NCBI GenBank assembly: GCA_900314565.1
Contig: OMVU01000004.1
Span: 1-64,000 of the forward strand
Reading direction: 5' to 3'
Origin: an uncultured Eubacteriales bacterium
Lineage (GTDB): Bacteria > Bacillota > Clostridia > Lachnospirales > Lachnospiraceae
Length of the DNA: 64,000 nucleotides
Of the stretch, positions 1 to 64,000 are shown piece after piece. Within the stretch, counting starts at the first letter, position 1; each line of letters opens with the position of its first letter. Below the pieces are notes generated by a model. The model did not search any database. It worked only from the letters and a program-made list of their open reading frames with translations, and was not told the origin of the DNA. Position numbers and translations under genes: made by a program.

Positions 1-27
1 CCCGTGACAAAAGCACAATATTCTGTT

Positions 28-49
28 GAAAAACTGCGGTTTTCCGCAG
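28..49 (-). terminator. Rho-independent terminator of the surface-glycan operon
   Basis: On the minus strand a CTGCGG stem, AAAA loop and CCGCAG stem are followed directly by five T. It lies about 100 nt past the stop of the last acyltransferase gene, so it plausibly ends the long minus-strand glycopolymer transcript. The remaining bases from 50 to 148 show nothing recognisable. Confidence 0.7.
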
Positions 50-148
50 ATGTTGTTATGGATAGATCGATGTAGTTCTACTTTTATGTTGATCTAAGGT
101 TTAATAGTCAACAATTATAATCTGAATTGATTAATATCTCCTCACGCA

Positions 149-1207
149 TCATCTCCATACTATTGAAATAACTGGGAGCAGTGCCAGAATTGTTGCTAAA
201 ACCATCAGAACCAATTTAACAATTCCTGCAAATCGCACATCAGCAACATTTTTCCCCAAGACAATATCTGTTGCTATATTAAAGAAAGCATTAATAGTCT
301 TATTCACAAAATCAGATCCGAAGACAATGCATAGACCTACTGTTATTGTCGCGGAAACCAGCAACAACTGCGATAGTTGCATCAAGGGTAAATGCCGTGC
401 AGTAATGATTGTAATCGGTCTATGGCAAAGGAAAATCCCCAATGAATTTCTTCCTATCTTCGAAACTAACGGGACTGGTTTGTTCGGTACTATCACAAGC
501 ATTGTAAATATGGCCGCAGAAGAAATTAGAAATGTGGTAATTCGTTCAAACACGTCAATGATGTTATCATATGGATCCATAGTTAGATTATCTACGGTAA
601 ATGCAAATTTGTTATATGCGAGGATACCAACTCCTGTAGCAAGGAGTGCCAATAAGATACCAATAATAAGATGACGTTTATTTTTTAGCAGAACTATTGA
701 ATTGATCATCTCTTTATCAACCGAATACCCTGCCATAAAGAAGGGAGAAAAGGCAATAATCCTAGAAATTGCAAAAGAATTGTCGATAGATGTCCACATG
801 CCACATATAATGGCGGCCAGTACAAGTAGCATCAGGATATGCTTAATTTTCGACAGTCTTTCTGCTATTAGTCTCCATACAATAAGGCACATGATATACC
901 ACATCACATAATATGGTTCAATAGCATTTGGATTTTTATATCCAAAAACTATCATCATTAAACCATTGAACACTAGATAAATGATAAGCAATCGGAGTAG
1001 GGAGTACCCCCCCCTGGCTTGAATTCCTCTGCTAAAATACCCGGAAATGAAAATAAACGCCGGCATATGAAATAGATAGATTCCGATAACAATCGGGTCG
1101 GCAATGGCTTTGTTTTTCAGAATATGAGCAAAAACCACAAGGAGTATTAGCAGTCCCTTCATGTTATCAAAGGCGATTATTCTCTTTCCATCTTGCTTAA
1201 CATCCAT
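149..1207 (-). CDS. Membrane acyltransferase (acyltransferase-3 family), G8-tract gene, in frame
   Basis: This 352-residue polytopic membrane protein resembles the acyltransferase-3 family (OafA / fucose 4-O-acetylase-like), which O-acylates surface glycans. Family signs are the N-terminal FDNMKGLLILLVVFAH segment, the YLFHMPAFIFISGYFSRG block near residue 45, and about ten hydrophobic helices. A run of eight G at 1007-1014 on the coding strand encodes Arg-Gly-Gly near residue 66, just after FSRGIQA. The frame is open across it, so this copy reads ON. The ATG at 1207 has a GAGGAAT ribosome site. It follows the GpsA-TagD gene by 12 bp and is the last gene before the terminator. A paralogue at 8846-9854 has a longer tract and is out of frame. 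The acyl substrate and the sugar acceptor are not known. Confidence 0.88.
   Translation of the reverse strand: MDVKQDGKRIIAFDNMKGLLILLVVFAHILKNKAIADPIVIGIYLFHMPAFIFISGYFSRGIQARGGYSLLRLLIIYLVFNGLMMIVFGYKNPNAIEPYYVMWYIMCLIVWRLIAERLSKIKHILMLLVLAAIICGMWTSIDNSFAISRIIAFSPFFMAGYSVDKEMINSIVLLKNKRHLIIGILLALLATGVGILAYNKFAFTVDNLTMDPYDNIIDVFERITTFLISSAAIFTMLVIVPNKPVPLVSKIGRNSLGIFLCHRPITIITARHLPLMQLSQLLLVSATITVGLCIVFGSDFVNKTINAFFNIATDIVLGKNVADVRFAGIVKLVLMVLATILALLPVISIVWR
1007..1014 (-). repeat. Poly-G tract (G8TAC), contingency site in acyltransferase
   Basis: Eight consecutive C on the plus strand, read as G8 followed by TAC on the coding strand. The acyltransferase frame is intact at this length; any change not divisible by three would truncate the protein near residue 70. 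The same Gn-TAC pattern recurs in three other genes of this locus. Confidence 0.85.
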
Positions 1208-1219
1208 TACACTTATTCC

Positions 1220-1669
1220 TCAGCGCGGGTCTGTATTAATATCCTCATGGCTTGTTTGACTCTGTTCTACGCTTGCCGCATCATATAAGTCATGTTTTAT
1301 CTGAGAGCTTGATATCTCAGGTGTCCTGGGGAGATACACGACCTCGACGCCTTCCTCTTTCAAGAAGTCAAACTTTCCCTTCCAATCATTTCCCATCACA
1401 AAAGTATCAATATGATACTCATGCATATCAGATCTCTTCTGATTCCAGCTTTCCTCCGGAATAACTAAATCAACATACCTGACGGCCTCCACAAGGGCTT
1501 TTCGTTGTTCATAAGTGAAATAGCATTTTTTATGCTTTTCATTCCAGTTGAACTCATCTGATGAAATGGCCACAATCAGATAATCTCCAAGGGCTTTTGC
1601 CCTACGTAATAAATTGATATGGCCATAATGGAGCAGATCAAACGTCCCATATGTTATAACTCTTTTCAT
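1220..1669 (-). CDS. tagD: Glycerol-3-phosphate cytidylyltransferase domain with its own start
   Basis: This is the C-terminal part of the fusion. It starts MKRVITYGTFDLLHYGH, the HxGH-type nucleotidyltransferase signature, and contains the RTPEISSSQIK motif typical of TagD. It makes CDP-glycerol from CTP and glycerol-3-phosphate. A strong AAAGGAGAT site lies 7 nt before the ATG at 1669, inside the linker between the two domains. The cytidylyltransferase could therefore be translated independently of the interrupted GpsA half. At 149 residues it carries a tail of about 20 residues beyond the usual ~130. Product identity is firm; separate initiation is inferred from the ribosome site. Confidence 0.75.
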   Translation of the reverse strand: MKRVITYGTFDLLHYGHINLLRRAKALGDYLIVAISSDEFNWNEKHKKCYFTYEQRKALVEAVRYVDLVIPEESWNQKRSDMHEYHIDTFVMGNDWKGKFDFLKEEGVEVVYLPRTPEISSSQIKHDLYDAASVEQSQTSHEDINTDPR

Positions 1670-2746
1670 ACTCTGATCTCCTTTTGTTCTTAAGGTTGCA
1701 TTTTTCATTACAGCGGATTCATAGTTCAGGTCGAGAATAGGTTTTGATAGCTCTGTTTTACTGTCTCTCCCCATCAGTTCTTTTACCGCTTCCCTCGGAT
1801 CTGCTCCGTGATTGATGACTGCATCTACAGTGGTCATAATCGGCATTTCAACGTCGTATTTCTCCGCTAAGGTCATGGCAGCCGGAATTGCGTTTATACC
1901 CTCGACAACCATTCCGACAGTTTTTATCGCTTCCTGCGGATCATATCCTTGACCGATGAAATAACCACACCGATTATTTCGGCTGTGCTTACTGGTAGCA
2001 GTCACGATGAGATCGCCCATGCCAGCCAAGCCTCTGAAGGTCTCAGGCAAACACCCAATCTTAACACCCAGCCTTTCAATCTCCGCCAATCCTCTCGTTA
2101 TAAGGGCAGCTTTTGTATTATCCCCATAACCGAGACCAACAGAAATGCCTGATGCGAGAGCGATAATGTTCTTTAACGCACCACAAAGTTCCACACCCTT
2201 CACATCCGTATTTGTATATACACGCATAACGGGATTTGTGAAGATAGACTGAACCTGCTCCGCAACCGTTATATCTTCATATGCGGCGACTATTGTGGTC
2301 GGAAGATCTTTTGCCACTTCCTCTGCATGAGTAGGCCCTGACAATGCTACAACCTTTGCTTGTGGAATTTCTGACGAGATCACCTCGCTCATCGTCATGA
2401 GAGTGTCTGGCTCAATGCCCTTTGCCACGTCAACGATAATCTGACCATCTACGACATAGGATGAAGCTTGGTGTGCTGTTGACCGAACAAAGACTGATGG
2501 AACAGCGAAGAGAAGAATATCCTTATCCTCACACATCTCTTCGATGCTTTCGTTGAACTCAATTTCTTCCGGAATCTCCATATTCGGCAGGTTCTTTTGC
2601 CTTCTGGTCTTCCTTAACTCCTCTAATACCTTTGGCAATGCAGACCAAACTGTAACCTCATGTCCTGATAATGATAACATTCTGGCTAATGCCATTCCCT
2701 ATGTACCGGCTCCAGCAATACCGATCCTAGTCATATTATTTTCCAT
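1220..2746 (-). pseudogene. GpsA-TagD fusion: glycerol-3-P dehydrogenase plus cytidylyltransferase, interrupted by TAG
   Basis: The N-terminal ~330 residues match NAD(P)-dependent glycerol-3-phosphate dehydrogenase (GpsA). The C-terminal ~149 match glycerol-3-phosphate cytidylyltransferase (TagD). Together they would turn dihydroxyacetone phosphate into glycerol-3-phosphate and then CDP-glycerol, the donor for the TagF-like enzyme upstream. Reading from ATG 2746 gives IGIAGAGT-stop-GMALARM. TAG at 2699-2701 replaces codon 16, which is normally Trp in the GAGxWG nucleotide-binding loop. The next ATG (2695) would yield a 491-residue protein without the dinucleotide loop, so the dehydrogenase is probably inactive unless the stop is read through. 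Downstream GpsA features are intact: GPTHAEEVA, the catalytic-Lys segment VELCGALKN, and GLAGMGD. The change is explained by one G-to-A mutation. Recent decay, readthrough or sequence error cannot be told apart here. Confidence 0.85.
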
Positions 2747-2761
2747 CGATTCTACAAATAC

Positions 2762-4270
2762 TTATTGCGGCAACCTTTTATATTTGCTTTTTATAACCAC
2801 CACAATAACAAGCAAAAGAACAATGCCAACAGCAAAAGCAACTACCATATTATTCACTACACCACCAATGATATAGCAGGCCAGACTCACTGCAGCGACA
2901 AGAATTCCGTATTGCATCTGGCTCTCAACATGATTAATATGATTGCACTCGGCACCTGTTGAACTTAAAATCGTTGTATCTGAAATTGGGCTTATGTGAT
3001 CACCGCAAACACTTCCGCCGAGAACAGCTGCAGTTGTCATGACCATTAGAGATGTCATCTGATCTCCAAAAACAGAAACTGTAATAGGCAGTAAAATTGC
3101 AAATGTTCCCCAAGATGTTCCTGTTGAGAAAGCAAGCAGCAGCGCAACAACAAAGAAAATTGCGGGCATAAAGCTTAAGGAGATGCTAAACTTTTCCACC
3201 ACATTTGCGACAAAACCGCCAGCGTTCAGATAATCTCCACCGCATACTCCACTAAGTGTCCATGCAAAGATAAGAATCAAAGTTGCCGGAACCATATTCT
3301 TAAAGCCCTCTACGAGCCCATCTAAGAACTGCTTAGGGGTAACAATCTTTCGGGGTAAATACAAAAGAGCAAGAAACGCTACGGTATATAGAGCACCCAT
3401 AGCCAAACCGATGATTGCATCACAATTTGCAAACGCCTCTCCGACTCCTGATGCCTCACCAGTAAACAAGCCTCCAGTATACAACATCGAAACTATAGAT
3501 AACACAATTAAGGCAACAACTGGAAGAAGAAGGTCTATGACTTTACCAGGATATTTGCTGGTATCTAATTCTTCATCTGATTCCACATCTGAATTCCTGG
3601 TGTTTCCATTCATAGCAGCCAACTCATATTTGCGCATCTTTCCGAAATCTACTGCAAATAGAGTAGTTAGAAGAATCAAGCCAAGTGAAAACCAAGAATA
3701 GTAATTGCAGAAGATAGTCTTCATGAAAAGCCCAAACCCATCGATTGATGAGCCATCCGGCAAGGAGGAACTGACTGCTGCAGCCCAAGATGAAATTGGT
3801 GCGATAATACAAATCGGTGCAGCCGTGGAATCAATGATATAAGCTAGTTTCTCCCTTGAAATCTTGTGTTTATCAGTAATCGGACGCATCACTGTCCCAA
3901 CAGTCAGACAGTTGAAGTAGTCATCCACGAAAATGATGATTCCAAGAGCCATTGTGGCAAGTAAAGCTTGCTTCTTGGTCCTCAGTCTTTTGGAAGCCCA
4001 CTGTGCATATTTATGCGTTGCACCCGACATGTTCATAAGGTGGACAATCATGCCTAGAAGAATGATGAAGATAAGAACCCCCATATTCCCCTGAACCTTA
4101 TTGCTCATGATATCGAAAGTAACGGTTGCTGTAGAAAACAGGTTTCCCCCTGTATAGAGAAGTGCACCAACTATGATTCCAACAAACAAAGACAGATTAA
4201 CTTCTTTAGTAATCAGGCTAATTATTATTGCCAATATTGGCGGTACAAGCGCCCAAAAAGTTGCTTCCAT
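2762..4270 (-). CDS. Na+/H+ antiporter NhaC-family membrane protein
   Basis: A 502-residue polytopic membrane protein with about 12 hydrophobic helices. The IIFVDDYFNCLTVGTVMRP segment near residue 115 and the late STGTSWGTFAILLP and GDHISPISDTTI segments are characteristic of the NhaC / YheL-like Na+/H+ antiporter superfamily. These proteins exchange Na+ or organic solutes with H+ at the cytoplasmic membrane. It sits inside the glycan locus, 15 bp before the GpsA-TagD start and after the TupA-like gene, so it is probably co-transcribed. Its role there is unclear. The substrate could be an ion or an organic anion, since related NhaC-like proteins carry either. Confidence 0.85.
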   Translation of the reverse strand: MEATFWALVPPILAIIISLITKEVNLSLFVGIIVGALLYTGGNLFSTATVTFDIMSNKVQGNMGVLIFIILLGMIVHLMNMSGATHKYAQWASKRLRTKKQALLATMALGIIIFVDDYFNCLTVGTVMRPITDKHKISREKLAYIIDSTAAPICIIAPISSWAAAVSSSLPDGSSIDGFGLFMKTIFCNYYSWFSLGLILLTTLFAVDFGKMRKYELAAMNGNTRNSDVESDEELDTSKYPGKVIDLLLPVVALIVLSIVSMLYTGGLFTGEASGVGEAFANCDAIIGLAMGALYTVAFLALLYLPRKIVTPKQFLDGLVEGFKNMVPATLILIFAWTLSGVCGGDYLNAGGFVANVVEKFSISLSFMPAIFFVVALLLAFSTGTSWGTFAILLPITVSVFGDQMTSLMVMTTAAVLGGSVCGDHISPISDTTILSSTGAECNHINHVESQMQYGILVAAVSLACYIIGGVVNNMVVAFAVGIVLLLVIVVVIKSKYKRLPQ

Positions 4271-4287
4271 TGCTCGATTCCTTTCTA

Positions 4288-5223
4288 TTAAACATTCATT
4301 CTAGGTAAAAGCAGCTTGCCCCCCAATATTTGATCAGCTTCTGATGTAATGTCTGTATCAAAGCCAGAATTCGAGAAAAAAGTCATTTCTCCGAAATACA
4401 CGCTTCCGTTAATTTCATATAAATCAACTCTTAACTGAATTAAGTCTCTTGCAAGAGTCTCTGCAATTTCGATCATTAAATCAAAATTTTGAGGCTTAAG
4501 CTTTTGAAGAGCTTCTAAATCAACATCGTCATAAGGACAGTAGGGAATATAGTTCCAATATCTGTCAAAATAATGAAACCTGACTCCTCTTTCCGTATTC
4601 CGCCCTTCGGCAACGAATACATTATCGAACTTTCCGTTGAAGCATTGAAGCTTGTAGTCATTTAAACCACCCGAAGCATTGCCGCTGTTGTCGCCGGATT
4701 GTTCCATGTACTTTTCTCCAATGATCCGCGGATGGATATCCTTATATGGCCACTCTCGAAATTTGTAATAATAATTACGCTTTAGAGCCTCTGATAATTG
4801 TTTTTTCGCGGAATTGATATCCAACTTATTTTTATCCCGACAGATGATCACGCCGTGACTGTCATGAGTGCACTTAAGCACAAATTGATCCGGAAGTTTT
4901 TCGAAGTCAATTTCATCTACGCTGTTCCATGTCCCAATCGTGGGAATAATATACTGTTCACCAATAATCTGACTTACGAGCTTTTTTGCCTCAATCTTAT
5001 CGACCATCGAAGTATAGATTGGTTTTCGATCATGCAACTTAAGCCACTGGAGCTTTTCGTTAAATGTTTTTGGATTATCCAGATCTAACTCATATCCCAT
5101 TTCAATTTCAAATTTTCTTTTGAGAAACTGATCATCTGGCATAGAGTCAGTCCATCCATGAGCAGCATTGACTTTGAACCTATAATCACGGTCAGTCAGA
5201 TACATCCCAATTTGTTTAATCAT
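4288..5223 (-). CDS. TupA-like ATP-grasp glycopolymer enzyme
   Basis: Resembles the TupA-like ATP-grasp family, found in teichuronopeptide and capsule loci and thought to form an amide or ester link on a surface glycopolymer. Family signs are NPKTFNEKLQWLKLHDR near the N-terminus, FVLKCTHDSHGVIICRDK in the ATP-binding region, and DLYEINGSVYFGEMTFFSNSGFD near the C-terminus with metal/ATP ligands. I prefer ATG 5223: it forms a 4-bp ATGA overlap with the upstream gene and has a GAAGGG site. An in-frame ATG at 5271 would lie inside that gene. The preferred start gives 311 residues, usual for the family. Translational coupling to the upstream ATP-grasp gene is likely. The substrate is unknown. 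Confidence 0.85.
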   Translation of the reverse strand: MIKQIGMYLTDRDYRFKVNAAHGWTDSMPDDQFLKRKFEIEMGYELDLDNPKTFNEKLQWLKLHDRKPIYTSMVDKIEAKKLVSQIIGEQYIIPTIGTWNSVDEIDFEKLPDQFVLKCTHDSHGVIICRDKNKLDINSAKKQLSEALKRNYYYKFREWPYKDIHPRIIGEKYMEQSGDNSGNASGGLNDYKLQCFNGKFDNVFVAEGRNTERGVRFHYFDRYWNYIPYCPYDDVDLEALQKLKPQNFDLMIEIAETLARDLIQLRVDLYEINGSVYFGEMTFFSNSGFDTDITSEADQILGGKLLLPRMNV

Positions 5224-6341
5224 ATCTTTTCCCTTCTTGATAAAGGAGAGTCCTTCTTTTTCTTTATCCATCGTAATATTTCAGGTGTCTTGTCCCCAAA
5301 AGGTCCGCATCCCCATGCCATCTGGAATAACCATATTCCGCCTGAAATAGCATTTGCCTCAATCAAGACTGGTTCTTCATCCTTATTGATTGTAAAATCC
5401 CAGTTCACCACACCAATTTGTGGGATCGCCGAATGAACTTTTATGGCAGATTCGATAACCTTATCTATGTTATGTATCTTGTATCCACTAAACTTGATAT
5501 GCGTATTAGGATGTTCATTATAATATTGCTTAAACTCAGTGAATGCTGTATCATGTAATGTCCCGTCATTATCAATTGCAATGAACATACCGCCCGCATG
5601 GGCATTGTCCAACACCGAATCTCCTTGACCAATTCTCATAACAAGAGGAACTATTTCGATCCCCCCATTCCATACATACGTCATCACACGAAATGTATTT
5701 ACACTTTCCGGGTGCAAAGCTCGAATACTATCGCTGCAAATGATTTTTTCCTGGATAACATAATCTGAACCGAGTGACGCAATCTTGTCTCCAAAGTTTG
5801 AGTCACGAGCATTAAGTAGAGTGCACCCTTTCCCACTTCCACTTTCTATCGTAGGTTTTGCAAACCAAACGGTATCTTTCAGCAGGGAAGGTATGTCATC
5901 CTTCGATATCGATCTATAACAACTATCCCTTATTATACCATTGGCCGACGATACTACAACCCGCGGCGTCCTTATACCAATTCCATTTGCTATCATTGAT
6001 AAGACGTTTTTATCCTCAAGCACATCGCAATATTTCCGATTTTGATTCATGAAATATTCAAATTCTGGAATATAAAGCAATTCTGGAAAATAAGTGGGAT
6101 CAAACTTGCCAGTGAAAGCTGTATAGTGTTGATGCCAGATATAGGGAATCTTTTCTCCATAGTTCTTTATATACAGATCATCAATCTGTCTCTTTTGTTT
6201 ATCCGACAATTCAATGGAACTATATATTGCTATTCTACGCGGATCCTTAAACTTATTGATCTCATAAGTTCTCCGCGCCTTTATTAAATGCTTGTCCTGA
6301 TAATCTCTTATTCCGTTTTTTATGGATGTCTTAACGCTCAT
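5220..6341 (-). CDS. Sugar-transfer-associated ATP-grasp protein
   Basis: Resembles the sugar-transfer-associated ATP-grasp family. Visible signs are ATP-binding VWFAKPTIESGSGKG, YVIQEKI, VNTFRVMTYV, and a C-terminal INKDEEPVLIEANAISGG with metal-binding acidic residues. Such enzymes join a carboxylate to an amine or hydroxyl, using ATP, during surface-glycan assembly. ATG 6341 (MSVKTS) is preferred because GGTGAG lies just before it; an upstream in-frame ATG at 6380 is buried in the TagF-like gene. It is about 373 residues. It is paralogous to the interrupted gene at 7550-8635. It overlaps its upstream neighbour by none and its downstream neighbour by 4 bp, so co-translation is expected. Acceptor and donor are not known. 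Confidence 0.82.
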   Translation of the reverse strand: MSVKTSIKNGIRDYQDKHLIKARRTYEINKFKDPRRIAIYSSIELSDKQKRQIDDLYIKNYGEKIPYIWHQHYTAFTGKFDPTYFPELLYIPEFEYFMNQNRKYCDVLEDKNVLSMIANGIGIRTPRVVVSSANGIIRDSCYRSISKDDIPSLLKDTVWFAKPTIESGSGKGCTLLNARDSNFGDKIASLGSDYVIQEKIICSDSIRALHPESVNTFRVMTYVWNGGIEIVPLVMRIGQGDSVLDNAHAGGMFIAIDNDGTLHDTAFTEFKQYYNEHPNTHIKFSGYKIHNIDKVIESAIKVHSAIPQIGVVNWDFTINKDEEPVLIEANAISGGIWLFQMAWGCGPFGDKTPEILRWIKKKKDSPLSRREKI

Positions 6342-6354
6342 ATTCTCACCATTT

Positions 6355-7527
6355 TCAGTCTTCTCTGCTGAAGAATGCATTAAATCTCTCTATTATTAAA
6401 TTCACTACAGTTCTTGTTGAATCCCCAGACTCTGTAACTCCGTAGTAATTCATAGCCTGATCTCTTCCTAATAGCTTCTTCTGATTTAAAGACTCAAGCA
6501 TCAAACTATGTAGTTCATTCATATTCTTCGCAATCGGGAGTCCTACTTCATCTAAGGAAACACTGAGTTGCCGACTGCTTTTTGTGTAGTCGTCCAAGTC
6601 AAATAGAGCCAAAACCATCGGACGATCCATCAGCATATAATCTCCCGACACCGAAGAATAATCGGTGATCACCGCATCGGATATTAGGAGCAAATCAGCC
6701 ATGTCTGGATAATCTGAAACATCCAGCACCCGACCATTCGACCCTATTCCTTTTCCGAGGCTATGTGCCCTATATAGTCCTTTCCATGTATCTCCTGTCT
6801 CGGAGCAAAGCCATTCCACCAGAGCTTCTATATCTACGACCTCACAAGATTCATGCAATTTATCGTCTCGGAAAGTCGGTGCGTACATTATCAACTTGCT
6901 GTTTGTATCGACATTAAGCTTTTTTTTGATAATATCTGCTTTCTCCAGAGAAACATTTAATAACTGGTCATTCCTAGGCATTCCAACTCTGAGTATTTCC
7001 CCATTGTATCGGAACGCCGAACGGTAGACTCGTTCACCGTAATCTGATGCAGCAAGACAAATATCTGTCACAGCATCGTCTCTTACAACATTAGCTCTGT
7101 ATGTATCATTCCAGTCATCTAAATCATCATATAGAACCTTTTTGAAAGAACGATCTCCATGCCAAGTCTGTATAAAATACTGGCCCTTACGCTTCGCAAT
7201 ATTAGGGCGCATTTCATTATTGGCGATGAAACAGAAGGACGTTGCTAAAGACTGATAATATTCTTTCGAGTTATATTTTACCCTTTTTACATAAGATGGA
7301 ATAATTCCGTACGGATCATCATTTGAATTCAACGCCCATATAATATCAATCTCTGGATGCAATTCATGAAGCATCTCCGATATATTCCGCGGACTGTCGG
7401 CATACTGTCTTCCTCTGAAACTAGCGCAAAGGATTTGCGGTCGGATAGGATGTGTCACTCCATAAATCTTTGTGTATGCCACAGCTTTTGCGTTGTGTAA
7501 ACGCATTTTTATATGTCGATCCTTCAT
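6355..7527 (-). CDS. CDP-glycerol:poly(glycerophosphate) glycerophosphotransferase family (TagF/TagB-like)
   Basis: A 390-residue protein of the CDP-glycerol glycerophosphotransferase family, which transfers glycerol-phosphate from CDP-glycerol to a lipid-linked glycan at the inner membrane face. The diagnostic catalytic segment is QTWHGDRSFKK near residue 126; further signs are IMYAPTFRDD near 235, and YRAHS and ITDYSSVSGDY further on. It is shorter than TagF and lacks a large N-terminal domain, so it resembles single-unit or short-chain transferases. ATG 7527 has an AAAGGGG site. The TagD domain in the same operon supplies its donor, so glycerol-phosphate decoration or linkage is a reasonable inference. 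Confidence 0.88.
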   Translation of the reverse strand: MKDRHIKMRLHNAKAVAYTKIYGVTHPIRPQILCASFRGRQYADSPRNISEMLHELHPEIDIIWALNSNDDPYGIIPSYVKRVKYNSKEYYQSLATSFCFIANNEMRPNIAKRKGQYFIQTWHGDRSFKKVLYDDLDDWNDTYRANVVRDDAVTDICLAASDYGERVYRSAFRYNGEILRVGMPRNDQLLNVSLEKADIIKKKLNVDTNSKLIMYAPTFRDDKLHESCEVVDIEALVEWLCSETGDTWKGLYRAHSLGKGIGSNGRVLDVSDYPDMADLLLISDAVITDYSSVSGDYMLMDRPMVLALFDLDDYTKSSRQLSVSLDEVGLPIAKNMNELHSLMLESLNQKKLLGRDQAMNYYGVTESGDSTRTVVNLIIERFNAFFSRED

Positions 7528-7549
7528 TGTTTTGCCCCTTTGTTACTTT

Positions 7550-8635
7550 CTATTTTCCAAAGACTTCATTTAACATTTCTTCTGTTCGATCCCCGAAGAG
7601 AGGTCCATTAGTCATCTGATGGAAATCCAGCTGGCCATGATGCATGTTCAGTTCAATTAGCAAAGGCTCTGCATCTTCATTGATACAGATATCCCACGAG
7701 ATCAAACGATGATGAGGGAACATCAACGCCATATTCGAAACCATTATCTCCGCATCGTGCACTCCAGGGATTTGAATGCCTTCAAATTGGATGCCTGTGG
7801 TAGGATGTTTATCAAATCGTTCCCCGGTTGTACGAAAAGCATATTTCTTCAACATATTGTCATCGTCAATTCCAACAACAATTCCGCCACTACTTGCGTT
7901 ATCCACATAAGCATCGCCAATCCCCACACGAAGAACCTTTGACAGAACAGAAACTACTCCATCTTTATCCAACCAGGTCATGATTCTTACCGTATTAACT
8001 GCGTTCGGATTAATTCTTGAAAGCACATCGTGCTGTATAACCACCCGCTCTTGGATAACGATATCGTTTTTCTTCTGTTTATTACCGAATGATTCGAAGT
8101 TTTCGAATCATACTTCATCTCTCTCAAGTTTAATTACTCCATGACCTCCACATGAGTTATTCGCTGCTTTGAGGAATACGCACTGTGCCTCCTTGCACTT
8201 TTCTACTACTATGGCAGAGCTAACTATTTTCCAATCTATTATCCAAAATCCATTAATCCGTTTTGCGATTACCTTAGGCTGCTTCGCATCTGGAAAATAG
8301 ACATCGTAGTAGCACTTATTATCAATAAACTTAAAAGCATGTCGATCGTTATAGAAAGGATCTAACACTGTGTAGTAAAGGTCATCCGGCAGATACCTGA
8401 CGTCAAATGTACCATTAACTTTAGAGTAAAATATCTGGAACACCTCATCTGTCTTGGTATATCTATCCCAGAACTCTCTTATCTTTCTATGTTCCTCAGG
8501 AGAGGCTGTACCCCCCCCCACAAGATTATGAAGCTTGTTGTGGAAATCTTTTCTTTCCATGCGAACGCGGTGAATATCAATCACCTTATCTATAGCTCGT
8601 TCTGCGTGAATGATCATTCCTCCGAAAGTTGGCAT
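7550..8635 (-). pseudogene. Sugar-transfer-associated ATP-grasp gene with G9 tract, interrupted by in-frame TGA
   Basis: Two open segments (8635-8108 and 8107-7550) lie in the same frame and together make one ATP-grasp protein of about 361 residues, paralogous to the gene at 5220-6341. The N half ends ...VIKLERDEV, then TGA at 8108-8110. The frame then continues FENFESFGNKQKKNDIVIQE and on through INPNAVNTVRIMTW to the metal-binding INEDAEPLLIELNMHHG. A single nonsense codon is the only break. A run of nine G at 8511-8519 encodes Gly-Gly-Gly near residue 40, and the frame is open across it at this length. The start ATG at 8635 has a GGAGG site. A GTG at 8044 could restart only the C half. Possible states are a fresh pseudogene, readthrough or sequence error. 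Confidence 0.82.
8511..8519 (-). repeat. Poly-G tract (G9TAC) in ATP-grasp gene
   Basis: Nine consecutive C on the plus strand, read as G9 then TAC on the coding strand. At nine the N-terminal ATP-grasp frame continues correctly from HNLVGGG into TASPEEHRKI, a region that aligns with the paralogue at 5220-6341. Loss or gain of one G would truncate the protein after about 40 residues. Confidence 0.82.
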
Positions 8636-8845
8636 CGCAATATCCTCCGAATTAATATACTATTTCCCTGAATCCGCAGAGTTGATTTTTATAATATACG
8701 GTAAAAGAATGCTATACTGTAATGTTTGATAGTGGAATATTATCCTTCGTATCAACAAACCAATTGGGTGAGTTTATCAATTGAAGAATCAAACTCATAA
8801 ACCCCATTCAGAAAAGGATTTGCACACATAATCAAAAGATGAACT
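8636..8845 (-). promoter_or_regulatory. AT-rich intergenic gap, possible internal promoter
   Basis: A 210-nt gap, unusual in this otherwise tight operon. On the minus strand it holds a GAGTTT/AAACTC stem-loop around 8770-8800 without a clear T run. A weak promoter-like pair follows: TTACAG, 18 nt, TATATT. The pair ends about 60 nt before the ATP-grasp start. It could separate the locus into two transcription units, but neither signal is strong. Confidence 0.3.
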
Positions 8846-9854
8846 TTACGGATTCAGGTATTTCCTAAGCACTCCATCAAGATGAAAGGCTCTGTTCACA
8901 TGATTATGTATCCAGTCTAATGAAGCAAAATAAACAACTAGCAGGCTTACTAAGAGAAAAACGGGAATCGTAATTACAGTCGTTTCGGGGACAAACATAT
9001 ATAGTCCAAAGCCTGAAAGCACTTCGCGTACTAACCTATGAACAATATAAATACCCAAGGTATGTTCTCCGATCCGAGTCCATCTTGTCTTCTTGTCTGG
9101 TACGACAACAAGAAAAGATATTGTCATTATAACTGCAATCACATACCAAGCACTCCGAACCAGCATTTCTTCAACGGTAGATACTCCAATTGAAGCGTAA
9201 GACTCATCACCATAAGCTATGTCAAGGTATTGGAGAAAGTTATTTCCCTTAACAAGCAATATTACATATACAAATACAAGAATCACTCCACCACATACAC
9301 GCATCCATGGCTTTATTCTTTTTACTATGTTCATATCACAGTAATATCCACCAATAAAAAATGGAAAGAACACAATAATCCTTGATATTGAAATAAAATC
9401 CCCACAATCTTTGTATGCACCAGCTAATAACGAAATCCCAATAGAGGCTAAGATAGCGTACATTGGTTTAAGTCGAGAAGCATATGGCAAAATCAAATAC
9501 CAGAAAAACATAGCCAGCATATACCATGGTGCACCAGACGTTGACAGCAACAGGCTGAAATTAATTGTTTTTTTAAAGAAGAATTGAAGCACCCAAAGTA
9601 GAACCGTGAATATCAAATACAAGGTAATGAACCCAGTCAAACGATATTCCTTTCCATCTTTCTCTACATAGCCTTTTGAAAAAACGCCTGACACAAACAC
9701 AAACGCTGGCATGTGGAAAAGATATATCCACCAGTAGGTAGCCTGTACCCCCCCCCATTTTATTTTCCAATGGCAAAAGAAAATGGCCCATCACTACTAA
9801 TAATATTAATGCAGCTTTTGCATTATCCCAGTAGTGAATCCTCTGTTTTCCCAT
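8846..9854 (-). CDS. Membrane acyltransferase (acyltransferase-3 family), phase-OFF by G9 tract
   Basis: The N-terminus from ATG 9854 (MGKQRIHYWDNAKAALILLVV) and the body from 9712 (MPAFVFVSGVFSKG onwards, ~288 residues) lie in different frames. They belong to one acyltransferase-3 protein paralogous to the gene at 149-1207. The frame breaks exactly at nine G at 9748-9756. As sequenced, translation ends after 93 residues. With eight (or eleven) G the reading becomes ENKMGG-VQATYWWIYLFHM and gives a 335-residue protein with the expected YLFHMPAF block. This is strong evidence for a phase-variable gene caught in the OFF state rather than random decay, because the rest of the gene is intact. It would add an acyl group to the surface glycan when ON. 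Confidence 0.85.
9748..9756 (-). repeat. Poly-G tract (G9TAC), OFF-state switch
   Basis: Nine C on the plus strand, G9 then TAC on the coding strand. It sits precisely at the frame break between the two parts of the acyltransferase. Removing one G fuses the two frames into the full family-typical protein. Confidence 0.88.
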
Positions 9855-9872
9855 AGTGTATGCACCCTTTTA

Positions 9873-11468
9873 TTATTTCTTTCTTCTAACAAAACCCGCC
9901 AACTTCGAAATCATCCACTTATAATCATCTTTATAAAACAAAGAAGAACTGATAGCACAAACAACTGTAGATATAAAAGCAATAATTATTCCACCGACAA
10001 TCCATTCAGTCCACGATTTAAAATCAATAGCAACACACTTATATACTGCAGTAGCAATTCCAGCTGAAATCAACACATTAGCAACTGTCCAGCCCAACCT
10101 TAGCAGCACACTAATAAATGGTCTTGGCAGAAGATGCTTTGAAATATAATAAGAATACTGCATTGAACGGAATAAATTCGCTGCAAGCGTTCCTATTACA
10201 ACACCAACTATGCCAAACTTGAATGTAAGAGCAACGGAAAGTACAATATTAATACCTGCTTCCATATATGCTCCTCGTTTTGTTTCGCGATAATGCCCTG
10301 CCGCCTGGACAAGAGTAAGATATGGCTGTCTAAAGCAAAATATTGCCTGGGCTGCAACTACAAGGACTGCATAGACTGGAATATAATAGTTTATGTCGTT
10401 AACTCCTTTTGTATATAGAGCAACAAACGGAAGGATGAGTACTAAAGTTGATGAAAACAAGACTGAAATAAACACGGAAATAAAGTATTCGAAGCGGCTC
10501 AGCCCTTTATACAAATTTTCAGTCTCTTTTCTCACCCACATGTTCCCGAAGTATGCTTCGAGTCCATTTGTAAATACAGTCATGATCTTTTTTAAGCCAT
10601 TCATGACCATCTGATATACAGAGTAAACTGAAACAACCATCGGATTTGTCAAAAGTGTCAGAACAATAACATCGGTATCGTTGTGTATTATGTTTGCAAT
10701 GGAGGAAGCCATCACGTCACGCCGCTTGTCTAATGCAGTAGTATCAGGTTCAACGGTTTCGTCTAATTTGTAATGATGCTTCACATAAAAGTGAAGAAAA
10801 ATGGGGCATGCCATAAATACAACGGCACTTGCCAATTTCATCACTTGAATCGAAGCGCCATGTAAGATTAAAAAAACTGCAATTAAGACATTCAGTATGG
10901 TAGCTGCTGTCTTAACCCAAACATACACATAGGTGCGTTGATCTGAATCCAACAGTGTTGAATTCGTTATTCCAAAGAAATATTCCGCAAAGGTCACCAT
11001 TCCGATGATGACAACTAAAGAAGCTATCTCAGTCCATGAATACTTGCTGTGACTAACCAACGGGATTATAAACATTAGTACGAGAATATAAGCACACAAT
11101 ACAAATGCAATTCTTCGCATAAACTGTTGTGTTGCTTTCATTATCCCGCTGGTTTTGTGCTTATCTCCTGTTCCAAGCGATTTATATAGTTCTACACGAG
11201 TAGCGCCTGCTACACCCATCCTCAGAATTGATATGAACTGCAAGAACTGTGTAATTGAGGATATGATTCCGTTATATTCTGACCCATAAAACTTAAGAAC
11301 ATATCTCGGTAGAATAAGGCCACATATAAATACTGTTGCTTGATATACCCCTTCTGAAACAATATTGTAATATACCTTTTTGGTTCTCGATGCCACGAAT
11401 GCTGATCCTTTCTTTTCAGTCGATCCTGAAAAACCAACTTTAAGCGAAAATTCCTTTGCAAACATCAA
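9873..11468 (-). CDS. Polysaccharide flippase (Wzx / MATE-like oligosaccharide exporter)
   Basis: A protein of up to 531 residues with about 14 hydrophobic helices. The early VYYNIVSEGVYQATVFICGL and LPRYVLKFYGSEYNGIISSI segments are typical of Wzx/RfbX-type flippases of the MOP superfamily. These move undecaprenyl-linked repeat units across the membrane. The earliest starts (TTG 11468, ATG 11465) overlap the polymerase gene. GTG 11396 (VASRTKK), which has an AAGGA site at good spacing and lies after that gene's stop, is an equally plausible start. It sits next to an EpsG-like polymerase, the usual Wzx/Wzy pairing, so the polymer is probably made by the Wzy-dependent route. Confidence 0.88.
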   Translation of the reverse strand: MMFAKEFSLKVGFSGSTEKKGSAFVASRTKKVYYNIVSEGVYQATVFICGLILPRYVLKFYGSEYNGIISSITQFLQFISILRMGVAGATRVELYKSLGTGDKHKTSGIMKATQQFMRRIAFVLCAYILVLMFIIPLVSHSKYSWTEIASLVVIIGMVTFAEYFFGITNSTLLDSDQRTYVYVWVKTAATILNVLIAVFLILHGASIQVMKLASAVVFMACPIFLHFYVKHHYKLDETVEPDTTALDKRRDVMASSIANIIHNDTDVIVLTLLTNPMVVSVYSVYQMVMNGLKKIMTVFTNGLEAYFGNMWVRKETENLYKGLSRFEYFISVFISVLFSSTLVLILPFVALYTKGVNDINYYIPVYAVLVVAAQAIFCFRQPYLTLVQAAGHYRETKRGAYMEAGINIVLSVALTFKFGIVGVVIGTLAANLFRSMQYSYYISKHLLPRPFISVLLRLGWTVANVLISAGIATAVYKCVAIDFKSWTEWIVGGIIIAFISTVVCAISSSLFYKDDYKWMISKLAGFVRRKK

Positions 11469-12669
11469 AGAGAATGGTAATATAATCAGTAAAAAGAACT
11501 CTTATCCCCCATCCCCAAAAATCATATCCCCGCACTTGCCAATATTGTATGAACAGGCCAGCAGGTCCCAGGATCAGGCTAAGCGACGTTAGAGCTCTTA
11601 TTAATAGAGGAAGTTTTCTATAGCTGCTGAGTAGGGGAATTATCATCATCCCTATCACGATATAAAATGCAGCAGCAAATCGCCAATAATTAGGAACTGC
11701 AAAAACATTACTTGCTAATGTCATCATGGCGATCATTCCGGCAAATGCATAGAACCTCAAATCATCCTTAAATAATGATTTATTATAACGAATTCCGTAA
11801 TAGATTAAGATCAAAGCCAGAACAACTCCGAACATCATCAGCATTCGATTTATAATAAATGTATGTGATGTCGTAGCTTTAATTGCGTAAGCTGAGGTGG
11901 TATTGGTTAAGTACCGATACAATTTCCTTATTATTGTTTGAATCGAATTTCCTAAGTTGCCACCCACTGAAAAGATATAGCTATAATCGTATAAAAGATA
12001 TATAAGAGATGAGAATACCAACGGTATGATTAGAACAATCTCAAATACTTTCTTTGAAAAACGGCTGAGTATTCTGAAAACTATCAGGATAAAGCAGGAA
12101 AGATGCATTAAACTTCCAGCCACATACAGCAGCCAGACCCATAACGGCCTTTTGTCTTTTACTATATCGAAATACGCAGCCAGAATAATTAAGGATAATC
12201 CAAATACATTTCGCACATTATTAATAATCGAGACATATGGAAGCATCATGAACTGAAACAGCAGTATAACCCCTATATATTTTCTCGATCCATATCTGTC
12301 AGCCACATCACAGGTTATATAGCTTGAAACACCATATACCACAGCGGTAGTAATGGCTGGAACTAAATGAATTGCATGAAGATGTCCGCACAACCAAAAC
12401 AACAAATCTCTTGCATACAAAATATCATTATTATATGAAAAAGCTTCTGTGAGTGCCATCTTTCCATATAACTCTATCTCTGGAAGATACCGGACGAGAT
12501 CGACATTCGAGCCCTGTGAAGGTATATAACAATAAGCGCCCACAAATACTGTATATATATATAATGGCAAAAACATTCTCCATTTTGAAGGATTTTTCCA
12601 TAATCCTATAATGGAAATAAGGAGTGCCAACGGCGTAAGTATGCAAAATGCTAATCCTGGTAATAACAC
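11440..12669 (-). CDS. EpsG-family / Wzy-like polysaccharide polymerase
   Basis: A 409-residue membrane protein with about ten helices. The large early loop with GSNVDLVRYLP and the SIINNVRNVFGLSLIILA segment are features of the EpsG/Wzy family, whose conserved Asn-x-Arg motif is present here. It would join lipid-linked repeat units outside the membrane. It lies directly before the flippase and overlaps the flippase's earliest possible start. The family identity is inferred from topology and motifs; such polymerases are poorly conserved in sequence. Confidence 0.75.
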   Translation of the reverse strand: MLLPGLAFCILTPLALLISIIGLWKNPSKWRMFLPLYIYTVFVGAYCYIPSQGSNVDLVRYLPEIELYGKMALTEAFSYNNDILYARDLLFWLCGHLHAIHLVPAITTAVVYGVSSYITCDVADRYGSRKYIGVILLFQFMMLPYVSIINNVRNVFGLSLIILAAYFDIVKDKRPLWVWLLYVAGSLMHLSCFILIVFRILSRFSKKVFEIVLIIPLVFSSLIYLLYDYSYIFSVGGNLGNSIQTIIRKLYRYLTNTTSAYAIKATTSHTFIINRMLMMFGVVLALILIYYGIRYNKSLFKDDLRFYAFAGMIAMMTLASNVFAVPNYWRFAAAFYIVIGMMIIPLLSSYRKLPLLIRALTSLSLILGPAGLFIQYWQVRGYDFWGWGIRVLFTDYITILFDVCKGIFA

Positions 12670-12925
12670 TACAGTCCCTCATTCTTTTGATTAATGCTAT
12701 AACGCACAATCTTTATGTATCTTCTTTAAAATGATTTAATCTCAAATACTGGTGATTTTAAGTCTATTACGATCACTTCTAATTTCATCAATTCTAATCT
12801 CTGATCTATTACTATGAATTCTCTTATTTCTGACTCTAGAATCATTTGGTTGCGACACTTGATCCTTTACCAATTTACAAGTAACGAAAAACCTACCATT
12901 GCAGTTCACATTAAACAACTTTTCA
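12670..12925. other. AT-rich intergenic gap without recognised gene
   Basis: A 256-nt gap between the EpsG-like gene and the ATP-grasp gene upstream of it. It is strongly AT-rich, with no clear hairpin plus T run and no convincing reading frame. It may be a remnant boundary between gene blocks acquired at different times. Confidence 0.5.
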
Positions 12926-14104
12926 TTATCTCTGGCATTCCATATAAGCTTTATAGAATTCCATACTATTGATAGATTCCAAGCCTTTATGTCGGAAGAA
13001 CTCTAAAACCTTTTCTTTTTTCAACACCGGTCCACAAATAATCTGCTCATAATCTACAGAAGGAAGTGAATTGATTTCACAAATCTTCATTCCGTTTTCG
13101 GTTATAATGATGTCAATGCCAAGGTAGTCCAAAGATGAAATATGCTGACAAAGGACATCAATCTTTGACCTTACATATTCCCAATTCGGCAAAACAAACC
13201 CTTTCCAGACTACTTTAGTGTCCGGATGACAGTTCATAAGCCAATTGCCATCTTTCGTGAATTTCCGGTATTGAATGGCATTGTCATAAAGCGCGCCAGA
13301 TTCAAAATCAAATCCAACGCCAATTCCCCCAGAGGACAGGTTACTTGCACCTTCTCCGACATCAGTACCAAAACGCGCATAGGATACGGCGCATGACCAC
13401 GTTGCCGAAGCATACTTATCTTCTGTTGAGTCTTTACACATAATCACCCTTAAAGTACACTCACTACCTGGCCAAACTCTTGCCAAGTCATGATGCTGAT
13501 GAGCGTATTCTGTAATGATGTAATTCCGCATTTTATCGCGGATTTCTTCAAAGCGGGCCATATCGATTTTTTTATTGTTCTCATAGATGACATTGTCCCG
13601 CAATTCTAGTTTGATAAAGCCAAGACCGCCAGAAGTACCGCTGTTTGGTTTCATCGCAAGGATTCTCTTCTTCTTCAGTAGATTCCAAAGAAAATCTTGA
13701 TTTCTCGGAATATCCAAAGGGCAGTTCATTAAATACGTCCATCGTCCACCGCAGAGGTCATTTTCTACGTAGACATAGTAGTCTGGCATTAGTTCATGGC
13801 AACTCTTATTATCCAGAACATATTTCAGCGTGAGCTTATCCAGCCATTTCAGGAAATGGTTGTTTAAGGGATGCATCATTGAATAATGATAATCCGGCAA
13901 ATAATCTTTGTAATTATCCTCCGTAAGACCCAAAAGTTCAATACGACCGGGGTAGAATCCCCTTTCCAACGCCCATTGTTTATCAGTTTCAGATACAGTA
14001 AAGTTTTCTTCGTCTTCCTTAAGTCTTTTTACAAACGAAATCGCCCACTTTTGATCCATCCCAAGTTCTCGCATTTTTTCGAGAAGCAGAGTATAATCCG
14101 TCAT
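12926..14104 (-). CDS. ATP-grasp protein, glycan-associated
   Basis: About 392 residues of the ATP-grasp fold. ATP-binding elements are ILAMKPNSGTSGGLGFIKL and the IITEYAHQHHDLARVWP segment. The C-terminal metal-binding part is DIIITENGMKICEINSLPSVD. ATG 14104 (MTDYTLLLEKMREL) is chosen because GGGAGG lies just before it; an ATG at 14134 has no such site. It is distinct from the other two sugar-transfer ATP-grasp proteins and the TupA-like one, so the locus has four members of this superfamily. Its neighbours are the Stealth phosphotransferases. It presumably ligates a carboxylate-bearing group during glycopolymer decoration; the substrate is unknown. Confidence 0.75.
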   Translation of the reverse strand: MTDYTLLLEKMRELGMDQKWAISFVKRLKEDEENFTVSETDKQWALERGFYPGRIELLGLTEDNYKDYLPDYHYSMMHPLNNHFLKWLDKLTLKYVLDNKSCHELMPDYYVYVENDLCGGRWTYLMNCPLDIPRNQDFLWNLLKKKRILAMKPNSGTSGGLGFIKLELRDNVIYENNKKIDMARFEEIRDKMRNYIITEYAHQHHDLARVWPGSECTLRVIMCKDSTEDKYASATWSCAVSYARFGTDVGEGASNLSSGGIGVGFDFESGALYDNAIQYRKFTKDGNWLMNCHPDTKVVWKGFVLPNWEYVRSKIDVLCQHISSLDYLGIDIIITENGMKICEINSLPSVDYEQIICGPVLKKEKVLEFFRHKGLESINSMEFYKAYMECQR

Positions 14105-14147
14105 AATGTCCTCCCATTTATCTAACGGCAGCAATTCAAATAGTCAT

Positions 14148-15170
14148 TTATTTCTCAAAGCCGGATTTTTTGGGAAACGCCTCTTCAAAACAAACCAAGA
14201 TTTTCTTCTTCACGCCTTCAAAGTCCGGGCCTGAATATTCATCATTGATGCATACCATCTTGTGCTTTCTAAGTCGGATGGCTTCATACATCCTTTCATT
14301 CTTACTTTCATCGTTGTTAATGGAATAATACTGACCAGCTTTGGGAGACCGAGGATAAAACTCTCCCTCTGCGATCTGCCAGAAGGACATCATTCTGCTG
14401 CTGACGTCCGAACTGTCACGGAACTTATGGGTACATGCACGATCAAGTAGGAACTCTTCCTTCTCCCATGCTTCTTCAAACGTTTTCTTTTTATACGAAT
14501 AAGGAAGATGAAGATTTTTGAAGCCTGTAAAGTCTCCCCACGGCAGGAGAAGTAATGTCCTTCCCATGGCACTTCCGTAGCATGGAGCAAACCATTTTGA
14601 AAGGTTTTTCTTAATGGTTGCTTTCTTATTGAAGTTCCGATTTATCGGAACGAGATTCATAATATTGGATGTGTTGTAGTTTTCTGGCTTTAGAAAATTA
14701 CCGTTCTCATCAACGCCTCTAACATAGGACGCCTGGAGTATTGCCGTATCGCAAGGTAGTCCTTTTTTGAAAAAGTCTTCTATAGTAACCGGCTGAAAAA
14801 GGAACATATCATCATTAAAATATACAAAGTTCTCTGAAAGTCCCGGAATTCTATGAAGATTTAATTCAATCGGCCTACATGAAAAAGTTGGCAGGTACTT
14901 TTCAGGGATGTAATCCTTATGGTTCACTATATTCAGTTTGGGATGATCTGTGTTTAACCATGATGGCAGGTGCCCGCAGGTTACAAAATGAATCTTATTG
15001 ACCCACGGCGCACACAATTCAATTCCGCGAAACCAGTATTGTAAAAACTCCCAGTCTCGATATCTCTTTGCACGCTTGTCTCCTGTTGTCTGCCCGGAAT
15101 ATTTAGCCTTTTCCTTTTGCCACTCCGGATCATTTCCATCAACCCAGGTAATGATAAAATCTATATTCAT
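14148..15170 (-). CDS. Stealth-family sugar-phosphate phosphotransferase
   Basis: About 340 residues of the Stealth family, which transfers sugar-1-phosphate (or a similar phosphoryl unit) from a nucleotide sugar to a glycan, forming phosphodiester links. Conserved blocks seen in order are IDFIITWVDGNDPEWQ at the N-terminus, RYRDWEFLQYWFRGIE near 40, NFVYFNDDMFLFQPV near 115, and FQIAEGEFYPRSPK-like residues late. ATG 15170 (MNIDF) has GGAGG seven bases before it and is preferred over ATG 15188. It is a close paralogue of the next gene upstream, suggesting duplication and two different phosphodiester links. Confidence 0.88.
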   Translation of the reverse strand: MNIDFIITWVDGNDPEWQKEKAKYSGQTTGDKRAKRYRDWEFLQYWFRGIELCAPWVNKIHFVTCGHLPSWLNTDHPKLNIVNHKDYIPEKYLPTFSCRPIELNLHRIPGLSENFVYFNDDMFLFQPVTIEDFFKKGLPCDTAILQASYVRGVDENGNFLKPENYNTSNIMNLVPINRNFNKKATIKKNLSKWFAPCYGSAMGRTLLLLPWGDFTGFKNLHLPYSYKKKTFEEAWEKEEFLLDRACTHKFRDSSDVSSRMMSFWQIAEGEFYPRSPKAGQYYSINNDESKNERMYEAIRLRKHKMVCINDEYSGPDFEGVKKKILVCFEEAFPKKSGFEK

Positions 15171-15184
15171 CCGTGCCTCCAACT

Positions 15185-16177
15185 TCATTTCTCGAAACCA
15201 GACGGCTCTGAAAGAATATCTCTCAAAGCTGCATTGATCTCGTCCCTTGCTTCCTCAAATGTATAGTCACCAGCCATGTCGTTAATGCACACGGTTTTCC
15301 CTTTGTGTTCTCTTATATAAGAGCATAGCGCACCATTATTGCGCTTTGCTTCAAAATAACGGCCAAAGCTAATTCTTCTTGGCTCAAAATTACCGCTGCA
15401 TAGATTCCAATAGCGCATAAGCCAATGGGATACATCATTCGTTCCTCTAAAGCGATTCTTACAGGATGTATCCAGGGCCACACTCTCTTTTTCCCAGATT
15501 TCACGAAATGTGCTTTTCAGATGAGACTGGGCAATATGCGGATTTCTAAAGCCCGTAAAATAGCTGAACGGAGAGAAGTACAGGGTAATAAGATTTTGCA
15601 TCCCGTATTTTGAATTATAGATTTTCCCTCTGATTCTCTTATGCACTTCTCTTTTCTTAAAATGATCATTAATTATGTCTGTAATAACAACCTTCGTGTG
15701 TGTAATACCAGCTCTGCCTACAGGTGCGATCAGGTTCTCCACAAACGAATCACATGGCAGTCCGTTATGAAAGAAGTCCTCCGGTTTTACAGAATCTATA
15801 AGGAAGAAATCATCATTAAATAGTACAAAGGTTTCTGACAGTTCATCTAAGCGAAATAGATTTGTTTCTATCGTATCAGAGTTAAATGTAGGGAGGTACT
15901 GTTCAGGAATATAATCAGTGTGTTTGACGATTTTAAGTTTCGGGTGTTCTGTATTCAGCCATTTGGGTAAGTGTCCCCATGTGATAAAATAAATGTTGTT
16001 TACCCATGGAGCATACTTCTCCACGCCACGAAACCAGAAGTGAAGATTATCCCAATCCCGGAAGCGGTTATCACTGGTGCTAAAATCAACTCTTTTCGGG
16101 CTATATTGTTTTTTTTGCTCCAGCCATGCAGGGTCATTTCCATCAACCCAAAGCAGCACAAAATCAATTTTATCCAT
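15185..16177 (-). CDS. Stealth-family sugar-phosphate phosphotransferase
   Basis: A 330-residue Stealth-family protein. Blocks in order are IDFVLLWVDGNDPAW near the start, NRFRDWDNLHFWFRGVEKY near 42, FVLFNDDFFLIDSVKPEDFF near 116, and FRGTNDVSHWLMRYW near 245, with the family Asp-Asp pair in FNDDFF. A GGAAGG site precedes ATG 16177. Together with the downstream paralogue it implies a polymer or side chain with hexose- or other sugar-phosphate links. Both lie between the acyl module and the ATP-grasp genes on the same strand with minimal spacing. Confidence 0.9.
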   Translation of the reverse strand: MDKIDFVLLWVDGNDPAWLEQKKQYSPKRVDFSTSDNRFRDWDNLHFWFRGVEKYAPWVNNIYFITWGHLPKWLNTEHPKLKIVKHTDYIPEQYLPTFNSDTIETNLFRLDELSETFVLFNDDFFLIDSVKPEDFFHNGLPCDSFVENLIAPVGRAGITHTKVVITDIINDHFKKREVHKRIRGKIYNSKYGMQNLITLYFSPFSYFTGFRNPHIAQSHLKSTFREIWEKESVALDTSCKNRFRGTNDVSHWLMRYWNLCSGNFEPRRISFGRYFEAKRNNGALCSYIREHKGKTVCINDMAGDYTFEEARDEINAALRDILSEPSGFEK

Positions 16178-16207
16178 GGACTACGTTCCTTCCCGACTTT
16201 ATCCAAC

Positions 16208-16846
16208 TTACTCTTTATTCGCAAAAACTCTCGCCGGATTGCCAAATACTCTTGTATTCTCCGGTACTTCCCTTATCACAACGCTCCCGATACCGACATA
16301 CGCCCAGGCACCGATTTCCATGCCAACTGCAATACAAGCATGATCACCAATAAAGCAGCCTTCGTGCAGTTTCGTTCCTCCAGTGATACCGCAACTGGAG
16401 CTGACGGTCACATAGTCCTCGAGCTCCGCATCGTGCCCAAGGATAGTGGATTGCAGCGTTACGAAATCTCCAATCTTGCAGCCAGTAGCAATCTTCGCAT
16501 TTGGGTATGCTACCAGCCCTACACCCAACTCATATTCAGAATAAACATGTACGCTGGGATGGATGATAGAAGCAAACTGTGCTCCTTTTTCAATCATTGC
16601 TGGGCCAATAAGTTTCTTCACAGCCGGGCTTGCGATACCCATCGCGTATTTCACGTTCTCTCTTGGCTCATGATCCTTAATTGTCCCGATAATCTGATAC
16701 TTGCAGGGAAAACCATCCAACGCATTCGGATTGTCATCCAGGAACCCGAGGATGTTCCATGTGGGCTCAACCTTGTTGATATCTTCAATCCAGTTGGCAA
16801 CTTCCCGACCGCAGCCAGCAGCGCCAATGATAATAATGTCTGTCAT
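16208..16846 (-). CDS. PglD/NeuD-family sugar acyltransferase
   Basis: A 212-residue protein with an N-terminal Rossmann-like domain (IIIIGAAGCGREVANWIED) and a C-terminal left-handed beta-helix of hexapeptide repeats. It ends in GIGSVVIREVPENTRVFGNPARVF. This is the architecture of PglD and NeuD acetyltransferases, which N- or O-acetylate UDP-4-amino sugars or sialic acid. With the PglF-like and PglE-like genes in the same operon it could complete bacillosamine synthesis. It is instead adjacent to the AMP ligase/ACP module, so it may use an acyl-ACP rather than acetyl-CoA. The start ATG 16846 has a GGGGTGAG site and lies 6 bp from the ligase stop. Confidence 0.85.
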   Translation of the reverse strand: MTDIIIIGAAGCGREVANWIEDINKVEPTWNILGFLDDNPNALDGFPCKYQIIGTIKDHEPRENVKYAMGIASPAVKKLIGPAMIEKGAQFASIIHPSVHVYSEYELGVGLVAYPNAKIATGCKIGDFVTLQSTILGHDAELEDYVTVSSSCGITGGTKLHEGCFIGDHACIAVGMEIGAWAYVGIGSVVIREVPENTRVFGNPARVFANKE

Positions 16847-16851
16847 CTATC

Positions 16852-18261
16852 TCACCCCGCGTACTTCGCATCCATGTCTTTATATCTGATCTTCCCACTG
16901 TCGTTGCGGAGAATTTCGTTCACTACAAACACCTTGAATAGTGACTTAAATAGATTTGTCTTTGCGGCTATGAACTCCAGCACTTCTGCTTTCTTGCTCT
17001 CATCTGTGATGTACACATTCATCCTCTGGTCTGTTCCAGAACAAGCGCACTCGATGCCAAACTCCTGCTGGATCAGCCGTTCACTCTGGTCGAGGCTCAC
17101 ACGGTAACTGAGAAGCTTTAGGAAGCGGGATAAGCGGCCTGTCACGAAATAGCAACCATCTTCATCTCTTCTCGCCAGATCGCCGGTATGGTATTCTCCA
17201 TTGAACTCGTCATCTTTCATTAGATCGTCCTTGCAGACGGCATAACCCATCGTGACGTTAGGACCCTTATAGCACATCTCACCTTCCGCCACAGGATCTG
17301 TCAACTCATTACCATTCTCATCGATCAGGAATAACTCTCCCTCCGGGATTGCCCGCCCGATACTGCCAGTCTTTGTAAGTGCAAGTTCTGCCGGGAGGCA
17401 GGCCATGCGAGCTGAGGTCTCGGTAGTACCGAAGGAAGCAATAAACCGCTTTCCTGTCCGCTGAGCATACTCAGCCATCTGGATAAATCTTGCGTCAGTC
17501 AGTTTCCCGCCGCCCTCAGAGAAGGTTGTGAGATACGGAAGATCCATCCGCTCAAAATGTAAACGGAAGAAAAGATCATAGCTAAACGGCACACCAGTGA
17601 AATTAGTTGCCTTCTGCGTCTTGATGTAATCCCAAAACTCACCGCTCATGATGTTGTATGTAGTGAGCAGAACTGTCGCGCCAACATAGAGGTGCGTATT
17701 GATAACGTTCAGCCCCATTGTGTACTGCATGCCAAGATCACAGAGAGGACGTTCCTTATCACTCCAGCCAAAGGCTATTGCCACATTCTTTGCATTCGCT
17801 TCCAAATTGCCCTTCTTGTAGCGGACAAGTTTCGGACTTCCGGTAGAACCGGATGTGGTCATAAGGAACTGGAGCTTGTCATGTACAGGATATATTTCAT
17901 TTCCGGTTTTTAAGAGCGTGTAGCCGTATGTGTTATAAACCGCCTCATACCCATAGCTTTCCGCTTCTTCCTCCGGAACCCAAAGATAAGCAGGTGTATA
18001 GGTTGCGATAAGCGTTTTCAAAAGGTCTTTATCGATCTTATCACTCAGATTCAAAGGAACAGCTTCGCGTTCAATAAACCCAAGGTATCCGATCATTGAA
18101 CCTACAGTATTTTTGCAAAGAATAAAGATAACAGAACGGGGGGCAACTTCTTTCCCAACTTCTACCATCTTCTCCGCAAGTTCACCATAGGTAATGTTAT
18201 TTCCCTCGTTATCCACGAGAGCCACAGATATTTTCTCTTGCTGATCGATACTTAAAAACAT
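16852..18261 (-). CDS. AMP-forming acyl/aminoacyl ligase (ANL superfamily)
   Basis: A 469-residue adenylate-forming enzyme. The P-loop-like TTSGSTGSPKLVRYKKG near residue 135, ASFGTTETSARM near 280, YHTGDLARRDEDGCYFVTGR near 365 and the C-terminal catalytic Lys in NDSGKIRYKD are all present. It would activate a carboxylic or amino acid as its adenylate and load it on the phosphopantetheine arm of the small ACP encoded three genes upstream, as DltA does for D-alanine. It is somewhat short for a CoA ligase, which fits carrier-protein loading. The acid used cannot be told from the sequence. It sits between the SDR gene and the PglD-like gene. Confidence 0.85.
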   Translation of the reverse strand: MFLSIDQQEKISVALVDNEGNNITYGELAEKMVEVGKEVAPRSVIFILCKNTVGSMIGYLGFIEREAVPLNLSDKIDKDLLKTLIATYTPAYLWVPEEEAESYGYEAVYNTYGYTLLKTGNEIYPVHDKLQFLMTTSGSTGSPKLVRYKKGNLEANAKNVAIAFGWSDKERPLCDLGMQYTMGLNVINTHLYVGATVLLTTYNIMSGEFWDYIKTQKATNFTGVPFSYDLFFRLHFERMDLPYLTTFSEGGGKLTDARFIQMAEYAQRTGKRFIASFGTTETSARMACLPAELALTKTGSIGRAIPEGELFLIDENGNELTDPVAEGEMCYKGPNVTMGYAVCKDDLMKDDEFNGEYHTGDLARRDEDGCYFVTGRLSRFLKLLSYRVSLDQSERLIQQEFGIECACSGTDQRMNVYITDESKKAEVLEFIAAKTNLFKSLFKVFVVNEILRNDSGKIRYKDMDAKYAG

Positions 18262-18344
18262 CGTTTCCCTGCTCCTTCTCAGCTTCTCACGTCATCGTCT
18301 CCGCACATATGTTATGTGCATGTGTTAGAGCCGGATAGCATTGA

Positions 18345-19091
18345 TTACATTATTGTGCAACCATCAACCGGGATGACCTGTCCAGATATGTAACCAGCAT
18401 AGTCTGACGCAAGCAACAAGCATGCTCCTGCAATATCAGTCGGCTGTGCGATTCTTCCCATACAGATGTTATTAATTCTGCCTTGAAGTTTCTCCAAATC
18501 AGCCTGCTCCATCATCTCTGTTTGAGTCAGACCGGGAGCAATGGAGTTGACCCGAATACCCTTCGGACCTAACTCCTTAGCAGCTGATTTCGTTAGTGCG
18601 ATCACCGCGCCTTTCGTAGCAGAGTACACAAGCTGCCCGGTATTACCTCTCAATCCAACCATTGAACTGATGTTAATGATACTGCCGCCATTTTCATTGC
18701 GGCTCATAATCCGGCTTACTGTCTGGAGCATTTCGATGGTGCCATAGACATTTACATTGAACATCTTCTCCATGTTGTCGCGGGAAATCATGCCGATCAG
18801 CTCGTTAAATTCTACTCCAGCATTGTTCACAAGCACGTCGATGTGCCCAAATTGCCTCTTGATCGCCATTACATTCTGGCGGACAGCAGTGGAATCAGTG
18901 ATGTCAAAGTAATAGGGGTGGAGACGATCTCGGTGTTCACTATTTGCGATCCATTCATCTGCAGATCCCGGCCTCGTTCCGTTGACAATCACATCAGCAC
19001 CTTCAGCGGCATACAGTTTCGCTATCGCCTTGCCGATGCCTCTCGCAGAGCCCGTAACAATACAGATCTTATCTTTCAGCAATTCTCCCAT
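18345..19091 (-). CDS. Short-chain dehydrogenase/reductase (FabG-like)
   Basis: A 248-residue classical SDR with the nucleotide-binding GSARGIGKAIA at residue 14, NNAG near 87, the catalytic Ser in INISSMVG, and YSATKGA with catalytic Tyr and Lys near 150. FabG-like enzymes reduce 3-oxoacyl-ACP to 3-hydroxyacyl-ACP with NAD(P)H. Its place next to an ACP, a ligase and an MBL-fold hydrolase suggests it reduces a keto group on the carrier-bound acyl unit. It overlaps the end of the hydrolase gene by 23 bp. An 83-nt gap holding a small GCACAT/ATGTGC hairpin separates it from the ligase. Confidence 0.85.
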   Translation of the reverse strand: MGELLKDKICIVTGSARGIGKAIAKLYAAEGADVIVNGTRPGSADEWIANSEHRDRLHPYYFDITDSTAVRQNVMAIKRQFGHIDVLVNNAGVEFNELIGMISRDNMEKMFNVNVYGTIEMLQTVSRIMSRNENGGSIINISSMVGLRGNTGQLVYSATKGAVIALTKSAAKELGPKGIRVNSIAPGLTQTEMMEQADLEKLQGRINNICMGRIAQPTDIAGACLLLASDYAGYISGQVIPVDGCTIM

Positions 19092-19776
19092 TCGATCTCC
19101 ACTCTTTCATCTGGAATACTTCACCGTGTCCAGGAAATACAACAGTTTCATCGGGAATCCTTATTATAATCGGTAGTGTAATGCTATTGAATGCAGCTTC
19201 GTCTCCACCATCAAACTTCAGAAAGGTCTCTTCCTGAAGGATTGAATCTCCAGAGAAGATTCCTACGTCATCTATGTGAATTAACATGCTTCCCGGACTA
19301 TGACCGGGAGTGTGACGGAATGTGATCTCATGTCCATTCCACATAAGCTTCAGCTTATCCTTAAAAACTATCTCCGCAGGTGCGCACGAATATGTTCTGT
19401 TCCGTGCTTCCGCGTTCTGATAGCTCTCGCCAAAACGCATGGTAGCGTATATGTGATACTGTTTTGCCTTGTTTCGTTTCGGATCACCTATCGCCTCATT
19501 GCAGTATTCTTGTGCGACAACCTGAACATTCGGAAAAGCACTTCTAATCGCATTCAAGCCCCATAAGTGATCACAATGCTCGTGCGTGAGGACAAGGTAA
19601 TCGGGAGAAAGATTTCTTTTCTTCAGTTCCTTGGCAACATCCTTAGAACAGGCATCTATTAATATGGCGTGCCCATCTTCTTCTATGACGTAGGTATTAG
19701 CTCTTTCAACACCATATGACAGTTGAAGAATTGTTGGTCTCTTGCCTATGATAGAAATTCCATTCAGCTTTGGCAT
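19069..19776 (-). CDS. Metallo-beta-lactamase-fold hydrolase
   Basis: A 235-residue MBL-fold protein. The metal-binding THEHCDHLWG near residue 61, FRHTPGHSPGSMLIH near 157, IFSGDSI and VFPGHGEV near 215 give a full set of zinc ligands. The family includes glyoxalase II-like thioesterases, so it may release or edit the acyl group on the neighbouring ACP. Its ATG overlaps the ACP stop (TAATG), implying tight translational coupling. The function is inferred from position; lactonase or other hydrolase roles are possible. Confidence 0.82.
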   Translation of the reverse strand: MPKLNGISIIGKRPTILQLSYGVERANTYVIEEDGHAILIDACSKDVAKELKKRNLSPDYLVLTHEHCDHLWGLNAIRSAFPNVQVVAQEYCNEAIGDPKRNKAKQYHIYATMRFGESYQNAEARNRTYSCAPAEIVFKDKLKLMWNGHEITFRHTPGHSPGSMLIHIDDVGIFSGDSILQEETFLKFDGGDEAAFNSITLPIIIRIPDETVVFPGHGEVFQMKEWRSNGRIAER

Positions 19777-20015
19777 TAAAACTCAACCCCATAACGGGCG
19801 AGAGTTTTCATGCCGTTCACATATCCACCGAAATGTAGAATATCGTCTGTCTCAAACATGATATCAAAGGCATCCTCCAACTCACTAATGAGTGTGAGGT
19901 GCGTCAGAGAATCCCATTTCTCTACATCTTTAAAATTAAAGGTGTCGTTCAAATCCTTTGCATCCACGTTAAAAATATTCACAAAGATATTCTGATACTT
20001 TTCTTTATTGCTCAT
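19776..20015 (-). CDS. Acyl carrier protein
   Basis: A small acidic carrier protein of about 79 residues beginning MSNKEKYQNIFVNIF. The phosphopantetheine attachment Ser is in KWDSLTHLTLISELEDAF. The ATG at 20015 has a GAGGGAGAA site; longer in-frame extension upstream lies within the acetyltransferase gene. In the ON frame the upstream acetyltransferase stops two bases before this ATG, so the state of the G tract may also alter ACP translation by coupling. It is the likely carrier for the ligase, SDR and hydrolase of this module and is separate from the housekeeping fatty-acid ACP. Confidence 0.88.
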   Translation of the reverse strand: MSNKEKYQNIFVNIFNVDAKDLNDTFNFKDVEKWDSLTHLTLISELEDAFDIMFETDDILHFGGYVNGMKTLARYGVEF

Positions 20016-20016
20016 A

Positions 20017-20570
20017 TCATTCTCCCTCTTCAAATTTCTTCCAAACCGCATTGACTGTCTCATCAGACAGTCCGCCTTTATTTCGGCTAATTCTGATCTT
20101 TGACGCATTTCTTCTCTTCTCGATCAGATCATCCAGCGAGCATATATACTTCGCTGGTACCCCCCCCCATATACGCCATTTCCTGGTATGGATTTATTTA
20201 CCAGGCTTCCGGCGGCAATCACGGTATTTGAGCCAATCATCACATTGGGGAGTATCGTGGAATTGGAGCCGATAAAAACATTATTCTTGATATCGATGCA
20301 CCCGAGGTTCTCTTGAAACCCGCCGCCTTCTACAGAATTGTTCAGCATCCGGTGAATCACATCATGGGGTATGAGTAGAACATCTGAAGCGATCCAGACA
20401 TTATCTCCAATTGATATGAGCTTAGGGTAGAGCGGGATCTTACGAAACATAACCATGCACTTATCACCCATATGATAAAAAATGTTATGCTTCTTGATAT
20501 ACCTTGCTCTACCCTGCGCAGAGAATGTCAGATACATTCCTATAGTGTGGCGAACTCTATACCAATTCAC
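20017..20570 (-). CDS. Hexapeptide-repeat acetyltransferase, phase-OFF by G9 tract
   Basis: A serine-acetyltransferase-like left-handed beta-helix protein: IGDNVWIASDVLLIPHDVIH, then NNVFIGSNSTILPNVMIGSN and AAGSLVNKSIPGNGVYG. As sequenced, nine G at 20160-20168 send the frame into a short false tail ending at 20124. With seven or ten G the frame instead reads VYGG(G)VPAKYICSLDDLIE, the standard GVPAK ending of this family, and runs about 50 more residues to a TGA at 20017, just before the ACP start. The gene is therefore OFF (C-terminally altered). The best start is GTG 20570, which has GGAGG six bases before it. ON length is about 183 residues. Probable role: O-acetylation of the glycan. 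Confidence 0.85.
20160..20168 (-). repeat. Poly-G tract (G9TAC), OFF-state switch
   Basis: Nine C on the plus strand, G9 then TAC on the coding strand. It lies exactly before the conserved GVPAK motif of the acetyltransferase. Seven or ten G restore the motif and the downstream reading frame; nine does not. Confidence 0.88.
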
Positions 20571-20584
20571 ATTTATCCTCCATA

Positions 20585-21235
20585 TCAATGGCTACTGCTT
20601 TCTGTTGTAACTTCAGTCCCCATAAATTCTTCCATCGTAGCATACGTACCCGATGTGATTCCTTCATGTTTTAGCACTGTCTTTATTGTTGCAAATATTA
20701 TTTTCCAATCACCAATAAAAGTGATATGATCTACGTATTTTACATCCCAGTCAAATTTATCTTCCCAACTGATTGAGTTTCTGCCATGAACCTGGGCTAA
20801 TCCAGTAAAACCAGGGCGCACTTCATGGCGGCGAGCTTGATGTGCGTTATATCGCGGAAGATAGTGAGCGAGGAGAGGTCTTGGTCCTACAACAGCCATA
20901 TCTCCCTTCAACATATTGAAAAGCTCTGGAAGTTCGTCAAGCGATGTTGATCTCAATTTTTGACCGAACGGTGTGAGCCTGATATAATCAGGTAACAGTT
21001 TCCCTGTTTCATCGGTTTGACTTGTCATGGTTCTAAACTTATAAAGTTTAAACAGTTTCCCATCTTTGCCCGGTCGATCCTGTGTGAATAGAACTGGTGA
21101 TCCTAATTTGATTCTCACAAGGATTGCTGTTGCCAACATCACAGGTGAAAGAACTATCGTTGCCAACAACGCACACAGGAAATCCTGTGGCCGTTTTATA
21201 AACTTTTCATATGGACCGTATGGTTTATGTTTCAT
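20585..21235 (-). CDS. Initiating sugar-phosphate transferase (PglC/WcaJ-type bacterial sugar transferase)
   Basis: A 216-residue monotopic phosphoglycosyl transferase of the PglC size class. It has an N-terminal re-entrant helix (FLCALLATIVLSPVMLATAI), then GSPVLFTQDRPGKDGKLFKL, YKFRTM, the catalytic Asp-Glu in TSLDELPELFNMLKGD, and VVGPRPLL. It moves a sugar-1-phosphate from a UDP-sugar to undecaprenyl phosphate and so starts the repeat unit. The PglF- and PglE-like genes upstream suggest a bacillosamine-type first sugar. A GGAGGAA site precedes the ATG. Its stop overlaps the TTG/GTG start region of the phase-variable acetyltransferase. Confidence 0.9.
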   Translation of the reverse strand: MKHKPYGPYEKFIKRPQDFLCALLATIVLSPVMLATAILVRIKLGSPVLFTQDRPGKDGKLFKLYKFRTMTSQTDETGKLLPDYIRLTPFGQKLRSTSLDELPELFNMLKGDMAVVGPRPLLAHYLPRYNAHQARRHEVRPGFTGLAQVHGRNSISWEDKFDWDVKYVDHITFIGDWKIIFATIKTVLKHEGITSGTYATMEEFMGTEVTTESSSH

Positions 21236-21434
21236 ACGTGTCGTTCCTCCAAACCCTTCATAACGAAATCATCTATAGTTTCAAGTGAACCAATCTATCC
21301 AGGTGATACAAATTCAGCCGATACTGATATGACTACCTCATTCATATGCGGCAGATGTCGATATACAGTGCTCATGCATGCCCAGCAGATACCAATTTGA
21401 CCGCCTCATTCACATCCAGCCAATGTTCCCGTTT
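21236..21434. other. Intergenic gap with diverged direct repeat
   Basis: This 199-nt gap holds two related stretches of about 35 nt (around 21320-21355 and 21388-21423). They share TGAC-x-x-CCTCATTCA-type sequence followed by CAG/CCAATG. No gene or clear terminator is visible. The repeat may be a relic of a rearrangement. Confidence 0.4.
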
Positions 21435-22751
21435 TTACAAAAAACACCTGTGAATAATCTCAATAATCCTGTCCTGCTGCTCAGGCGTCATCTTGTTATC
21501 GCTGGGAAGGCACAACCCTCTACGGAAAATATCGGCTCCTACGTCGATTCCAGAACCCTTTATATACGCATTTGTACGGCCTCTGCCGTTGCCTTCGACT
21601 GTCACGAACGGGTTCGTCCTATATATCGGCTGCATATGCATGGGCTTCCAGATCGGACGACCTTCCGCGTTAATTGAAGAAATTGCATCAAGTATTTCCT
21701 GCGGACTGCTTTTCCCGATCTCACTTTTGTAAAGGTAATCATGCTCTCCTCTGACCATCGGAGCCATTGCCTCTTCATCAATGAGCATGCAGGAGAGCCA
21801 GAAATTCGGTCTGCTCTTTTCACGGTCCCAGGGATTCATCCTGACCGGAAGATCTTTGAGTCCCTCTTCATAGCGCTCATATATTGCGCGTTTCTGTGCT
21901 ATATGCTCCTCCAGATACGGAAGCTGCCCGCGGACGATCCCGGCAATAATGTTGCTCATCCGATAATTATAGCCAACCTCCTCATGCTGATACCACGGAG
22001 CGTTCTCGCGGCTCTGGGTAGACCACTTGCGGACTTTATTGGCATCCTCAAGGCTATCGGTCAGGAACATTCCGCCTGCACTGCCCGTTATAATTTTATT
22101 TCCATTAAAGGAAATGCAGTTATAATCTCCAAGCGCACCGGTCTCGACCCACCTGCCATTCAGCTTATACTCGGCACCTAGGCTTTCCGCCGCATCCTCT
22201 ACAATCAAAGCACCGTGCTTCTCGGCAATCGCTTTAATCTCCTCCATCTTACCGGGCGTGCCATACAAATGCGCAACGATGATAAGCTTTACATCCGGGT
22301 ACATCTCGAAAGCCTTTTCCAGAGCTTCCGGACTCATATTCCAGGTGTCATATTCGGTATCAATGAACACAGCTTCACCGTTTTCATAGGCTACCGAATT
22401 GATACTTGCATCAAATGTACAGTCGGAGCAGAAGACCCTATGCCCCTGTAAAGTACCTTCATTTGGCTTTGCCTGGCCGTAGAGTTTCTCTCCAGCCAAT
22501 TTTGTAGCGAGGTGAAGAGACGCTGTACCCGCAGACAATGCAACTGCATACCCGCAGCCGATATAGTCAGCGATCTGTTTTTCTATCTCATTTATATTTG
22601 CACCTACTGTAGATACCCAATTCTTCTTGATTGCGTCGTCTACCCAATACTGTTCTTCTCCGTGCATGGTCGGGGAAGCAAGCCATACTTTTGACTCAAA
22701 AGGCTCAATTCCGGCGAATCTTGAATCTTTCAGGATATTGTGTGCTGTCAT
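21435..22751 (-). CDS. PLP-dependent sugar aminotransferase (DegT/DnrJ/EryC1, PglE-like)
   Basis: A 438-residue DegT/DnrJ/EryC1/StrS aminotransferase. The N-terminal VWLASPTMHGEEQYWV and the cofactor-binding SAGTASLHLA and VEDAAESLGAEY are seen, and the PLP-binding Lys is in SFNGNKIITGSAGG. It would aminate the 4-keto group made by the adjacent dehydratase, as PglE does in UDP-bacillosamine synthesis. It is about 50 residues longer than PglE because of an insert after residue 330. It lies 75 nt from the dehydratase stop and is separated from the sugar transferase by a 200-nt gap. Confidence 0.88.
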   Translation of the reverse strand: MTAHNILKDSRFAGIEPFESKVWLASPTMHGEEQYWVDDAIKKNWVSTVGANINEIEKQIADYIGCGYAVALSAGTASLHLATKLAGEKLYGQAKPNEGTLQGHRVFCSDCTFDASINSVAYENGEAVFIDTEYDTWNMSPEALEKAFEMYPDVKLIIVAHLYGTPGKMEEIKAIAEKHGALIVEDAAESLGAEYKLNGRWVETGALGDYNCISFNGNKIITGSAGGMFLTDSLEDANKVRKWSTQSRENAPWYQHEEVGYNYRMSNIIAGIVRGQLPYLEEHIAQKRAIYERYEEGLKDLPVRMNPWDREKSRPNFWLSCMLIDEEAMAPMVRGEHDYLYKSEIGKSSPQEILDAISSINAEGRPIWKPMHMQPIYRTNPFVTVEGNGRGRTNAYIKGSGIDVGADIFRRGLCLPSDNKMTPEQQDRIIEIIHRCFL

Positions 22752-22826
22752 AGAATCCTTACCTCACTTTATCTGTACGCCATAAATCTCTCATTTACAG
22801 CAGTTGACAACACGGCATTTACTATA

Positions 22827-24875
22827 TTATGCCGGATGATAGGTACTTACCATTTCTTCAACATACTTTCTGATATCAGAACGGTTGGAGTATGCATACT
22901 GCATCAGATTCTCTAATTGTACCATAAAAGCGTCTTCATCAAAAGGAATCGGGCAGCCAATGTGTATCATATCATTATCCGTCTTCTTAAGCCCCTCCTC
23001 CGACATCAGTTTCTCCTCATACAGTTTCTCACCGGGCCTGAGTCCGGTATACTCAATCTTTATATCAACATCCGGTTTGTAGCCGGACAGCCTGATCATA
23101 TTCCTTGCCAGGTCAACAATCTTTACCGGGCTGCCCATATCGAGGACAAAAATCTCTCCGCCATGCGCATACGTTCCGGCCAGCATGACAAGGCTTACCG
23201 CCTCCGGGATCGTCATGAAATAGCGAATGATGTCCGGGTGAGTGACCGTCACAGGTCCTCCGTTCTCAATCTGTCTCTTGAAAATCGGGATGACAGAACC
23301 GTTGCTCCCCAGGACATTTCCGAATCGCACCGCGACAAACTCCGTCCGAATATTCTGATAGACGGCGCCGGTCCCATCCTTATCCGCATTTTCTGTCCCC
23401 TCGTGGGTAAAAAGCTGCGGTATTTCACTGGCCCGGCCTTCCTTGATTTTTCGATCAAAGCTCTGGATGATCATCTCACAGAGACGCTTGGAGGCCCCCA
23501 TGATGTTCGTCGGATTTACAGCCTTATCCGTGCTGATCAATACAAAACGTTCGCAGCCATGTACCATAGCCGCATAGGCTGTTTTGTACGTTCCGATTGC
23601 ATTGTTCTTGATTGCCTCACACGGGCTGTCCTCCATAAGGGGAACATGCTTGTGTGCTGCTGCGTGATATACGATCTGCGGCCGATACTCTTCAAATACA
23701 TCATAGATCTTTCTGCTGTCGCGTACCGAGCCGATCAGTGTCACTAAATCAAGATTCGGATATTTCTTTCTTAATTCAAGCTGTATGTCATACGCGTTGT
23801 TTTCGTAAATATCAAATATGATCAGTCTTCTCGGGCTATGCCCTGCTATCTGCCTGCATAACTCGGATCCGATAGAACCACCGCCGCCTGTAACAAGAAC
23901 CGTCTTGCCATTGATGTATTCGAACACCTCCTGAAGATCCGCACGGATCGGCTCCCGGCCCAGCAGATCTTCCACAGAAACATCCTTCATCTTGCTGACT
24001 GCAATTTCACCGACCAGGAACTGATACATTCCCGGAAGCTGCTTCAGCTCACAGTCCGTCTGACTGCAGATATTGAGGATATCACGCTTCTGCGCCGCAG
24101 TTGCCGACGGGATGGCAAGATAGATCTTATCTACCTTATACTTTTCAACGCAGCTTAATATTTCGTCTCTTCCGCCGACGACCGGAACGCCCTCCATTGT
24201 TCGATGCCACTTATTCGGGTTATCATCGATAATGCATACGACCCGGTCCTGCACCTCTTTTGCTTTCATTATATCGCGCAGGATCATCTGTCCGGAGGAA
24301 CCGGCACCGATCAGCATAACATTTTTTTCCGGCACACCGGGCGAACTGCGATGCTGTGAGCTGACCAGCCGCAGATAGAACCGGTAAGAGAACCTGATGG
24401 CCATGACAGCCATGAACTGGATCCCAGCCCCTATAATATAGTAAGACAGCGGCATGCGTTTGTACAAAACCGTAATAAATATAGTGTGGAAAAACATCGT
24501 CGCGATAGACGCTTTGACAATTTTTATCAGCTCTTCAAATCCCGCGAACCGCCAAATGCTCCGATATAATCCGATCAGATAAAATGTCACAAGCACAAAG
24601 ACCGAATAAATCGGAATGAACTGCCGCCATGCCAAAAGGTACTCTTTTTTAATGGCAGAATATTTACAGTCAAATCGGATCCAAAGCGCAAGAAAATAGG
24701 ACAGGTTGACCACTACAAAATCATACGCCATCAGCAGAAGTGCAATAATCTGCCAGTGCTCAAGTCTCCCTGCGCCCCTGCCACGCCTCTTGTTTCGGGT
24801 GGATTTTTCGCCGCCACTCAGTTCTGTGTCTCCGGCATTCTGAAAGTCCCTCTCATCTTTCGCACTGTTCGACAT
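22827..24875 (-). CDS. Membrane nucleotide-sugar 4,6-dehydratase (PglF/CapD-like)
   Basis: About 682 residues. It has four N-terminal membrane helices (roughly residues 40-160), then a CoA-binding-like Rossmann domain (MLIGAGSSGQMILRDI near 190), and a C-terminal SDR dehydratase domain with VLVTGGGGSIGSELCRQI near 325 and STDKAVNPTNIMGASKRLCE near 450. This is the PglF/CapD/FlaA1-long architecture, which makes UDP-4-keto-6-deoxy-GlcNAc. It is the first gene of the locus, followed by the aminotransferase, so the pair would give a UDP-4-amino-sugar. ATG 24875 (MSNSAK) has a GAGGTAG site; an in-frame ATG 21 nt upstream lacks one. Confidence 0.9.
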   Translation of the reverse strand: MSNSAKDERDFQNAGDTELSGGEKSTRNKRRGRGAGRLEHWQIIALLLMAYDFVVVNLSYFLALWIRFDCKYSAIKKEYLLAWRQFIPIYSVFVLVTFYLIGLYRSIWRFAGFEELIKIVKASIATMFFHTIFITVLYKRMPLSYYIIGAGIQFMAVMAIRFSYRFYLRLVSSQHRSSPGVPEKNVMLIGAGSSGQMILRDIMKAKEVQDRVVCIIDDNPNKWHRTMEGVPVVGGRDEILSCVEKYKVDKIYLAIPSATAAQKRDILNICSQTDCELKQLPGMYQFLVGEIAVSKMKDVSVEDLLGREPIRADLQEVFEYINGKTVLVTGGGGSIGSELCRQIAGHSPRRLIIFDIYENNAYDIQLELRKKYPNLDLVTLIGSVRDSRKIYDVFEEYRPQIVYHAAAHKHVPLMEDSPCEAIKNNAIGTYKTAYAAMVHGCERFVLISTDKAVNPTNIMGASKRLCEMIIQSFDRKIKEGRASEIPQLFTHEGTENADKDGTGAVYQNIRTEFVAVRFGNVLGSNGSVIPIFKRQIENGGPVTVTHPDIIRYFMTIPEAVSLVMLAGTYAHGGEIFVLDMGSPVKIVDLARNMIRLSGYKPDVDIKIEYTGLRPGEKLYEEKLMSEEGLKKTDNDMIHIGCPIPFDEDAFMVQLENLMQYAYSNRSDIRKYVEEMVSTYHPA

Positions 24876-25564
24876 CTCTACCTCACAAATCACCAAAAAT
24901 CATTTCATCTTCCTTCAGGCAGTTTTTCCCGTCTCAAAAGCAAGTCTATTCTGCAACTGTTTCCTTTGCGAAAAATCCAGGCACTTAACATCTCTTTCAG
25001 AGGAAATGTCCGCCTTGTACTCTGCTGTATATATTAATGTAGATAAAGGATTCAGGGGCATCACCCCTCAACGGGTGTCTCATTTCCGGCTGTCCACCAA
25101 CACCGGTCAACATAATAACACTCCGGCTGTCTCCATACAACATAATCCTGATAAAGTTCACGAACCCTCATAATGTCACGTATCTCTGAAATCTGAGGAC
25201 ATATTCTGTAGGTCCATATTCGTCATGACAAACTTAACCGCATTATTTCGTATTATATTTCATTATTACTCTTCATACAACAGGATTTTTTCCCTTACCG
25301 GAAGCCATGTCCCGATTTCAGCGGAACGTTCGTAATTATGTCCGGTATTCTATGTTGCCGTTTCCCTATAAAATATCCGGATGCAAGATACAGGAAAAGG
25401 ACTAAGAATTATGGTCTTTTAACTAATATTATTTATGATACAGCACTTATTAGCCTGGCATCTCCTGACGAAATGAGACAACCGGCTTTGCTGTCAAATC
25501 GGCACGGAATACCCTGATGCAAGGACCTGCCGAAAATAAAAATTTAACGAATCTCTCCAAATGT
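24876..25564 (-). other. Long untranslated region upstream of the glycan locus
   Basis: Nearly 700 nt with no gene. It must hold the main promoter of the minus-strand glycan operon. A weak candidate is TTGTAT and TATAAT-like elements on the minus strand around 25252-25281, which would give a leader of about 370 nt. A small AGGGGTGATGCCCCT hairpin occurs near 25044-25058. A leader this long could allow transcription control, but no known riboswitch or antiterminator site was recognised. Confidence 0.4.
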
Positions 25565-25599
25565 AAAAAACTGCCGCACTTACTCTCATAGTGCGGCAG
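25565..25599 (-). terminator. Rho-independent terminator after ABC permease remnant
   Basis: On the minus strand CTGCCGCACT, a 9-nt loop and AGTGCGGCAG form a perfect 10-bp stem followed by six T. It closes the minus-strand unit that includes the permease remnant and insulates the glycan locus from it. Confidence 0.9.
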
Positions 25600-25640
25600 C
25601 CCTTATACTGCGTTAAAAGAATTTGAACCTTTCTCCGCCA

Positions 25641-26153
25641 TTAACGAATGGCATTTTCTTTTCCGCTTATGATCCGGTAATACACACCGGACGTTATGCG
25701 ATACACGATCCAGTAAAACGCCGCGAACACGGCAAAGCTGATCAGCGTGGTTCGAATGAACAGGCCGATGTCCGTAAGGCCGAACAGCAGGAGCATCTTG
25801 CGGATCATAGGAAAGGCGAAGGCAAGATGCATACCGGCGAAAGCCAGCGGCAGCATGAACACCAGGAGCACCGCCGCGAAAAACCACATGAGTGCGTCCA
25901 ACGGGTTCCTGATGCTCAGCGCCATCCAGTAAGCCACACCCAGAATGACGACTCCAAGAATCGCCAGAAGCCAGTTGCTTCGGGGCGGCTTCTCACCGGC
26001 ATTCTCCGCCTTCAGAAGGTTCACCGCACTGCTGCGCCGCGTGCGGATGACAGCAGCCAGAGCATTTATCACGAAAACCGGCACATAGCATACCACTGTT
26101 CGGAAAACGGCCTTAAAGTCCAGCTGGATGCCGTAATCGATCTCTCTGTTCAT
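25641..26153 (-). pseudogene. C-terminal remnant of an FtsX-type ABC permease
   Basis: 170 residues with four hydrophobic helices. The N-terminal helix (VVCYVPVFVINALAAVI) is followed by RTRRSSAVNLLKAENAGEKP. This resembles the C-terminal third of BceB-like FtsX permeases, where a helix is followed by a RxxxxxLLxxxxxGEKP stretch and three more helices. A whole permease would be three to four times longer, and no ABC ATPase or N-terminal half is next to it. Upstream there is only a strong GAAAGGAGG site before a 15-codon frame. It is best read as a decayed antimicrobial-peptide transporter gene. Confidence 0.6.
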
Positions 26154-26241
26154 CAGACGTCAATATCATTGAATAGCCTGCAATGGAAAGACAGCGTGCC
26201 CTCTCAGCTGCATGCTCTTCCTCCTTTCGGTCAGGGACAGA

Positions 26242-26751
26242 TCACAGGAAAGCAGCCATATATAAAGGCAGTGTAATTATCCTGTTGCCGCTGGCCCCTA
26301 TATTACCGTCAATAAATTTATATCCGTACTCAATATCCGTTTTTTTCTCCATGATTGAGATCAAAGATGTGGCGCGAGCATTTCCGCTCTTCACTTCGAC
26401 CGGAACCACAGATCCGTTTTTTTGTATCAGCATATCAATCTCTTTTTTAGAAGACTCATTCTTATAAAAATACAGTGAATACCCTCGTTTATAAAAGGCG
26501 TCCGCGACTGCGCATTAATATATACCGCCCCTGGTATTCCCTGACAAAGTATTCTCTACAATATGTTGTTTAATTGAAAAATCTTTCATGGAAATCAGCA
26601 GTGATAAGTCTGTAGTATACGTTTTCCCCGTCTGTCTTGCTCCCTGTACCACTAAGCACTTTTTATCTTTCGAGTCCTTCCACTTTTTTATCAAAGCAGT
26701 GGCTTTCCTTTTAAAACAAAAGCACCTCCTCAAACATAATATACAGCGCAA
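26242..26751 (-). pseudogene. Decayed AAA ATPase with DUF4143-type C-terminus
   Basis: The N-terminal piece from 26751 has KRKATALIKKWKDSKDKK followed by the P-loop VVQGARQTGKTY. It jumps at once to a C-terminal-type stretch ending IVENTLSGNTRGGIY, then TAA. In the same frame after the stop the sequence continues CAVADAFYKRGYSLYFYKN and EIDMLIQKNGSVVPVEVKSG, the nuclease-like C-terminal signature of these ATPases. The gene therefore has an internal deletion of several hundred codons plus a nonsense codon (probably GAA to TAA). These ATPases are common mobile-type accessory genes in Clostridia. Confidence 0.8.
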
Positions 26752-26923
26752 AATATCCTCTTATCAACATTTTGGAAGATCAAAACGTATGCTTTATCAA
26801 CATTTTGGTTAATTATTCCATATGAACCCAATCTTGAAGGAACAAAAGAAAAGGCGGATGTGATCCGGGCTTCCCTCCCCCTGCATAGCAGGCACACGAG
26901 TGAGAGCTGATTTTTTTCGACGC

Positions 26924-26959
26924 AAAAAAAGACCTGTATCTTACGATCCAGGCCTTGAG
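26924..26959 (-). terminator. Terminator of tRNA-Gln
   Basis: Immediately 3' of the tRNA on the minus strand, GGCCTGGATC and GATACAGGTC pair with one mismatch around a GTAA loop, and are followed by seven T. Confidence 0.85.
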
Positions 26960-27031
26960 CTGGGCTACAAGGATTCGAACCTTGAAATGACGGAGTCAGA
27001 GTCCGTTGCCTTACCATTTGGCGATAGCCCA
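26960..27031 (-). tRNA. tRNA-Gln (anticodon CTG)
   Basis: Folds as a complete 72-nt cloverleaf on the minus strand. The acceptor stem is TGGGCTA/TAGCCCA with discriminator G. The D arm contains AATGGTAAGG, the anticodon stem ACGGA/TCCGT encloses the loop CTCTGAC (anticodon CTG), and the T arm carries GGTTCGAATCC. The U1-A72 pair is typical of tRNA-Gln. CCA is not encoded. It has its own promoter and terminator and so is a single-gene unit. Confidence 0.93.
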
Positions 27032-27049
27032 TTATTTGCAGCGAATTAG

Positions 27050-27078
27050 ATTTTATCCCAATCCGCTGCAAAATGCAA
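27050..27078 (-). promoter_or_regulatory. Promoter of tRNA-Gln
   Basis: On the minus strand TTGCAT, a 17-bp spacer and TAAAAT form a good sigma-70-type promoter. The -10 box lies 18 nt before the tRNA 5' end, which matches the expected short tRNA leader. Confidence 0.7.
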
Positions 27079-27143
27079 GAACAATTTTTTTTATTTACTG
27101 AAAAGCAATGTACTGACAGAATGATCTGTCTGAACGATATGGC

Positions 27144-28613
27144 TTATTTGCTGATCTGCTCCATGGCCATCTCCTCCAGAAGATCGCTCTTGATCTTGAA
27201 GAGCTTGTCGGACAGGTCGACATACATCTCGTGCGGGTTGACCAGACGTCTGGTCTCCTCCCACATGGTCTCCTGCTCCTTTCTGCATCTCTCACGGATC
27301 TCCATCGTCGTGGCCGTTTCCTCATAGACGCAGACGCCTCTCTCAAAGACCGGGACCATGATCTCGCGCAGCGTAAATGTCCCTGCGCGGAGCTTTGTCT
27401 TCTTCCATGTCTCGATGGGGTCGAAGATTATGAGATCCTTATCTTCAGAGAAGGTCTCCTCCACGAGGCAGATCAGATCCGCACGGATCTTTCCGGATTC
27501 CTTGTCATAGATGCGGACGATCTTCTTATTGCCCGGGTTCGTGACTTTCTCGGAATTCTCGGAGACCTTGATCTTGGGCACGAACTCCTCATCCTCACTG
27601 TTCTTGATCGCGGCCAGCTTATAGACACCGCCGAATGCAGGATTATCCTTGGATGTGATCAGATTTGTGCCTACGCCCCAGGAATTGATCTTTGCGCCCT
27701 GTTCTTTCAGCGCTGTGATCAGATACTCATCGAGGTCGGAAGAAGCAGAGATGATCGCATCCGGGAAGCCCGCCGCACTGAGCATCTCATATGCTTTCTT
27801 GGAGAGGTATGCAAGGTCGCCGGAGTCGATGCGGATACCGTACTTTGTGAGCTTGATACCGGCTTCGCGCATCTCGGTGAAGACCCGGATCGCATTCGGA
27901 ACACCGGACTCGAGGACATCGTAGGTGTCGACGAGGAGCGTGCAGGCATTCGGATAGATCTTCGCGTAGGCCTTGAATGCTTCGTACTCGCTCGGGAAGC
28001 TCATGATCCAGCTGTGCGCATGTGTTCCGAGGACCGGAACGTCGAACATCTGGCCCGTCAGGACATTGGATGTGCCCGCACATCCCGCAATGACAGCGGC
28101 TCGCGCGCCGTAGATTCCGGCATCCGGACCCTGCGCGCGGCGAAGACCGAATTCCATGACTGCATCCCCCTTCGCGGCGTAGCAGACCCGGGCTGCCTTG
28201 GTGGCGATCAGCGACTGATGATTCAGAATATTGAGGACAGCTGTCTCGACGAGCTGGGCCTGCATGATCGGCGCGATGACTTTGAGCATCGGCTCGCGCG
28301 GGAAAATGACCGTGCCCTCCGGGATTCCCCAGATATCGCCGGTAAAATGAAATCCCGCAAGATAATCCAGGAAATCATCCTCAAAAATGTTGAGGCTCTT
28401 CAGATACTGGATATCCTCGTAGGAAAAATGCAGATTCTTGATATACTCTATGACCTGGCTCAGGCCGCAGCAGATCGCGTAGCCTCCATCACAGGGATTC
28501 TTGCGGTAGAATGCGTCGAAGACGACGATCTGATCCGTCGGATTTTTGAAATATCCCTGCATCATTGTCAATTCATAGAGATCTGTAAGCAGTGTAAGAT
28601 TTGTTGCTCTCAT
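27144..28613 (-). CDS. pncB: Nicotinate phosphoribosyltransferase
   Basis: About 489 residues. The N-terminal NLTLLTDLYELTMMQGYF, central EFGLRRAQGPDAGIYGARAA and GTHAHSWIMSF (with the catalytic His), and YGIRIDSGDLAYLSKKA mark nicotinate phosphoribosyltransferase. The enzyme makes nicotinate mononucleotide from nicotinate and PRPP with ATP use, in NAD salvage. ATG 28613 (MRATNL) is preferred to ATG 28631 because AAAGGA sits at the right distance before it. It is likely monocistronic from a promoter at 28671-28698. Confidence 0.95.
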   Translation of the reverse strand: MRATNLTLLTDLYELTMMQGYFKNPTDQIVVFDAFYRKNPCDGGYAICCGLSQVIEYIKNLHFSYEDIQYLKSLNIFEDDFLDYLAGFHFTGDIWGIPEGTVIFPREPMLKVIAPIMQAQLVETAVLNILNHQSLIATKAARVCYAAKGDAVMEFGLRRAQGPDAGIYGARAAVIAGCAGTSNVLTGQMFDVPVLGTHAHSWIMSFPSEYEAFKAYAKIYPNACTLLVDTYDVLESGVPNAIRVFTEMREAGIKLTKYGIRIDSGDLAYLSKKAYEMLSAAGFPDAIISASSDLDEYLITALKEQGAKINSWGVGTNLITSKDNPAFGGVYKLAAIKNSEDEEFVPKIKVSENSEKVTNPGNKKIVRIYDKESGKIRADLICLVEETFSEDKDLIIFDPIETWKKTKLRAGTFTLREIMVPVFERGVCVYEETATTMEIRERCRKEQETMWEETRRLVNPHEMYVDLSDKLFKIKSDLLEEMAMEQISK

Positions 28614-28670
28614 CGGATTTGTCCTTTCCATTCAGCCAGCACATTGGCATCAATCAGGTGTCTTTACACT

Positions 28671-28698
28671 ATTGTATATACCCTGCCAAATAAATCAA
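28671..28698 (-). promoter_or_regulatory. Probable promoter of pncB
   Basis: Minus strand TTGATT, 16-bp spacer, TACAAT, about 60 nt before the preferred pncB start. The match is moderate; no other convincing pair lies in the gap. Confidence 0.45.
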
Positions 28699-28769
28699 CT
28701 GTTCTTTTTATTTCACACGCGACCATCCTGCGAACTGCAGCAGGTGAGCTCATTCAGGAACGCTTTTTT

Positions 28770-30362
28770 TTACGACCCGCCGCGTTTCCGGGCGCGTCTT
28801 GCGAGGGTCTCCCCGACTGTCTTCGGCGGACCGTCTTTACGGGCCTGCCGCCGTTTCGGAGTCTCCGTGGAAGCTTCTTTTTCTTTTCCGGAACGGGCTT
28901 TTTTCACGGAGCCGGCCGCTTTTGAGGCGGATGATCCGACTTCAGGGGATTCTTTTTCCGCTGCCGGCTTCCGGGTCCTTCTCCGTCTGGCCGCGGGCTT
29001 TTCAGGAGGCTCTTCCCCGGTATCTGCGACGGTCTCCGTCTCAGCAGGATCGGCAGGTGATGTTTCTTCGGCTGTACCGGGAACATCGGCCGTTTCTGCC
29101 GCCTCTGTATCCGGAGCTGCGGCTGTTTCTGCTGCTTCTGTATCTGGAACAGCGGCCGTTTCTGCCGCCTCTGTATCCGGGGCTTTTTCAGTCTCTGCTG
29201 CGTCCGGATCCGGTGCAGCGGCTGCTTCTTCGACCTCTGTATCCGGAGCTGCGGCCGTTTCTGCTGCTGTATCCGAAGCTGCAGCCATTTCTTCAACATC
29301 CGAAGTGTCAGCCGTAACTGCTTCCGCATCAGGGGCTTTGCCTGTATCCTCTGCATTCACAGGATCCTCTGCGTCTCGGACCTCCGGCTCACTCAGGAGC
29401 TCCTTGAAATCCTTCTCCGTGCTGTCCTCTTCCGGGATCTCTTCCACAGCATTGCGAGCCTCCTCCTTCTTTTTGCTTCTCTGAAGGATAGCTTTCCGAT
29501 CGAACTTACCCGAAAGAAGCGCCTCCCTGTAGGCTGAGAACCCTTCCTCCGCTGCCACCGGCGGAAAATGCGGATCCATCTCCTCCATCACCTTCAGAAT
29601 CACTTCCGATACGAGATAATTCGCATACCATTTCCGGTCAGCCGGTATTACGTACCACGGACTGTGCTCCGTCGCAGTTGCCTTGATGATTTTCTCGATC
29701 GTCTTCTGGTACTCGAACCACTTCATTCTATCGTCAAGCACTTCAGGCCCCAGACTCCAGTTCTGCTCAGGATCACCGAACCGCTTGAGCAGGCGTTTTT
29801 TCTGCTTTTTAAGCGACAGGTTCAGATATATTTTCACAACGCGGTAGCTGCTCCCGTAGAGGTACTCCTCAAAATCCCGGGCATATTTAAAATGCCTTTC
29901 ATATGTGATCTGCTTATCGATCCGGGGCGCAACGCGAATCGGCACTGCTTCTCCCTTTACCGCATACCATAGCATGTCTTCATAATAGGTGCCGCTCAGG
30001 ATCGCAATCTCGCCTCTCTCAGGTACATTCATGTGCACCCTCCGGAGCATATCATGTTTTATGTCCTTTTTTTCGGGACGAATGTACCTTTGGACACTGA
30101 TGCCCTGGGGATCAAGGGCACCGACCAGCTTCCGTATGATACGATCCTTTCCGGAGGCCTCCATTCCGACGATAATGACGATCAGGCCTTCCCGCTGATC
30201 CGCGTAAAGGCGCTTCTGGAGATTCCGGATCTTAATGCGGTTCTTCTGCTCTTTTTTATAAATTGCCTCCCGGTCAGCGTTATCCTTCTTCCCGTTGGTG
30301 GAGAAGTCCGCAAGCTTCCGCCCGGCCGTCTCGTCCCAGATATAGCGATCCGTCAAATTCAT
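28770..30362 (-). CDS. PPK2-family polyphosphate:nucleotide kinase with repetitive acidic tail
   Basis: 530 residues. Residues 1-270 are a PPK2 domain: Walker A IVGMEASGKDRIIRKL, Walker B region IAILSGTYYEDMLWY, and lid residues in RFGDPEQNWSLGPEVLDDRMKW. It would phosphorylate nucleotides with polyphosphate. Residues from about 320 to 490 are low complexity, rich in Ala, Glu, Asp, Thr and Pro, with an 11-residue unit PDTEAAETAAx repeated (nucleotides about 29080-29190) and diverged copies around it. The last ~50 residues are basic (RRRRTRKPA, KRRQARKDG), ending RRARKRGGS. Family members are normally about 270-300 residues, so the tail is an unusual extension. ATG 30362 (MNLTDRYIW) has GGGAGG before it. 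Confidence 0.88.
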   Translation of the reverse strand: MNLTDRYIWDETAGRKLADFSTNGKKDNADREAIYKKEQKNRIKIRNLQKRLYADQREGLIVIIVGMEASGKDRIIRKLVGALDPQGISVQRYIRPEKKDIKHDMLRRVHMNVPERGEIAILSGTYYEDMLWYAVKGEAVPIRVAPRIDKQITYERHFKYARDFEEYLYGSSYRVVKIYLNLSLKKQKKRLLKRFGDPEQNWSLGPEVLDDRMKWFEYQKTIEKIIKATATEHSPWYVIPADRKWYANYLVSEVILKVMEEMDPHFPPVAAEEGFSAYREALLSGKFDRKAILQRSKKKEEARNAVEEIPEEDSTEKDFKELLSEPEVRDAEDPVNAEDTGKAPDAEAVTADTSDVEEMAAASDTAAETAAAPDTEVEEAAAAPDPDAAETEKAPDTEAAETAAVPDTEAAETAAAPDTEAAETADVPGTAEETSPADPAETETVADTGEEPPEKPAARRRRTRKPAAEKESPEVGSSASKAAGSVKKARSGKEKEASTETPKRRQARKDGPPKTVGETLARRARKRGGS

Positions 30363-30413
30363 AAAAACCTCCCTGTACAAATCCATCCGCCGCGGGCTAT
30401 ACTTTACTTTGTT

Positions 30414-31559
30414 TCACAGCAGATCCTTCTCATCGAAGATCATGACCCTGTCCACCTTGAGCGCCGGCTGCGCGCGGTAAGCGTAGGCCGCCGATTCAAA
30501 GAGGCAGTACAGCTTTCCGTCATAGACGTAGATCTGTTCCATTTTCTGCGGAAAACTATACTTCTTCAGCATGGCACTCTCCTTAAAATCCGAGAGTTCT
30601 TCCCAGACTGCATACATCTGGAGATCCGAGTCAAAAATCCCCCAGGATTTTGAGAAGAGCATATTTTTCTCTGTCGCCATCACAGACTGGATCCTGTGGG
30701 ATGTCTCCGCAAGGACATCCGCGCTCACTGCCTCATAGAGCCTGTCCCCCGACAGCTTCACCGTGGAATTCAGGCGGCCGGCCGTATCCATCGCAAAACG
30801 CTGGAGCGTGGCATTACCGTTTTCCTGAAACAGTCCGATGAGGAGCGCATTCGGCGCATAACTCATGTAGGAATTCCGCTCGATCGACTCAAGGAGATAA
30901 TCCTGGGACTTTCTGATCGGTCTTTCTGTCTCATCGAAATCGTACGCCTCGATCGTCTCCATATCATAGGCGACCGCTCTGGCCTTCCCCTTGCCTCCGC
31001 CGGAGACCCACAGGTTGTTATTTACCGGATCATAAGCCAGCCCTCCGACATGGGAGGTGTCAGGCAGGACGATTTCCTTCAGAAAGCTTCCGGTATGGCG
31101 GCTCAGCATCAGGATCACGGAATTATGCTGTTTCGTGTGACAGTACGCGCTGATGAAAATATAGTCCTCCGTGACTGCCATCCCCTGCGGCGTCATGCTG
31201 GTGCAGGTCGTTATGCCGTGGAATCCATGCAGTGTGGTCCTCGTCGCGTTAAGTCCCGGAATGACGACCGTTCCCTTCAGCTTTTTCGCAAGCTCCGGAA
31301 AATCACTCCGAAGTGCCAGAGCAAAGGCTTTCTCGGAGCCGTAGCATACGGGATTTGTATTGGTCTCAACGTACTTCGCCTCAGGCTCCTTGTCTCCCCG
31401 GGCGATCATGGCGTAATAGAGGTAAGCGCCGATTCCCCCGCCGGCGACCAGGAGGACCGCCAGCGTCACGAGAGCCCATCTTTTCAGACTTCGCCGTTCT
31501 TCCGTCTTCTCCTTTGATGTATTCACTTTCCCTTTGTGTGTTTTAAAAATTCTGAACAT
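30414..31559 (-). CDS. Membrane-anchored or exported propeller-like protein of unknown function
   Basis: A 381-residue protein with a basic N-terminus (residues 1-28), one hydrophobic helix near residues 29-50, and an extracytoplasmic domain. The domain contains propeller-like strands such as GMAVTEDYIFISAYC, VGGLAYDPVNNNLWVSGGG and VYDGKLYCLFES. This suggests a WD/YncE-like beta-propeller, but I do not recognise a named family. It lies just after recQ in divergent orientation, with only 51 nt between the starts, and 50 nt before the PPK2 gene. No good ribosome site precedes ATG 31559, so the start is uncertain. Confidence 0.7.
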   Translation of the reverse strand: MFRIFKTHKGKVNTSKEKTEERRSLKRWALVTLAVLLVAGGGIGAYLYYAMIARGDKEPEAKYVETNTNPVCYGSEKAFALALRSDFPELAKKLKGTVVIPGLNATRTTLHGFHGITTCTSMTPQGMAVTEDYIFISAYCHTKQHNSVILMLSRHTGSFLKEIVLPDTSHVGGLAYDPVNNNLWVSGGGKGKARAVAYDMETIEAYDFDETERPIRKSQDYLLESIERNSYMSYAPNALLIGLFQENGNATLQRFAMDTAGRLNSTVKLSGDRLYEAVSADVLAETSHRIQSVMATEKNMLFSKSWGIFDSDLQMYAVWEELSDFKESAMLKKYSFPQKMEQIYVYDGKLYCLFESAAYAYRAQPALKVDRVMIFDEKDLL

Positions 31560-31610
31560 ATTATTATTTTATGCCACTTGACAGGCATTCGCAAGAAGGA
31601 AGGTCATTAC

Positions 31611-33110
31611 ATGGATGAACTGCATAAGACACTCTGGACGTATTACGGCTACAGCTCTTTCCGGCCCGGTCAGGAACGTCTGATCCGTGCGCTCCTTGAA
31701 GGAAATGACGTACTCGGCGTCATGCCGACCGGCGCGGGCAAATCCCTCTGCTACCAGATCCCGGCCCTGCTCCTCCCGGGTCTCACGATCGTCGTCTCTC
31801 CCCTGATCTCCCTGATGGAAGACCAGGTCGGCACTCTCAGAAAACGGGGAATTCCCGCTGCTTTCCTGCATGCCGCCATGCGCTCATCCGAACGCCGTGC
31901 GCTCTGTCAGAAAATCCTTGATGGGCAGCGAACCGGCAGTCCGAGCACCGTGCGCCTCCTCTATGTCTCTCCCGAGAGGCTTATGGCGCGCGAGTTCCTT
32001 TCATTTTCGGAAAATGCAGACATCTCGCTCCTCGCAGTCGACGAAGCCCACTGTATCTCGAACTGGGGCCGGGATTTTCGCCCCGCCTATCGAAAGATCG
32101 GGGATTTCGCAGACCGCATGAAACATCGTCCGCCGATCGGTGCATTCACGGCTTCCGCGACACCGGCCGTGCGGGAGGAGATCATTTCGTATCTGCACCT
32201 CAAAGATCCCGCATCGCTCACGACAGGATTCGACAGGCCGAATCTGTATTTCGAAGTCAGGCACGCAGAAGACAAATGGACAGAGCTCCTCCGCGTTCTG
32301 GACGAGCACAGGACCGGGACCGGCATCATCTACTGTCTCACAAGGAAGACCACGGAAGCACTCGCCAAAAAGCTCAATAAGAACGGGATCCCGGCAGCCT
32401 TCTACCATGGGGGGCTTACGTCCTGCGAACGGGAAAAAAGTCAGGAAGACTGGATCCGGGGCCGTGTCCGCCTGATCGTCGCGACCTGCGCGTTCGGCAT
32501 GGGGATCGACAAGCCGGATGTGCGTTTCGTCATTCACTATAATTTGCCCGGGAGCATGGAGAATTATTATCAGGAGGCCGGCAGAGCGAGCCGGGACGGA
32601 AGACCGGGGGAATGTATCCTGCTCTATAATATTCGAGACGTGACCATCAACAGATTTTTTATTCGAAGGGCGGGAAGCGGAAACAAAGGGGAATCCCTTC
32701 AGGAGATGCTGCGGCAGGATCTTCTGGTCATGCAGGACTATGTGAGCTGTCACACCTGCCTGCGAGCCTTCATGCTTCGCTATTTCGGGGAGGAGACAGA
32801 ACCTTTCTGCGGAAAGTGCTCCGTCTGCCTGAGCGATACGGGTCCTCTCCCACGGGGAAGTACGCTCATCCCCGGCGTGGAATCTCCCGAACTCTACCGG
32901 GAGCTCAGAGCTCTCCGACTGGATCTCGCGAACAGGCAGGGAAAGCTTCCCTTTGAGATTTTCTCTGACAGAACGCTGCACGATCTGGCGGCTGTACGCC
33001 CCGAAAATCTGAAGGATATGTTGCTCATAGAGGGTGCCGGCATTTTAAATGTCCTGAAATTCGGTCCTGTTTTTCTGAAAGAGATCCGTTATTGGAACCA
33101 TACTCATTAA
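31611..33110 (+). CDS. RecQ-family ATP-dependent DNA helicase
   Basis: 499 residues. The N-terminal FRPGQERLI, Walker A MPTGAGKSLCYQIPA, the DEAH box AVDEAHCISNWGRDFRP, ASATP, and the C-lobe VATCAFGMGIDKPDVRFVIH and YYQEAGRASRDGRPGEC show a superfamily-2 RecQ helicase unwinding DNA 3' to 5'. Zinc-binding cysteines follow (CHTCLRAFMLRYFGE, CGKCSVC), then a short HRDC-like end from about residue 435. It is shorter than E. coli RecQ, with little of the winged-helix part. ATG 31611 has GGAAGG before it; an in-frame ATG at 31536 lies in the divergent gene's start region and is rejected. Confidence 0.93.
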   Translation: MDELHKTLWTYYGYSSFRPGQERLIRALLEGNDVLGVMPTGAGKSLCYQIPALLLPGLTIVVSPLISLMEDQVGTLRKRGIPAAFLHAAMRSSERRALCQKILDGQRTGSPSTVRLLYVSPERLMAREFLSFSENADISLLAVDEAHCISNWGRDFRPAYRKIGDFADRMKHRPPIGAFTASATPAVREEIISYLHLKDPASLTTGFDRPNLYFEVRHAEDKWTELLRVLDEHRTGTGIIYCLTRKTTEALAKKLNKNGIPAAFYHGGLTSCEREKSQEDWIRGRVRLIVATCAFGMGIDKPDVRFVIHYNLPGSMENYYQEAGRASRDGRPGECILLYNIRDVTINRFFIRRAGSGNKGESLQEMLRQDLLVMQDYVSCHTCLRAFMLRYFGEETEPFCGKCSVCLSDTGPLPRGSTLIPGVESPELYRELRALRLDLANRQGKLPFEIFSDRTLHDLAAVRPENLKDMLLIEGAGILNVLKFGPVFLKEIRYWNHTH

Positions 33111-33211
33111 CAAAAACCTCCCGCATCCTGACTTCTGAGCCTCCCGGAACAGCTATTCAGGGAATTGTTTCGAAATTCACAGAAATTTGTGGATTTTTCA
33201 CAGAATCTGTA

Positions 33212-33239
33212 TTCACATTTCCCCTGTTTATGGTAAAAT
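33212..33239 (+). promoter_or_regulatory. Probable promoter of the cytidylate-kinase-like gene
   Basis: TTCACA, 16-bp spacer, TAAAAT, about 130 nt before the start codon. It is followed by a leader with a GCGTTTT/AAAACGC stem (33256-33262 with 33294-33300) enclosing an inner CTTTCAGAACTGAAAG hairpin. The structured leader could influence translation or stability. Confidence 0.5.
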
Positions 33240-33370
33240 GAAATCACAAAAAAGGGCGTTTTCCCCGGAAATCTTTCAGAACTGAAAGCCGCCAAAACGC
33301 TCTGATCTGTGCGTTTGCGGACAATGTTCATCACATGCTCCTTGTGATAACCGAAAGGGGGGTAATTATT

Positions 33371-33985
33371 ATGAAGGTAAAAAAGAAATTTCTCATCACT
33401 GTGGGACGCGAGTACGGAAGCGGCGGCAAGGTCATTGCCGAGCAGATCGGGAAGGATCTCGACATCAAAGTCTATGACAAGAATCTGATCGAGATGATCG
33501 CCAAAAAGCATGATCTGGATAAGGATACCCTGGTCAATGACGACGAGCGTCTCTCGAACCCGTTCTTTGAGCCCTACATCAATTACGGCATTGACACCGC
33601 CTCCCGCAGCTCCCGCCTGTTCGCTCTGCAGTCGCAGATCATCCGCGAGGAGGCCAACGAGGGTCCGGCTATCTTCCTCGGCCGCTGCGCAGATGATATT
33701 CTCTGGGAGTATCCGGATGTCATCCGCATCTTCATCTACGCGCCGAAAGCGGACAGAGTCGAGCGGATCATGAACGTCGAGGGAATCAGCGAATCTCTGG
33801 CGGCGGAGAAGATCATCCGCAGGATGGATAAGCAGAGAAAGGCTTACTATCAGTTCTACACGGACAAGAAGTGGGGCACCCCGGAAGGCATGGATTTCAT
33901 GATCAACAGTTCTGCGCTCGGCATCGACGGGACAGTGAAGTTGATCGAGGAGATCCTGAAAATGAAAGGCTATATCGAAGATTAA
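33371..33985 (+). CDS. Cytidylate-kinase-like family protein
   Basis: 204 residues. It begins MKVKKKFLITVGREYGSGGKVI, a P-loop variant (GREYGSGG) typical of the cytidylate-kinase-like family common in Firmicutes. GPAIFLGRCADDIL and VDRIERIM-like sequence follow (here ADRVERIM), then RRMDKQRKAYYQFYTD. It probably phosphorylates a nucleoside monophosphate or related molecule; the true substrate of this family is uncertain. ATG 33371 has a strong AAAGGGGGG site. It has its own promoter and ends before a repeat and a bidirectional terminator. Confidence 0.85.
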   Translation: MKVKKKFLITVGREYGSGGKVIAEQIGKDLDIKVYDKNLIEMIAKKHDLDKDTLVNDDERLSNPFFEPYINYGIDTASRSSRLFALQSQIIREEANEGPAIFLGRCADDILWEYPDVIRIFIYAPKADRVERIMNVEGISESLAAEKIIRRMDKQRKAYYQFYTDKKWGTPEGMDFMINSSALGIDGTVKLIEEILKMKGYIED

Positions 33986-34009
33986 TATCCTCTCATCCCT
34001 GATAAAAAG

Positions 34010-34094
34010 CAGGCAATTGCGAAAGTCTGTGCTTCATGGGAATTGTATGAGCATTCAAATAATTCCATTTCGCACAGAGTTTCGCAGGAGCCTG
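34010..34094. repeat. Dispersed palindromic repeat, family A, short copy
   Basis: Begins CAGGCAATTGCGAAAGTCTG and ends GTTTCGCAGGAGCCTG; the two ends are imperfect inverted repeats of about 36 nt. Related copies are at 52391-52637 and 61596-61707, with a one-arm copy at 45102-45137. This is the shortest version, close to a simple hairpin. It lies 25 nt after the cytidylate-kinase-like gene. Confidence 0.8.
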
Positions 34095-34100
34095 TTGATA

Positions 34101-34169
34101 AAAACAGAACCGCTGCACAGGGCGTACGGTGTAATAAGACCGACGAGACCTGTGCAGCGGTTCTGTTTT
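34101..34169. terminator. Bidirectional terminator between convergent genes
   Basis: AAAACAGAACCGCTGCACAGG at 34101 pairs perfectly with its complement at 34149-34169 over 21 bp with a 27-nt loop. T runs lie on both outer sides. It would stop both the plus-strand kinase transcript and the minus-strand rsmI transcript. Confidence 0.88.
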
Positions 34170-34175
34170 TCGGCG

Positions 34176-34247
34176 GATCGCAGCCGCGCAAAAAGGAAGG
34201 TGCTTCGCACGTAAGCGCGGCGCAGCAAGAACGCTGAGGCGTTCTTG
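34176..34247. repeat. Dispersed repeat, family B, copy 1
   Basis: Contains GATCGCAGCCG, then TGCTTCGCACGTAAGCGCGG, then an AAGAACGC/GCGTTCTT hairpin. A copy with the same order of parts is at 39265-39338, and a partial inverted piece is at 45021-45040. It lies between the terminator and the rsmI stop. Confidence 0.72.
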
Positions 34248-34255
34248 AATTTTTA

Positions 34256-35104
34256 TCACTCTTCTTCAAGACACATCCGATAGACGTCTCTTTTGGAAAT
34301 CCCGCGCTCCTTCGCCACGGCTTTCATGGCGTCCTTTCTGGACATTCCCTGTGCTTCGAACCGGGCAACATGCTCGGGGACCGGAAGATTTTCGTAGAGT
34401 TCCTCCTTCTCCCCCCGGATCTCCTCATCGGATTTTCCCTCGATCACAAGAACATATTCGCCGCGCGGCGGTTCTGTCTGCGCCCGGGCGATCGCCTGAT
34501 CGATGGTCGTCCGATCGACCGTCTCATACTTTTTCGTGAGTTCCCGGCAGAGCGTGATGCCTCTGCCTCCGCCAAGCTCTTCCCGAAGCGTCTCCAGTGT
34601 CCGGACGAGCCTGTGCGGAGCCTCGTAGAGGATCATGGTGCGGCGTTCGGTCTTCATTTCCGCGAGGACTTCCTTCCGCTCCTTTTTATCCCCGGGGAGA
34701 AATCCCTCAAATGCAAACCGCCGCGTGTCCTGTCCGGAGAGCGTGAGGGCGGTTATGCAGGCATTCGCGCCCGGCAGAGATGTGACCTCGATCCCGTTCT
34801 CCATGCAGAGCCTGACCAGGATCTCGCCCGGATCCGAGATTGCGGGCGTACCGGCGTCCGTGATGAGCGCGATGTTCTCTCCGGCAATCAACCGGCCGAT
34901 CAGCTCCTGCCCTTTTTCTTTCTCATTGAATTTATGATAGCTCGTGAGCTTTGTCGTGATCTCATAGCGGGACAGAAGATGCCCGGATGTGCGGGTATCC
35001 TCCGCTGCGATGAGATCGACCTCCCTGAGGGTCCGGAGGACTCTGAGCGTGATATCCTCAAGATTCCCGATCGGGGTCGCGCACAAATATAAAGTTCCGC
35101 TCAT
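34256..35104 (-). CDS. rsmI: 16S rRNA (cytidine1402-2'-O)-methyltransferase
   Basis: 282 residues. N-terminal GTLYLCATPIGNLEDITLRVL, then AAEDTRTSGHLL near 35, ITDAGTPAISDPGEIL near 80, and the SAM-binding PGANACITALTLSG near 110 are characteristic of RsmI (YraL), which 2'-O-methylates C1402 in the decoding centre. The C-terminal RGISKRDVYRMCLEE is also usual. It is last in a minus-strand cluster of guanylate-kinase-like, holB, ricT and trmN6-like genes, the common Firmicute order. Confidence 0.95.
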   Translation of the reverse strand: MSGTLYLCATPIGNLEDITLRVLRTLREVDLIAAEDTRTSGHLLSRYEITTKLTSYHKFNEKEKGQELIGRLIAGENIALITDAGTPAISDPGEILVRLCMENGIEVTSLPGANACITALTLSGQDTRRFAFEGFLPGDKKERKEVLAEMKTERRTMILYEAPHRLVRTLETLREELGGGRGITLCRELTKKYETVDRTTIDQAIARAQTEPPRGEYVLVIEGKSDEEIRGEKEELYENLPVPEHVARFEAQGMSRKDAMKAVAKERGISKRDVYRMCLEEE

Positions 35105-35219
35105 GGATCAAACCTTTCTCATTTTTTAAGGTCATCAGATACGCCGAATCATTCCTGCAGGAGATTTCTGCGTAAGGATCCTGCCAAAGGATCCTGTCAA
35201 AGGAATCCTTCTCGGTCCT

Positions 35220-35948
35220 TCAGATCTTCCCGTAGATCTGCAGGACCTCGCGGGTATATTCTCCGCTCTTCTCATACACAATGAGCGGCGGGTCAACATT
35301 GAGCTGCGGACCTCCGCCCCTGACAGCTTCCAAAAGAACGAGGTTCGGTGCCTTGTCAGCGAACGGATACACCATCCGCATGCGTTTCGGCTCCAGACCA
35401 TACGTGCGCATGCAGGCAAATATCTCTGCAAGCCGCGAGGGTCTGTGGATCATGGCAAGACGGCCTTTCATTTTGAGTAGCTTCGACGCTTCCTCCACCA
35501 CGTCGGAAAGCGTGCAGAGAACTTCATGCCGGGCGATCGTCTTCCGGTCGTCCTCCCCGCGAAGCCCTCCGCCTCCCGGCGTGTAGGGCGGGTTGCAGGT
35601 CACAAGTGAAAAAGAAGCTGCGCCGAACAGATTCGCAGCTTCCTTCACATCTCCTGTTATGATCCCGATCTCGTCGGAAAGGCCGTTCAGACGGACGGAT
35701 TCCCGCGCGAGCGATGCCGCGCCCTCCTGGATCTCCAGTCCTCTGAACGAGACCCTTTTCGCCTCGTCTCTCGCCGTTCCGTGCATGATGAGCGGTATGA
35801 CACCGTTCCCGGTACAAAGGTCCATCACACAGTCACCGTCCTTCATCACCGGATAGTGTGCGAGCAGGACTGCGTCGATCCCGAAACAAAAAGCCTCTGA
35901 GTCCTGCCAGATCCGATATCCGTTCTCAAGATCATCTAATCTTTTCAT
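35220..35948 (-). CDS. TrmN6-like tRNA adenine-N6 methyltransferase
   Basis: 242 residues of the class I methyltransferase fold. The SAM-binding VMDLCTGNGVIPLIM near residue 41 and the N6-adenine catalytic motif VTCNPPYTPGG near 117 match the YfiC/TrmN6 family, which modifies tRNA1(Val) A37 in E. coli. In Firmicutes this YabB-like gene sits between ricT/yabA and rsmI, as here. It overlaps ricT by 4 bp (ATGA), so translation is coupled. The gap to rsmI (35105-35219) has short direct repeats around AAGGATCCTG. Confidence 0.87.
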   Translation of the reverse strand: MKRLDDLENGYRIWQDSEAFCFGIDAVLLAHYPVMKDGDCVMDLCTGNGVIPLIMHGTARDEAKRVSFRGLEIQEGAASLARESVRLNGLSDEIGIITGDVKEAANLFGAASFSLVTCNPPYTPGGGGLRGEDDRKTIARHEVLCTLSDVVEEASKLLKMKGRLAMIHRPSRLAEIFACMRTYGLEPKRMRMVYPFADKAPNLVLLEAVRGGGPQLNVDPPLIVYEKSGEYTREVLQIYGKI

Positions 35949-37345
35949 ACGGATTCTCCGGAATTTCCGCCGGCCCCTTCAGAGCCCGGTTTTCTCCTTC
36001 CGTGGCTTCTTCTGCGCCGTTTTCTGGATTTAGAGGAGGCTTCCTGCCCTTCTCCTTCTTTTCGCTCCGTCATTTCTCCGCTCCCGGTCTGGTCTGCCCC
36101 GGCTTTCTCCTCGTCCGGTCCGGACTTTTCGTTCCGGGATGCTTTTTCCGTTCTGTCACCGCGGTTCGAACGTTCAGATCTGTCGGGTCTGCCGTTCTTT
36201 CCGGCTTTTTCGCCCCGGTCGGACTTTCCGTTTTTGTTCTCCCAATCCGCGTCCGCTGTCTGGTGCTCTTCACTCTGCTCTGCCTCGTTCCCGGACATCG
36301 TCGCCTTCTTCACGCGCATTTTCCGGTTCCGCGAACGGTCTTTGCCGTTCTTCTCAGACGCAGAAAATTCCTCTTCCCCGCGCTTTGCGCTGAAGTCTTC
36401 CTCTGCGGTCTCCTTCTCATCCGTCTCAAATTCGCGCGTTTCCTCGAAAGACTTCGCGCCGTGGTCCTTCCCGCGGGCCGGTTTTTCATTTTTCGTGGCA
36501 GCTCCCTGCTGGTTCTTCGGGCGCTTTGAATGAGGGATAAATGTGATCTCCGATACGTGGTAATCCACGAGCTCCCTCTCGTCGTTGTCCATATCGACGA
36601 CGCATTTTACCCGCTGCCGCAGAATGTCGACGCTCTGCACCTCGCCGTGACGGCCGTCCGGGGCGGTCATCTGATCGCCTCTTGCCGGAAGACCTTTGTT
36701 GAGGTATGCGTAAGTGTCCGCTTCATTTTTCAGACAGCACATGAGACGTCCGCAGCAGCCCGATATTTTGGTCGGGTTCAGGGACAGGTTCTGTTCCTTG
36801 GCCATCTTGATGGAGACCGGCGCGAACTCGCTCAGGTATGTATGGCAGCAGAGCGGCCGACCGCAGATCCCGATCCCTCCGAGGATCTTCGTCTCGTCAC
36901 GGACACCGATCTGACGCAGCTCGATCCGCGTGCGGAATATGCCCGCCAGATCCTTTACCAGGTCGCGAAAGTCGATGCGGCCGTCCGCTGTAAAGTAGAA
37001 AAGGACCTTGCTGTTGTCAAATGTATATTCCGCCTGGATCAGCTTCATCTCCAGACCGCGTTCCAGGATCTTCTGTCTGCAGATCTTAAACGCTTCTTTT
37101 TCTTTGATGCGGTTCTCAGTCTCCCGTTCAACATCCTGCGCATCTGCGATGCGAAGGACCTCCCGGAGAGGCTGCGGGACCTTGTCATCCGCCAGCATCA
37201 TCGGGGCCAGAACGACGGTTCCGAACTCGATCCCCCGCACGGTCTCGACGATGACGTGATCGTTATAGTGAATGTCCAGATCTTTCGGGTCAAAATAGTA
37301 GACCTTGCTGGCATTTCTGAATTTTACTCCGATTATTTCCTGCAT
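35945..37345 (-). CDS. ricT: RicT / PSP1-domain protein with long charged tail
   Basis: 466 residues. The first ~260 are a PSP1/YaaT domain: VKFRNASKVYYFDP at the start, ILGGIGICGRPLCCHTYL near 155, and KISGCCGRLMCCLKNE near 195. The Cys residues carry Fe-S clusters in the RicAFT complex that helps RNase Y mature mRNAs. From about residue 280 to the end it is extremely rich in Lys, Glu, Arg, Ser and Gly, with no hydrophobic core. That is a disordered tail of about 190 residues not present in B. subtilis RicT (~275 residues). The ATG has no upstream overlap; holB lies 127 nt away across a gap with a palindrome. Confidence 0.92.
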   Translation of the reverse strand: MQEIIGVKFRNASKVYYFDPKDLDIHYNDHVIVETVRGIEFGTVVLAPMMLADDKVPQPLREVLRIADAQDVERETENRIKEKEAFKICRQKILERGLEMKLIQAEYTFDNSKVLFYFTADGRIDFRDLVKDLAGIFRTRIELRQIGVRDETKILGGIGICGRPLCCHTYLSEFAPVSIKMAKEQNLSLNPTKISGCCGRLMCCLKNEADTYAYLNKGLPARGDQMTAPDGRHGEVQSVDILRQRVKCVVDMDNDERELVDYHVSEITFIPHSKRPKNQQGAATKNEKPARGKDHGAKSFEETREFETDEKETAEEDFSAKRGEEEFSASEKNGKDRSRNRKMRVKKATMSGNEAEQSEEHQTADADWENKNGKSDRGEKAGKNGRPDRSERSNRGDRTEKASRNEKSGPDEEKAGADQTGSGEMTERKEGEGQEASSKSRKRRRRSHGRRKPGSEGAGGNSGESV

Positions 37346-37358
37346 TCTTTCCTCTTAA

Positions 37359-37405
37359 ATCTATTGAATCTCTGACGCAGAATTCTCATGATCCCGATCA
37401 TGAGA
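37359..37405. repeat. Repeat family C copy plus perfect 22-bp palindrome
   Basis: In the holB-ricT gap, ATTGAATCTCTGACGCAGAA leads into TTCTCATGATC-CC-GATCATGAGA, a perfect stem of 10 bp with a 2-nt centre. The left part recurs at 52089-52115 with one base changed. It could be a processing hairpin between holB and ricT in the shared transcript. Confidence 0.65.
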
Positions 37406-37472
37406 TGAATGTGCAAAGTGAAACTTTTCTTTTGTATGGAATACAGACCCAGGTCAGTAATTACAGCCTGTA

Positions 37473-38474
37473 TTATGAGAGGTGCTCGGCGATCGTCATA
37501 AAGAGAAGCTCCATTGTGAGATCGAAATTGACGTTTGCGCGAAGCCTCGTCCTGGCTCTCTCGACCGCCTTCAGAATTTTGTCAAGTCCCTCATAGGAAC
37601 TCTCCGCGGACTCCCTGCGGATCTCGACGAGTTCCCGCCGAAAGACCATGCTGTCCGCATCCTGTGTCGCCTTGTAGAGAAGAACATCCCTGAACCAGAG
37701 CTCGATCATATCGAGGTAACTGTAGATATCCTTTTTGTTCTCGGACATTTCCTTTACGATCTCGCCGATCTCATAGGTCTTCATTTCCCGAAGCTGCTTC
37801 ATGAGCGCCACGACCCGGGCCGATATTTCCCGAAGAGCGGAGCCGGACGCCGCGTCCCTGGCCCTTCCGATATTGCCCTGGGCAAAAGCTCTGACGATCT
37901 CAGCTTCGTAATCAGGAAGCTGCATATCCGTCTGCAGATACTGAAGGACCTCTTCATCGCTCACAGCCCTGAGATTCAGGCGGACACAGCGGGACCGGAT
38001 CGTCTCAAGGAGCGCATCAGGGTTCGATGAGAGCAGCATGATGACCGCGTAGACAGGCGGCTCCTCGATCGTCTTTAAGAGGGCGTTCTGGGCCTGCGGG
38101 TTCATTTTTTCCGCCTCGTCGATGATATAGATCTTGTATTCGCTCTCATAGGGACGGATCCCGACGGTCGAGACGACCTGGCTTCGTATCTCGTCGACCG
38201 TGATCACATCCGGTTTTTCATGATGAACATAGATGATGTCCGGATGGTTCATATTCACGGCTTTCCTGCAGGACTCACAGGCAAAGCATGGATTTTCGGA
38301 ACTCTTCCTGCATTCGAGGAGCGTCGCAAAGAGCGATGAGATCAGCTTCTTCCCGGAGCCGGGCTCCCCCGAAAAGAGGTACGCATGCGAGACTCTTCCG
38401 TAGACAGAAGCATTTTTTATATGTTGAATTACATCTTTATGGCCGACTACAGCCGCAAATCCTCTTTCATCCAT
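37473..38474 (-). CDS. holB: DNA polymerase III delta' subunit
   Basis: 333 residues of the AAA+ clamp-loader family. AYLFSGEPGSGKKLISSLFA holds the P-loop near residue 36. Zinc-binding cysteines (CRKSSENPCFACESC) follow, then YIIDEAEKMNPQAQNALLKTIEEPP near 115 and the sensor-1 region LLSSNPDALLETIRSRC. It is part of the replicative clamp loader. It is 15 nt from the guanylate-kinase-like gene and precedes ricT, matching the usual Firmicute neighbourhood. Confidence 0.94.
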   Translation of the reverse strand: MDERGFAAVVGHKDVIQHIKNASVYGRVSHAYLFSGEPGSGKKLISSLFATLLECRKSSENPCFACESCRKAVNMNHPDIIYVHHEKPDVITVDEIRSQVVSTVGIRPYESEYKIYIIDEAEKMNPQAQNALLKTIEEPPVYAVIMLLSSNPDALLETIRSRCVRLNLRAVSDEEVLQYLQTDMQLPDYEAEIVRAFAQGNIGRARDAASGSALREISARVVALMKQLREMKTYEIGEIVKEMSENKKDIYSYLDMIELWFRDVLLYKATQDADSMVFRRELVEIRRESAESSYEGLDKILKAVERARTRLRANVNFDLTMELLFMTIAEHLS

Positions 38475-38489
38475 GCGATCCCTCCTTTC

Positions 38490-39125
38490 TTATACAGTAC
38501 AGGATCCGCTTCGCGAACCCTTTTTATCGAAAGCTGCTTTCGCATCTTCCGATAAAATAAATTTACAAATTTCAGCTATGCAGTCTGACAGTTCCCCGTT
38601 GTTGTCAAAGCGCCTGTCGATTCCGGCTTCGAGGATCTTCTCCTCCGAGAAATCCTCACTGTCCGTCAGAAAACGGCGGCACATCTCTTTATACTTCGGG
38701 ACATCCTGCTTTTTCTCTCGTTTCATCGCCCGCAGAAGGAGGTTCTCATCGCTCACCTCGATGTAAAGAGGCACAACGCGGTCCGTCCCGTAATAATCGC
38801 GAAGCTTCACAAAGGATTCCAGTGTCCCGATCGCAATATAACTGCCTTTTTGAAGGTCAATATCTTCGTCCACCGTCGCATAGGTCCAGGGTCCGTAGAC
38901 TGTATCGTACGTGCGCTCCTCGATGACGCGTCCTTCCCTGCGCAGCTCGAGAAGACGGCTCTCCTCCACAAAGTGGTAGGTCTCACCGTCGATCTCCCCC
39001 GCGCGCATGGGCCGGGTCGTGTACAGTATGAGCTCCGAGAGGTTCAGCACCGCGTCGCCTTTGAGGGCAGCGAAAATATGATCCTTTCCGGAGGCGGACT
39101 TTCCGATGATGTAAAAGATTTTCAT
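38490..39125 (-). CDS. Guanylate-kinase-like protein
   Basis: 211 residues. It begins MKIFYIIGKSASGKDHIF (P-loop GKSASGKD). LYTTRPMRAGEIDGETYHFV near 35 matches the GMP-binding TTRxxRxGExxGxxYxF motif of guanylate kinases, and TYATVDEDIDLQKGSYIAIG follows. Position before holB is where thymidylate kinase is usually found in Firmicutes, so this is a guanylate-kinase-type gene in the tmk slot. It may be a second copy or a paralogue with a different NMP substrate. The C-terminal codons overlap a sequence resembling the hairpin array at 63661-63912. Confidence 0.85.
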   Translation of the reverse strand: MKIFYIIGKSASGKDHIFAALKGDAVLNLSELILYTTRPMRAGEIDGETYHFVEESRLLELRREGRVIEERTYDTVYGPWTYATVDEDIDLQKGSYIAIGTLESFVKLRDYYGTDRVVPLYIEVSDENLLLRAMKREKKQDVPKYKEMCRRFLTDSEDFSEEKILEAGIDRRFDNNGELSDCIAEICKFILSEDAKAAFDKKGSRSGSCTV

Positions 39126-39756
39126 GCAGATATTGCTTCCTTTTATCCCATAATTAATTTATTGTACCTTTTCTGAAAATGAAATTCAAGTCTTATGAGC
39201 GAACCGTCAGATTCTCGGAGATTGAATCTCCGAGAATCCTTGCTTAAATTTCTTGAACCGATCAGATCGCAGCCGGGCAAAGAGGACAGTGCTTCGCACG
39301 TAAGCGCGGCGCGTCAGGAACGCCGAGGAGTTCCTGACAGCCTCTTCCGTCAAACCTGCAGAACGTATGTCTGCTTTACGGTATCGGGCTCTTTTTACTT
39401 TGTTACGGAATCCAGCTTCCGGATCTCCTGCAAAACGAATGTCTGCTTTACAGAATCGTGCTGATCCTGCAGCAGCTCAGATGACCCGTCACTTGCGTTT
39501 GCCGGCGGCAGCGGGGCTGCACTTCTGAAGAAAAACATTCGCAGTCCGACCGAGAAATCGAAAATGCTGCACTTTTTGTGACCAAAAGTATGCGAAGAGC
39601 GACTTGCGGGAACAAAAAGTGCAGATGCATTTTTCGATTTCGCAGGGCAGGACAAGAGTTTTTCGAAGAAGATGCTGCCCTGCGCCGCCCCCTCATATGT
39701 GCCCGGGTCATCTGAATTGCTGCCCCAGACCCCCTTCAGACCCCCTTCAGCCCCCT
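39126..39756. other. Repeat-rich intergenic region between gmk-like gene and tex
   Basis: About 630 nt without a gene. It contains a 12-bp inverted repeat ATTCTCGGAGAT/ATCTCCGAGAAT (39212-39238) and a family B copy (39265-39338). It also has two copies of CTGCA-AACG-ATGTCTGCTTTAC-type sequence about 73 nt apart (39355-39386 and 39428-39459). A short tandem of CCCCTTCAG units lies just after the tex stop (39727-39767). It looks like a collecting site for small repeats. Confidence 0.6.
39265..39338. repeat. Dispersed repeat, family B, copy 2
   Basis: Shares with 34176-34247 the parts GATCGCAGCCG, TGCTTCGCACGTAAGCGCGG and a terminal hairpin (here CAGGAAC/GTTCCTG). The hairpin bases differ in both arms in a compensatory way, so the structure appears to be kept. 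Confidence 0.7.
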
Positions 39757-41919
39757 TCAGATCCCCTTCATCGTCAGAGAGATCCTCTTTCTGCCCTCGT
39801 CCACAGAAAGGACCTTCACCGTCACCACATCCCCGACACTCACCGCCTCGAGCGGATGCTTTATGTACCGGTCTGACATCTGGGAAATATGGACCAGCCC
39901 GTCCTGATGCACGCCGATATCCACGAACGCCCCGAAATCAATGACATTGCGGACGGTCCCCTTAAGGACCATGCCCGGCTTGAGATCCTTTATTTCCAGA
40001 ATATCGCTGCGAAGGACCGGCGCGTCGAGCTGCTCTCTGGGATCACGGCCCGGCTTCTCAAGCTCCTCAATGATATCGTGCAGGGTATACTCGCCGATCC
40101 CGAGATCCCGGGCAAGCTCCTTCTCATTGACGGAGGAGAGCTTCTTCCGAATCTCCCCGGTCCTGCCGTTCCTAATATCCTCTTCGCCAAAGCCGACCGT
40201 CGCAAGTAGCTTCTTCGCAGCCGCATAGCTCTCCGGATGGACGCCCGTCATATCGAGCGCGTCCGCCCCGCCGCGGATCCGCAGAAAGCCCGCACTCTGC
40301 TCAAAGGCCTTGGGACCGAGCTTCGGGACTTTCAGGAGCATGCGGCGGTTCCTGAACGGGCCATTGACTTCGCGGTATGCAACAATGTTCTTCGCAATCG
40401 TTTTATTGATGCCGGAAATGTAAGACAGGAGCGCGCCCGAAGCCGTATTCACATCGACGCCCACCCGGTTCACGCAGTCCTCAACGACACCGCCGAGGGC
40501 TTCGGACAGTCTTGTCTGATTCATATCGTGCTGGTACTGGCCCACGCCGATCGATTTCGGATCGATCTTGACGAGCTCCGCCAGCGGATCCTGCAGACGG
40601 CGGGCGATGGATGCCGCGCTTCTTACGCCGACGTCAAACTCGGGGAATTCCTCCGTTGCGAGCGCGCTCGCCGAGTAGACGGAAGCGCCGGCCTCATTGA
40701 CGATGACATATCTGAGCTCTCTGCCTTCCTCCGCCATCTCGCGGATGAAGTCCACAATTACAGCCTCGGACTCTCTGGAGGCCGTGCCGTTCCCGACCGA
40801 TATGACGTCCACATTCCAGCGCCTGACCAGTTCCTTAAGTTCCTCCTTCGCCCCCGCAATATCTTTTTGGGGCCCGTCCGTCGGGTAAATGACCGTCGCA
40901 TCCAGCACTTTTCCGGTCGGATCGCAGACAGCCAGCTTGCAGCCCGTCCTGAAGGCCGGATCCCATCCGAGGACCGTCATGCCGGCGATCGGCGGCTGCA
41001 TGAGGAGCTGGGTCAGATTCTTCCCGAAGACCGCGATGGCATCCTCCTGGGCTTTGCCGGTCAGTTCATTTCTCAGATCATTCTCGATCGACGGAGCGAT
41101 GAGACGCTTATATGCGTCGCGCGCAGCCTCCTCAATATACTTTCCTGTGGAAAGACGCTTTGCCGTGCCGAGCTTGAGCTTCAGATAGGTCTCGATCTCC
41201 TCGACCGGGGCTGAAATCTTCACACCGATGATCTTTTCCTTCTCCGCGCGGTTGATCGCGAGCACGCGGTGGCCGGGGATCGTGCGAAGCGCTTCGCTGT
41301 AGTGGTAATAATTCTCGTAGACCGACTCCGCTTTCTCGTCCTTCGCCTCGCATACCAGGAGGCCGTCCGCGTAGGTCTTCCTTCGAATGAAAGACCGGTA
41401 CTGCGCGTTATCGGAAATCTCCTCCGCGAGAATATCCTCCGCGAGATGCAGCGCATCTTTCGCGGTTTCGATTCCCTTCTCCGGATCGATATATTTCGAA
41501 GCCTCCGCTTCCGGATCACAGTTCGTAAAGGTATCGAGCAGGAATTTCGCGAGCGGCTCAAGCCCTTTCTCGCGGGCGATCATGCCCCTCGTTCTCTTCT
41601 TCTGCTTATAAGGCCTGTAGAGGTCCTCGAGCGCCACCAGCGTTTCCGCCGCGTCGATCTGCCGCCTCAGTTTCTCCGTCAGCTTTCCCTGCTCCTCGAT
41701 GGCGGAGAGAATGGCTTCCCGTCTCGCATCCAGATTCCGGAGATAGGTCAGGCGCTCTTCAAGACGCCTGAGGATCTCGTCGTTCAGTGCGCCGTGCTTT
41801 TCCTTCCGGTAACGGGCAATGAAGGGAATCGTGTTCCCCTCGTCCAAAAGGCTGATGACAGCCTCCACCTGGTCTTCTCTGATGTCCAGTTCCTGTGCAA
41901 TAACTGCTGTAATATTCAT
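39757..41919 (-). CDS. tex: Tex-family S1-domain RNA-binding transcription accessory protein
   Basis: 720 residues. It begins MNITAVIAQELDIREDQVEAV. TIPFIARYRKEKHGALND near 30, a YqgF-like central domain (WDPAFRTGCKLAVCDPTGKV), two helix-hairpin-helix segments (SGALLSYISGINKTIAKNIV, and LKVPKLGPKAFEQSAGFLRI) and a C-terminal S1 domain (LKGTVRNVIDFGAFVDIGVH) match Tex. It binds nucleic acid and affects transcription. ATG 41919 has a GGAGGG site. It follows the TetM-like/NYN gene by 33 nt. Confidence 0.94.
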   Translation of the reverse strand: MNITAVIAQELDIREDQVEAVISLLDEGNTIPFIARYRKEKHGALNDEILRRLEERLTYLRNLDARREAILSAIEEQGKLTEKLRRQIDAAETLVALEDLYRPYKQKKRTRGMIAREKGLEPLAKFLLDTFTNCDPEAEASKYIDPEKGIETAKDALHLAEDILAEEISDNAQYRSFIRRKTYADGLLVCEAKDEKAESVYENYYHYSEALRTIPGHRVLAINRAEKEKIIGVKISAPVEEIETYLKLKLGTAKRLSTGKYIEEAARDAYKRLIAPSIENDLRNELTGKAQEDAIAVFGKNLTQLLMQPPIAGMTVLGWDPAFRTGCKLAVCDPTGKVLDATVIYPTDGPQKDIAGAKEELKELVRRWNVDVISVGNGTASRESEAVIVDFIREMAEEGRELRYVIVNEAGASVYSASALATEEFPEFDVGVRSAASIARRLQDPLAELVKIDPKSIGVGQYQHDMNQTRLSEALGGVVEDCVNRVGVDVNTASGALLSYISGINKTIAKNIVAYREVNGPFRNRRMLLKVPKLGPKAFEQSAGFLRIRGGADALDMTGVHPESYAAAKKLLATVGFGEEDIRNGRTGEIRKKLSSVNEKELARDLGIGEYTLHDIIEELEKPGRDPREQLDAPVLRSDILEIKDLKPGMVLKGTVRNVIDFGAFVDIGVHQDGLVHISQMSDRYIKHPLEAVSVGDVVTVKVLSVDEGRKRISLTMKGI

Positions 41920-41952
41920 AAAACCCTCCATGCAGCAGGCTGTGCGGCAGCT

Positions 41953-44928
41953 TCAATTTTCTTCCAGGATCCCTTTGAGCTCCTCACCCAGATTCGTCCC
42001 GATCTTCTGTATCTTTCCGTTCTCCCCGGCGACGTACGTGGTCTTCATTTCCCTCTCCGCCTCCTTCACTTCCTCAAGGAAGTTCTGGGCGGACAGCCTG
42101 AGCGCGCCCGCGCCGTAAATGATGACCTGCTCGACCGCATCCGACGTCGCGACCGTGACGCGGTACTGGCGGCTCAGCTCATGGGCCGCCCGCTCAATAT
42201 ACAGATCGGCGGTCTCAGCCTCCCTCGTAAAGATGACGTCAATATTGTGGTGACGGTAGACCCACTCCTGCCCTCCGGCGACCTTGTAGGCGTCGAACAC
42301 GCAGATGACGTTACGCTTCACATAGCCCGCATAGTTCGACAGGATCTCGAGAAGACGGTCCCGCGCGGCCTTCATGTCCCCGGAAGCCAGCTTCCGAAGC
42401 TCCTCCCAGGCGAAAATTATATTATATCCGTCCACGAGAAGATATTCCTTATCCGGCTGCTTTTTCTGCTTTCTGTATTTCGGTGCAGGTTCTGCGGTGA
42501 CCTTTTTCGGCGACGCCTGCGCCATCAGGCTCCGGTCTTTGATCGGTCCGTATGTGCGCTCGAAGATGGCCATGAGCTCCCCTTCGGCAGCAAAACGATC
42601 CGCCTCCCGCTCCTTAAAGCTCCGCTCGTCCGGGCCTGTCTTTTTTGCGGCAGCGCGTCTTCCCTCCGCGCCCCGGTAACCGGCTTCCATCATATCGTCA
42701 TCCGGGGTCCCCGGTCTGTCATCTGATTCCTCTTTCTCAAAAAATGAACTCCCGGCGCCCGCTCTCGACACCTGATTTTTCCCGCCGGCCGGGCCGGTAA
42801 ATGCAGCCCCTTCGCGCCATCCGGTGTCGACATGCATATACTCGCGGACTTCGTACCAGGGGACGATGACGCCCGCTCCGTGCGAACAGAAGACAGAGGA
42901 GGCAGGATTTCTCTTGTCACTGTCCGGATCATAGCCGATCTCTTCGATCACCGCGTCCGGATCCTTACACGGACGGTATCCCCCCATCTCCGTCAGGAGG
43001 TGTCCCTGGCCTTTCGTGTAGGCGGAGAGCGTCTCCGCGTAGTCTCCGAATACGCTGACCGGCGCCTCGCCTGTCAGGATCGCGTTGTCACCGGAAAAAT
43101 CAGGCTGTGAGAAGGAGGCTCCCATTTGCTGCAGGTCCGCGAGCGCCCGTCCGAGCGCCGTGCCCGGCAATTCCATTCGGAAGCTGTAAAATGGCTCGAG
43201 AAGAATATTTTCCGCCATCATGAGACCCTGCCGGACAGCCCGGTAGGTCGCCTGACGGAAGTCGCCTCCCTCTGTATGCTTTTCGTGAGCGCGTCCGCCG
43301 ATCAGCGTGATCTTCATGTCCGTGATCTCGGATCCGGTGAGAACACCTCTGTGCTTTCTTTCCCGCAGATGCGTGAGGACCAGCCGCTGCCAGTTCTTCG
43401 CCAGCGTGTCCACCGTGCACATGCTCTCAAAGACAAGCCCGCTGCCCGGTTCACCCGGTTCGAGCAGAAGATGGACCTCCGCGTAGTGGCGGAGCGGCTC
43501 AAAGTGCCCGACGCCCTCCACCGGCCTCCTGATCGTCTCCTTGTAGATGATGGAAGGTCTCCCGTAATTGATCTCCAGACCGAACCGCTGCATGGCAAGG
43601 TTCTTCAGGATCTCTCTCTGGATCTCTCCCATGAGGCTGACCGTGATTTCCTTCTTCCGCTCGTTGTAGCGGACGGACAGCATGGGTTCCTCCTCCTCAA
43701 GGATGCAGAGATCCCGGTAGGCCCGATAGGGATCTGTCCCCTGCGGAAGCAGGATCTGCCAGGTGAGGATCGGAACGACGAGACCTGCATTATCTGTCTG
43801 CGCAGCACCGAGGCCCTGCCCTGCATACGTGTCCGTCAGGCCGCAGACCGCGACGACGCTTCCCGCTTCCGCCTCCGGGAGTGCAGTGAATTTTTCTCCC
43901 GAGTACAGGCGTATCTGTGTAATTTTTTCATTTTTCTCGTTCGAATCCGTCTCCTCCGGGCTTTCATCGCTCCCGGAAATGAAATTCTCTCCGCGCCCCG
44001 AGTACGACAGTACGTCGCGGACTTTGAGACTGCCGCCTGTGATCTTCATCCATGTAAGGCGCTCCCGCCCGTCGCGTGTGATCTTGAAGACGCGGGCTGA
44101 AAACTCGTCGGAAAAATGAGCCGGGGCCGCGCATGCGTCAAGGCAGGCAAGCAGCCGGTCGACACCGTTCATGCGGAGCGCGGAGCCTGTGAGAACAGGG
44201 AAAAGCTTCCTCTCCGCGATCAGCTTTCTGATATCGCCCCAGGTGATTTCCCGGCCGTCCATGTAGGCGTCGAGGAGCTCCTCGTCGCAGAGCGCGATGG
44301 ATTCCGCGGTGTCCGCGTCGATCGCGGGACCGTCCTCACTGCCTCCTGCCGCGGAGCTTTTTGCGTCGAACGCACTCCCGCCCTTCTCTGAAAATTCACC
44401 GGCACTGCTGTCCGGGTACGGGATCCTGTCAAAATCAACTGCGTTTCCGCCGAGCTTTTCCTGGATCTCCGCAAAGACTTCCGCTCTGCGGCTCTCTCCC
44501 TCCCCGATCGCCTCCATCTGGTCCATCTTATTGACAAAAATGACCGTCGGGACGCCGTAGTGTTCAAGAAGGCTCCACAGCATGCGGACCTGGGCGTTTA
44601 CGCCGTCCGCCGCGCTGATCACAAGGACAGCCAGGTCCAGGACCTGCAGTGTCCGTTCCATCTCCGGTGAAAAATCAGCGTGTCCCGGGGTGTCGAGCAG
44701 CGTATACATGCGCTCGGTGCCGTCGGCAAGCGTCCGCTCGAACTGCGCCTGCTTGCTGAAGATCGTGATGCCGCGGGCGCGCTCCATCTCGTCCGTGTCC
44801 AGGAAGGCATCACGGTTGTCGACGCGGCCCATTTTCCGGATGCTTCCGCCGAGATAGAGAAGGCCTTCCGATAGTGTTGTCTTTCCGGCATCCACGTGCG
44901 CGCAGATCCCTATAATTAAATGATTCAT
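41953..44928 (-). CDS. TetM-like ribosomal-protection-type GTPase fused to a YacP/Rae1-type NYN nuclease domain
   Basis: 991 residues. The N-terminal ~680 form an EF-G/TetM-like translational GTPase: G1 AHVDAGKTTLSEG, ARGITIF, DTPGHADFSPEMERTL, NKMDQ and late domains (GRPSIIYKETIRRP). There is a Ser/Gly/Asp-rich insert near 165-205. A linker rich in charged residues (about 725-825) leads to a NYN domain: LLVDGYNIIFAWEELRK near 830, CVFDAYKV, ETADLYIERAAHEL and VATSDAVEQ, the acidic active-site set of YacP/Rae1, the ribosome A-site mRNA endonuclease. The fusion suggests a factor that opens or clears the A site and can cut mRNA there. It may not confer drug resistance. It is upstream of tex on the same strand. 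Confidence 0.87.
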   Translation of the reverse strand: MNHLIIGICAHVDAGKTTLSEGLLYLGGSIRKMGRVDNRDAFLDTDEMERARGITIFSKQAQFERTLADGTERMYTLLDTPGHADFSPEMERTLQVLDLAVLVISAADGVNAQVRMLWSLLEHYGVPTVIFVNKMDQMEAIGEGESRRAEVFAEIQEKLGGNAVDFDRIPYPDSSAGEFSEKGGSAFDAKSSAAGGSEDGPAIDADTAESIALCDEELLDAYMDGREITWGDIRKLIAERKLFPVLTGSALRMNGVDRLLACLDACAAPAHFSDEFSARVFKITRDGRERLTWMKITGGSLKVRDVLSYSGRGENFISGSDESPEETDSNEKNEKITQIRLYSGEKFTALPEAEAGSVVAVCGLTDTYAGQGLGAAQTDNAGLVVPILTWQILLPQGTDPYRAYRDLCILEEEEPMLSVRYNERKKEITVSLMGEIQREILKNLAMQRFGLEINYGRPSIIYKETIRRPVEGVGHFEPLRHYAEVHLLLEPGEPGSGLVFESMCTVDTLAKNWQRLVLTHLRERKHRGVLTGSEITDMKITLIGGRAHEKHTEGGDFRQATYRAVRQGLMMAENILLEPFYSFRMELPGTALGRALADLQQMGASFSQPDFSGDNAILTGEAPVSVFGDYAETLSAYTKGQGHLLTEMGGYRPCKDPDAVIEEIGYDPDSDKRNPASSVFCSHGAGVIVPWYEVREYMHVDTGWREGAAFTGPAGGKNQVSRAGAGSSFFEKEESDDRPGTPDDDMMEAGYRGAEGRRAAAKKTGPDERSFKEREADRFAAEGELMAIFERTYGPIKDRSLMAQASPKKVTAEPAPKYRKQKKQPDKEYLLVDGYNIIFAWEELRKLASGDMKAARDRLLEILSNYAGYVKRNVICVFDAYKVAGGQEWVYRHHNIDVIFTREAETADLYIERAAHELSRQYRVTVATSDAVEQVIIYGAGALRLSAQNFLEEVKEAEREMKTTYVAGENGKIQKIGTNLGEELKGILEEN

Positions 44929-45206
44929 ATAAAATTTCCTTACTGACAGCTTCCCACATGCATGAACGCAGCAGCGACCGGGGTTCAGGACTCCGGATGT
45001 GGGAGGTTCCTATTACTGAATTCAAGAACGCCTCGGCGGACTTCCCCGCCTTGCATTATAATAATTCCTGGTGTCGTTCCTTGCAACCGATTATATCAGT
45101 GAGGCAATTCCCATGAAGCACAGACTGTCGCAATTGCATGAGTTTATTCAATAAGACGTTTGCGGAACTCCCGGCGAAATGGAATACTATGCATATTCAA
45201 ACGGAC
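44929..45206. other. Intergenic region with repeat fragments
   Basis: About 280 nt without a gene between the GH13 terminator and the TetM-like gene. It contains a partial family B hairpin (45021-45040) and one reversed family A arm (45102-45137: AATTCCCATGAAGCACAGAC...). A degraded second arm (GCGAAATGGAAT...ATTCAAACGG) runs to about 45204. The copy is eroded compared with 61596-61707. Confidence 0.55.
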
Positions 45207-45241
45207 AAAAACAGGGCTGTCACAGTTCACTGCAACAGCCC
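45207..45241 (-). terminator. Terminator of the maltodextrin operon
   Basis: On the minus strand GGGCTGT, inner CAGT/ACTG pairing and ACAGCCC form a stem followed by TGTTTTT. It lies 26 nt after the GH13 stop and closes the operon. Confidence 0.85.
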
Positions 45242-45267
45242 CGTCAAGGCAATACACCGACATCTTC

Positions 45268-47016
45268 TCAGTCTGCCGTACCGTCCAGTTTAAACACGGC
45301 AATACTGTAACCGGGCATCGTAAGCACACCCTGCTCATACGTGATGTTCTCCTCACCGGTATTCAGCACCGCGGCCGGCGTAACACCGGCGCCGTCCGCG
45401 CCATTCACCGGAACGATTCCCGTCAGATCCTTCACCGCTGTCTCCGCGCGCAGATTCATCACGATCAGCAGATCGTCATACACCCCGCCGCCGGCTGTTC
45501 CGTTCTCCGGGCTTTTCCTCAGGAAAGCAGCCACGCTGTCATCACTGACGGAATCCACTCCCTCGGTCACGCCTCTGGCGATTGCCGGGAATGCATTTCT
45601 CACGCGAATGACCTCCCTGAACCACGTCAGAAGCGACAGATCATCCTGCCTCTGCTCTGCTGCGGACGGGAACTTCATCGGCATTTCATCCATGTCCGGC
45701 GGGCCCGCACACATGTCCGGATCATCCGGATCATCGCTCCAGTACATCGGAGCGCGCTTGTTCTCATCTTTACCGGCCCCTTTCATACCGATCTCCTCAC
45801 CGTAATAGACAAATGAGTTGCCGGTCATGAACAGGCTCATCGCATAGGCCATCTTCGTGACGGGGCCGTCATCGGCTCCATAATAGCCTGCGCTCCTGCC
45901 CATATCATGATTCGTATAGAACGGTGCGTCCACATAGGCCGGGTTCTTTCCGGCGTATGCCTCCTCGGCCAGCAGCATTCCTTTCACGTAATCCGAAGCC
46001 TTATAAGTGCCGTTTATGATGTTTGCAATGAACCCGTCATTTCCGCTGAACGGAAAGTCGAACAGTGAATCGATCCCACTCCCGTAGAGCTCGGCAATCG
46101 TATTCCGATCCGTCCACGCTTCTCCGACAAAATAGCAGTCGGCACTGATTTCCCTGCCTGCCTCCGTGAGGAACCGCAGGAACTCTATGTTGGCCTCCGT
46201 ATTTCCCTCAAAATAATGCGTCACTGCATCCAGCCGGAACCCGGCAGCGCCTTTCCCCAGCCAGAAAGCCAGAATATTCCGGATTTCCCCTCTCACAGCC
46301 TCGCTCGAAAGGTTGAGGTCCGGCATTTCAGACCAGAATCTTGCCTCGTAGTACCATTCGGTGCCCTCAAGAGGCGCATAGCCGTCGGCAGGCTGTCTGG
46401 AAAAATTATAGTAGTTAAAATACGGACACGCAGACGGATCCGGCTCCGCCCCGGAGGGCAGTTTGCGCAGATAATCCGACGCGGCCAAAAACCATGCATT
46501 TTCATCCGAAGTATGATTGAGCACGAGATCCATATACACGCGGATCCCCCGCTCACTGCACGCTTTCAGCAAGGCTTCACAGTCCTCCATTGTTCCGAAC
46601 GCCGGATCGATCGCGTAATAGTCATCCACATCATACTTGTGATAGGTCGACGACGGATGCACGGGCGTCAGCCAGATCGCGTCAAAACCCAGATCTTCTA
46701 TATAATCCAATTTGGACCGGATGCCGTTCAGGTCTCCGATCCCGTCCCCGTTCGAGTCGCAGAACGAATACACAAAGATCTCATAGGTCGTACGATAGTT
46801 GTCATCTGTCTGCGTCCGCACAAGGTCTTTGTTATAGTCCAGCATCTGGACATGAGAAGCAGCGGGCTTACTGCCGCCCGCTGCATTACTCCCGTCAGAA
46901 GAGACAGCCGGTCTGTCCTCGCCCGTTGCCTGCTCTTTCTTCTGACTTTGGCTGCATCCTGTGATACACAGCATCGCGCACAGGATCATGCATATGATTT
47001 TCTGTATTCTTCTCAT
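45268..47016 (-). CDS. GH13 alpha-amylase-family lipoprotein
   Basis: 582 residues. The signal peptide ends at a lipobox (LCITGC; Cys near residue 20), so it is anchored outside the membrane. The GH13 barrel shows AIWLTPVHPSSTYHKYDVDDY near 110, DLVLNHTSD, GFRLDAVTHYF with the nucleophile Asp, FVGEAW with the acid Glu, and YTNHDMGRS with the third Asp. It would cut alpha-glucans or maltodextrins for the transporter encoded upstream. ATG 47016 (MRRIQKII) has GGAGAGA before it; in-frame codons further upstream lie in the permease gene. It is last in the operon. Confidence 0.92.
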   Translation of the reverse strand: MRRIQKIICMILCAMLCITGCSQSQKKEQATGEDRPAVSSDGSNAAGGSKPAASHVQMLDYNKDLVRTQTDDNYRTTYEIFVYSFCDSNGDGIGDLNGIRSKLDYIEDLGFDAIWLTPVHPSSTYHKYDVDDYYAIDPAFGTMEDCEALLKACSERGIRVYMDLVLNHTSDENAWFLAASDYLRKLPSGAEPDPSACPYFNYYNFSRQPADGYAPLEGTEWYYEARFWSEMPDLNLSSEAVRGEIRNILAFWLGKGAAGFRLDAVTHYFEGNTEANIEFLRFLTEAGREISADCYFVGEAWTDRNTIAELYGSGIDSLFDFPFSGNDGFIANIINGTYKASDYVKGMLLAEEAYAGKNPAYVDAPFYTNHDMGRSAGYYGADDGPVTKMAYAMSLFMTGNSFVYYGEEIGMKGAGKDENKRAPMYWSDDPDDPDMCAGPPDMDEMPMKFPSAAEQRQDDLSLLTWFREVIRVRNAFPAIARGVTEGVDSVSDDSVAAFLRKSPENGTAGGGVYDDLLIVMNLRAETAVKDLTGIVPVNGADGAGVTPAAVLNTGEENITYEQGVLTMPGYSIAVFKLDGTAD

Positions 47017-47062
47017 CCCGATATCTCTCCGATATGCGCAGAATAAGGTACTGCTCTTACGC

Positions 47063-47938
47063 TTATCCCTTGACCGCTCCCGACATGCCCTCGACATAGA
47101 ACCTCTGCAGATAGAGGAACAGTATGGCGATCGGCACGGAAATCAGCACCGCGCCTGCGGCGAAGCAGGTGTACCACTGATAGATGTATTCCTTCTGCAG
47201 CATGTTCCACAGACCGATGGCGACCGTGAACTGGTCGGAATTCGCCCTGCACAGAACCTTTGCAAAGATGAAATCTACCCAGGGCGCAATGAACGAGGTC
47301 ATGATGGTGTAGATGATGATCGGTTTGGACAGCGGCATTGTGATCTTGGTAAAGATCTGCCACCGTGTAGCCCCGTCGATGACTGCCGCCTCGTCGATGG
47401 CTTTGGGGATCGTGTCGAAAAAGCCCTTCGATATCTGGAATCCCAGACCGGTACACGCGCTGTAGACGATGATCAGTCCGAACCGGATGGAGGCTCCCTC
47501 CGTAAGGCCCATCGCCTTTAAAATGAAATACTGCGCGATCATTGTCATGAAGCCCGGGAACAGTCCCAGGATCATCGCCATATTCATGTACGGCTTACGC
47601 ATTTTGAACCGCATTCGGCTGAGGGAATATGACACGGACAGCACAAAGGATGTGCTGATACAGCAGCTGCAGATTGCAATGATCAGTGTATTTTTGAACA
47701 TTCTCGGGAAGTTCAGAACATTCTTGTCCGTCAGGAGCTTCACGTAATTTTGGATAGTGTAGCTTTTCGGCAGGAACGTGTTGGTGTATGCACCCGGCTC
47801 TGCCCGGAAACTGGTAAGGACGATCCACACAATGGGCATGACCCAGATCAGTGCCAGCACAGCCAGTAAAACATGTACGAGAAAGTTTATGATCCTCTTT
47901 CTGGGACTCCGACTGTTTTCCTGATGTTTCTTTTCCAT
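47063..47938 (-). CDS. Maltodextrin ABC permease, MalG/MdxG-like
   Basis: 291 residues with six helices, starting MEKKHQENSRSPRKRIINF. The EAA-type loop is in EAAVIDGATRWQIFTKITMPLSKP near residue 200, where the ATPase docks. The C-terminus YVEGMSGAVKG is typical of MalG. It overlaps the MalF-like start region by one base. No MalK-like ATPase is encoded nearby, so a shared ATPase (MsmK/MsmX type) elsewhere is expected. Confidence 0.92.
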   Translation of the reverse strand: MEKKHQENSRSPRKRIINFLVHVLLAVLALIWVMPIVWIVLTSFRAEPGAYTNTFLPKSYTIQNYVKLLTDKNVLNFPRMFKNTLIIAICSCCISTSFVLSVSYSLSRMRFKMRKPYMNMAMILGLFPGFMTMIAQYFILKAMGLTEGASIRFGLIIVYSACTGLGFQISKGFFDTIPKAIDEAAVIDGATRWQIFTKITMPLSKPIIIYTIMTSFIAPWVDFIFAKVLCRANSDQFTVAIGLWNMLQKEYIYQWYTCFAAGAVLISVPIAILFLYLQRFYVEGMSGAVKG

Positions 47939-49284
47939 TACATGAACGCCTCCTCGTTTTTATAGGAACTGGAATTCCTGTATGTAGTCAGTGTGATGAC
48001 AGTCAGTATGACGAAGGTCATAATACCGATCACAGCGCCGAGGTTATAATACTGCTGATCAATCGTCAACTTGTAGAGCCAGGTCACGAGCAGGTCGGTC
48101 TGACCTGCGGTATCGCCGACATACGTAGGACCACCGCCCGACAGAAGATAGATGACATTGAAGTTATTGATATTGCCTACGAAGCTGGCAATCAGATACG
48201 GCATCGTAACAAAAAGCATGTAAGGAAGCGTTATCTTGAAGAATATTGTCGCCGGACCTGCGCCGTCCATTTTGGCGGCTTCATAAAGGTCTTCGGGGAT
48301 ATTCTGCAGAATACCGGTCACCTGCAGTATCGTATACGGAATACCGACCCACAGGTTGATCACGATGATCGTGACCCTGGCAAGCATGGCATTGGTCCAG
48401 AACGGAATCGATTCTTTTATGAGCCCCAGATTCTTGAGGAGTACATTAACGGCACCCGACGGCTGCAGCATGATGTTCATGATCATCAGCGAAACGAACT
48501 GGGGAACAGCGATGGAGAGCACAAAACAGAATCTCCAGAACGATTTCCATTTCGTTTCCTTCCTGTTGATGATCATGGCCAGAATCATACCGAGAATATA
48601 ATTCAGGAATGTCGCAAAAACCGCCCATATGATCGTCCAGGCGAGTACGTGCCAGAACTGGCGGCCGATATTGCCGTTCATATTGAGCACTCTCTGGAAC
48701 TGATGCAGGCCGTCCCAGTCGAACAGGACCAGATGCTCATCTTCCTTGGAATACGTCGTGAACGCCATCGTGATCATGTAGACCAGCGGTACGATATTGA
48801 AAATTAAAATACCGATGCAGGGAAGTGCCATCAGCGTAATATGAAGGTTGCCGTCGAACAGGTTCTTCACATCCTTGCCAAGGCTCGGTACCGTCTCTCC
48901 TTTTTCGATCATCTTCTGGAGCTTGTAGGAATGCTGAAGCTGCAGGATCCAGAGGGCAATGAACCCTGCAATCACAAAACATGTGACCACACCGGCGAGA
49001 AGGATCTGCTGCGAATTGTCGCCGGTCGAATACTCATAGATCTGCTTGGCTTCGTTCCAGACCTTGCCCTGCGCTTCCGTACCAAGGCTCAACATCATGC
49101 TCAGATTATGAAAGCCTGTTGTGACCATAAACCCCAGGAATGCGATTTCCATGAGTAAGACGACAGCGCCTTTTATGATCTGCCGATGTCCTGCAATTCC
49201 CACTCCCATAAGAACAGCAGAAAGTTTTGTAAAAAGATCACCCTTTAGCAATGCATTTTTTACGGTAATGCGATCTTCGTTCAT
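47938..49284 (-). CDS. Maltodextrin ABC permease, MalF/MdxF-like
   Basis: 448 residues with about eight helices. The N-terminal part has two extra helices and a short extracytoplasmic loop, and the EAA loop is YEAAKMDGAGPATIFFKITLPY near 345. The late YKLTIDQQYYNLGAVIGIM is typical of Gram-positive MdxF. It pairs with the next gene to form the membrane pore. A strong hairpin lies in the gap upstream between it and the binding-protein gene. Confidence 0.93.
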   Translation of the reverse strand: MNEDRITVKNALLKGDLFTKLSAVLMGVGIAGHRQIIKGAVVLLMEIAFLGFMVTTGFHNLSMMLSLGTEAQGKVWNEAKQIYEYSTGDNSQQILLAGVVTCFVIAGFIALWILQLQHSYKLQKMIEKGETVPSLGKDVKNLFDGNLHITLMALPCIGILIFNIVPLVYMITMAFTTYSKEDEHLVLFDWDGLHQFQRVLNMNGNIGRQFWHVLAWTIIWAVFATFLNYILGMILAMIINRKETKWKSFWRFCFVLSIAVPQFVSLMIMNIMLQPSGAVNVLLKNLGLIKESIPFWTNAMLARVTIIVINLWVGIPYTILQVTGILQNIPEDLYEAAKMDGAGPATIFFKITLPYMLFVTMPYLIASFVGNINNFNVIYLLSGGGPTYVGDTAGQTDLLVTWLYKLTIDQQYYNLGAVIGIMTFVILTVITLTTYRNSSSYKNEEAFM

Positions 49285-49316
49285 GAAAGATTACCTCCCG
49301 ACAGAGTAAATAACAG

Positions 49317-49338
49317 GCGGCCGGTTGCTGCCGGCCGC
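49317..49338 (-). promoter_or_regulatory. Hairpin between binding-protein and permease genes
   Basis: GCGGCCGG, a 6-nt loop and CCGGCCGC form a very GC-rich 8-bp stem with no T run, in the 191-nt gap. In many sugar operons such a hairpin protects the 3' end of the binding-protein message and so raises its level over the permeases; this is inferred by analogy. Confidence 0.6.
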
Positions 49339-49475
49339 AAAGATGCGCAGGGATTCGGTCTGGAAGACGTCAGCTGACGCTGACCCGAACCCCGCGCAAA
49401 GTCCGGCGCGGTTCATTCCGTTCGTCAGCACGGTCCGCGTTCCCCGATTGATCTGATTCAAATGACAGAGCTGTC

Positions 49476-50735
49476 TTACTGTACTGCAGAGGTATTCATC
49501 GATGTGTTCATCGATTCTGTCTTATCTGCGGCATTGTCATGTGTCACAGTGCCGGACACGAGCTCTTTGCCCATGGATTCCGCAGGTGTCCAGTAATTGC
49601 CCATGTTCGCCTGAAGCGGCTGTACGATAGAAGCAACAGACATCGTATCCATCTGTGCCTGGGCAAGAGGATCATCGACTTTGACATTGTTGTCGGTAGG
49701 AATGATATTGCGAAGCTCATAGTGAGCCTTCTGTGCATCGGCGCCGCCAAGATATGCTGCCAGAGCAACGGCCACTTCGGGATGCTCTTTGTAAAGTGCG
49801 GTTGCAGGATTCACGCCGACCGCCTTGGAACCTGCAAAAGCCTTCATCTGCTTCAGCTCCCCATTGATCGTGATAGACGGTGCCGGTGCAATACCGAGAT
49901 TCTCACCGTATGCGTCAACAGCCTTCTGATAATCCCATGTGCCGGAGAAGAATGCCTTGGCATCAGCGTTTGTTCCTACATCGCCGTTCGAGAAGTTCGG
50001 ATTTGCGACCAGATCTACCAGATAATTGGTCACTGCCACTGCCTTGTCTCCGCTGAAGTCAAAGCCTGCATCGGCGTCACTGCCATCCGCTCCGAACAGT
50101 GTGCATCCGTTTGCCACATAGAAAGCGGCGATATACCAGGAGTTGTCCAGCGGGAAAGCTACCTTGCCCTTTTGGAGCATGGCATCCAGAGACTTAATAT
50201 CCTCATCCGAGAAGACGGACTTATCATAATACATGAACCATGTATTGCCGGTAAACGGGAATCCGTAAACAGAACCGTTATAGGTCACGGTATTCACTGT
50301 GGTCTCGGAACTGTTGGCTTTCATGTTCTCGACACTGGTGCCGCCGAGCTCGGCGAGACCGCCGGTCTTGAGCAGATCCGGAATCTGGTCATTTGCAAAC
50401 AGATATACATCTGCACCGACGCTGGGGTCCGTTCCGATATTCGTCTTCGCGTCGCCTTCCGAGCAAACGCCATACTTGAAAGTAATGGTCCATTCAGGAT
50501 GTGCTTTTGCAAATGCCTCGCACTGCGTCTGGAGCCACTTTCCGTTGTCATCGGACTGGTCTTCCTGCGGTCCCCAAACCGTGACGGTGGCACTGATCGC
50601 TTCCTTGCTCCCCGAGCCGCCGGATTCACCGCCTCCCGTGCTGCCTCCGCTCGAGCCGCCTGAGCTGCCCCCGCATCCTGCGAGCATGCATATGCACAGT
50701 ACCAACGCCATCATTGTTGCTGCAAGCTTTTTCAT
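49476..50735 (-). CDS. Maltodextrin-binding lipoprotein, MalE/MdxE-like
   Basis: 419 residues. The signal peptide MKKLAATMMALVLCICMLAGC gives a lipobox Cys near residue 21. A Gly/Ser-rich linker and a type-I solute-binding fold follow: ATVTVWGPQEDQSD, YGFPFTGNTWFMYYDKSVF, FFSGTWDYQKAVDAYGENLG and AYLGGADAQKAHYELRNIIP. It captures sugars outside the membrane and hands them to the MalFG pore. ATG 50735 has a GGGAGGAAAC site. A GATCCAA/TTGGATC hairpin (50774-50795) lies in its leader. Confidence 0.92.
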   Translation of the reverse strand: MKKLAATMMALVLCICMLAGCGGSSGGSSGGSTGGGESGGSGSKEAISATVTVWGPQEDQSDDNGKWLQTQCEAFAKAHPEWTITFKYGVCSEGDAKTNIGTDPSVGADVYLFANDQIPDLLKTGGLAELGGTSVENMKANSSETTVNTVTYNGSVYGFPFTGNTWFMYYDKSVFSDEDIKSLDAMLQKGKVAFPLDNSWYIAAFYVANGCTLFGADGSDADAGFDFSGDKAVAVTNYLVDLVANPNFSNGDVGTNADAKAFFSGTWDYQKAVDAYGENLGIAPAPSITINGELKQMKAFAGSKAVGVNPATALYKEHPEVAVALAAYLGGADAQKAHYELRNIIPTDNNVKVDDPLAQAQMDTMSVASIVQPLQANMGNYWTPAESMGKELVSGTVTHDNAADKTESMNTSMNTSAVQ

Positions 50736-50893
50736 GTTGTTTCCTCCCTTAAAAAATAATTTTTTTATATACTGATCCAACAGAAACTTTGGATCTGCTA
50801 CACTTTATTCTCAGTGCGGGAAAACCCGCTTCTGCAAGCGACAGGTAAAACAAATATCCTGCTCATTTCAGCGGCGGGTCTCAATCCCTCTCG

Positions 50894-51916
50894 TCAGGAT
50901 TTCCGGTTCACCGCCACACTCTCTCCTTCTATGTACTCATACGGTACCAGTTCGTGAACGGCTTCACCTCCGTAGCTGAGCCTCATCAGAAGATCATCAA
51001 CACTCTTTTTTGCCAGCCCCGCCGTATCCTGCCGGATCGTGGAGAGCCTTGGAATGGAATAGTTTGCATATGTGAGACCGTCGAAACCGATCACCGAGAC
51101 GTCTTCGGGAACACGCAGGCCGATATCCTTCAGGGCTCTGATCGTACCAAATGCGATCGAATCACTGAGAGCAAAGACCGCCGTCAGGTCCGGCGATCGG
51201 CGGAACAATATCTCCAGCGCTTTGTAGCCGCTCTCCGCCGAATACGAACAGGGCTCATAATCCCTGTCAAAATCAAATAGAATACCGTTTTCACGAAGTG
51301 CTTCAACAGCTCCCAGGATCTTCCCGTTCTTATATTCTCTTCCCGGACCCTCGGGATACCCCCCGAGAATGCCGATCCTTGTGTGGCCCTCAGACAGCAG
51401 TCGATCGACGACATATTTTCCGGCATCAAAATAGTCTGTTGTAAAACTTGACAGATTATCAAAGCCAAAATCCCGGGCATCGTTCGTCACAAGTACACAC
51501 GGCAGATGAATCTGTGAAAAATCATGGCGAGATGCATCGATATACCCTCCCAGGAATATAATACCTTTCGGCTTCAGATACGTTATGATCCGGGCAGCCG
51601 TCTCCACCTCATTGTCTGTTTCACCGATGAACTGGACACTGATATTCTCATCGTACTCTCTCATCTTGATCTGGATTTCTTCCAGTATAGACTCGAAAAA
51701 TACGTTTTTACTGCCGCGTACGATGATGGATACTTCCGAGGAAACACTCTGCTTCAGTTTTCTGGCAATGGAATTCGGCTGATAGCCTCGCTCGCGTATG
51801 ATCTTGCTGATCTTTTCTCTTGCTTCTTCACTGACATCCGCCCGGTTGTTGATTACTCTCGATACCGTACCGATACTGTAGCCGGATATCCGCGCAATGT
51901 CTTTGATTGTCGTCAT
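50894..51916 (-). CDS. LacI-family regulator of the maltodextrin operon
   Basis: 340 residues. The N-terminal HTH is TIKDIARISGYSIGTVSRVINN. The periplasmic-binding-like effector domain includes VIGFDGLTYANYSIPRLSTI near 275, typical of LacI/GalR members such as MalR. It is first in the operon, 158 nt before the binding-protein start, and is likely a maltose-responsive repressor. Two TAAACGTT elements just upstream of it suggest autoregulation. Confidence 0.92.
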   Translation of the reverse strand: MTTIKDIARISGYSIGTVSRVINNRADVSEEAREKISKIIRERGYQPNSIARKLKQSVSSEVSIIVRGSKNVFFESILEEIQIKMREYDENISVQFIGETDNEVETAARIITYLKPKGIIFLGGYIDASRHDFSQIHLPCVLVTNDARDFGFDNLSSFTTDYFDAGKYVVDRLLSEGHTRIGILGGYPEGPGREYKNGKILGAVEALRENGILFDFDRDYEPCSYSAESGYKALEILFRRSPDLTAVFALSDSIAFGTIRALKDIGLRVPEDVSVIGFDGLTYANYSIPRLSTIRQDTAGLAKKSVDDLLMRLSYGGEAVHELVPYEYIEGESVAVNRKS

Positions 51917-51962
51917 GCTTTCACCTTATCGGTATTGCCCGCATACCTTTCCCAGCCTTCCA

Positions 51963-51982
51963 TAAACGTTACCGTAAACGTT
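51963..51982. promoter_or_regulatory. Paired LacI-type operators
   Basis: TAAACGTT occurs twice in direct orientation 12 bp apart (51963-51970 and 51975-51982). Each AAACGTT(T) has the central CG expected of a LacI-family site. They lie about 50 nt before the regulator's start codon, a good place for autorepression. Confidence 0.65.
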
Positions 51983-52088
51983 TCCAAAGACAATTATAGC
52001 ATCCCTTGAATAGTCTTTGTCAATAATTTTTCCAATAATTTTTCATCATTATATGTAAAAAAGATGATACTGCTGCATATATCAGACT

Positions 52089-52115
52089 CTATTGAATCTC
52101 CGACGCAGAATTCTC
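52089..52115. repeat. Repeat family C, copy 2
   Basis: CTATTGAATCTCCGACGCAG followed by AATTCTC matches 37360-37387 with one change (C for T). Unlike that copy it is not followed by a palindrome. It lies in the 750-nt gap between the LacI gene and purC. Confidence 0.65.
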
Positions 52116-52255
52116 GTAATTTCAATCATATGATTCATGACCGCACGGAAAGTGAACGTGCCCCGAAAGATCGGAAATCACGGCTGCCGCTGCTTTACCG
52201 GTCTCCGCAAAGGCCGGCGCAGCGGTCTGAATCTGCCCGGATTTGACGTTTTTAC

Positions 52256-52283
52256 TTGCTTTACAAAAAAAATGCTTTATACT
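52256..52283 (+). promoter_or_regulatory. Probable purC promoter
   Basis: TTGCTT, 16-bp spacer, TATACT on the plus strand. Transcription from about 52290 would give a leader of roughly 375 nt before purC that includes a terminator-like hairpin and the family A repeat. Confidence 0.5.
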
Positions 52284-52309
52284 GATACTGTCATACGGAA
52301 ACAGCTTGA

Positions 52310-52350
52310 CTTCCCGTGCAGGTGCTGCGGGGAGTTTTGGTTTTTTATTT
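52310..52350 (+). promoter_or_regulatory. Terminator-like hairpin in the purC leader
   Basis: CTTCCCGTGCAG and CTGCGGGGAG can pair around a short loop. They are followed by TTTTGGTTTTTTATTTT about 50-60 nt after the predicted start. It may be an attenuator or make a short leader RNA. No known purine riboswitch core was seen. Confidence 0.45.
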
Positions 52351-52390
52351 TCAACAGGCAGAAGCGAAACTGTGCGCCTGCTTTTTCAAA

Positions 52391-52637
52391 CAGGCATTTG
52401 CGAAAGTCTGTGCTTCACGGAAATTGTATGAACATTCAAACGGCTTCCGCGCCAAGAACTTCTAACATTCACTCAAGATATGGAAAAGCATTCGCAAAAA
52501 CCGTAAACTCGCTTCGCTCAGACAGTACGGTTTTTGCTCATTCCATATCTTTCGTTCATGAAGAAGTTCTAAGGCTTGTGCAGATTGTTTGAATTGTTCA
52601 AACAATTTCATTTCGCACAGAGTTTCGCAAGAGCCTG
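52391..52637. repeat. Dispersed palindromic repeat, family A, long copy with nested cruciform
   Basis: The same outer arms as at 61596-61707 (CAGGCATTTGCGAAAGTCTG ... GTTTCGCAAGAGCCTG) enclose about 170 nt. Inside is a second, nested palindrome (52454-52571): AGAACTT/AAGTTCT, AAGATATGGA/TCCATATCTT and GCAAAAACCGTA/TACGGTTTTTGC. The right end is only 29 nt from the purC start, so it forms most of that gene's leader. Confidence 0.8.
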
Positions 52638-52666
52638 ACTTTATTTTAAGACAGAAAGGAATCACG

Positions 52667-53536
52667 ATGAAAGAATACACTCCGGTAAAAGAGGGCAAGG
52701 TCCGCGAGATCTACGATCTTGGAAATGAACTCGTCATGGTCGCCACAGACCGCATCTCCGCCTTCGACGTCATCCTGAAGAACAAAATCACGAAGAAAGG
52801 GACTGTCCTCACTCAGATGTCAAAATTCTGGTTCGATTACACAAAGGACATCCTTCCGAACCACATGATCAGCGTCGATCCGGAGGATATGCCGGAGTTC
52901 TTCCGCGGAGAAGATTACTGCGGGAACAGCATGCTCGTAAAAAAACTCACCATGCTTCCGATCGAATGCATCGTGCGCGGCTACATCACGGGCAGCGGCT
53001 GGGCAAGCTATAAAAAGAACGGCACCGTCTGCGGAATCAAGCTGCCGGAAGGCCTTTCAGAGTGCGACAAACTGCCGGAGCCGATCTACACGCCGAGCAC
53101 AAAGGCTGAAATCGGCGACCACGATGAAAATATCAGCTTTGAGCAGAGCATCGACGTTCTGGAAAAGCAGTTCCCCGGACACGGCGTCGAATACGCCGAG
53201 AAGCTCCGCGACTGCACGATCGCGCTCTACAAGAAGTGTGCGGATTACGCGCTCTCCCGCGGGATCATCATCGCGGATACAAAGTTCGAGTTCGGTCTGG
53301 ACGAAGACGGAAATGTCATCCTCGGCGACGAAATGCTCACCCCGGACTCCAGCCGCTTCTGGCCGCTTCTTGGATATGAGCCGGGCCATGGCCAGCCGTC
53401 CTTCGACAAGCAGTTCGTCCGTGACTGGCTGAAGGCAAATCCGGACAGCGATTATGACCTTCCGCAGGATGTCATTGACAGGACGATCGAAAAGTATAAG
53501 GAAGCGTATCATCTGCTGACGGGAGAAGAGCTGTAA
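52667..53536 (+). CDS. purC: Phosphoribosylaminoimidazole-succinocarboxamide synthase
   Basis: 289 residues starting MKEYTPVKEGKVREIYDLG. ATDRISAFDVILKNKITKKG, ECIVRGYITGSGWASYKKNG and the C-terminal IIADTKFEFGLDEDGN and LTPDSSRFWP are diagnostic of SAICAR synthase, which ligates aspartate to CAIR with ATP in purine synthesis. ATG 52667 has an AGAAAGGA site; an upstream in-frame ATG lies in the repeat. It stands alone rather than in a pur operon. Confidence 0.96.
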   Translation: MKEYTPVKEGKVREIYDLGNELVMVATDRISAFDVILKNKITKKGTVLTQMSKFWFDYTKDILPNHMISVDPEDMPEFFRGEDYCGNSMLVKKLTMLPIECIVRGYITGSGWASYKKNGTVCGIKLPEGLSECDKLPEPIYTPSTKAEIGDHDENISFEQSIDVLEKQFPGHGVEYAEKLRDCTIALYKKCADYALSRGIIIADTKFEFGLDEDGNVILGDEMLTPDSSRFWPLLGYEPGHGQPSFDKQFVRDWLKANPDSDYDLPQDVIDRTIEKYKEAYHLLTGEEL

Positions 53537-53643
53537 AACAGTTCTCCCTGCGATCCGGGAAAATCTTTCCTTCAGGATATTGACGGGGCGATGAAGGCAT
53601 TTCTCCATGCAATCCGGAAAATGCCGGCGATGGCAGAGAGCCG

Positions 53644-53687
53644 AAAAAAAAGCGATGGGACTCATATCGGATCCCATCGCTCTTTTT
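53644..53687. terminator. Bidirectional terminator after purC
   Basis: AGCGATGGGA and TCCCATCGCT form a perfect 10-bp stem with A8 before and TCTTTTTCTTTT after. It serves purC on the plus strand and the decarboxylase-family gene on the minus strand. Confidence 0.9.
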
Positions 53688-53778
53688 CTTTTACTATGCA
53701 TTTAAGTTTTTGCAACCGGAAAATGCTCTGCCGGAACAAATGGTACGCATGTTTAAGCACGCGAACACTTTCGGGAAC

Positions 53779-55257
53779 TCAATTTTCCGATCGGACGCAG
53801 GAAATTCTTCCGTTATCCACTCCCATCACGGAATATCCCCTGTCTGTCCACATTCCTATGTCCCTGATCACCTCTTTTGTGATCATCTCCCCCGGTACGA
53901 TGAGCGGCGCGTCCGGCGGATAGAGGATCACGAAATCCCCGGAGATCCGATTCTCTGCCTCCCGGAGAGGAAGCATCTCACACGGAGCATCGACGGCTTC
54001 ACAGATCCTTAATATCGGAGCCGGCATCCCATGTATTCCCGTTTCCACGGCAGGATCATGGTCTGCTGCCGGTCCGGATTTCTCAAAAATCCCGATTTCC
54101 GAAGAGGCTGCTGCTTTCAGACCCGTCCAATGTTCCTCACGGTCAAGCTCCCGCAGCGCCGCAGCAAGCCTCTCAAATCCTTCCTCCGTGTCCGCCGGCG
54201 ACGTCATCGCGAGCACGTAACCCGGCGCACGCATCTCCATCTGCAGATGATAGCGCTCCCGCAGCACGTCATAAAGGGCATTTCCATCGGCGGTCAGGAT
54301 CACGAGCTTACCGGGATCCATCTCTGTCCCCGCAGGGAAGGGCGGAAGCTCGTCATCGCTTCGAAGGATCGAATCTTCCCCGCCTGCCAGTGCAAAGTTC
54401 TTAAGTCCGGAAAGTTCTCTTCGGATTTTCCGAAGCCGGTCTGCGTAGTCCGAAAAAGCCTCCGCCCCCTGCTCATACAGAAAATGAAGAGCCCCCGTGA
54501 TCGACGCGAGCAGCACGTAGGACGGACTCGATGTCTCATAGATATCCATGAAAAAATGGAGCCTTTTCGAGGACACCCTCCCGGTCACATTGTGGATCAG
54601 GGCTGTCTGCGTCATCGCAGGCAGCGTCTTATGCGTGCTCATGACAACAAGATCCGCGCCGAGCCGGACCGCCGATTCCGGAAAATAAGGATGAATGCCG
54701 AGATGCGCTCCGTGCGCCCCGTCCACGATCAGGCACGCACCCCTCCTGTGGGCAAAACGGGCCCAGGCCGCGATATCACGGATACATCCTTCGTACCCGG
54801 GACTCATGATAATGACCGCATCGATCTTCTCCTCCGCACCCTCCCCGTCTCCGGGTTCTTCCTCCGGCGGAGCGCAGACTCCCTCCCCGATATACGATAC
54901 ATGAAGCTTACGAAGGTAAGCCGCATGATAGACGGACATATGGCTCGTCCGCTCGATCAGGATCCTTCCGCCCTCCGGTACCGCTGCCGACACTGCTGCC
55001 AGCATCCCGCAGGTCGACCCGTTCACAGAAAAAATCGTCTCCCGGGCACCGTAAAAGGCAGCTGCGCTCTTCATTTCCTCCGAAAGGATCTCCTGCGCGT
55101 CGTGCAGATTGTCAAATCCGTCGATCTCCGTGATATCGATTGCCCCGGCCTCCGCCGGCCATCCCGGCGTGAGGCGGCGCTTATGACCGGGCATATGAAA
55201 GGCGTACGCATCGGATTCCGCGTACGCCTTTAATAAATTCTCAAGTCTTCTCTTCAT
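53779..55257 (-). CDS. Orn/Lys/Arg-decarboxylase-family PLP enzyme
   Basis: 492 residues. The N-terminal YAFHMPGHKRRL, DITEIDGFDNLHDAQEIL, FSVNGSTCGMLAAVSA, LIVDGAHGAHLG and the PLP Lys in VMSTHKTLPAMTQTALIH match the major domain of the fold-type-I Orn/Lys/Arg decarboxylase family (SpeA/YaaO-like). It would decarboxylate a basic amino acid to a polyamine precursor. The C-terminal domain is present. In many Firmicutes this gene sits near tmk/holB; here it lies about 15 kb away. Substrate specificity is not assignable. Confidence 0.88.
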   Translation of the reverse strand: MKRRLENLLKAYAESDAYAFHMPGHKRRLTPGWPAEAGAIDITEIDGFDNLHDAQEILSEEMKSAAAFYGARETIFSVNGSTCGMLAAVSAAVPEGGRILIERTSHMSVYHAAYLRKLHVSYIGEGVCAPPEEEPGDGEGAEEKIDAVIIMSPGYEGCIRDIAAWARFAHRRGACLIVDGAHGAHLGIHPYFPESAVRLGADLVVMSTHKTLPAMTQTALIHNVTGRVSSKRLHFFMDIYETSSPSYVLLASITGALHFLYEQGAEAFSDYADRLRKIRRELSGLKNFALAGGEDSILRSDDELPPFPAGTEMDPGKLVILTADGNALYDVLRERYHLQMEMRAPGYVLAMTSPADTEEGFERLAAALRELDREEHWTGLKAAASSEIGIFEKSGPAADHDPAVETGIHGMPAPILRICEAVDAPCEMLPLREAENRISGDFVILYPPDAPLIVPGEMITKEVIRDIGMWTDRGYSVMGVDNGRISCVRSEN

Positions 55258-55394
55258 ATAAAAAATCCCTGTCTGTACAGCACAGTATCCTGAACGAAGT
55301 TTTCCTTCGGATCACGTCGCCCCTGTGCACTGCTGTGATCAGAGAGCTCTCTTTCGCAGCGGGAAGCATCTCTCCCGAAGGATTTGCGCCCGGT

Positions 55395-56135
55395 TCACTC
55401 TATATCCCGGTATTCGATTGCACGGTCGATTGCGCGGTTCAGCTTCCGGAAATCGCGGAGCGCCTGAATCCCGATGCCGCCGATCTTCCGAACATTCACG
55501 GTACTCTTTCCTCCCTGCCTCGGCCGGAACGTGACCGGGATCGAGAGGATTCTTGCCCCGACTTTTCCGAAAATCGCCATGACCGCGATATTTGTCAGAT
55601 TGAAATCCGGAGGAACAAGGCCGATCCACTTCCGAAGCGTTTCCGCCTTCATGAGCCTGTACGGAACATTTACATCCCGCAGATCGAGCCCAAAAGTAAG
55701 CTTCACCGTCCCGCGGAGGACCGTGGTAATGACCTTTCTTGAAAAGCCGTCCTGCCGTCCGCGCCGCCAGCCCGCGATCAGATCGTACTCATTCCGCCTC
55801 TCCCAGAAGGGTTCGAACTCCTCCGGCAGCGTCTGCCCGTCCGAGTCCGTCTGGAAAATGAAATCCGCCCCCTCGTGAAGCGCATATTTATAACCGTAGA
55901 GGACCGTCGCGCCGTGTCCCTTATTTTCCTTTGTGAGCGGCACGAGAAGCGGCCTCGTCTTCGCAGCTTCCTGCATGATTTCAAGCGTGCGGTCCCTGCT
56001 CCCGTCATCTATGATCACGAGCCTCGACTGCCCTCCGCCATTATGCTTTTCAATGATCGGGTACCAGCTCTCAATGACATCCCCGATGTTGGCCTCCTCG
56101 TTGTAGGCCGGTATGACAATATATAAAATATCCAT
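55395..56135 (-). CDS. Family 2 glycosyltransferase
   Basis: 246 residues starting MDILYIVIPAYNEEANIGDV. LVIIDDGSRDRTLEI, FIFQTDSDGQTLPEEF (DxD metal site) and the late RPRQGGKSTVNVRK are typical of GT2 polyprenol-phosphate glycosyltransferases. No C-terminal membrane helices are present, so it may work with a partner. ATG 56135 has CAGGAGAAGA before it; in-frame codons upstream to 56366 lack a site and are rejected. It lies between the decarboxylase-family gene and the large surface protein on the same strand. Confidence 0.85.
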   Translation of the reverse strand: MDILYIVIPAYNEEANIGDVIESWYPIIEKHNGGGQSRLVIIDDGSRDRTLEIMQEAAKTRPLLVPLTKENKGHGATVLYGYKYALHEGADFIFQTDSDGQTLPEEFEPFWERRNEYDLIAGWRRGRQDGFSRKVITTVLRGTVKLTFGLDLRDVNVPYRLMKAETLRKWIGLVPPDFNLTNIAVMAIFGKVGARILSIPVTFRPRQGGKSTVNVRKIGGIGIQALRDFRKLNRAIDRAIEYRDIE

Positions 56136-56313
56136 TCTTCTCCTGTCTGTCAGGCCCTGGACCGGAAGCATGCTTCCGACACGGCCTGTGACTTCCTTTC
56201 GCACGATTTCAGCATCAAATGCTGCTCTTCGGAAGAATCTTGCTCCACACTGAACCTGGAATATATATGATAGCACATCTTTGCAGAGAGGAAAACAATC
56301 ATTTAAGGGGAAT
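56136..56313. other. Intergenic region upstream of the GT2 gene
   Basis: About 180 nt between the surface-protein terminator and the GT2 start. It contains no convincing gene or repeat; a promoter for the GT2 gene is expected here, but no clear pair of boxes was seen. Confidence 0.4.
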
Positions 56314-56353
56314 AAAAAGCAGGAGGAGAGGTTTCTGGCCTCTCTTCCTGCTC
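56314..56353 (-). terminator. Terminator of the surface-protein gene
   Basis: Minus strand GCAGGAAGAGAGG and CCTCTCCTCCTGC pair with one mismatch around a short loop and run into TTTTTATT. It lies about 90 nt after the surface-protein stop. Confidence 0.85.
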
Positions 56354-56442
56354 TATATACTGTCATTACTTTTCACATGACTTTTCCCGACCGGTTTCCA
56401 TCCGGCTCAGGTCAGCCATCGATCCCGCTTCCGGTCTCAGAA

Positions 56443-59400
56443 TCAGGATCTCCCGTTCCTTCTCCTGCGCATCAGGACGACCCCGATGGTCGCAGCCGCT
56501 GCCGTAAGCAGTACAGCCCAGACGACGGCATTTGTATTATCGCCCGTCTTCGGCGATTTTTTCGCGGTCGTCTTCGCGGATGTGCCGGAACTCTTCGTGC
56601 TGCCGGCTTTCTGTGTGCTGCTCTTTTGTGTGTCGGTCTTTGGAGTATCCTTCTTTTCAGTACCCTTCTTATCCGTCTGATCGTCTGCCGGAGCCGTCTC
56701 TTTTTCCGTCACAGTAAAGCGCACGGTGACATCATCGGCATCATCGAACATTGCCGTAAGCGAATGCTCTCCCTTGGACAATGTCTCCAGATACGCCGGC
56801 TTCAGGTTGACAACAACGCTCCCGGACTCTGCGGTATAGTCGGCTGTGTCAGCTGCTTTCCCATCTACCAGAATGCCCGTGAAGTGGGAGAAGGCCGTCT
56901 CGTCATTTACATTGCGCTTGAACACGAACCGGAGAGACTCTGTGCTGCCTTTTTCCCGGGAGCTTCCATCTCCCTCAGTATTGCGGTACTCTACAGAAAG
57001 ATGCGGGATAGCCCTCGTCTCTTTCTCCGGGCAGCGTGTACAGGTCCTGGTCTCCTCTCCGTCTTCCGTCTCGGTCGGCTCTTTGGTAATTTCCCATGCG
57101 CCCCAGTCGTGGCCGAGCGCCGGATCAGTTACCTCCGTGCGGGAAATTTCCGCACCGCATCCTGTGCAGTAGATGACTTCGTCATGGCTGCCTGCTTCGG
57201 TGCATGTAGCCCCGATCTCGTTCTCTTTGACCGCATCGCCCGGAATGTGCTCGACTGCCACCCTGACAAGAACGCCAATACCCGCAAAGTGCGGACCTGC
57301 GCTTACGAGCTCGCCTCCGCTCACGGTGATCTGCGCGTCGTCAGCAAAATAGTAATGGAAATCTGCGGCCAGCTGGATCGCGGCCAGATATTGGATACCG
57401 CCTTTGAGCGCACCTTCATACGGTACAAGCGGATCGGCGTCCTCGCACCATACCGGAGTACCATCAAGGGTGCACTCGCCTGTCAGGACGGAAACCGCCG
57501 GGGCATCGGTACTGCCGCAGACAGGAGTGGCGACAGAAATCGAAGCAGCACCGAGTTCCTTGAACATTACAACATAAATGTCTGTGCTGTTCTCAATAAC
57601 GTAATCGTAGCCGATGCAGTCATCGTAGAAATCATTCTCATCAGAAAAGCTGTCGAACGGATGAAGCGAGCGATAACCGAAGTCCGCGTAGCCATCCTTA
57701 CTGAAAATGTCATCATAGGGCTGTCCGGCAGCCGTCAAAGCATCGTCGAGCCGGGTGCCCGGCTTGGTCTCAATCGAAATCGGCTGCATGAGGTCCACAC
57801 CGTCTGCAGATGACCAGTGCAGGGTAATCGTCGCTGTGCTCGGATCCACACTCGTATACTCTGCCACGAGCGTCACATCATACTGCCAGCTATGAAGGTA
57901 CCCGCCGTCAATGATCATCAACGTGTAGACGTCTCCCGCACTGTCCTGACCATCAGTGAAGTATGTATAAGTCCGATCATCCTTGAAATCCTTGATTGCA
58001 GGGTCTGAGACCGTTTCGCTGACCGTCTTCACGGCACTCTCTCCGGCGTACTCCCCGGCTTTCTTTGCCGCAGCTTCCTTTGCCTCCGTGATCATGGCAT
58101 TGACGGTCACGTTGGATGGCTCTGTGAAGGCGGAAGCGGTGACTTCGTCAAATACGACCTCCGTGCGCTCCTCTCCCGTACGGGTATCCCTGAGAATGAG
58201 ATGACCGACTACATCCGTAACACTTCGGTCGACAGAATTATCGAGCCTCTGGATCTCCCGATAATGCCACACCGCCTTGACCACGGTGTCTTTCGTTACC
58301 GTGAACGACTCACCCAAGCTCAGGTACTTGCCGTCCACAGCCCACTTATAGAAGACCCGATCCGGGTTACTGTGACTGAAAGTGCATTCCGGAGGTGTGA
58401 AACTCTCTCCATCGTCCACAGTATACGGCTTCATTTCTCCGTAGCCTGTACCGGGATCGAAGGAAACTGTGTGGGTCACGGCCTGATTCTTCTCGAACAC
58501 GGCGCACACGTAACGCAGCGGTTCTGAATCGCCTGCCACGACAGTCTGTCCGGGCTTGTAGGTAAAGCTGTCCGCAGTCGAAATCGGACTGCCTTCCCAT
58601 GCCAGAGTTTCACCCGGCCCCCATTCAATATTCACATGATACCAGCCTACAAAATGAAAACCCTCGTCTGCCTGCTGGTATACCGTACACTCGTCACCCT
58701 TGTAGAACGGAAGGATCTCGCCGGCGACAAAATTCGTGCCGTCCTTCGCTGTAATATCGGGATATATATCGTAGCTCGGCTCATATTTGACCGCTACCTT
58801 GCCTCCCTGCGCGGAGCTGTCCGGACCGATGACCTCTGTGTTGCCGACCCACATCTGCACCTGATCACCCTGCGGTGATTCATCCACATCGAACACGGCG
58901 CAGATATAGGGCCTTGTCAGGCTGATGGGCGCATCGAACTCATAGACGCTGTCTGTCGTGAGCGGCTCGCCCGTATAGGGCTTTCCCTCCGCCCGATCAG
59001 GATCTCCCTGGTACCATCCGAGGAATTTGTAGCCGTCAGCGGGATATGCCTCCAGATAAACGTCGCTGCCGTCCTCCACGAAGTTATTGGAGGAAGACGT
59101 TCTTGAAGGAGATCCTTCCATACCGGCATAATCCACCCAGTAGCTGCCGCCTTTGTTCGAGGTACCCTCAGCGTCGGAGATGAGCACTCCGAAGAAGGAT
59201 GTCTGGGCAGCCACCCTGACAGCAATGATGATCTCCGCATAGGAGTGTGCACCGCCGTCAACGTCCGTCCAGTTCATGATCCAGGAGCTCTTCAGTTCGC
59301 CGCCCTCTGCTTCGAATGAGGTCCCGTCGCTTCCCTGCCGGAAGAAATACCCCTCCTCAGAGGAAGCGGATGCCTTGATGTAGTATGTCTCGCCTGCAGC

Positions 59401-60006
59401 GAAGGTCACGGTGGATCCAAGTTCGTTACCTTCCTCGTCGCACCAGTTCGCCGTTGTGATGTGATAGCCGCTGTCAAGCGCAAAGACGCGCGGGGCCGAT
59501 TCTGTGGTATCACCTGCATGGGGAACGACGACTCCGACAACTACGGAGTCGACCGGCGTAAGGTCTGACACCGACTTGGGAGCTCCCACCAGCCCGGCAT
59601 CTGCTCCTGCCGACGTTTTCGGCATCGGGGTCTTTTCCGTCCCGGATTCGGAGACAGGATTTTTTCCGCTTTCCCCGTCAGGAGTAACCACCTTTTCCTC
59701 CGGCGCTTTCGCACCGGCTTCTTCGACGTTCCCGGAAGGCTCGTGCGCCTCATTCGACTCTGTTGTTCCGGATTCCCCGTCTGTCTGCGCCGCGACTTCT
59801 GCAGCGGCCGTCCCGGCTTCCGCATACTGCTCCTCATGTTCGGACGGGATTTCAGCTTCCTCTGCTGCCTGAGCAGCTTCCACCGTCTCCACCACGGGTA
59901 CAGCTTCTCCTGCCGCAGTAACGTCTTCTGACGCAGCGACAGTCTGCGGGATCTGACACAGGATCATGCCCAGAGCCACAAGCACAGCACATATCTTTCG
60001 TTTCAT
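56443..60006 (-). CDS. Large sortase-anchored surface protein
   Basis: 1187 residues. Signal peptide 1-25 (MKRKICAVLVALGMILCQIP) is followed by a Glu/Ala/Thr-rich stretch to about 150. Several bacterial-repeat (InlB/Flg_new-like) domains follow: YKFLGWYQGDPDRAEGKPY, FHFVGWYHVNIEWGPGETL and HTVSFDPGTGYGEMKPYTV. A Cys-rich GCTGCGAEI-like part occurs near 960 (CTEAGSHDEVIYCTGCGAEI). A Lys/Thr/Ser-rich wall spacer and a C-terminal sorting signal SPKTGD near 1151 complete it, with a helix and RRRRNGRS. The motif is a variant of LPxTG with Ser in place of Leu. It is probably wall-anchored and mediates contact with host or matrix. The luxR-type gene upstream and the palindrome between them suggest dedicated control. 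Confidence 0.9.
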   Translation of the reverse strand: MKRKICAVLVALGMILCQIPQTVAASEDVTAAGEAVPVVETVEAAQAAEEAEIPSEHEEQYAEAGTAAAEVAAQTDGESGTTESNEAHEPSGNVEEAGAKAPEEKVVTPDGESGKNPVSESGTEKTPMPKTSAGADAGLVGAPKSVSDLTPVDSVVVGVVVPHAGDTTESAPRVFALDSGYHITTANWCDEEGNELGSTVTFAAGETYYIKASASSEEGYFFRQGSDGTSFEAEGGELKSSWIMNWTDVDGGAHSYAEIIIAVRVAAQTSFFGVLISDAEGTSNKGGSYWVDYAGMEGSPSRTSSSNNFVEDGSDVYLEAYPADGYKFLGWYQGDPDRAEGKPYTGEPLTTDSVYEFDAPISLTRPYICAVFDVDESPQGDQVQMWVGNTEVIGPDSSAQGGKVAVKYEPSYDIYPDITAKDGTNFVAGEILPFYKGDECTVYQQADEGFHFVGWYHVNIEWGPGETLAWEGSPISTADSFTYKPGQTVVAGDSEPLRYVCAVFEKNQAVTHTVSFDPGTGYGEMKPYTVDDGESFTPPECTFSHSNPDRVFYKWAVDGKYLSLGESFTVTKDTVVKAVWHYREIQRLDNSVDRSVTDVVGHLILRDTRTGEERTEVVFDEVTASAFTEPSNVTVNAMITEAKEAAAKKAGEYAGESAVKTVSETVSDPAIKDFKDDRTYTYFTDGQDSAGDVYTLMIIDGGYLHSWQYDVTLVAEYTSVDPSTATITLHWSSADGVDLMQPISIETKPGTRLDDALTAAGQPYDDIFSKDGYADFGYRSLHPFDSFSDENDFYDDCIGYDYVIENSTDIYVVMFKELGAASISVATPVCGSTDAPAVSVLTGECTLDGTPVWCEDADPLVPYEGALKGGIQYLAAIQLAADFHYYFADDAQITVSGGELVSAGPHFAGIGVLVRVAVEHIPGDAVKENEIGATCTEAGSHDEVIYCTGCGAEISRTEVTDPALGHDWGAWEITKEPTETEDGEETRTCTRCPEKETRAIPHLSVEYRNTEGDGSSREKGSTESLRFVFKRNVNDETAFSHFTGILVDGKAADTADYTAESGSVVVNLKPAYLETLSKGEHSLTAMFDDADDVTVRFTVTEKETAPADDQTDKKGTEKKDTPKTDTQKSSTQKAGSTKSSGTSAKTTAKKSPKTGDNTNAVVWAVLLTAAAATIGVVLMRRRRNGRS

Positions 60007-60027
60007 TTTGACACCTGCCCTTCAAAA

Positions 60028-60071
60028 ATAGTGTATAGCTGTATGAGTATACTCATACAGCTATACACTAT
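60028..60071. promoter_or_regulatory. Perfect 44-bp palindrome upstream of the surface-protein gene
   Basis: ATAGTGTATAGCTGTATGAG followed by TA, then the exact reverse complement, with no loop (centre between 60049 and 60050). It lies 22 nt before the start codon of the surface-protein gene and 123 nt after the luxR-type stop. It may be a double operator, or a transcript hairpin acting as terminator or translation block. Perfect symmetry over 22 bp per arm is striking. Confidence 0.85.
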
Positions 60072-60194
60072 CTTCCCGACCGGCCGGGTCTCAAGTAAGT
60101 TTCCGGCCAGTCGGGGCATTTTTCAGGGTAAGGTTTAGGTAAGGTAGGGGTAAACTGCCGGTTTACCGCCTGTTTTGGCCCGCCATTTCCTGTT

Positions 60195-61583
60195 TCAGGT
60201 GTCCTGCTCGGCAGTAAAAGCGGAAAGAAGCCCCAGCCGGTTGCGGCAGCTGGTCTTCTGGAGAAGATTGTGAATATGGTATTTCACAGTGCCCTCGGAG
60301 ATCGATAATTCTTCCGCGATCTCCTTATTGGTCTTTTCTTCCAAAAGGAATCGAAGCACTTCCCGCTCTCTGGCAGAAAGATCATGCCGCGCTGAAAAGC
60401 GATTGAAGATCTCCTGTTCGCTTCTTGGCGGTTTTACCTCCGGCTGGTATATATACAGATAAACACGGAAGAATAGAAGGACCGCCGCCATGTACAGTAT
60501 CGCAGTAAGACCGACAAAGATCACAAAATGTCCGGACATCGCAAGGCACAGCGCCTCTCCTGCCGCGTCGCCGATCCGTCCGATGAGCAGTCCGAAGCCG
60601 CAGAGCGGAATCAGCCCTTTCCCCCGGGCAATGTCGGAAAAGAGTATTATCCGGTAGATCGTATAGAAACCGAAGGTAAAATAGCTGAGCACCCAGAAGA
60701 TCATCATGGAGACCGGCTCCCCTCTGATTGCCATCATGAGGAACGGGATCACCAGCACGGCCACCGCGCAGATGGCACCGTACCGCCTGTTCCTGTCATT
60801 CACAAATCCGGCGATCAGAAGCCCCGCCGCATAGAAGAGGCGGGAAAATTCCACGCTGATTCCTTTTTCCACATCTTCGGACGGAAAGCCGAAGCCGCAG
60901 CTGTTCACGATGCTGAACACCAGGACGAGCGCACCTGCCAGGAGCAGGAACTTCCGGAATTCCGTTTCCTTTGAGATTTGTATTCCCTCTGAAAACCCCT
61001 TTTCCGTCACTTCCTCTGTTTCTGCATCCGACTGCCCCTGCCCTATCCGGAGAAGGAAAAAGGCAATAGCCGTCAGGGCGAGACAGATGATCAGGATCCA
61101 TACGGAATGGTACAATGCTCCTCCGAAGAGGGCGGAGAGAGCCCACGAGACAACGATCGAAGCACTGTATCCGGCTCCCAGCGTCATGGCGGAACAGGCT
61201 GCGCTTACATCAGTCGTAAGACGGTACAGGTAATACCCCGCGATCCAGCCGCAGAAAAGGTTCATTACGGAGCCAAAGGCCGCTGCCTGTATAAAGGTAC
61301 CTGCAAGAACAGCAGGAACAAGACAGAGCATATGAAGGATCAGCGCCGCATATACAGATACCCTCGCCAGATCCTCACGCCGCCGGATCAACAGGGAAAA
61401 CAGCCCGATACCGGCAGCCTGAAAGAGATACCCTATGATCAGTGTAACGACTTCGGAGATCGGGGCTTTCACCAACCCCATAATATGATATGTCCATGCA
61501 AGATACGCCGTCGAAGTCAGCAGGAAGCAGATACCGATGACACCTGCGCCGGGCAGATGTATTTTTTGTTCCATTGCTTTCAT
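60195..61583 (-). CDS. Membrane-bound LuxR-type regulator with about 12 helices
   Basis: 462 residues. Residues 1-380 form about 12 hydrophobic helices, resembling an MFS-like transporter fold. The last ~65 residues are a LuxR-type HTH: LSAREREVLRFLLEEKTNKEIAEEL and SISEGTVKYHIHNLLQKT. Such proteins sense a ligand in the membrane and bind DNA from there. ATG 61583 has GGAGATTTTTT before it. It is upstream of the surface-protein gene on the same strand, with the 44-bp palindrome between them as a possible site. A family A repeat begins 13 nt before its start codon, within its leader. Confidence 0.87.
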   Translation of the reverse strand: MKAMEQKIHLPGAGVIGICFLLTSTAYLAWTYHIMGLVKAPISEVVTLIIGYLFQAAGIGLFSLLIRRREDLARVSVYAALILHMLCLVPAVLAGTFIQAAAFGSVMNLFCGWIAGYYLYRLTTDVSAACSAMTLGAGYSASIVVSWALSALFGGALYHSVWILIICLALTAIAFFLLRIGQGQSDAETEEVTEKGFSEGIQISKETEFRKFLLLAGALVLVFSIVNSCGFGFPSEDVEKGISVEFSRLFYAAGLLIAGFVNDRNRRYGAICAVAVLVIPFLMMAIRGEPVSMMIFWVLSYFTFGFYTIYRIILFSDIARGKGLIPLCGFGLLIGRIGDAAGEALCLAMSGHFVIFVGLTAILYMAAVLLFFRVYLYIYQPEVKPPRSEQEIFNRFSARHDLSAREREVLRFLLEEKTNKEIAEELSISEGTVKYHIHNLLQKTSCRNRLGLLSAFTAEQDT

Positions 61584-61595
61584 AAAAAATCTCCA

Positions 61596-61707
61596 CAGGC
61601 AATTGCGAAAGTCTGTGCTTCATGGAAATTGTATGAACATTCAAACGGCTTCCGCGCCAATGAATGTTCACACAATTCCATTTCGCACAGAGTTTCGCAA
61701 GAGCCTG
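61596..61707. repeat. Dispersed palindromic repeat, family A, intact copy
   Basis: CAGGCAATTGCGAAAGTCTG at the left and GTTTCGCAAGAGCCTG at the right are ends of a ~37-nt imperfect inverted repeat with a ~40-nt centre. It lies between the response-regulator stop and the luxR-type start and would be transcribed into the latter's leader. Confidence 0.82.
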
Positions 61708-61783
61708 AAACTCTCCATCCAGTAAGGAGTTCCGATTTGCGCATTCATCACAGACTTATATCACAAAGATACTGTGTCAGAGA

Positions 61784-62473
61784 TCAGACCTTAAAGCGGT
61801 ATCCCACTCCCCAGATCGTCTCGATATACTGCGGTTTTGACGTATCGAACTCTATCTTTTCACGTATTTTCTTGATGTGTACCGTGACCGTCGCGATATC
61901 TCCAATCGACTCCATATTCCAGATCTGACGGAAAAGCTCATCCTTGGAATAGACGTGATTCGGATTCTCCGCGAGGAACGTCAGGAGATCGAATTCCTTG
62001 GTCGTGAACTGCGTTTCCTCGCCGTTGACCCAGACACGCCTTGCCGTCTTGTCAATTTTCAGACCGCGGATCTTGACGACGTCGTTCTTGTGCAGATTCG
62101 TCCCGATCAGCCTGTCGTATCTGGACAGATGCGCCTTCACACGCGCGACCAGCTCGCTCGGAGAAAACGGCTTCGTGATGTAATCGTCTGCACCAAGCCC
62201 GAGCCCGCGGATCTTATCAATATCGTCCTTCTTTGCGCTGACCATGAGGATCGGTGTGTCCCTGGCCTCGCGGATCTCACGGCAGATCTCGAAACCGTCC
62301 ATCCCGGGCAGCATCAGATCCAGTATGTAGAGGTCATAGTCCTTGGTGAGCGCCTGTGTAAGACCCTTGCTCCCGTCTGTCTCTATATCGACCTCAAAGC
62401 CCGAGAGCTCCAGATAGTCCTTCTCCAGGCTCGCGATGGACTCTTCGTCTTCTATAATTAAAATTCTGCTCAT
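61784..62473 (-). CDS. OmpR-family response regulator
   Basis: 229 residues. Receiver domain: ILIIEDEESIASL (Asp pair), phospho-Asp in LYILDLMLPGMDGFEI near 55, and conserved Lys in MVSAKKDDID. C-terminal winged helix: FTTKEFDLLTFLAENPNHVYSK and VTVHIKKIREKIE. It is coupled to the histidine kinase gene by a 4-bp overlap. The genes it controls are unknown; the hairpin array upstream of the kinase or the neighbouring surface genes are candidates. Confidence 0.95.
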   Translation of the reverse strand: MSRILIIEDEESIASLEKDYLELSGFEVDIETDGSKGLTQALTKDYDLYILDLMLPGMDGFEICREIREARDTPILMVSAKKDDIDKIRGLGLGADDYITKPFSPSELVARVKAHLSRYDRLIGTNLHKNDVVKIRGLKIDKTARRVWVNGEETQFTTKEFDLLTFLAENPNHVYSKDELFRQIWNMESIGDIATVTVHIKKIREKIEFDTSKPQYIETIWGVGYRFKV

Positions 62474-63585
62474 TTGCTGCCCTCCTGATACTTTCTAAGA
62501 GAAAAATACATTGTCGTGCCCTCTCCCTCACGGCTCTCCGCCCAGACACGGCCGCCATGGTCTTCCATGATCTTCTTGACGATGGAAAGTCCGATTCCGG
62601 AACCGCCCGTCCCTGAATTTCTGGAAGAGTCCGCCCTGTAGAAACGGTCAAATATATTTCCGATATCCTTTGCTGAGATTCCCTTTCCGTTGTCGCGGAT
62701 CGATGTCTCGATCTCATCCCCGGCATCGCGGACCTTCATGTGGATCGTCTTTATGTCTTTATCCATATATTTCACGGAATTCCCGATAATATTGTTCAGG
62801 ACCCGGCGGATCTGCTCAACGTCTGCGATCACGAGGACATCGGAAGCCACGTCATTTTCATACGAGAACGCTACGTTCTTCGCGGCAAGTTCGACCAGAA
62901 GATCCTCCGACGCATCACCGAAAAATTCCCGCACATTGACTTTGCTGAACGTATAAGGGATCCGGTTCGTGTTGATTTTGGAGTAGAAGGTCAGCTCATT
63001 GATCAGCCCGTCCATCTCGATGGATTTATTATAAATCGTCCGGATGTACCGGTCCATCTTCTCGGGCGTGTCCGCGACTCCGTCCATGATTCCCTCGACG
63101 TAACCCTTGACTGCCGTGATCGGCGTTTTCAGGTCATGGGAAATGTTCGAAATCAGCTCCCTGTTCTGCCGGTCGACCTCAAGCTTCTCCTCGTTGGCCT
63201 GCAGCAGCTGCTTGCGCATGTCCTCAAAGTCCTCGCAGAGCTCCCGCACTTCCTTCGCGCCCTCCGCCTTCAGCTCGAACTCAAGGTTACCGTCCCGGAT
63301 GTTGCGCGTCGCGTCCTTCAGATGATAAATCGGTCCGCTGATCCCGTTGTAGAGCCAGAGGCTCAGAACGATCGCGGTGATCGAGAGCACGATCAGCATG
63401 CTGACGATCGTATCTAAGATCAGACCCTTTATCTGCGGGCTCAGGTCCGTGATGTCGATCCCGTATTCCGCCTTCAGACGCCTGCCCTGGAAGAGCAGAA
63501 CGCCCGCTCCGATGATCAGCAGGAGCACGATCGGAACAAGTACGATGATGAAAAATGAAAGAAATATCCTGTTTTTCAGCTTCAT
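62470..63585 (-). CDS. Sensor histidine kinase
   Basis: 371 residues. Two membrane helices (about 8-30 and 58-78) flank a short outer loop. A HAMP linker, the dimerisation box ELISNISHDLKTPITAVKGY with the phospho-His near 152, and the ATPase domain (NIIGNSVKYM, SIRDNGKGIS, GTGGSGIGLSIVKKI) follow. The small outer loop of about 27 residues suggests intramembrane or membrane-stress sensing. It partners the response regulator by 4-bp overlap. It starts ATG 63585 after a GGGAGGTATT site. Confidence 0.95.
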   Translation of the reverse strand: MKLKNRIFLSFFIIVLVPIVLLLIIGAGVLLFQGRRLKAEYGIDITDLSPQIKGLILDTIVSMLIVLSITAIVLSLWLYNGISGPIYHLKDATRNIRDGNLEFELKAEGAKEVRELCEDFEDMRKQLLQANEEKLEVDRQNRELISNISHDLKTPITAVKGYVEGIMDGVADTPEKMDRYIRTIYNKSIEMDGLINELTFYSKINTNRIPYTFSKVNVREFFGDASEDLLVELAAKNVAFSYENDVASDVLVIADVEQIRRVLNNIIGNSVKYMDKDIKTIHMKVRDAGDEIETSIRDNGKGISAKDIGNIFDRFYRADSSRNSGTGGSGIGLSIVKKIMEDHGGRVWAESREGEGTTMYFSLRKYQEGSK

Positions 63586-63660
63586 AATACCTCCCGCAAA
63601 AATGTGTGTGCGCCTGTTGTATCGGCCTTTGGCCGCTTCCCGAACCCTGTAACAGAACTG

Positions 63661-63912
63661 CGGCTTGCTCCGCAGGCCTTTTATCGGAAGATGCTTCGCA
63701 ACTTCCGATAATATATATTATAGGAACTGCTGGCGCGGTTCCTATAATCGAACTACGGCTTGCTCCGCAAGCCTTTTATCGGAAGATGCTGCGCAACTTC
63801 CGATAATATATATTATAGGAACTGCTGCGCGGTTCCTATAATCGAACTACGGCTTGCTCCGCAAGCCTTTTATCGGAAGATGCTGCGCAACTTCCGATAA
63901 TATATATTATAA
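63661..63912. repeat. Tandem array of a ~95-bp unit with three hairpins per unit
   Basis: Two full copies (63661-63755, 63756-63849) and one partial copy (63850-63912). Each unit holds GGCTTGC/GCAAGCC, TTATCGGAAG/CTTCCGATAA and TATAGGAAC/GTTCCTATA hairpins. The copies are nearly identical, so the duplication is recent or kept uniform. It is 76 nt upstream of the histidine kinase start. A diverged single second-hairpin sequence occurs at 38519-38552. The rest of the window to 64000 shows no gene. Confidence 0.85.
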
Positions 63913-64000
63913 TTATACCGGCCTGCAAAGCAAGCCGGTACAAATATAAAAACTTACATATCTAAATTATAGAATACAGCTGCTGATATTGCCCCGTGCA

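Follow-up and report, generated by a model that had tools for sequence, protein, structure and literature searches.

A G-tract cluster in a surface-polymer locus

We found that four decoration genes of a single surface-polymer locus each carried a run of eight or nine G residues. Phase variation of these genes by slipped-strand mispairing was the best reading, to which we gave a probability of about three in four on the basis of one assembly. The window, that is, the whole stretch of 64,000 bases that was analysed, contained exactly four G/C runs of at least 8 bases, each within one of the decoration genes, and no other G/C run in it was longer than six. Thus, a preliminary description that had reported such runs in four locus genes and nowhere else in the window was accurate, and the gene families it named were supported by Pfam. 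The minus strand was the coding strand for all tract genes, and the tracts are given as read on this strand:

1007..1014, minus strand: G8 tract followed by TAC, within acyltransferase 1; reading frame open across the tract
8511..8519, minus strand: G9 tract followed by TAC, within the ATP-grasp gene; frame open across the tract
9748..9756, minus strand: G9 tract followed by TAC, at the junction of the two halves of acyltransferase 2, which were in different frames
20160..20168, minus strand: G9 tract followed by TAC, close to the 3' end of the gene for the hexapeptide acetyltransferase

All four tracts were followed by TAC, though three reading frames were used.

The genome (4.22 Mb, a draft of 191 contigs) had G9 at three places, every one of them in the polymer locus. 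G8 was found elsewhere only at C30:1293-1300 and C32:1688-1695, which made six runs of G8 or longer in total, four of them in the locus. One of the two extra-locus runs was located 5' of a GtrA-type glycosyltransferase and the other within a DNA methyltransferase, both being classic phase-variable classes. Under uniform placement, all three G9 runs fell within 11,658 bp in 44 of 2,000,000 trials, and at least four of the six G8+ runs fell within 19,162 bp in 6 of 2,000,000. As in contingency loci, long mononucleotide tracts were therefore present beyond chance for this genome. Markov models trained on the window alone gave a less striking picture than genome-wide uniform placement, with 0.57 or 1.29 runs expected and at least four runs in 1/200 and 5/200 simulations. 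A MutS_I domain was present in an 897-aa open frame of the genome, so the tracts were not simply due to absent MutS.

Frame states of the tract genes

The four tract genes were the following:

149..1207, minus strand: acyltransferase 1, a membrane protein of 352 aa, open (Acyl_transf_3, Pfam)
7550..8635, minus strand: ATP-grasp ligase gene, with a match to ATPgrasp_ST in the downstream piece only (Pfam)
8846..9854, minus strand: acyltransferase 2, a membrane protein in two pieces, with the Acyl_transf_3 match in the downstream piece (Pfam)
20124..20588, minus strand: hexapeptide acetyltransferase (Hexapep, Pfam)

As had been described, two tracts (acyltransferase 1 and the ATP-grasp gene) were in frame and two were out of frame, and the shifted genes continued in a family-typical way past the tract. 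The two pieces of acyltransferase 2 (ORFs 9573-9854 and 8846-9712) changed frame at the tract, and together they gave a collinear one-frame alignment with four intact relatives (L032-L035). Homology of the hexapeptide protein to its relatives reached the tract and stopped there, while the family-typical VPAK end was found after the tract in a frame other than the one read. Both pieces of the ATP-grasp gene were collinear with an intact homologue (L255); however, an in-frame TGA at 8108-8110, inside a 9-bp inverted repeat, interrupted this gene separately from its tract. In this assembly, only one of the four tract genes was accordingly open over its full length, because the ATP-grasp gene had its tract-independent TGA and the other two were shifted at their tracts. 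Judged by frames and homology, a change in tract length would distinguish an open from a truncated product with otherwise intact halves in three of the four genes; the separate stop excluded the ATP-grasp gene from this set.

The remaining genes of the locus

The tract genes were embedded in a larger set of polymer genes:

1220..2695, minus strand: fused glycerol-3-phosphate dehydrogenase / cytidylyltransferase, gpsA-tagD (Pfam)
4288..5271, minus strand: TupA-like ATP-grasp ligase without a tract (Pfam)
5220..6380, minus strand: sugar-transfer associated ATP-grasp protein without a tract (Pfam)
6355..7527, minus strand: CDP-glycerol glycerophosphotransferase, Glyphos_transf (Pfam)
9873..11468, minus strand: 531-aa protein with no Pfam match, by eye perhaps flippase-like, which was a guess
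11440..12669, minus strand: EpsG-like membrane protein, a polymerase candidate just above the Pfam cut-off
12926..14134, minus strand: ATPgrasp_ST protein without a tract (Pfam)
14148..16177, minus strand: two Stealth-family proteins (Pfam)
within 16208..20108, minus strand: PglD-like acetyltransferase, AMP-binding ligase and short-chain dehydrogenase (Pfam)
within 16208..20108, minus strand: metallo-beta-lactamase fold protein and an acyl-carrier-like protein, the latter at the Pfam cut-off
20585..24896, minus strand: Bac_transf initiating sugar transferase, DegT aminotransferase and Polysacc_synt_2 dehydratase (Pfam)

Bac_transf, two Stealth proteins, Glyphos_transf, EpsG and GpsA-TagD together characterized a glycopolymer locus of the Stealth / CDP-glycerol type. 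The Stealth proteins were presumably sugar-phosphate transferases, and the gpsA-tagD fusion likely supplied CDP-glycerol. Just upstream of the listed start of this fusion, an in-frame TAG at 2699-2701 lay in the Rossmann motif. Many of the genes without tracts had near full-length family matches in Pfam. The tracts were confined to peripheral decoration enzymes, and no G-run of 8 or more was present in the glycosyltransferase, polymerase-candidate and initiating genes of the locus. By their Pfam families, the tract genes belonged to a surface system of the kind that faces the host or phages, and the product itself would be exposed at the cell surface.

We propose that the product of the locus is a surface glycopolymer of the phosphodiester type, built by its Stealth and CDP-glycerol transferases, to which the four tract genes would add acyl or acetyl groups as well as a residue in amide linkage. 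Slipped-strand mispairing at replication may lengthen or shorten a G8-G9 tract by one G, so that whatever lies downstream in the gene would enter or leave the reading frame. Individual cells could thereby turn each decoration on or off in a heritable and reversible manner. The sixteen glycan states suggested previously were too many, because the ATP-grasp gene was stopped independently of its tract, which had been overlooked, and the gpsA-tagD fusion was also stopped.

Alternative explanations

It was unlikely that the locus was simply decaying, with G-runs growing neutrally in unselected genes and with stops and shifts as pseudogene damage. Such decay would account for the TGA of the ATP-grasp gene, the TAG in the gpsA-tagD Rossmann motif and the homologues of acyltransferase 2 without a tract (no G8+ run in 34/34 loci). 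However, it agreed poorly with the lack of any G9 run elsewhere in the genome, with the TAC flank shared by four tracts in three frames, with the near full-length matches of many other locus genes, and with the recurrence of the same kind of tract in the same kinds of genes in other genera. The preliminary description had held that intact tract-free relatives together with additional disabling mutations would speak against switching. This was borne out in part by the 34 tract-free loci and the two extra stops, but beyond the tract frame we saw no disabling change in the hexapeptide gene or in either acyltransferase.

RNA polymerase, too, slips on long homopolymers, and the intact downstream frame of acyltransferase 2 would suit transcriptional or ribosomal slippage, by which the DNA would be stable and each cell would hold a mixture of full and truncated protein. 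We considered this very improbable, since it left differences in DNA state between genomes at comparable tracts unexplained. Sequencing or assembly errors at homopolymers in genes that are in truth simply open had the least probability of all. The draft state of the genome gave room for them, and deposited G-tract lengths can differ from those in the population, according to excerpts of PMC9187656; but the runs exist at whatever exact length, errors would not confine them to one locus with one flank, and a true mixture of lengths would give the same picture. Phase variation by slippage was consistent with the uniqueness and clustering of the tracts, their location in decoration enzymes and their recurrence in the family with mixed frames; to this extent the earlier claim of a phase-variable locus was supported, and switching as such was our inference. 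Against switching stood the stops in the ATP-grasp gene and the gpsA-tagD fusion that slippage cannot undo, the tract-free homologues of acyltransferase 2, and the lack of a similar cluster among the congener loci read.

G-tracts in other Lachnospiraceae

Genes for acyltransferases, hexapeptide transferases, glycosyltransferases and a TupA ligase were frequent carriers of G9-TAC runs in Lachnospiraceae. Some of these genes were open and others shifted, and in some cases the tract occupied the protein position that it has in the present locus. We examined 72 unique G9-TAC sites, 56 of which had a piece of at least 100 aa on the G strand. An automatic rule, which also scored tracts near the gene end as shifted, classified 23 of the 56 as open across the tract and 33 as shifted at it; when at least 25 codons were required on each side (n=48), 21 were open and 27 shifted. 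G-runs without TA were shifted about as often (16/26 vs 33/56), so the TAC set was not distinguished by its frame state alone. The examined set included one site from G187 (68% complete; 22 G9-TAC sites counted, at least 10 listed), and the second site of G421 and that of G246 were outside it.

A glycan or surface-polymer family was matched by 23/56 G9-TAC pieces among the matches listed (21 without two Pfam matches below the cut-off), and by at most 3/26 pieces at G9+ runs without TA, also among the matches listed (p = 0.01, uncorrected, with families chosen after the matches had been seen). In the latter set DUF1919 was counted as a glycan family, which was our assumption, and one piece (L220) belonged to a locus that had been retrieved because of its TAC site. 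Forty-four of the 56 G9-TAC pieces were scanned or shown singly and 12 entered through a tally with 25 of 77 families listed; the non-TA tally listed 25 of 27.

Within the genus, G9 was present in 21/42 genomes, including the genome studied here. Among 29 congener tract loci read, no second polymer-locus tract cluster was seen, and TA followed 10 of the 29 tracts. By eye, the tract genes of congeners included a methyltransferase-like (L007) and a PAPS-reductase-like (L046) gene. In addition to coding tracts, the family had promoter-spacer tracts (G9-TATAAT sites). It looked as if a poly-G contingency repertoire was spread over Lachnospiraceae. Poly-G artefacts at contig ends were possible in some other genomes (e.g., G019); the tracts of the locus were internal, which ruled out this origin for them.

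Comparison with known systems

Poly-G phase variation has been studied mainly in Gram-negative pathogens, and the poly-G switches of Neisseria lie in ORFs and in promoter spacers. These switches (PMC5953494 and PMC5084427) resemble the tracts of Lachnospiraceae in their coding and promoter-spacer positions, but occur in Gram-negative species. The capsule and LOS loci of Campylobacter jejuni are similar in that poly-G/poly-C runs of about seven or more occur in glycan-modifying genes, with several tracts per genome and many in surface-polymer loci (excerpts of PMC6321876, PMC8355987, PMC4965091, PMC8437040, and PMC6437147). C. jejuni belongs to a different phylum, and here, in comparison, there were only six G8+ runs, of which four shared a locus and a TAC flank. 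Bifidobacterium breve UCC2003 is, like the present case, a Gram-positive gut commensal with a G-tract splitting one gene into two ORFs, and the spread of tract lengths was measured within a culture; the excerpts of PMC9187656 concern two pilus loci, with pilin genes instead of polymer decoration, and mention no flank signature. Gut anaerobes also show phase variation (excerpts of PMC11868660) through invertible promoters, in Clostridioides difficile and in gut Bacteroides, which depend on recombinase-mediated DNA inversion rather than tract slippage. The tracts observed here require no such inversion. In the titles and abstract beginnings of the open-licence literature, we found no paper on poly-G contingency loci in Lachnospiraceae. 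If the tracts switch, then members of a large gut family alter the decoration of their surface polymers from cell to cell, which would matter for resistance to phages, targeting by antibodies and differences between strains.

The TA flank

In Lachnospiraceae loci that were not selected by flank, TA followed 36/84 of the G9+ runs listed (a set without four listed family rows, two of G058 and one each of G200 and G160), and about 6-10% of the shorter G-runs in the same loci. Among the places listed, TA followed 38/89 in Lachnospiraceae without the own and three tract-rich genomes and 20/142 in the phylum outside the class, which argued against a general rule that TA follows G-runs. TAC alone showed no significant difference (10/89 in the family vs 7/142 in the phylum outside the class, among the places listed; p = 0.12). 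TA was found after 4/7 places in other families of the same class or order, and after 0/9 listed G8+ places in five named genomes, three of them Lachnospiraceae. The site listings took in only sites whose sixth following base was not G.

Two simple explanations of the flank were rejected. A Gly-Tyr codon pair did not agree with TAC in three frames at the four tracts. The -10 box fitted many intergenic sites (TATAAT, TATACT), yet TA also occurred at 22/47 coding sites at which the G strand held a 100-aa piece. The flank looked like a feature of the DNA level. As a tentative possibility, which we consider doubtful, G(about 8 or more)-TA(C/T) might be a dedicated switch element of the family rather than a generic repeat, working through a sequence-specific property: the tract might be created, lengthened or protected by the flexibility of the TpA step at its 3' edge or by a protein that recognises this step. 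Under this reading, the TA preference, which was lacking after runs no longer than seven, would mark a switch and not codon usage, and the phase-variable repertoire of the family could be read from sequence. The G(n)-TA preference offers a straightforward rule, open to testing, by which such switches could be found, and it leads one to ask which part of DNA metabolism senses the bases beside a homopolymer. For runs of exactly eight, TA followed 3/6 unique sites, one of them from the own genome.

Clustering of poly-G tracts in a putative surface-polymer locus

The window contained exactly four G/C runs of at least 8 bases, each with the G on the minus (coding) strand, which bore out the preliminary description of four G8-9 runs with none elsewhere. 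A run scan of the window placed them as follows.

Poly-G tracts of the window
1007-1014, minus strand: G8 tract, in acyltransferase 1
8511-8519, minus strand: G9 tract, in the ATP-grasp gene
9748-9756, minus strand: G9 tract, in acyltransferase 2
20160-20168, minus strand: G9 tract, in the hexapeptide acetyltransferase gene

The window was the first 64,000 bases of an 82,403-base contig from a 4.22 Mb genome in 191 contigs. These three G9 tracts were the only ones in the whole genome, and G8 runs occurred at just two places besides 1007-1014. Under uniform placement, all three G9 runs fell within 11.7 kb in 44 of 2,000,000 trials, and four of six G8+ runs fell within 19.2 kb in 6 of 2,000,000. 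The clustering argument rests on this genome-wide view, since Markov models of the window only were less striking (0.57 or 1.29 runs expected, with at least four in 1/200 and 5/200 simulations).

One of the two outlying G8 runs (contig C32, 1688-1695, locus L065) was a possible expression switch of a GT2-GtrA glycosyltransferase gene, 22 bases 5' of its ATG. The other, G8-TAT (contig C30, 1293-1300, locus L064), was in frame within an open N6/N4 DNA methyltransferase gene. GtrA-type glycosyltransferases and DNA methyltransferases are known phase-variable classes. The genome also encoded a MutS_I domain within an 897-aa open frame. For one of its proteins, the five named relatives were three Lachnospiraceae, one Oscillospiraceae and one Clostridia record, most of them labelled as gut samples of sheep, goat or horse. 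The genome itself presumably belongs to the Lachnospiraceae.

The named genes of the locus, from 149 to 24896, were all on one strand.

Genes of the locus
within 149-24896, minus strand: initiating sugar transferase, DegT aminotransferase, dehydratase
within 149-24896, minus strand: two Stealth proteins, EpsG-like membrane protein, AMP-binding ligase
within 149-24896, minus strand: acyl-carrier-like protein, short-chain dehydrogenase, PglD-like acetyltransferase
within 149-24896, minus strand: CDP-glycerol glycerophosphotransferase, TupA and other ATP-grasp ligases, two membrane acyltransferases
1220-2695, minus strand: GpsA-TagD fusion, one ORF

The product of this locus reads as a putative phosphodiester-type polymer, presumably at the surface, with many decoration enzymes. 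The four tract-bearing genes encoded decoration enzymes, and the polymer-building genes of the locus had no tract. A Na+/H+ antiporter gene (2762-4270, minus strand) was located amid the polymer genes, with no obvious link to them.

State of the tract genes and proposed phase variation

The frames at the tracts agreed with the earlier reading of two genes in frame and two out. Acyltransferase 1 was open across its tract. Acyltransferase 2 was split into upstream and downstream pieces that lay in different frames and met at the tract, and both pieces aligned in one frame in four named relatives (L032-L035). In the hexapeptide gene, reading continued beyond the tract into a short tail; the relatives' homology stopped at the tract, and the end VPAK, which we take to be typical of this acetyltransferase family, was found in another frame. 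The ATP-grasp gene was in frame at the tract, yet had a TGA at 8108-8110, and an intact homologue was found at locus L255. Thus, with this gene stopped and two others shifted, one of the four was open end to end.

Slipped-strand phase variation of the polymer decorations was the best account of these genotypes, with a probability of roughly three in four; the switching itself is suggested by sequence. On the other hand, two stop codons point to decay or to an error of sequencing, and slippage cannot reverse them. The TGA of the ATP-grasp gene (in the stretch 8080-8125, minus strand) was inside an inverted repeat whose 9-bp arms matched perfectly around a 3-base loop, an arrangement that a template-switch mutation might leave. 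The gpsA-tagD fusion had an in-frame TAG (2699-2701) in the nucleotide-binding motif, directly upstream of its listed start. The sixteen glycan states proposed previously were therefore an upper figure that the assembly did not support: the ATP-grasp gene has its own stop, which left three switches. Judged by title and the opening of the abstract, none of the open-licence papers listed concerned poly-G contingency loci of Lachnospiraceae.

The TA flank of the tracts

All four window tracts were directly followed by TAC, which was read in three different frames, so the flank constraint acts at the DNA level. Across the genus sample of 42 genomes (our own and 41 congeners), G8-TAC occurred seven times in 4 genomes, four of these in our own, and the reversed pattern once. 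At the family level (334 genera sampled), G9-TAC was present in 57/397 genomes and the reversed control in 18 (by row count).

One flank sample consisted of family loci from a listing made without regard to flank. Among the matches listed, TA followed 36 and TAC 10 of 84 unique G9+ runs there; for the 47 of these whose G strand carried a 100-aa piece, the numbers were 22 and 7. In all fetched family loci, TA followed 6-10% of one- to seven-G runs (1/17 for seven G) and 3/6 unique eight-G runs, one from our own genome; counts for nine or more G were biased there because many loci had been picked for TAC. In the window, TA followed 0-6% of one- to five-G runs and 2/8 six-G runs. It followed 10/29 tracts of the congeners and, among the matches listed, 20/142 places in the phylum outside the class and 0/9 places in five named genomes. 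Among the matches listed, the family differed from the remainder of the phylum in TA (p = 2e-6), whereas TAC alone did not distinguish the two (p = 0.12).

TA was in part a promoter effect, since the sequence at many of the intergenic sites was G9-TATAAT or close to it, with a -10 box adjoining the tract. However, this leaves TA at coding sites unexplained. Three family members were rich in tracts (G437, G148 and G237, with 47, 23 and 13 pattern matches). In G237, TAT followed all 13 among the matches listed; these were perhaps promoter-spacer tracts.

G9-TAC tracts across the family

The family survey gave 72 unique G9-TAC sites from 71 loci. A piece of at least 100 aa was present on the G strand at 56 of them, 23 open across the tract and 33 frame-changing by an automatic rule that also scored tracts near a gene end as frame changes. 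When at least 25 codons were required on either side, 21 were open and 27 frame-changing (n=48).

Among the matches listed, 23/56 pieces, including two that scored under Pfam's cut-off, belonged to glycan or surface-polymer Pfam families: six Acyl_transf_3, five Hexapep, five glycosyltransferase-type and, once each, TupA, CpsB, polysaccharide pyruvyl transferase, MBOAT, UDP-galactopyranose mutase, cytidylyltransferase and FkbM methyltransferase. For G9+ runs without TA, this was at most 3/26 (two Acyl_transf_3 and one DUF1919; p = 0.01, uncorrected, among the matches listed). Runs without TA were shifted about as often as TAC runs (16/26), which counts against a special role for TAC.

Several sites resembled those of the window by eye. 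Two loci (L088, L089) had a tract at the position that it has in the window's hexapeptide protein, with the typical end in one and absent in the other. Two more (L090, L093) had it in the loop that holds it in acyltransferase 1, one open and one shifted, and L221 had it between membrane segments one and two, like acyltransferase 2. All five look convergent because their genomes and flanks differed.

In congener G009 (L007, 1501-1509), G9-TAC was present in a methyltransferase-like gene whose frame apparently changed at the tract. In L081 and L212, it was at or just after the apparent lipobox cysteine of putative lipoproteins; the second copy in L081 was G8-TAC. In genome G171 (L263, 1807-1815), G9-TAT was within a hexapeptide homologue gene, upstream of the best-aligning part and at a position different from that in the window gene.
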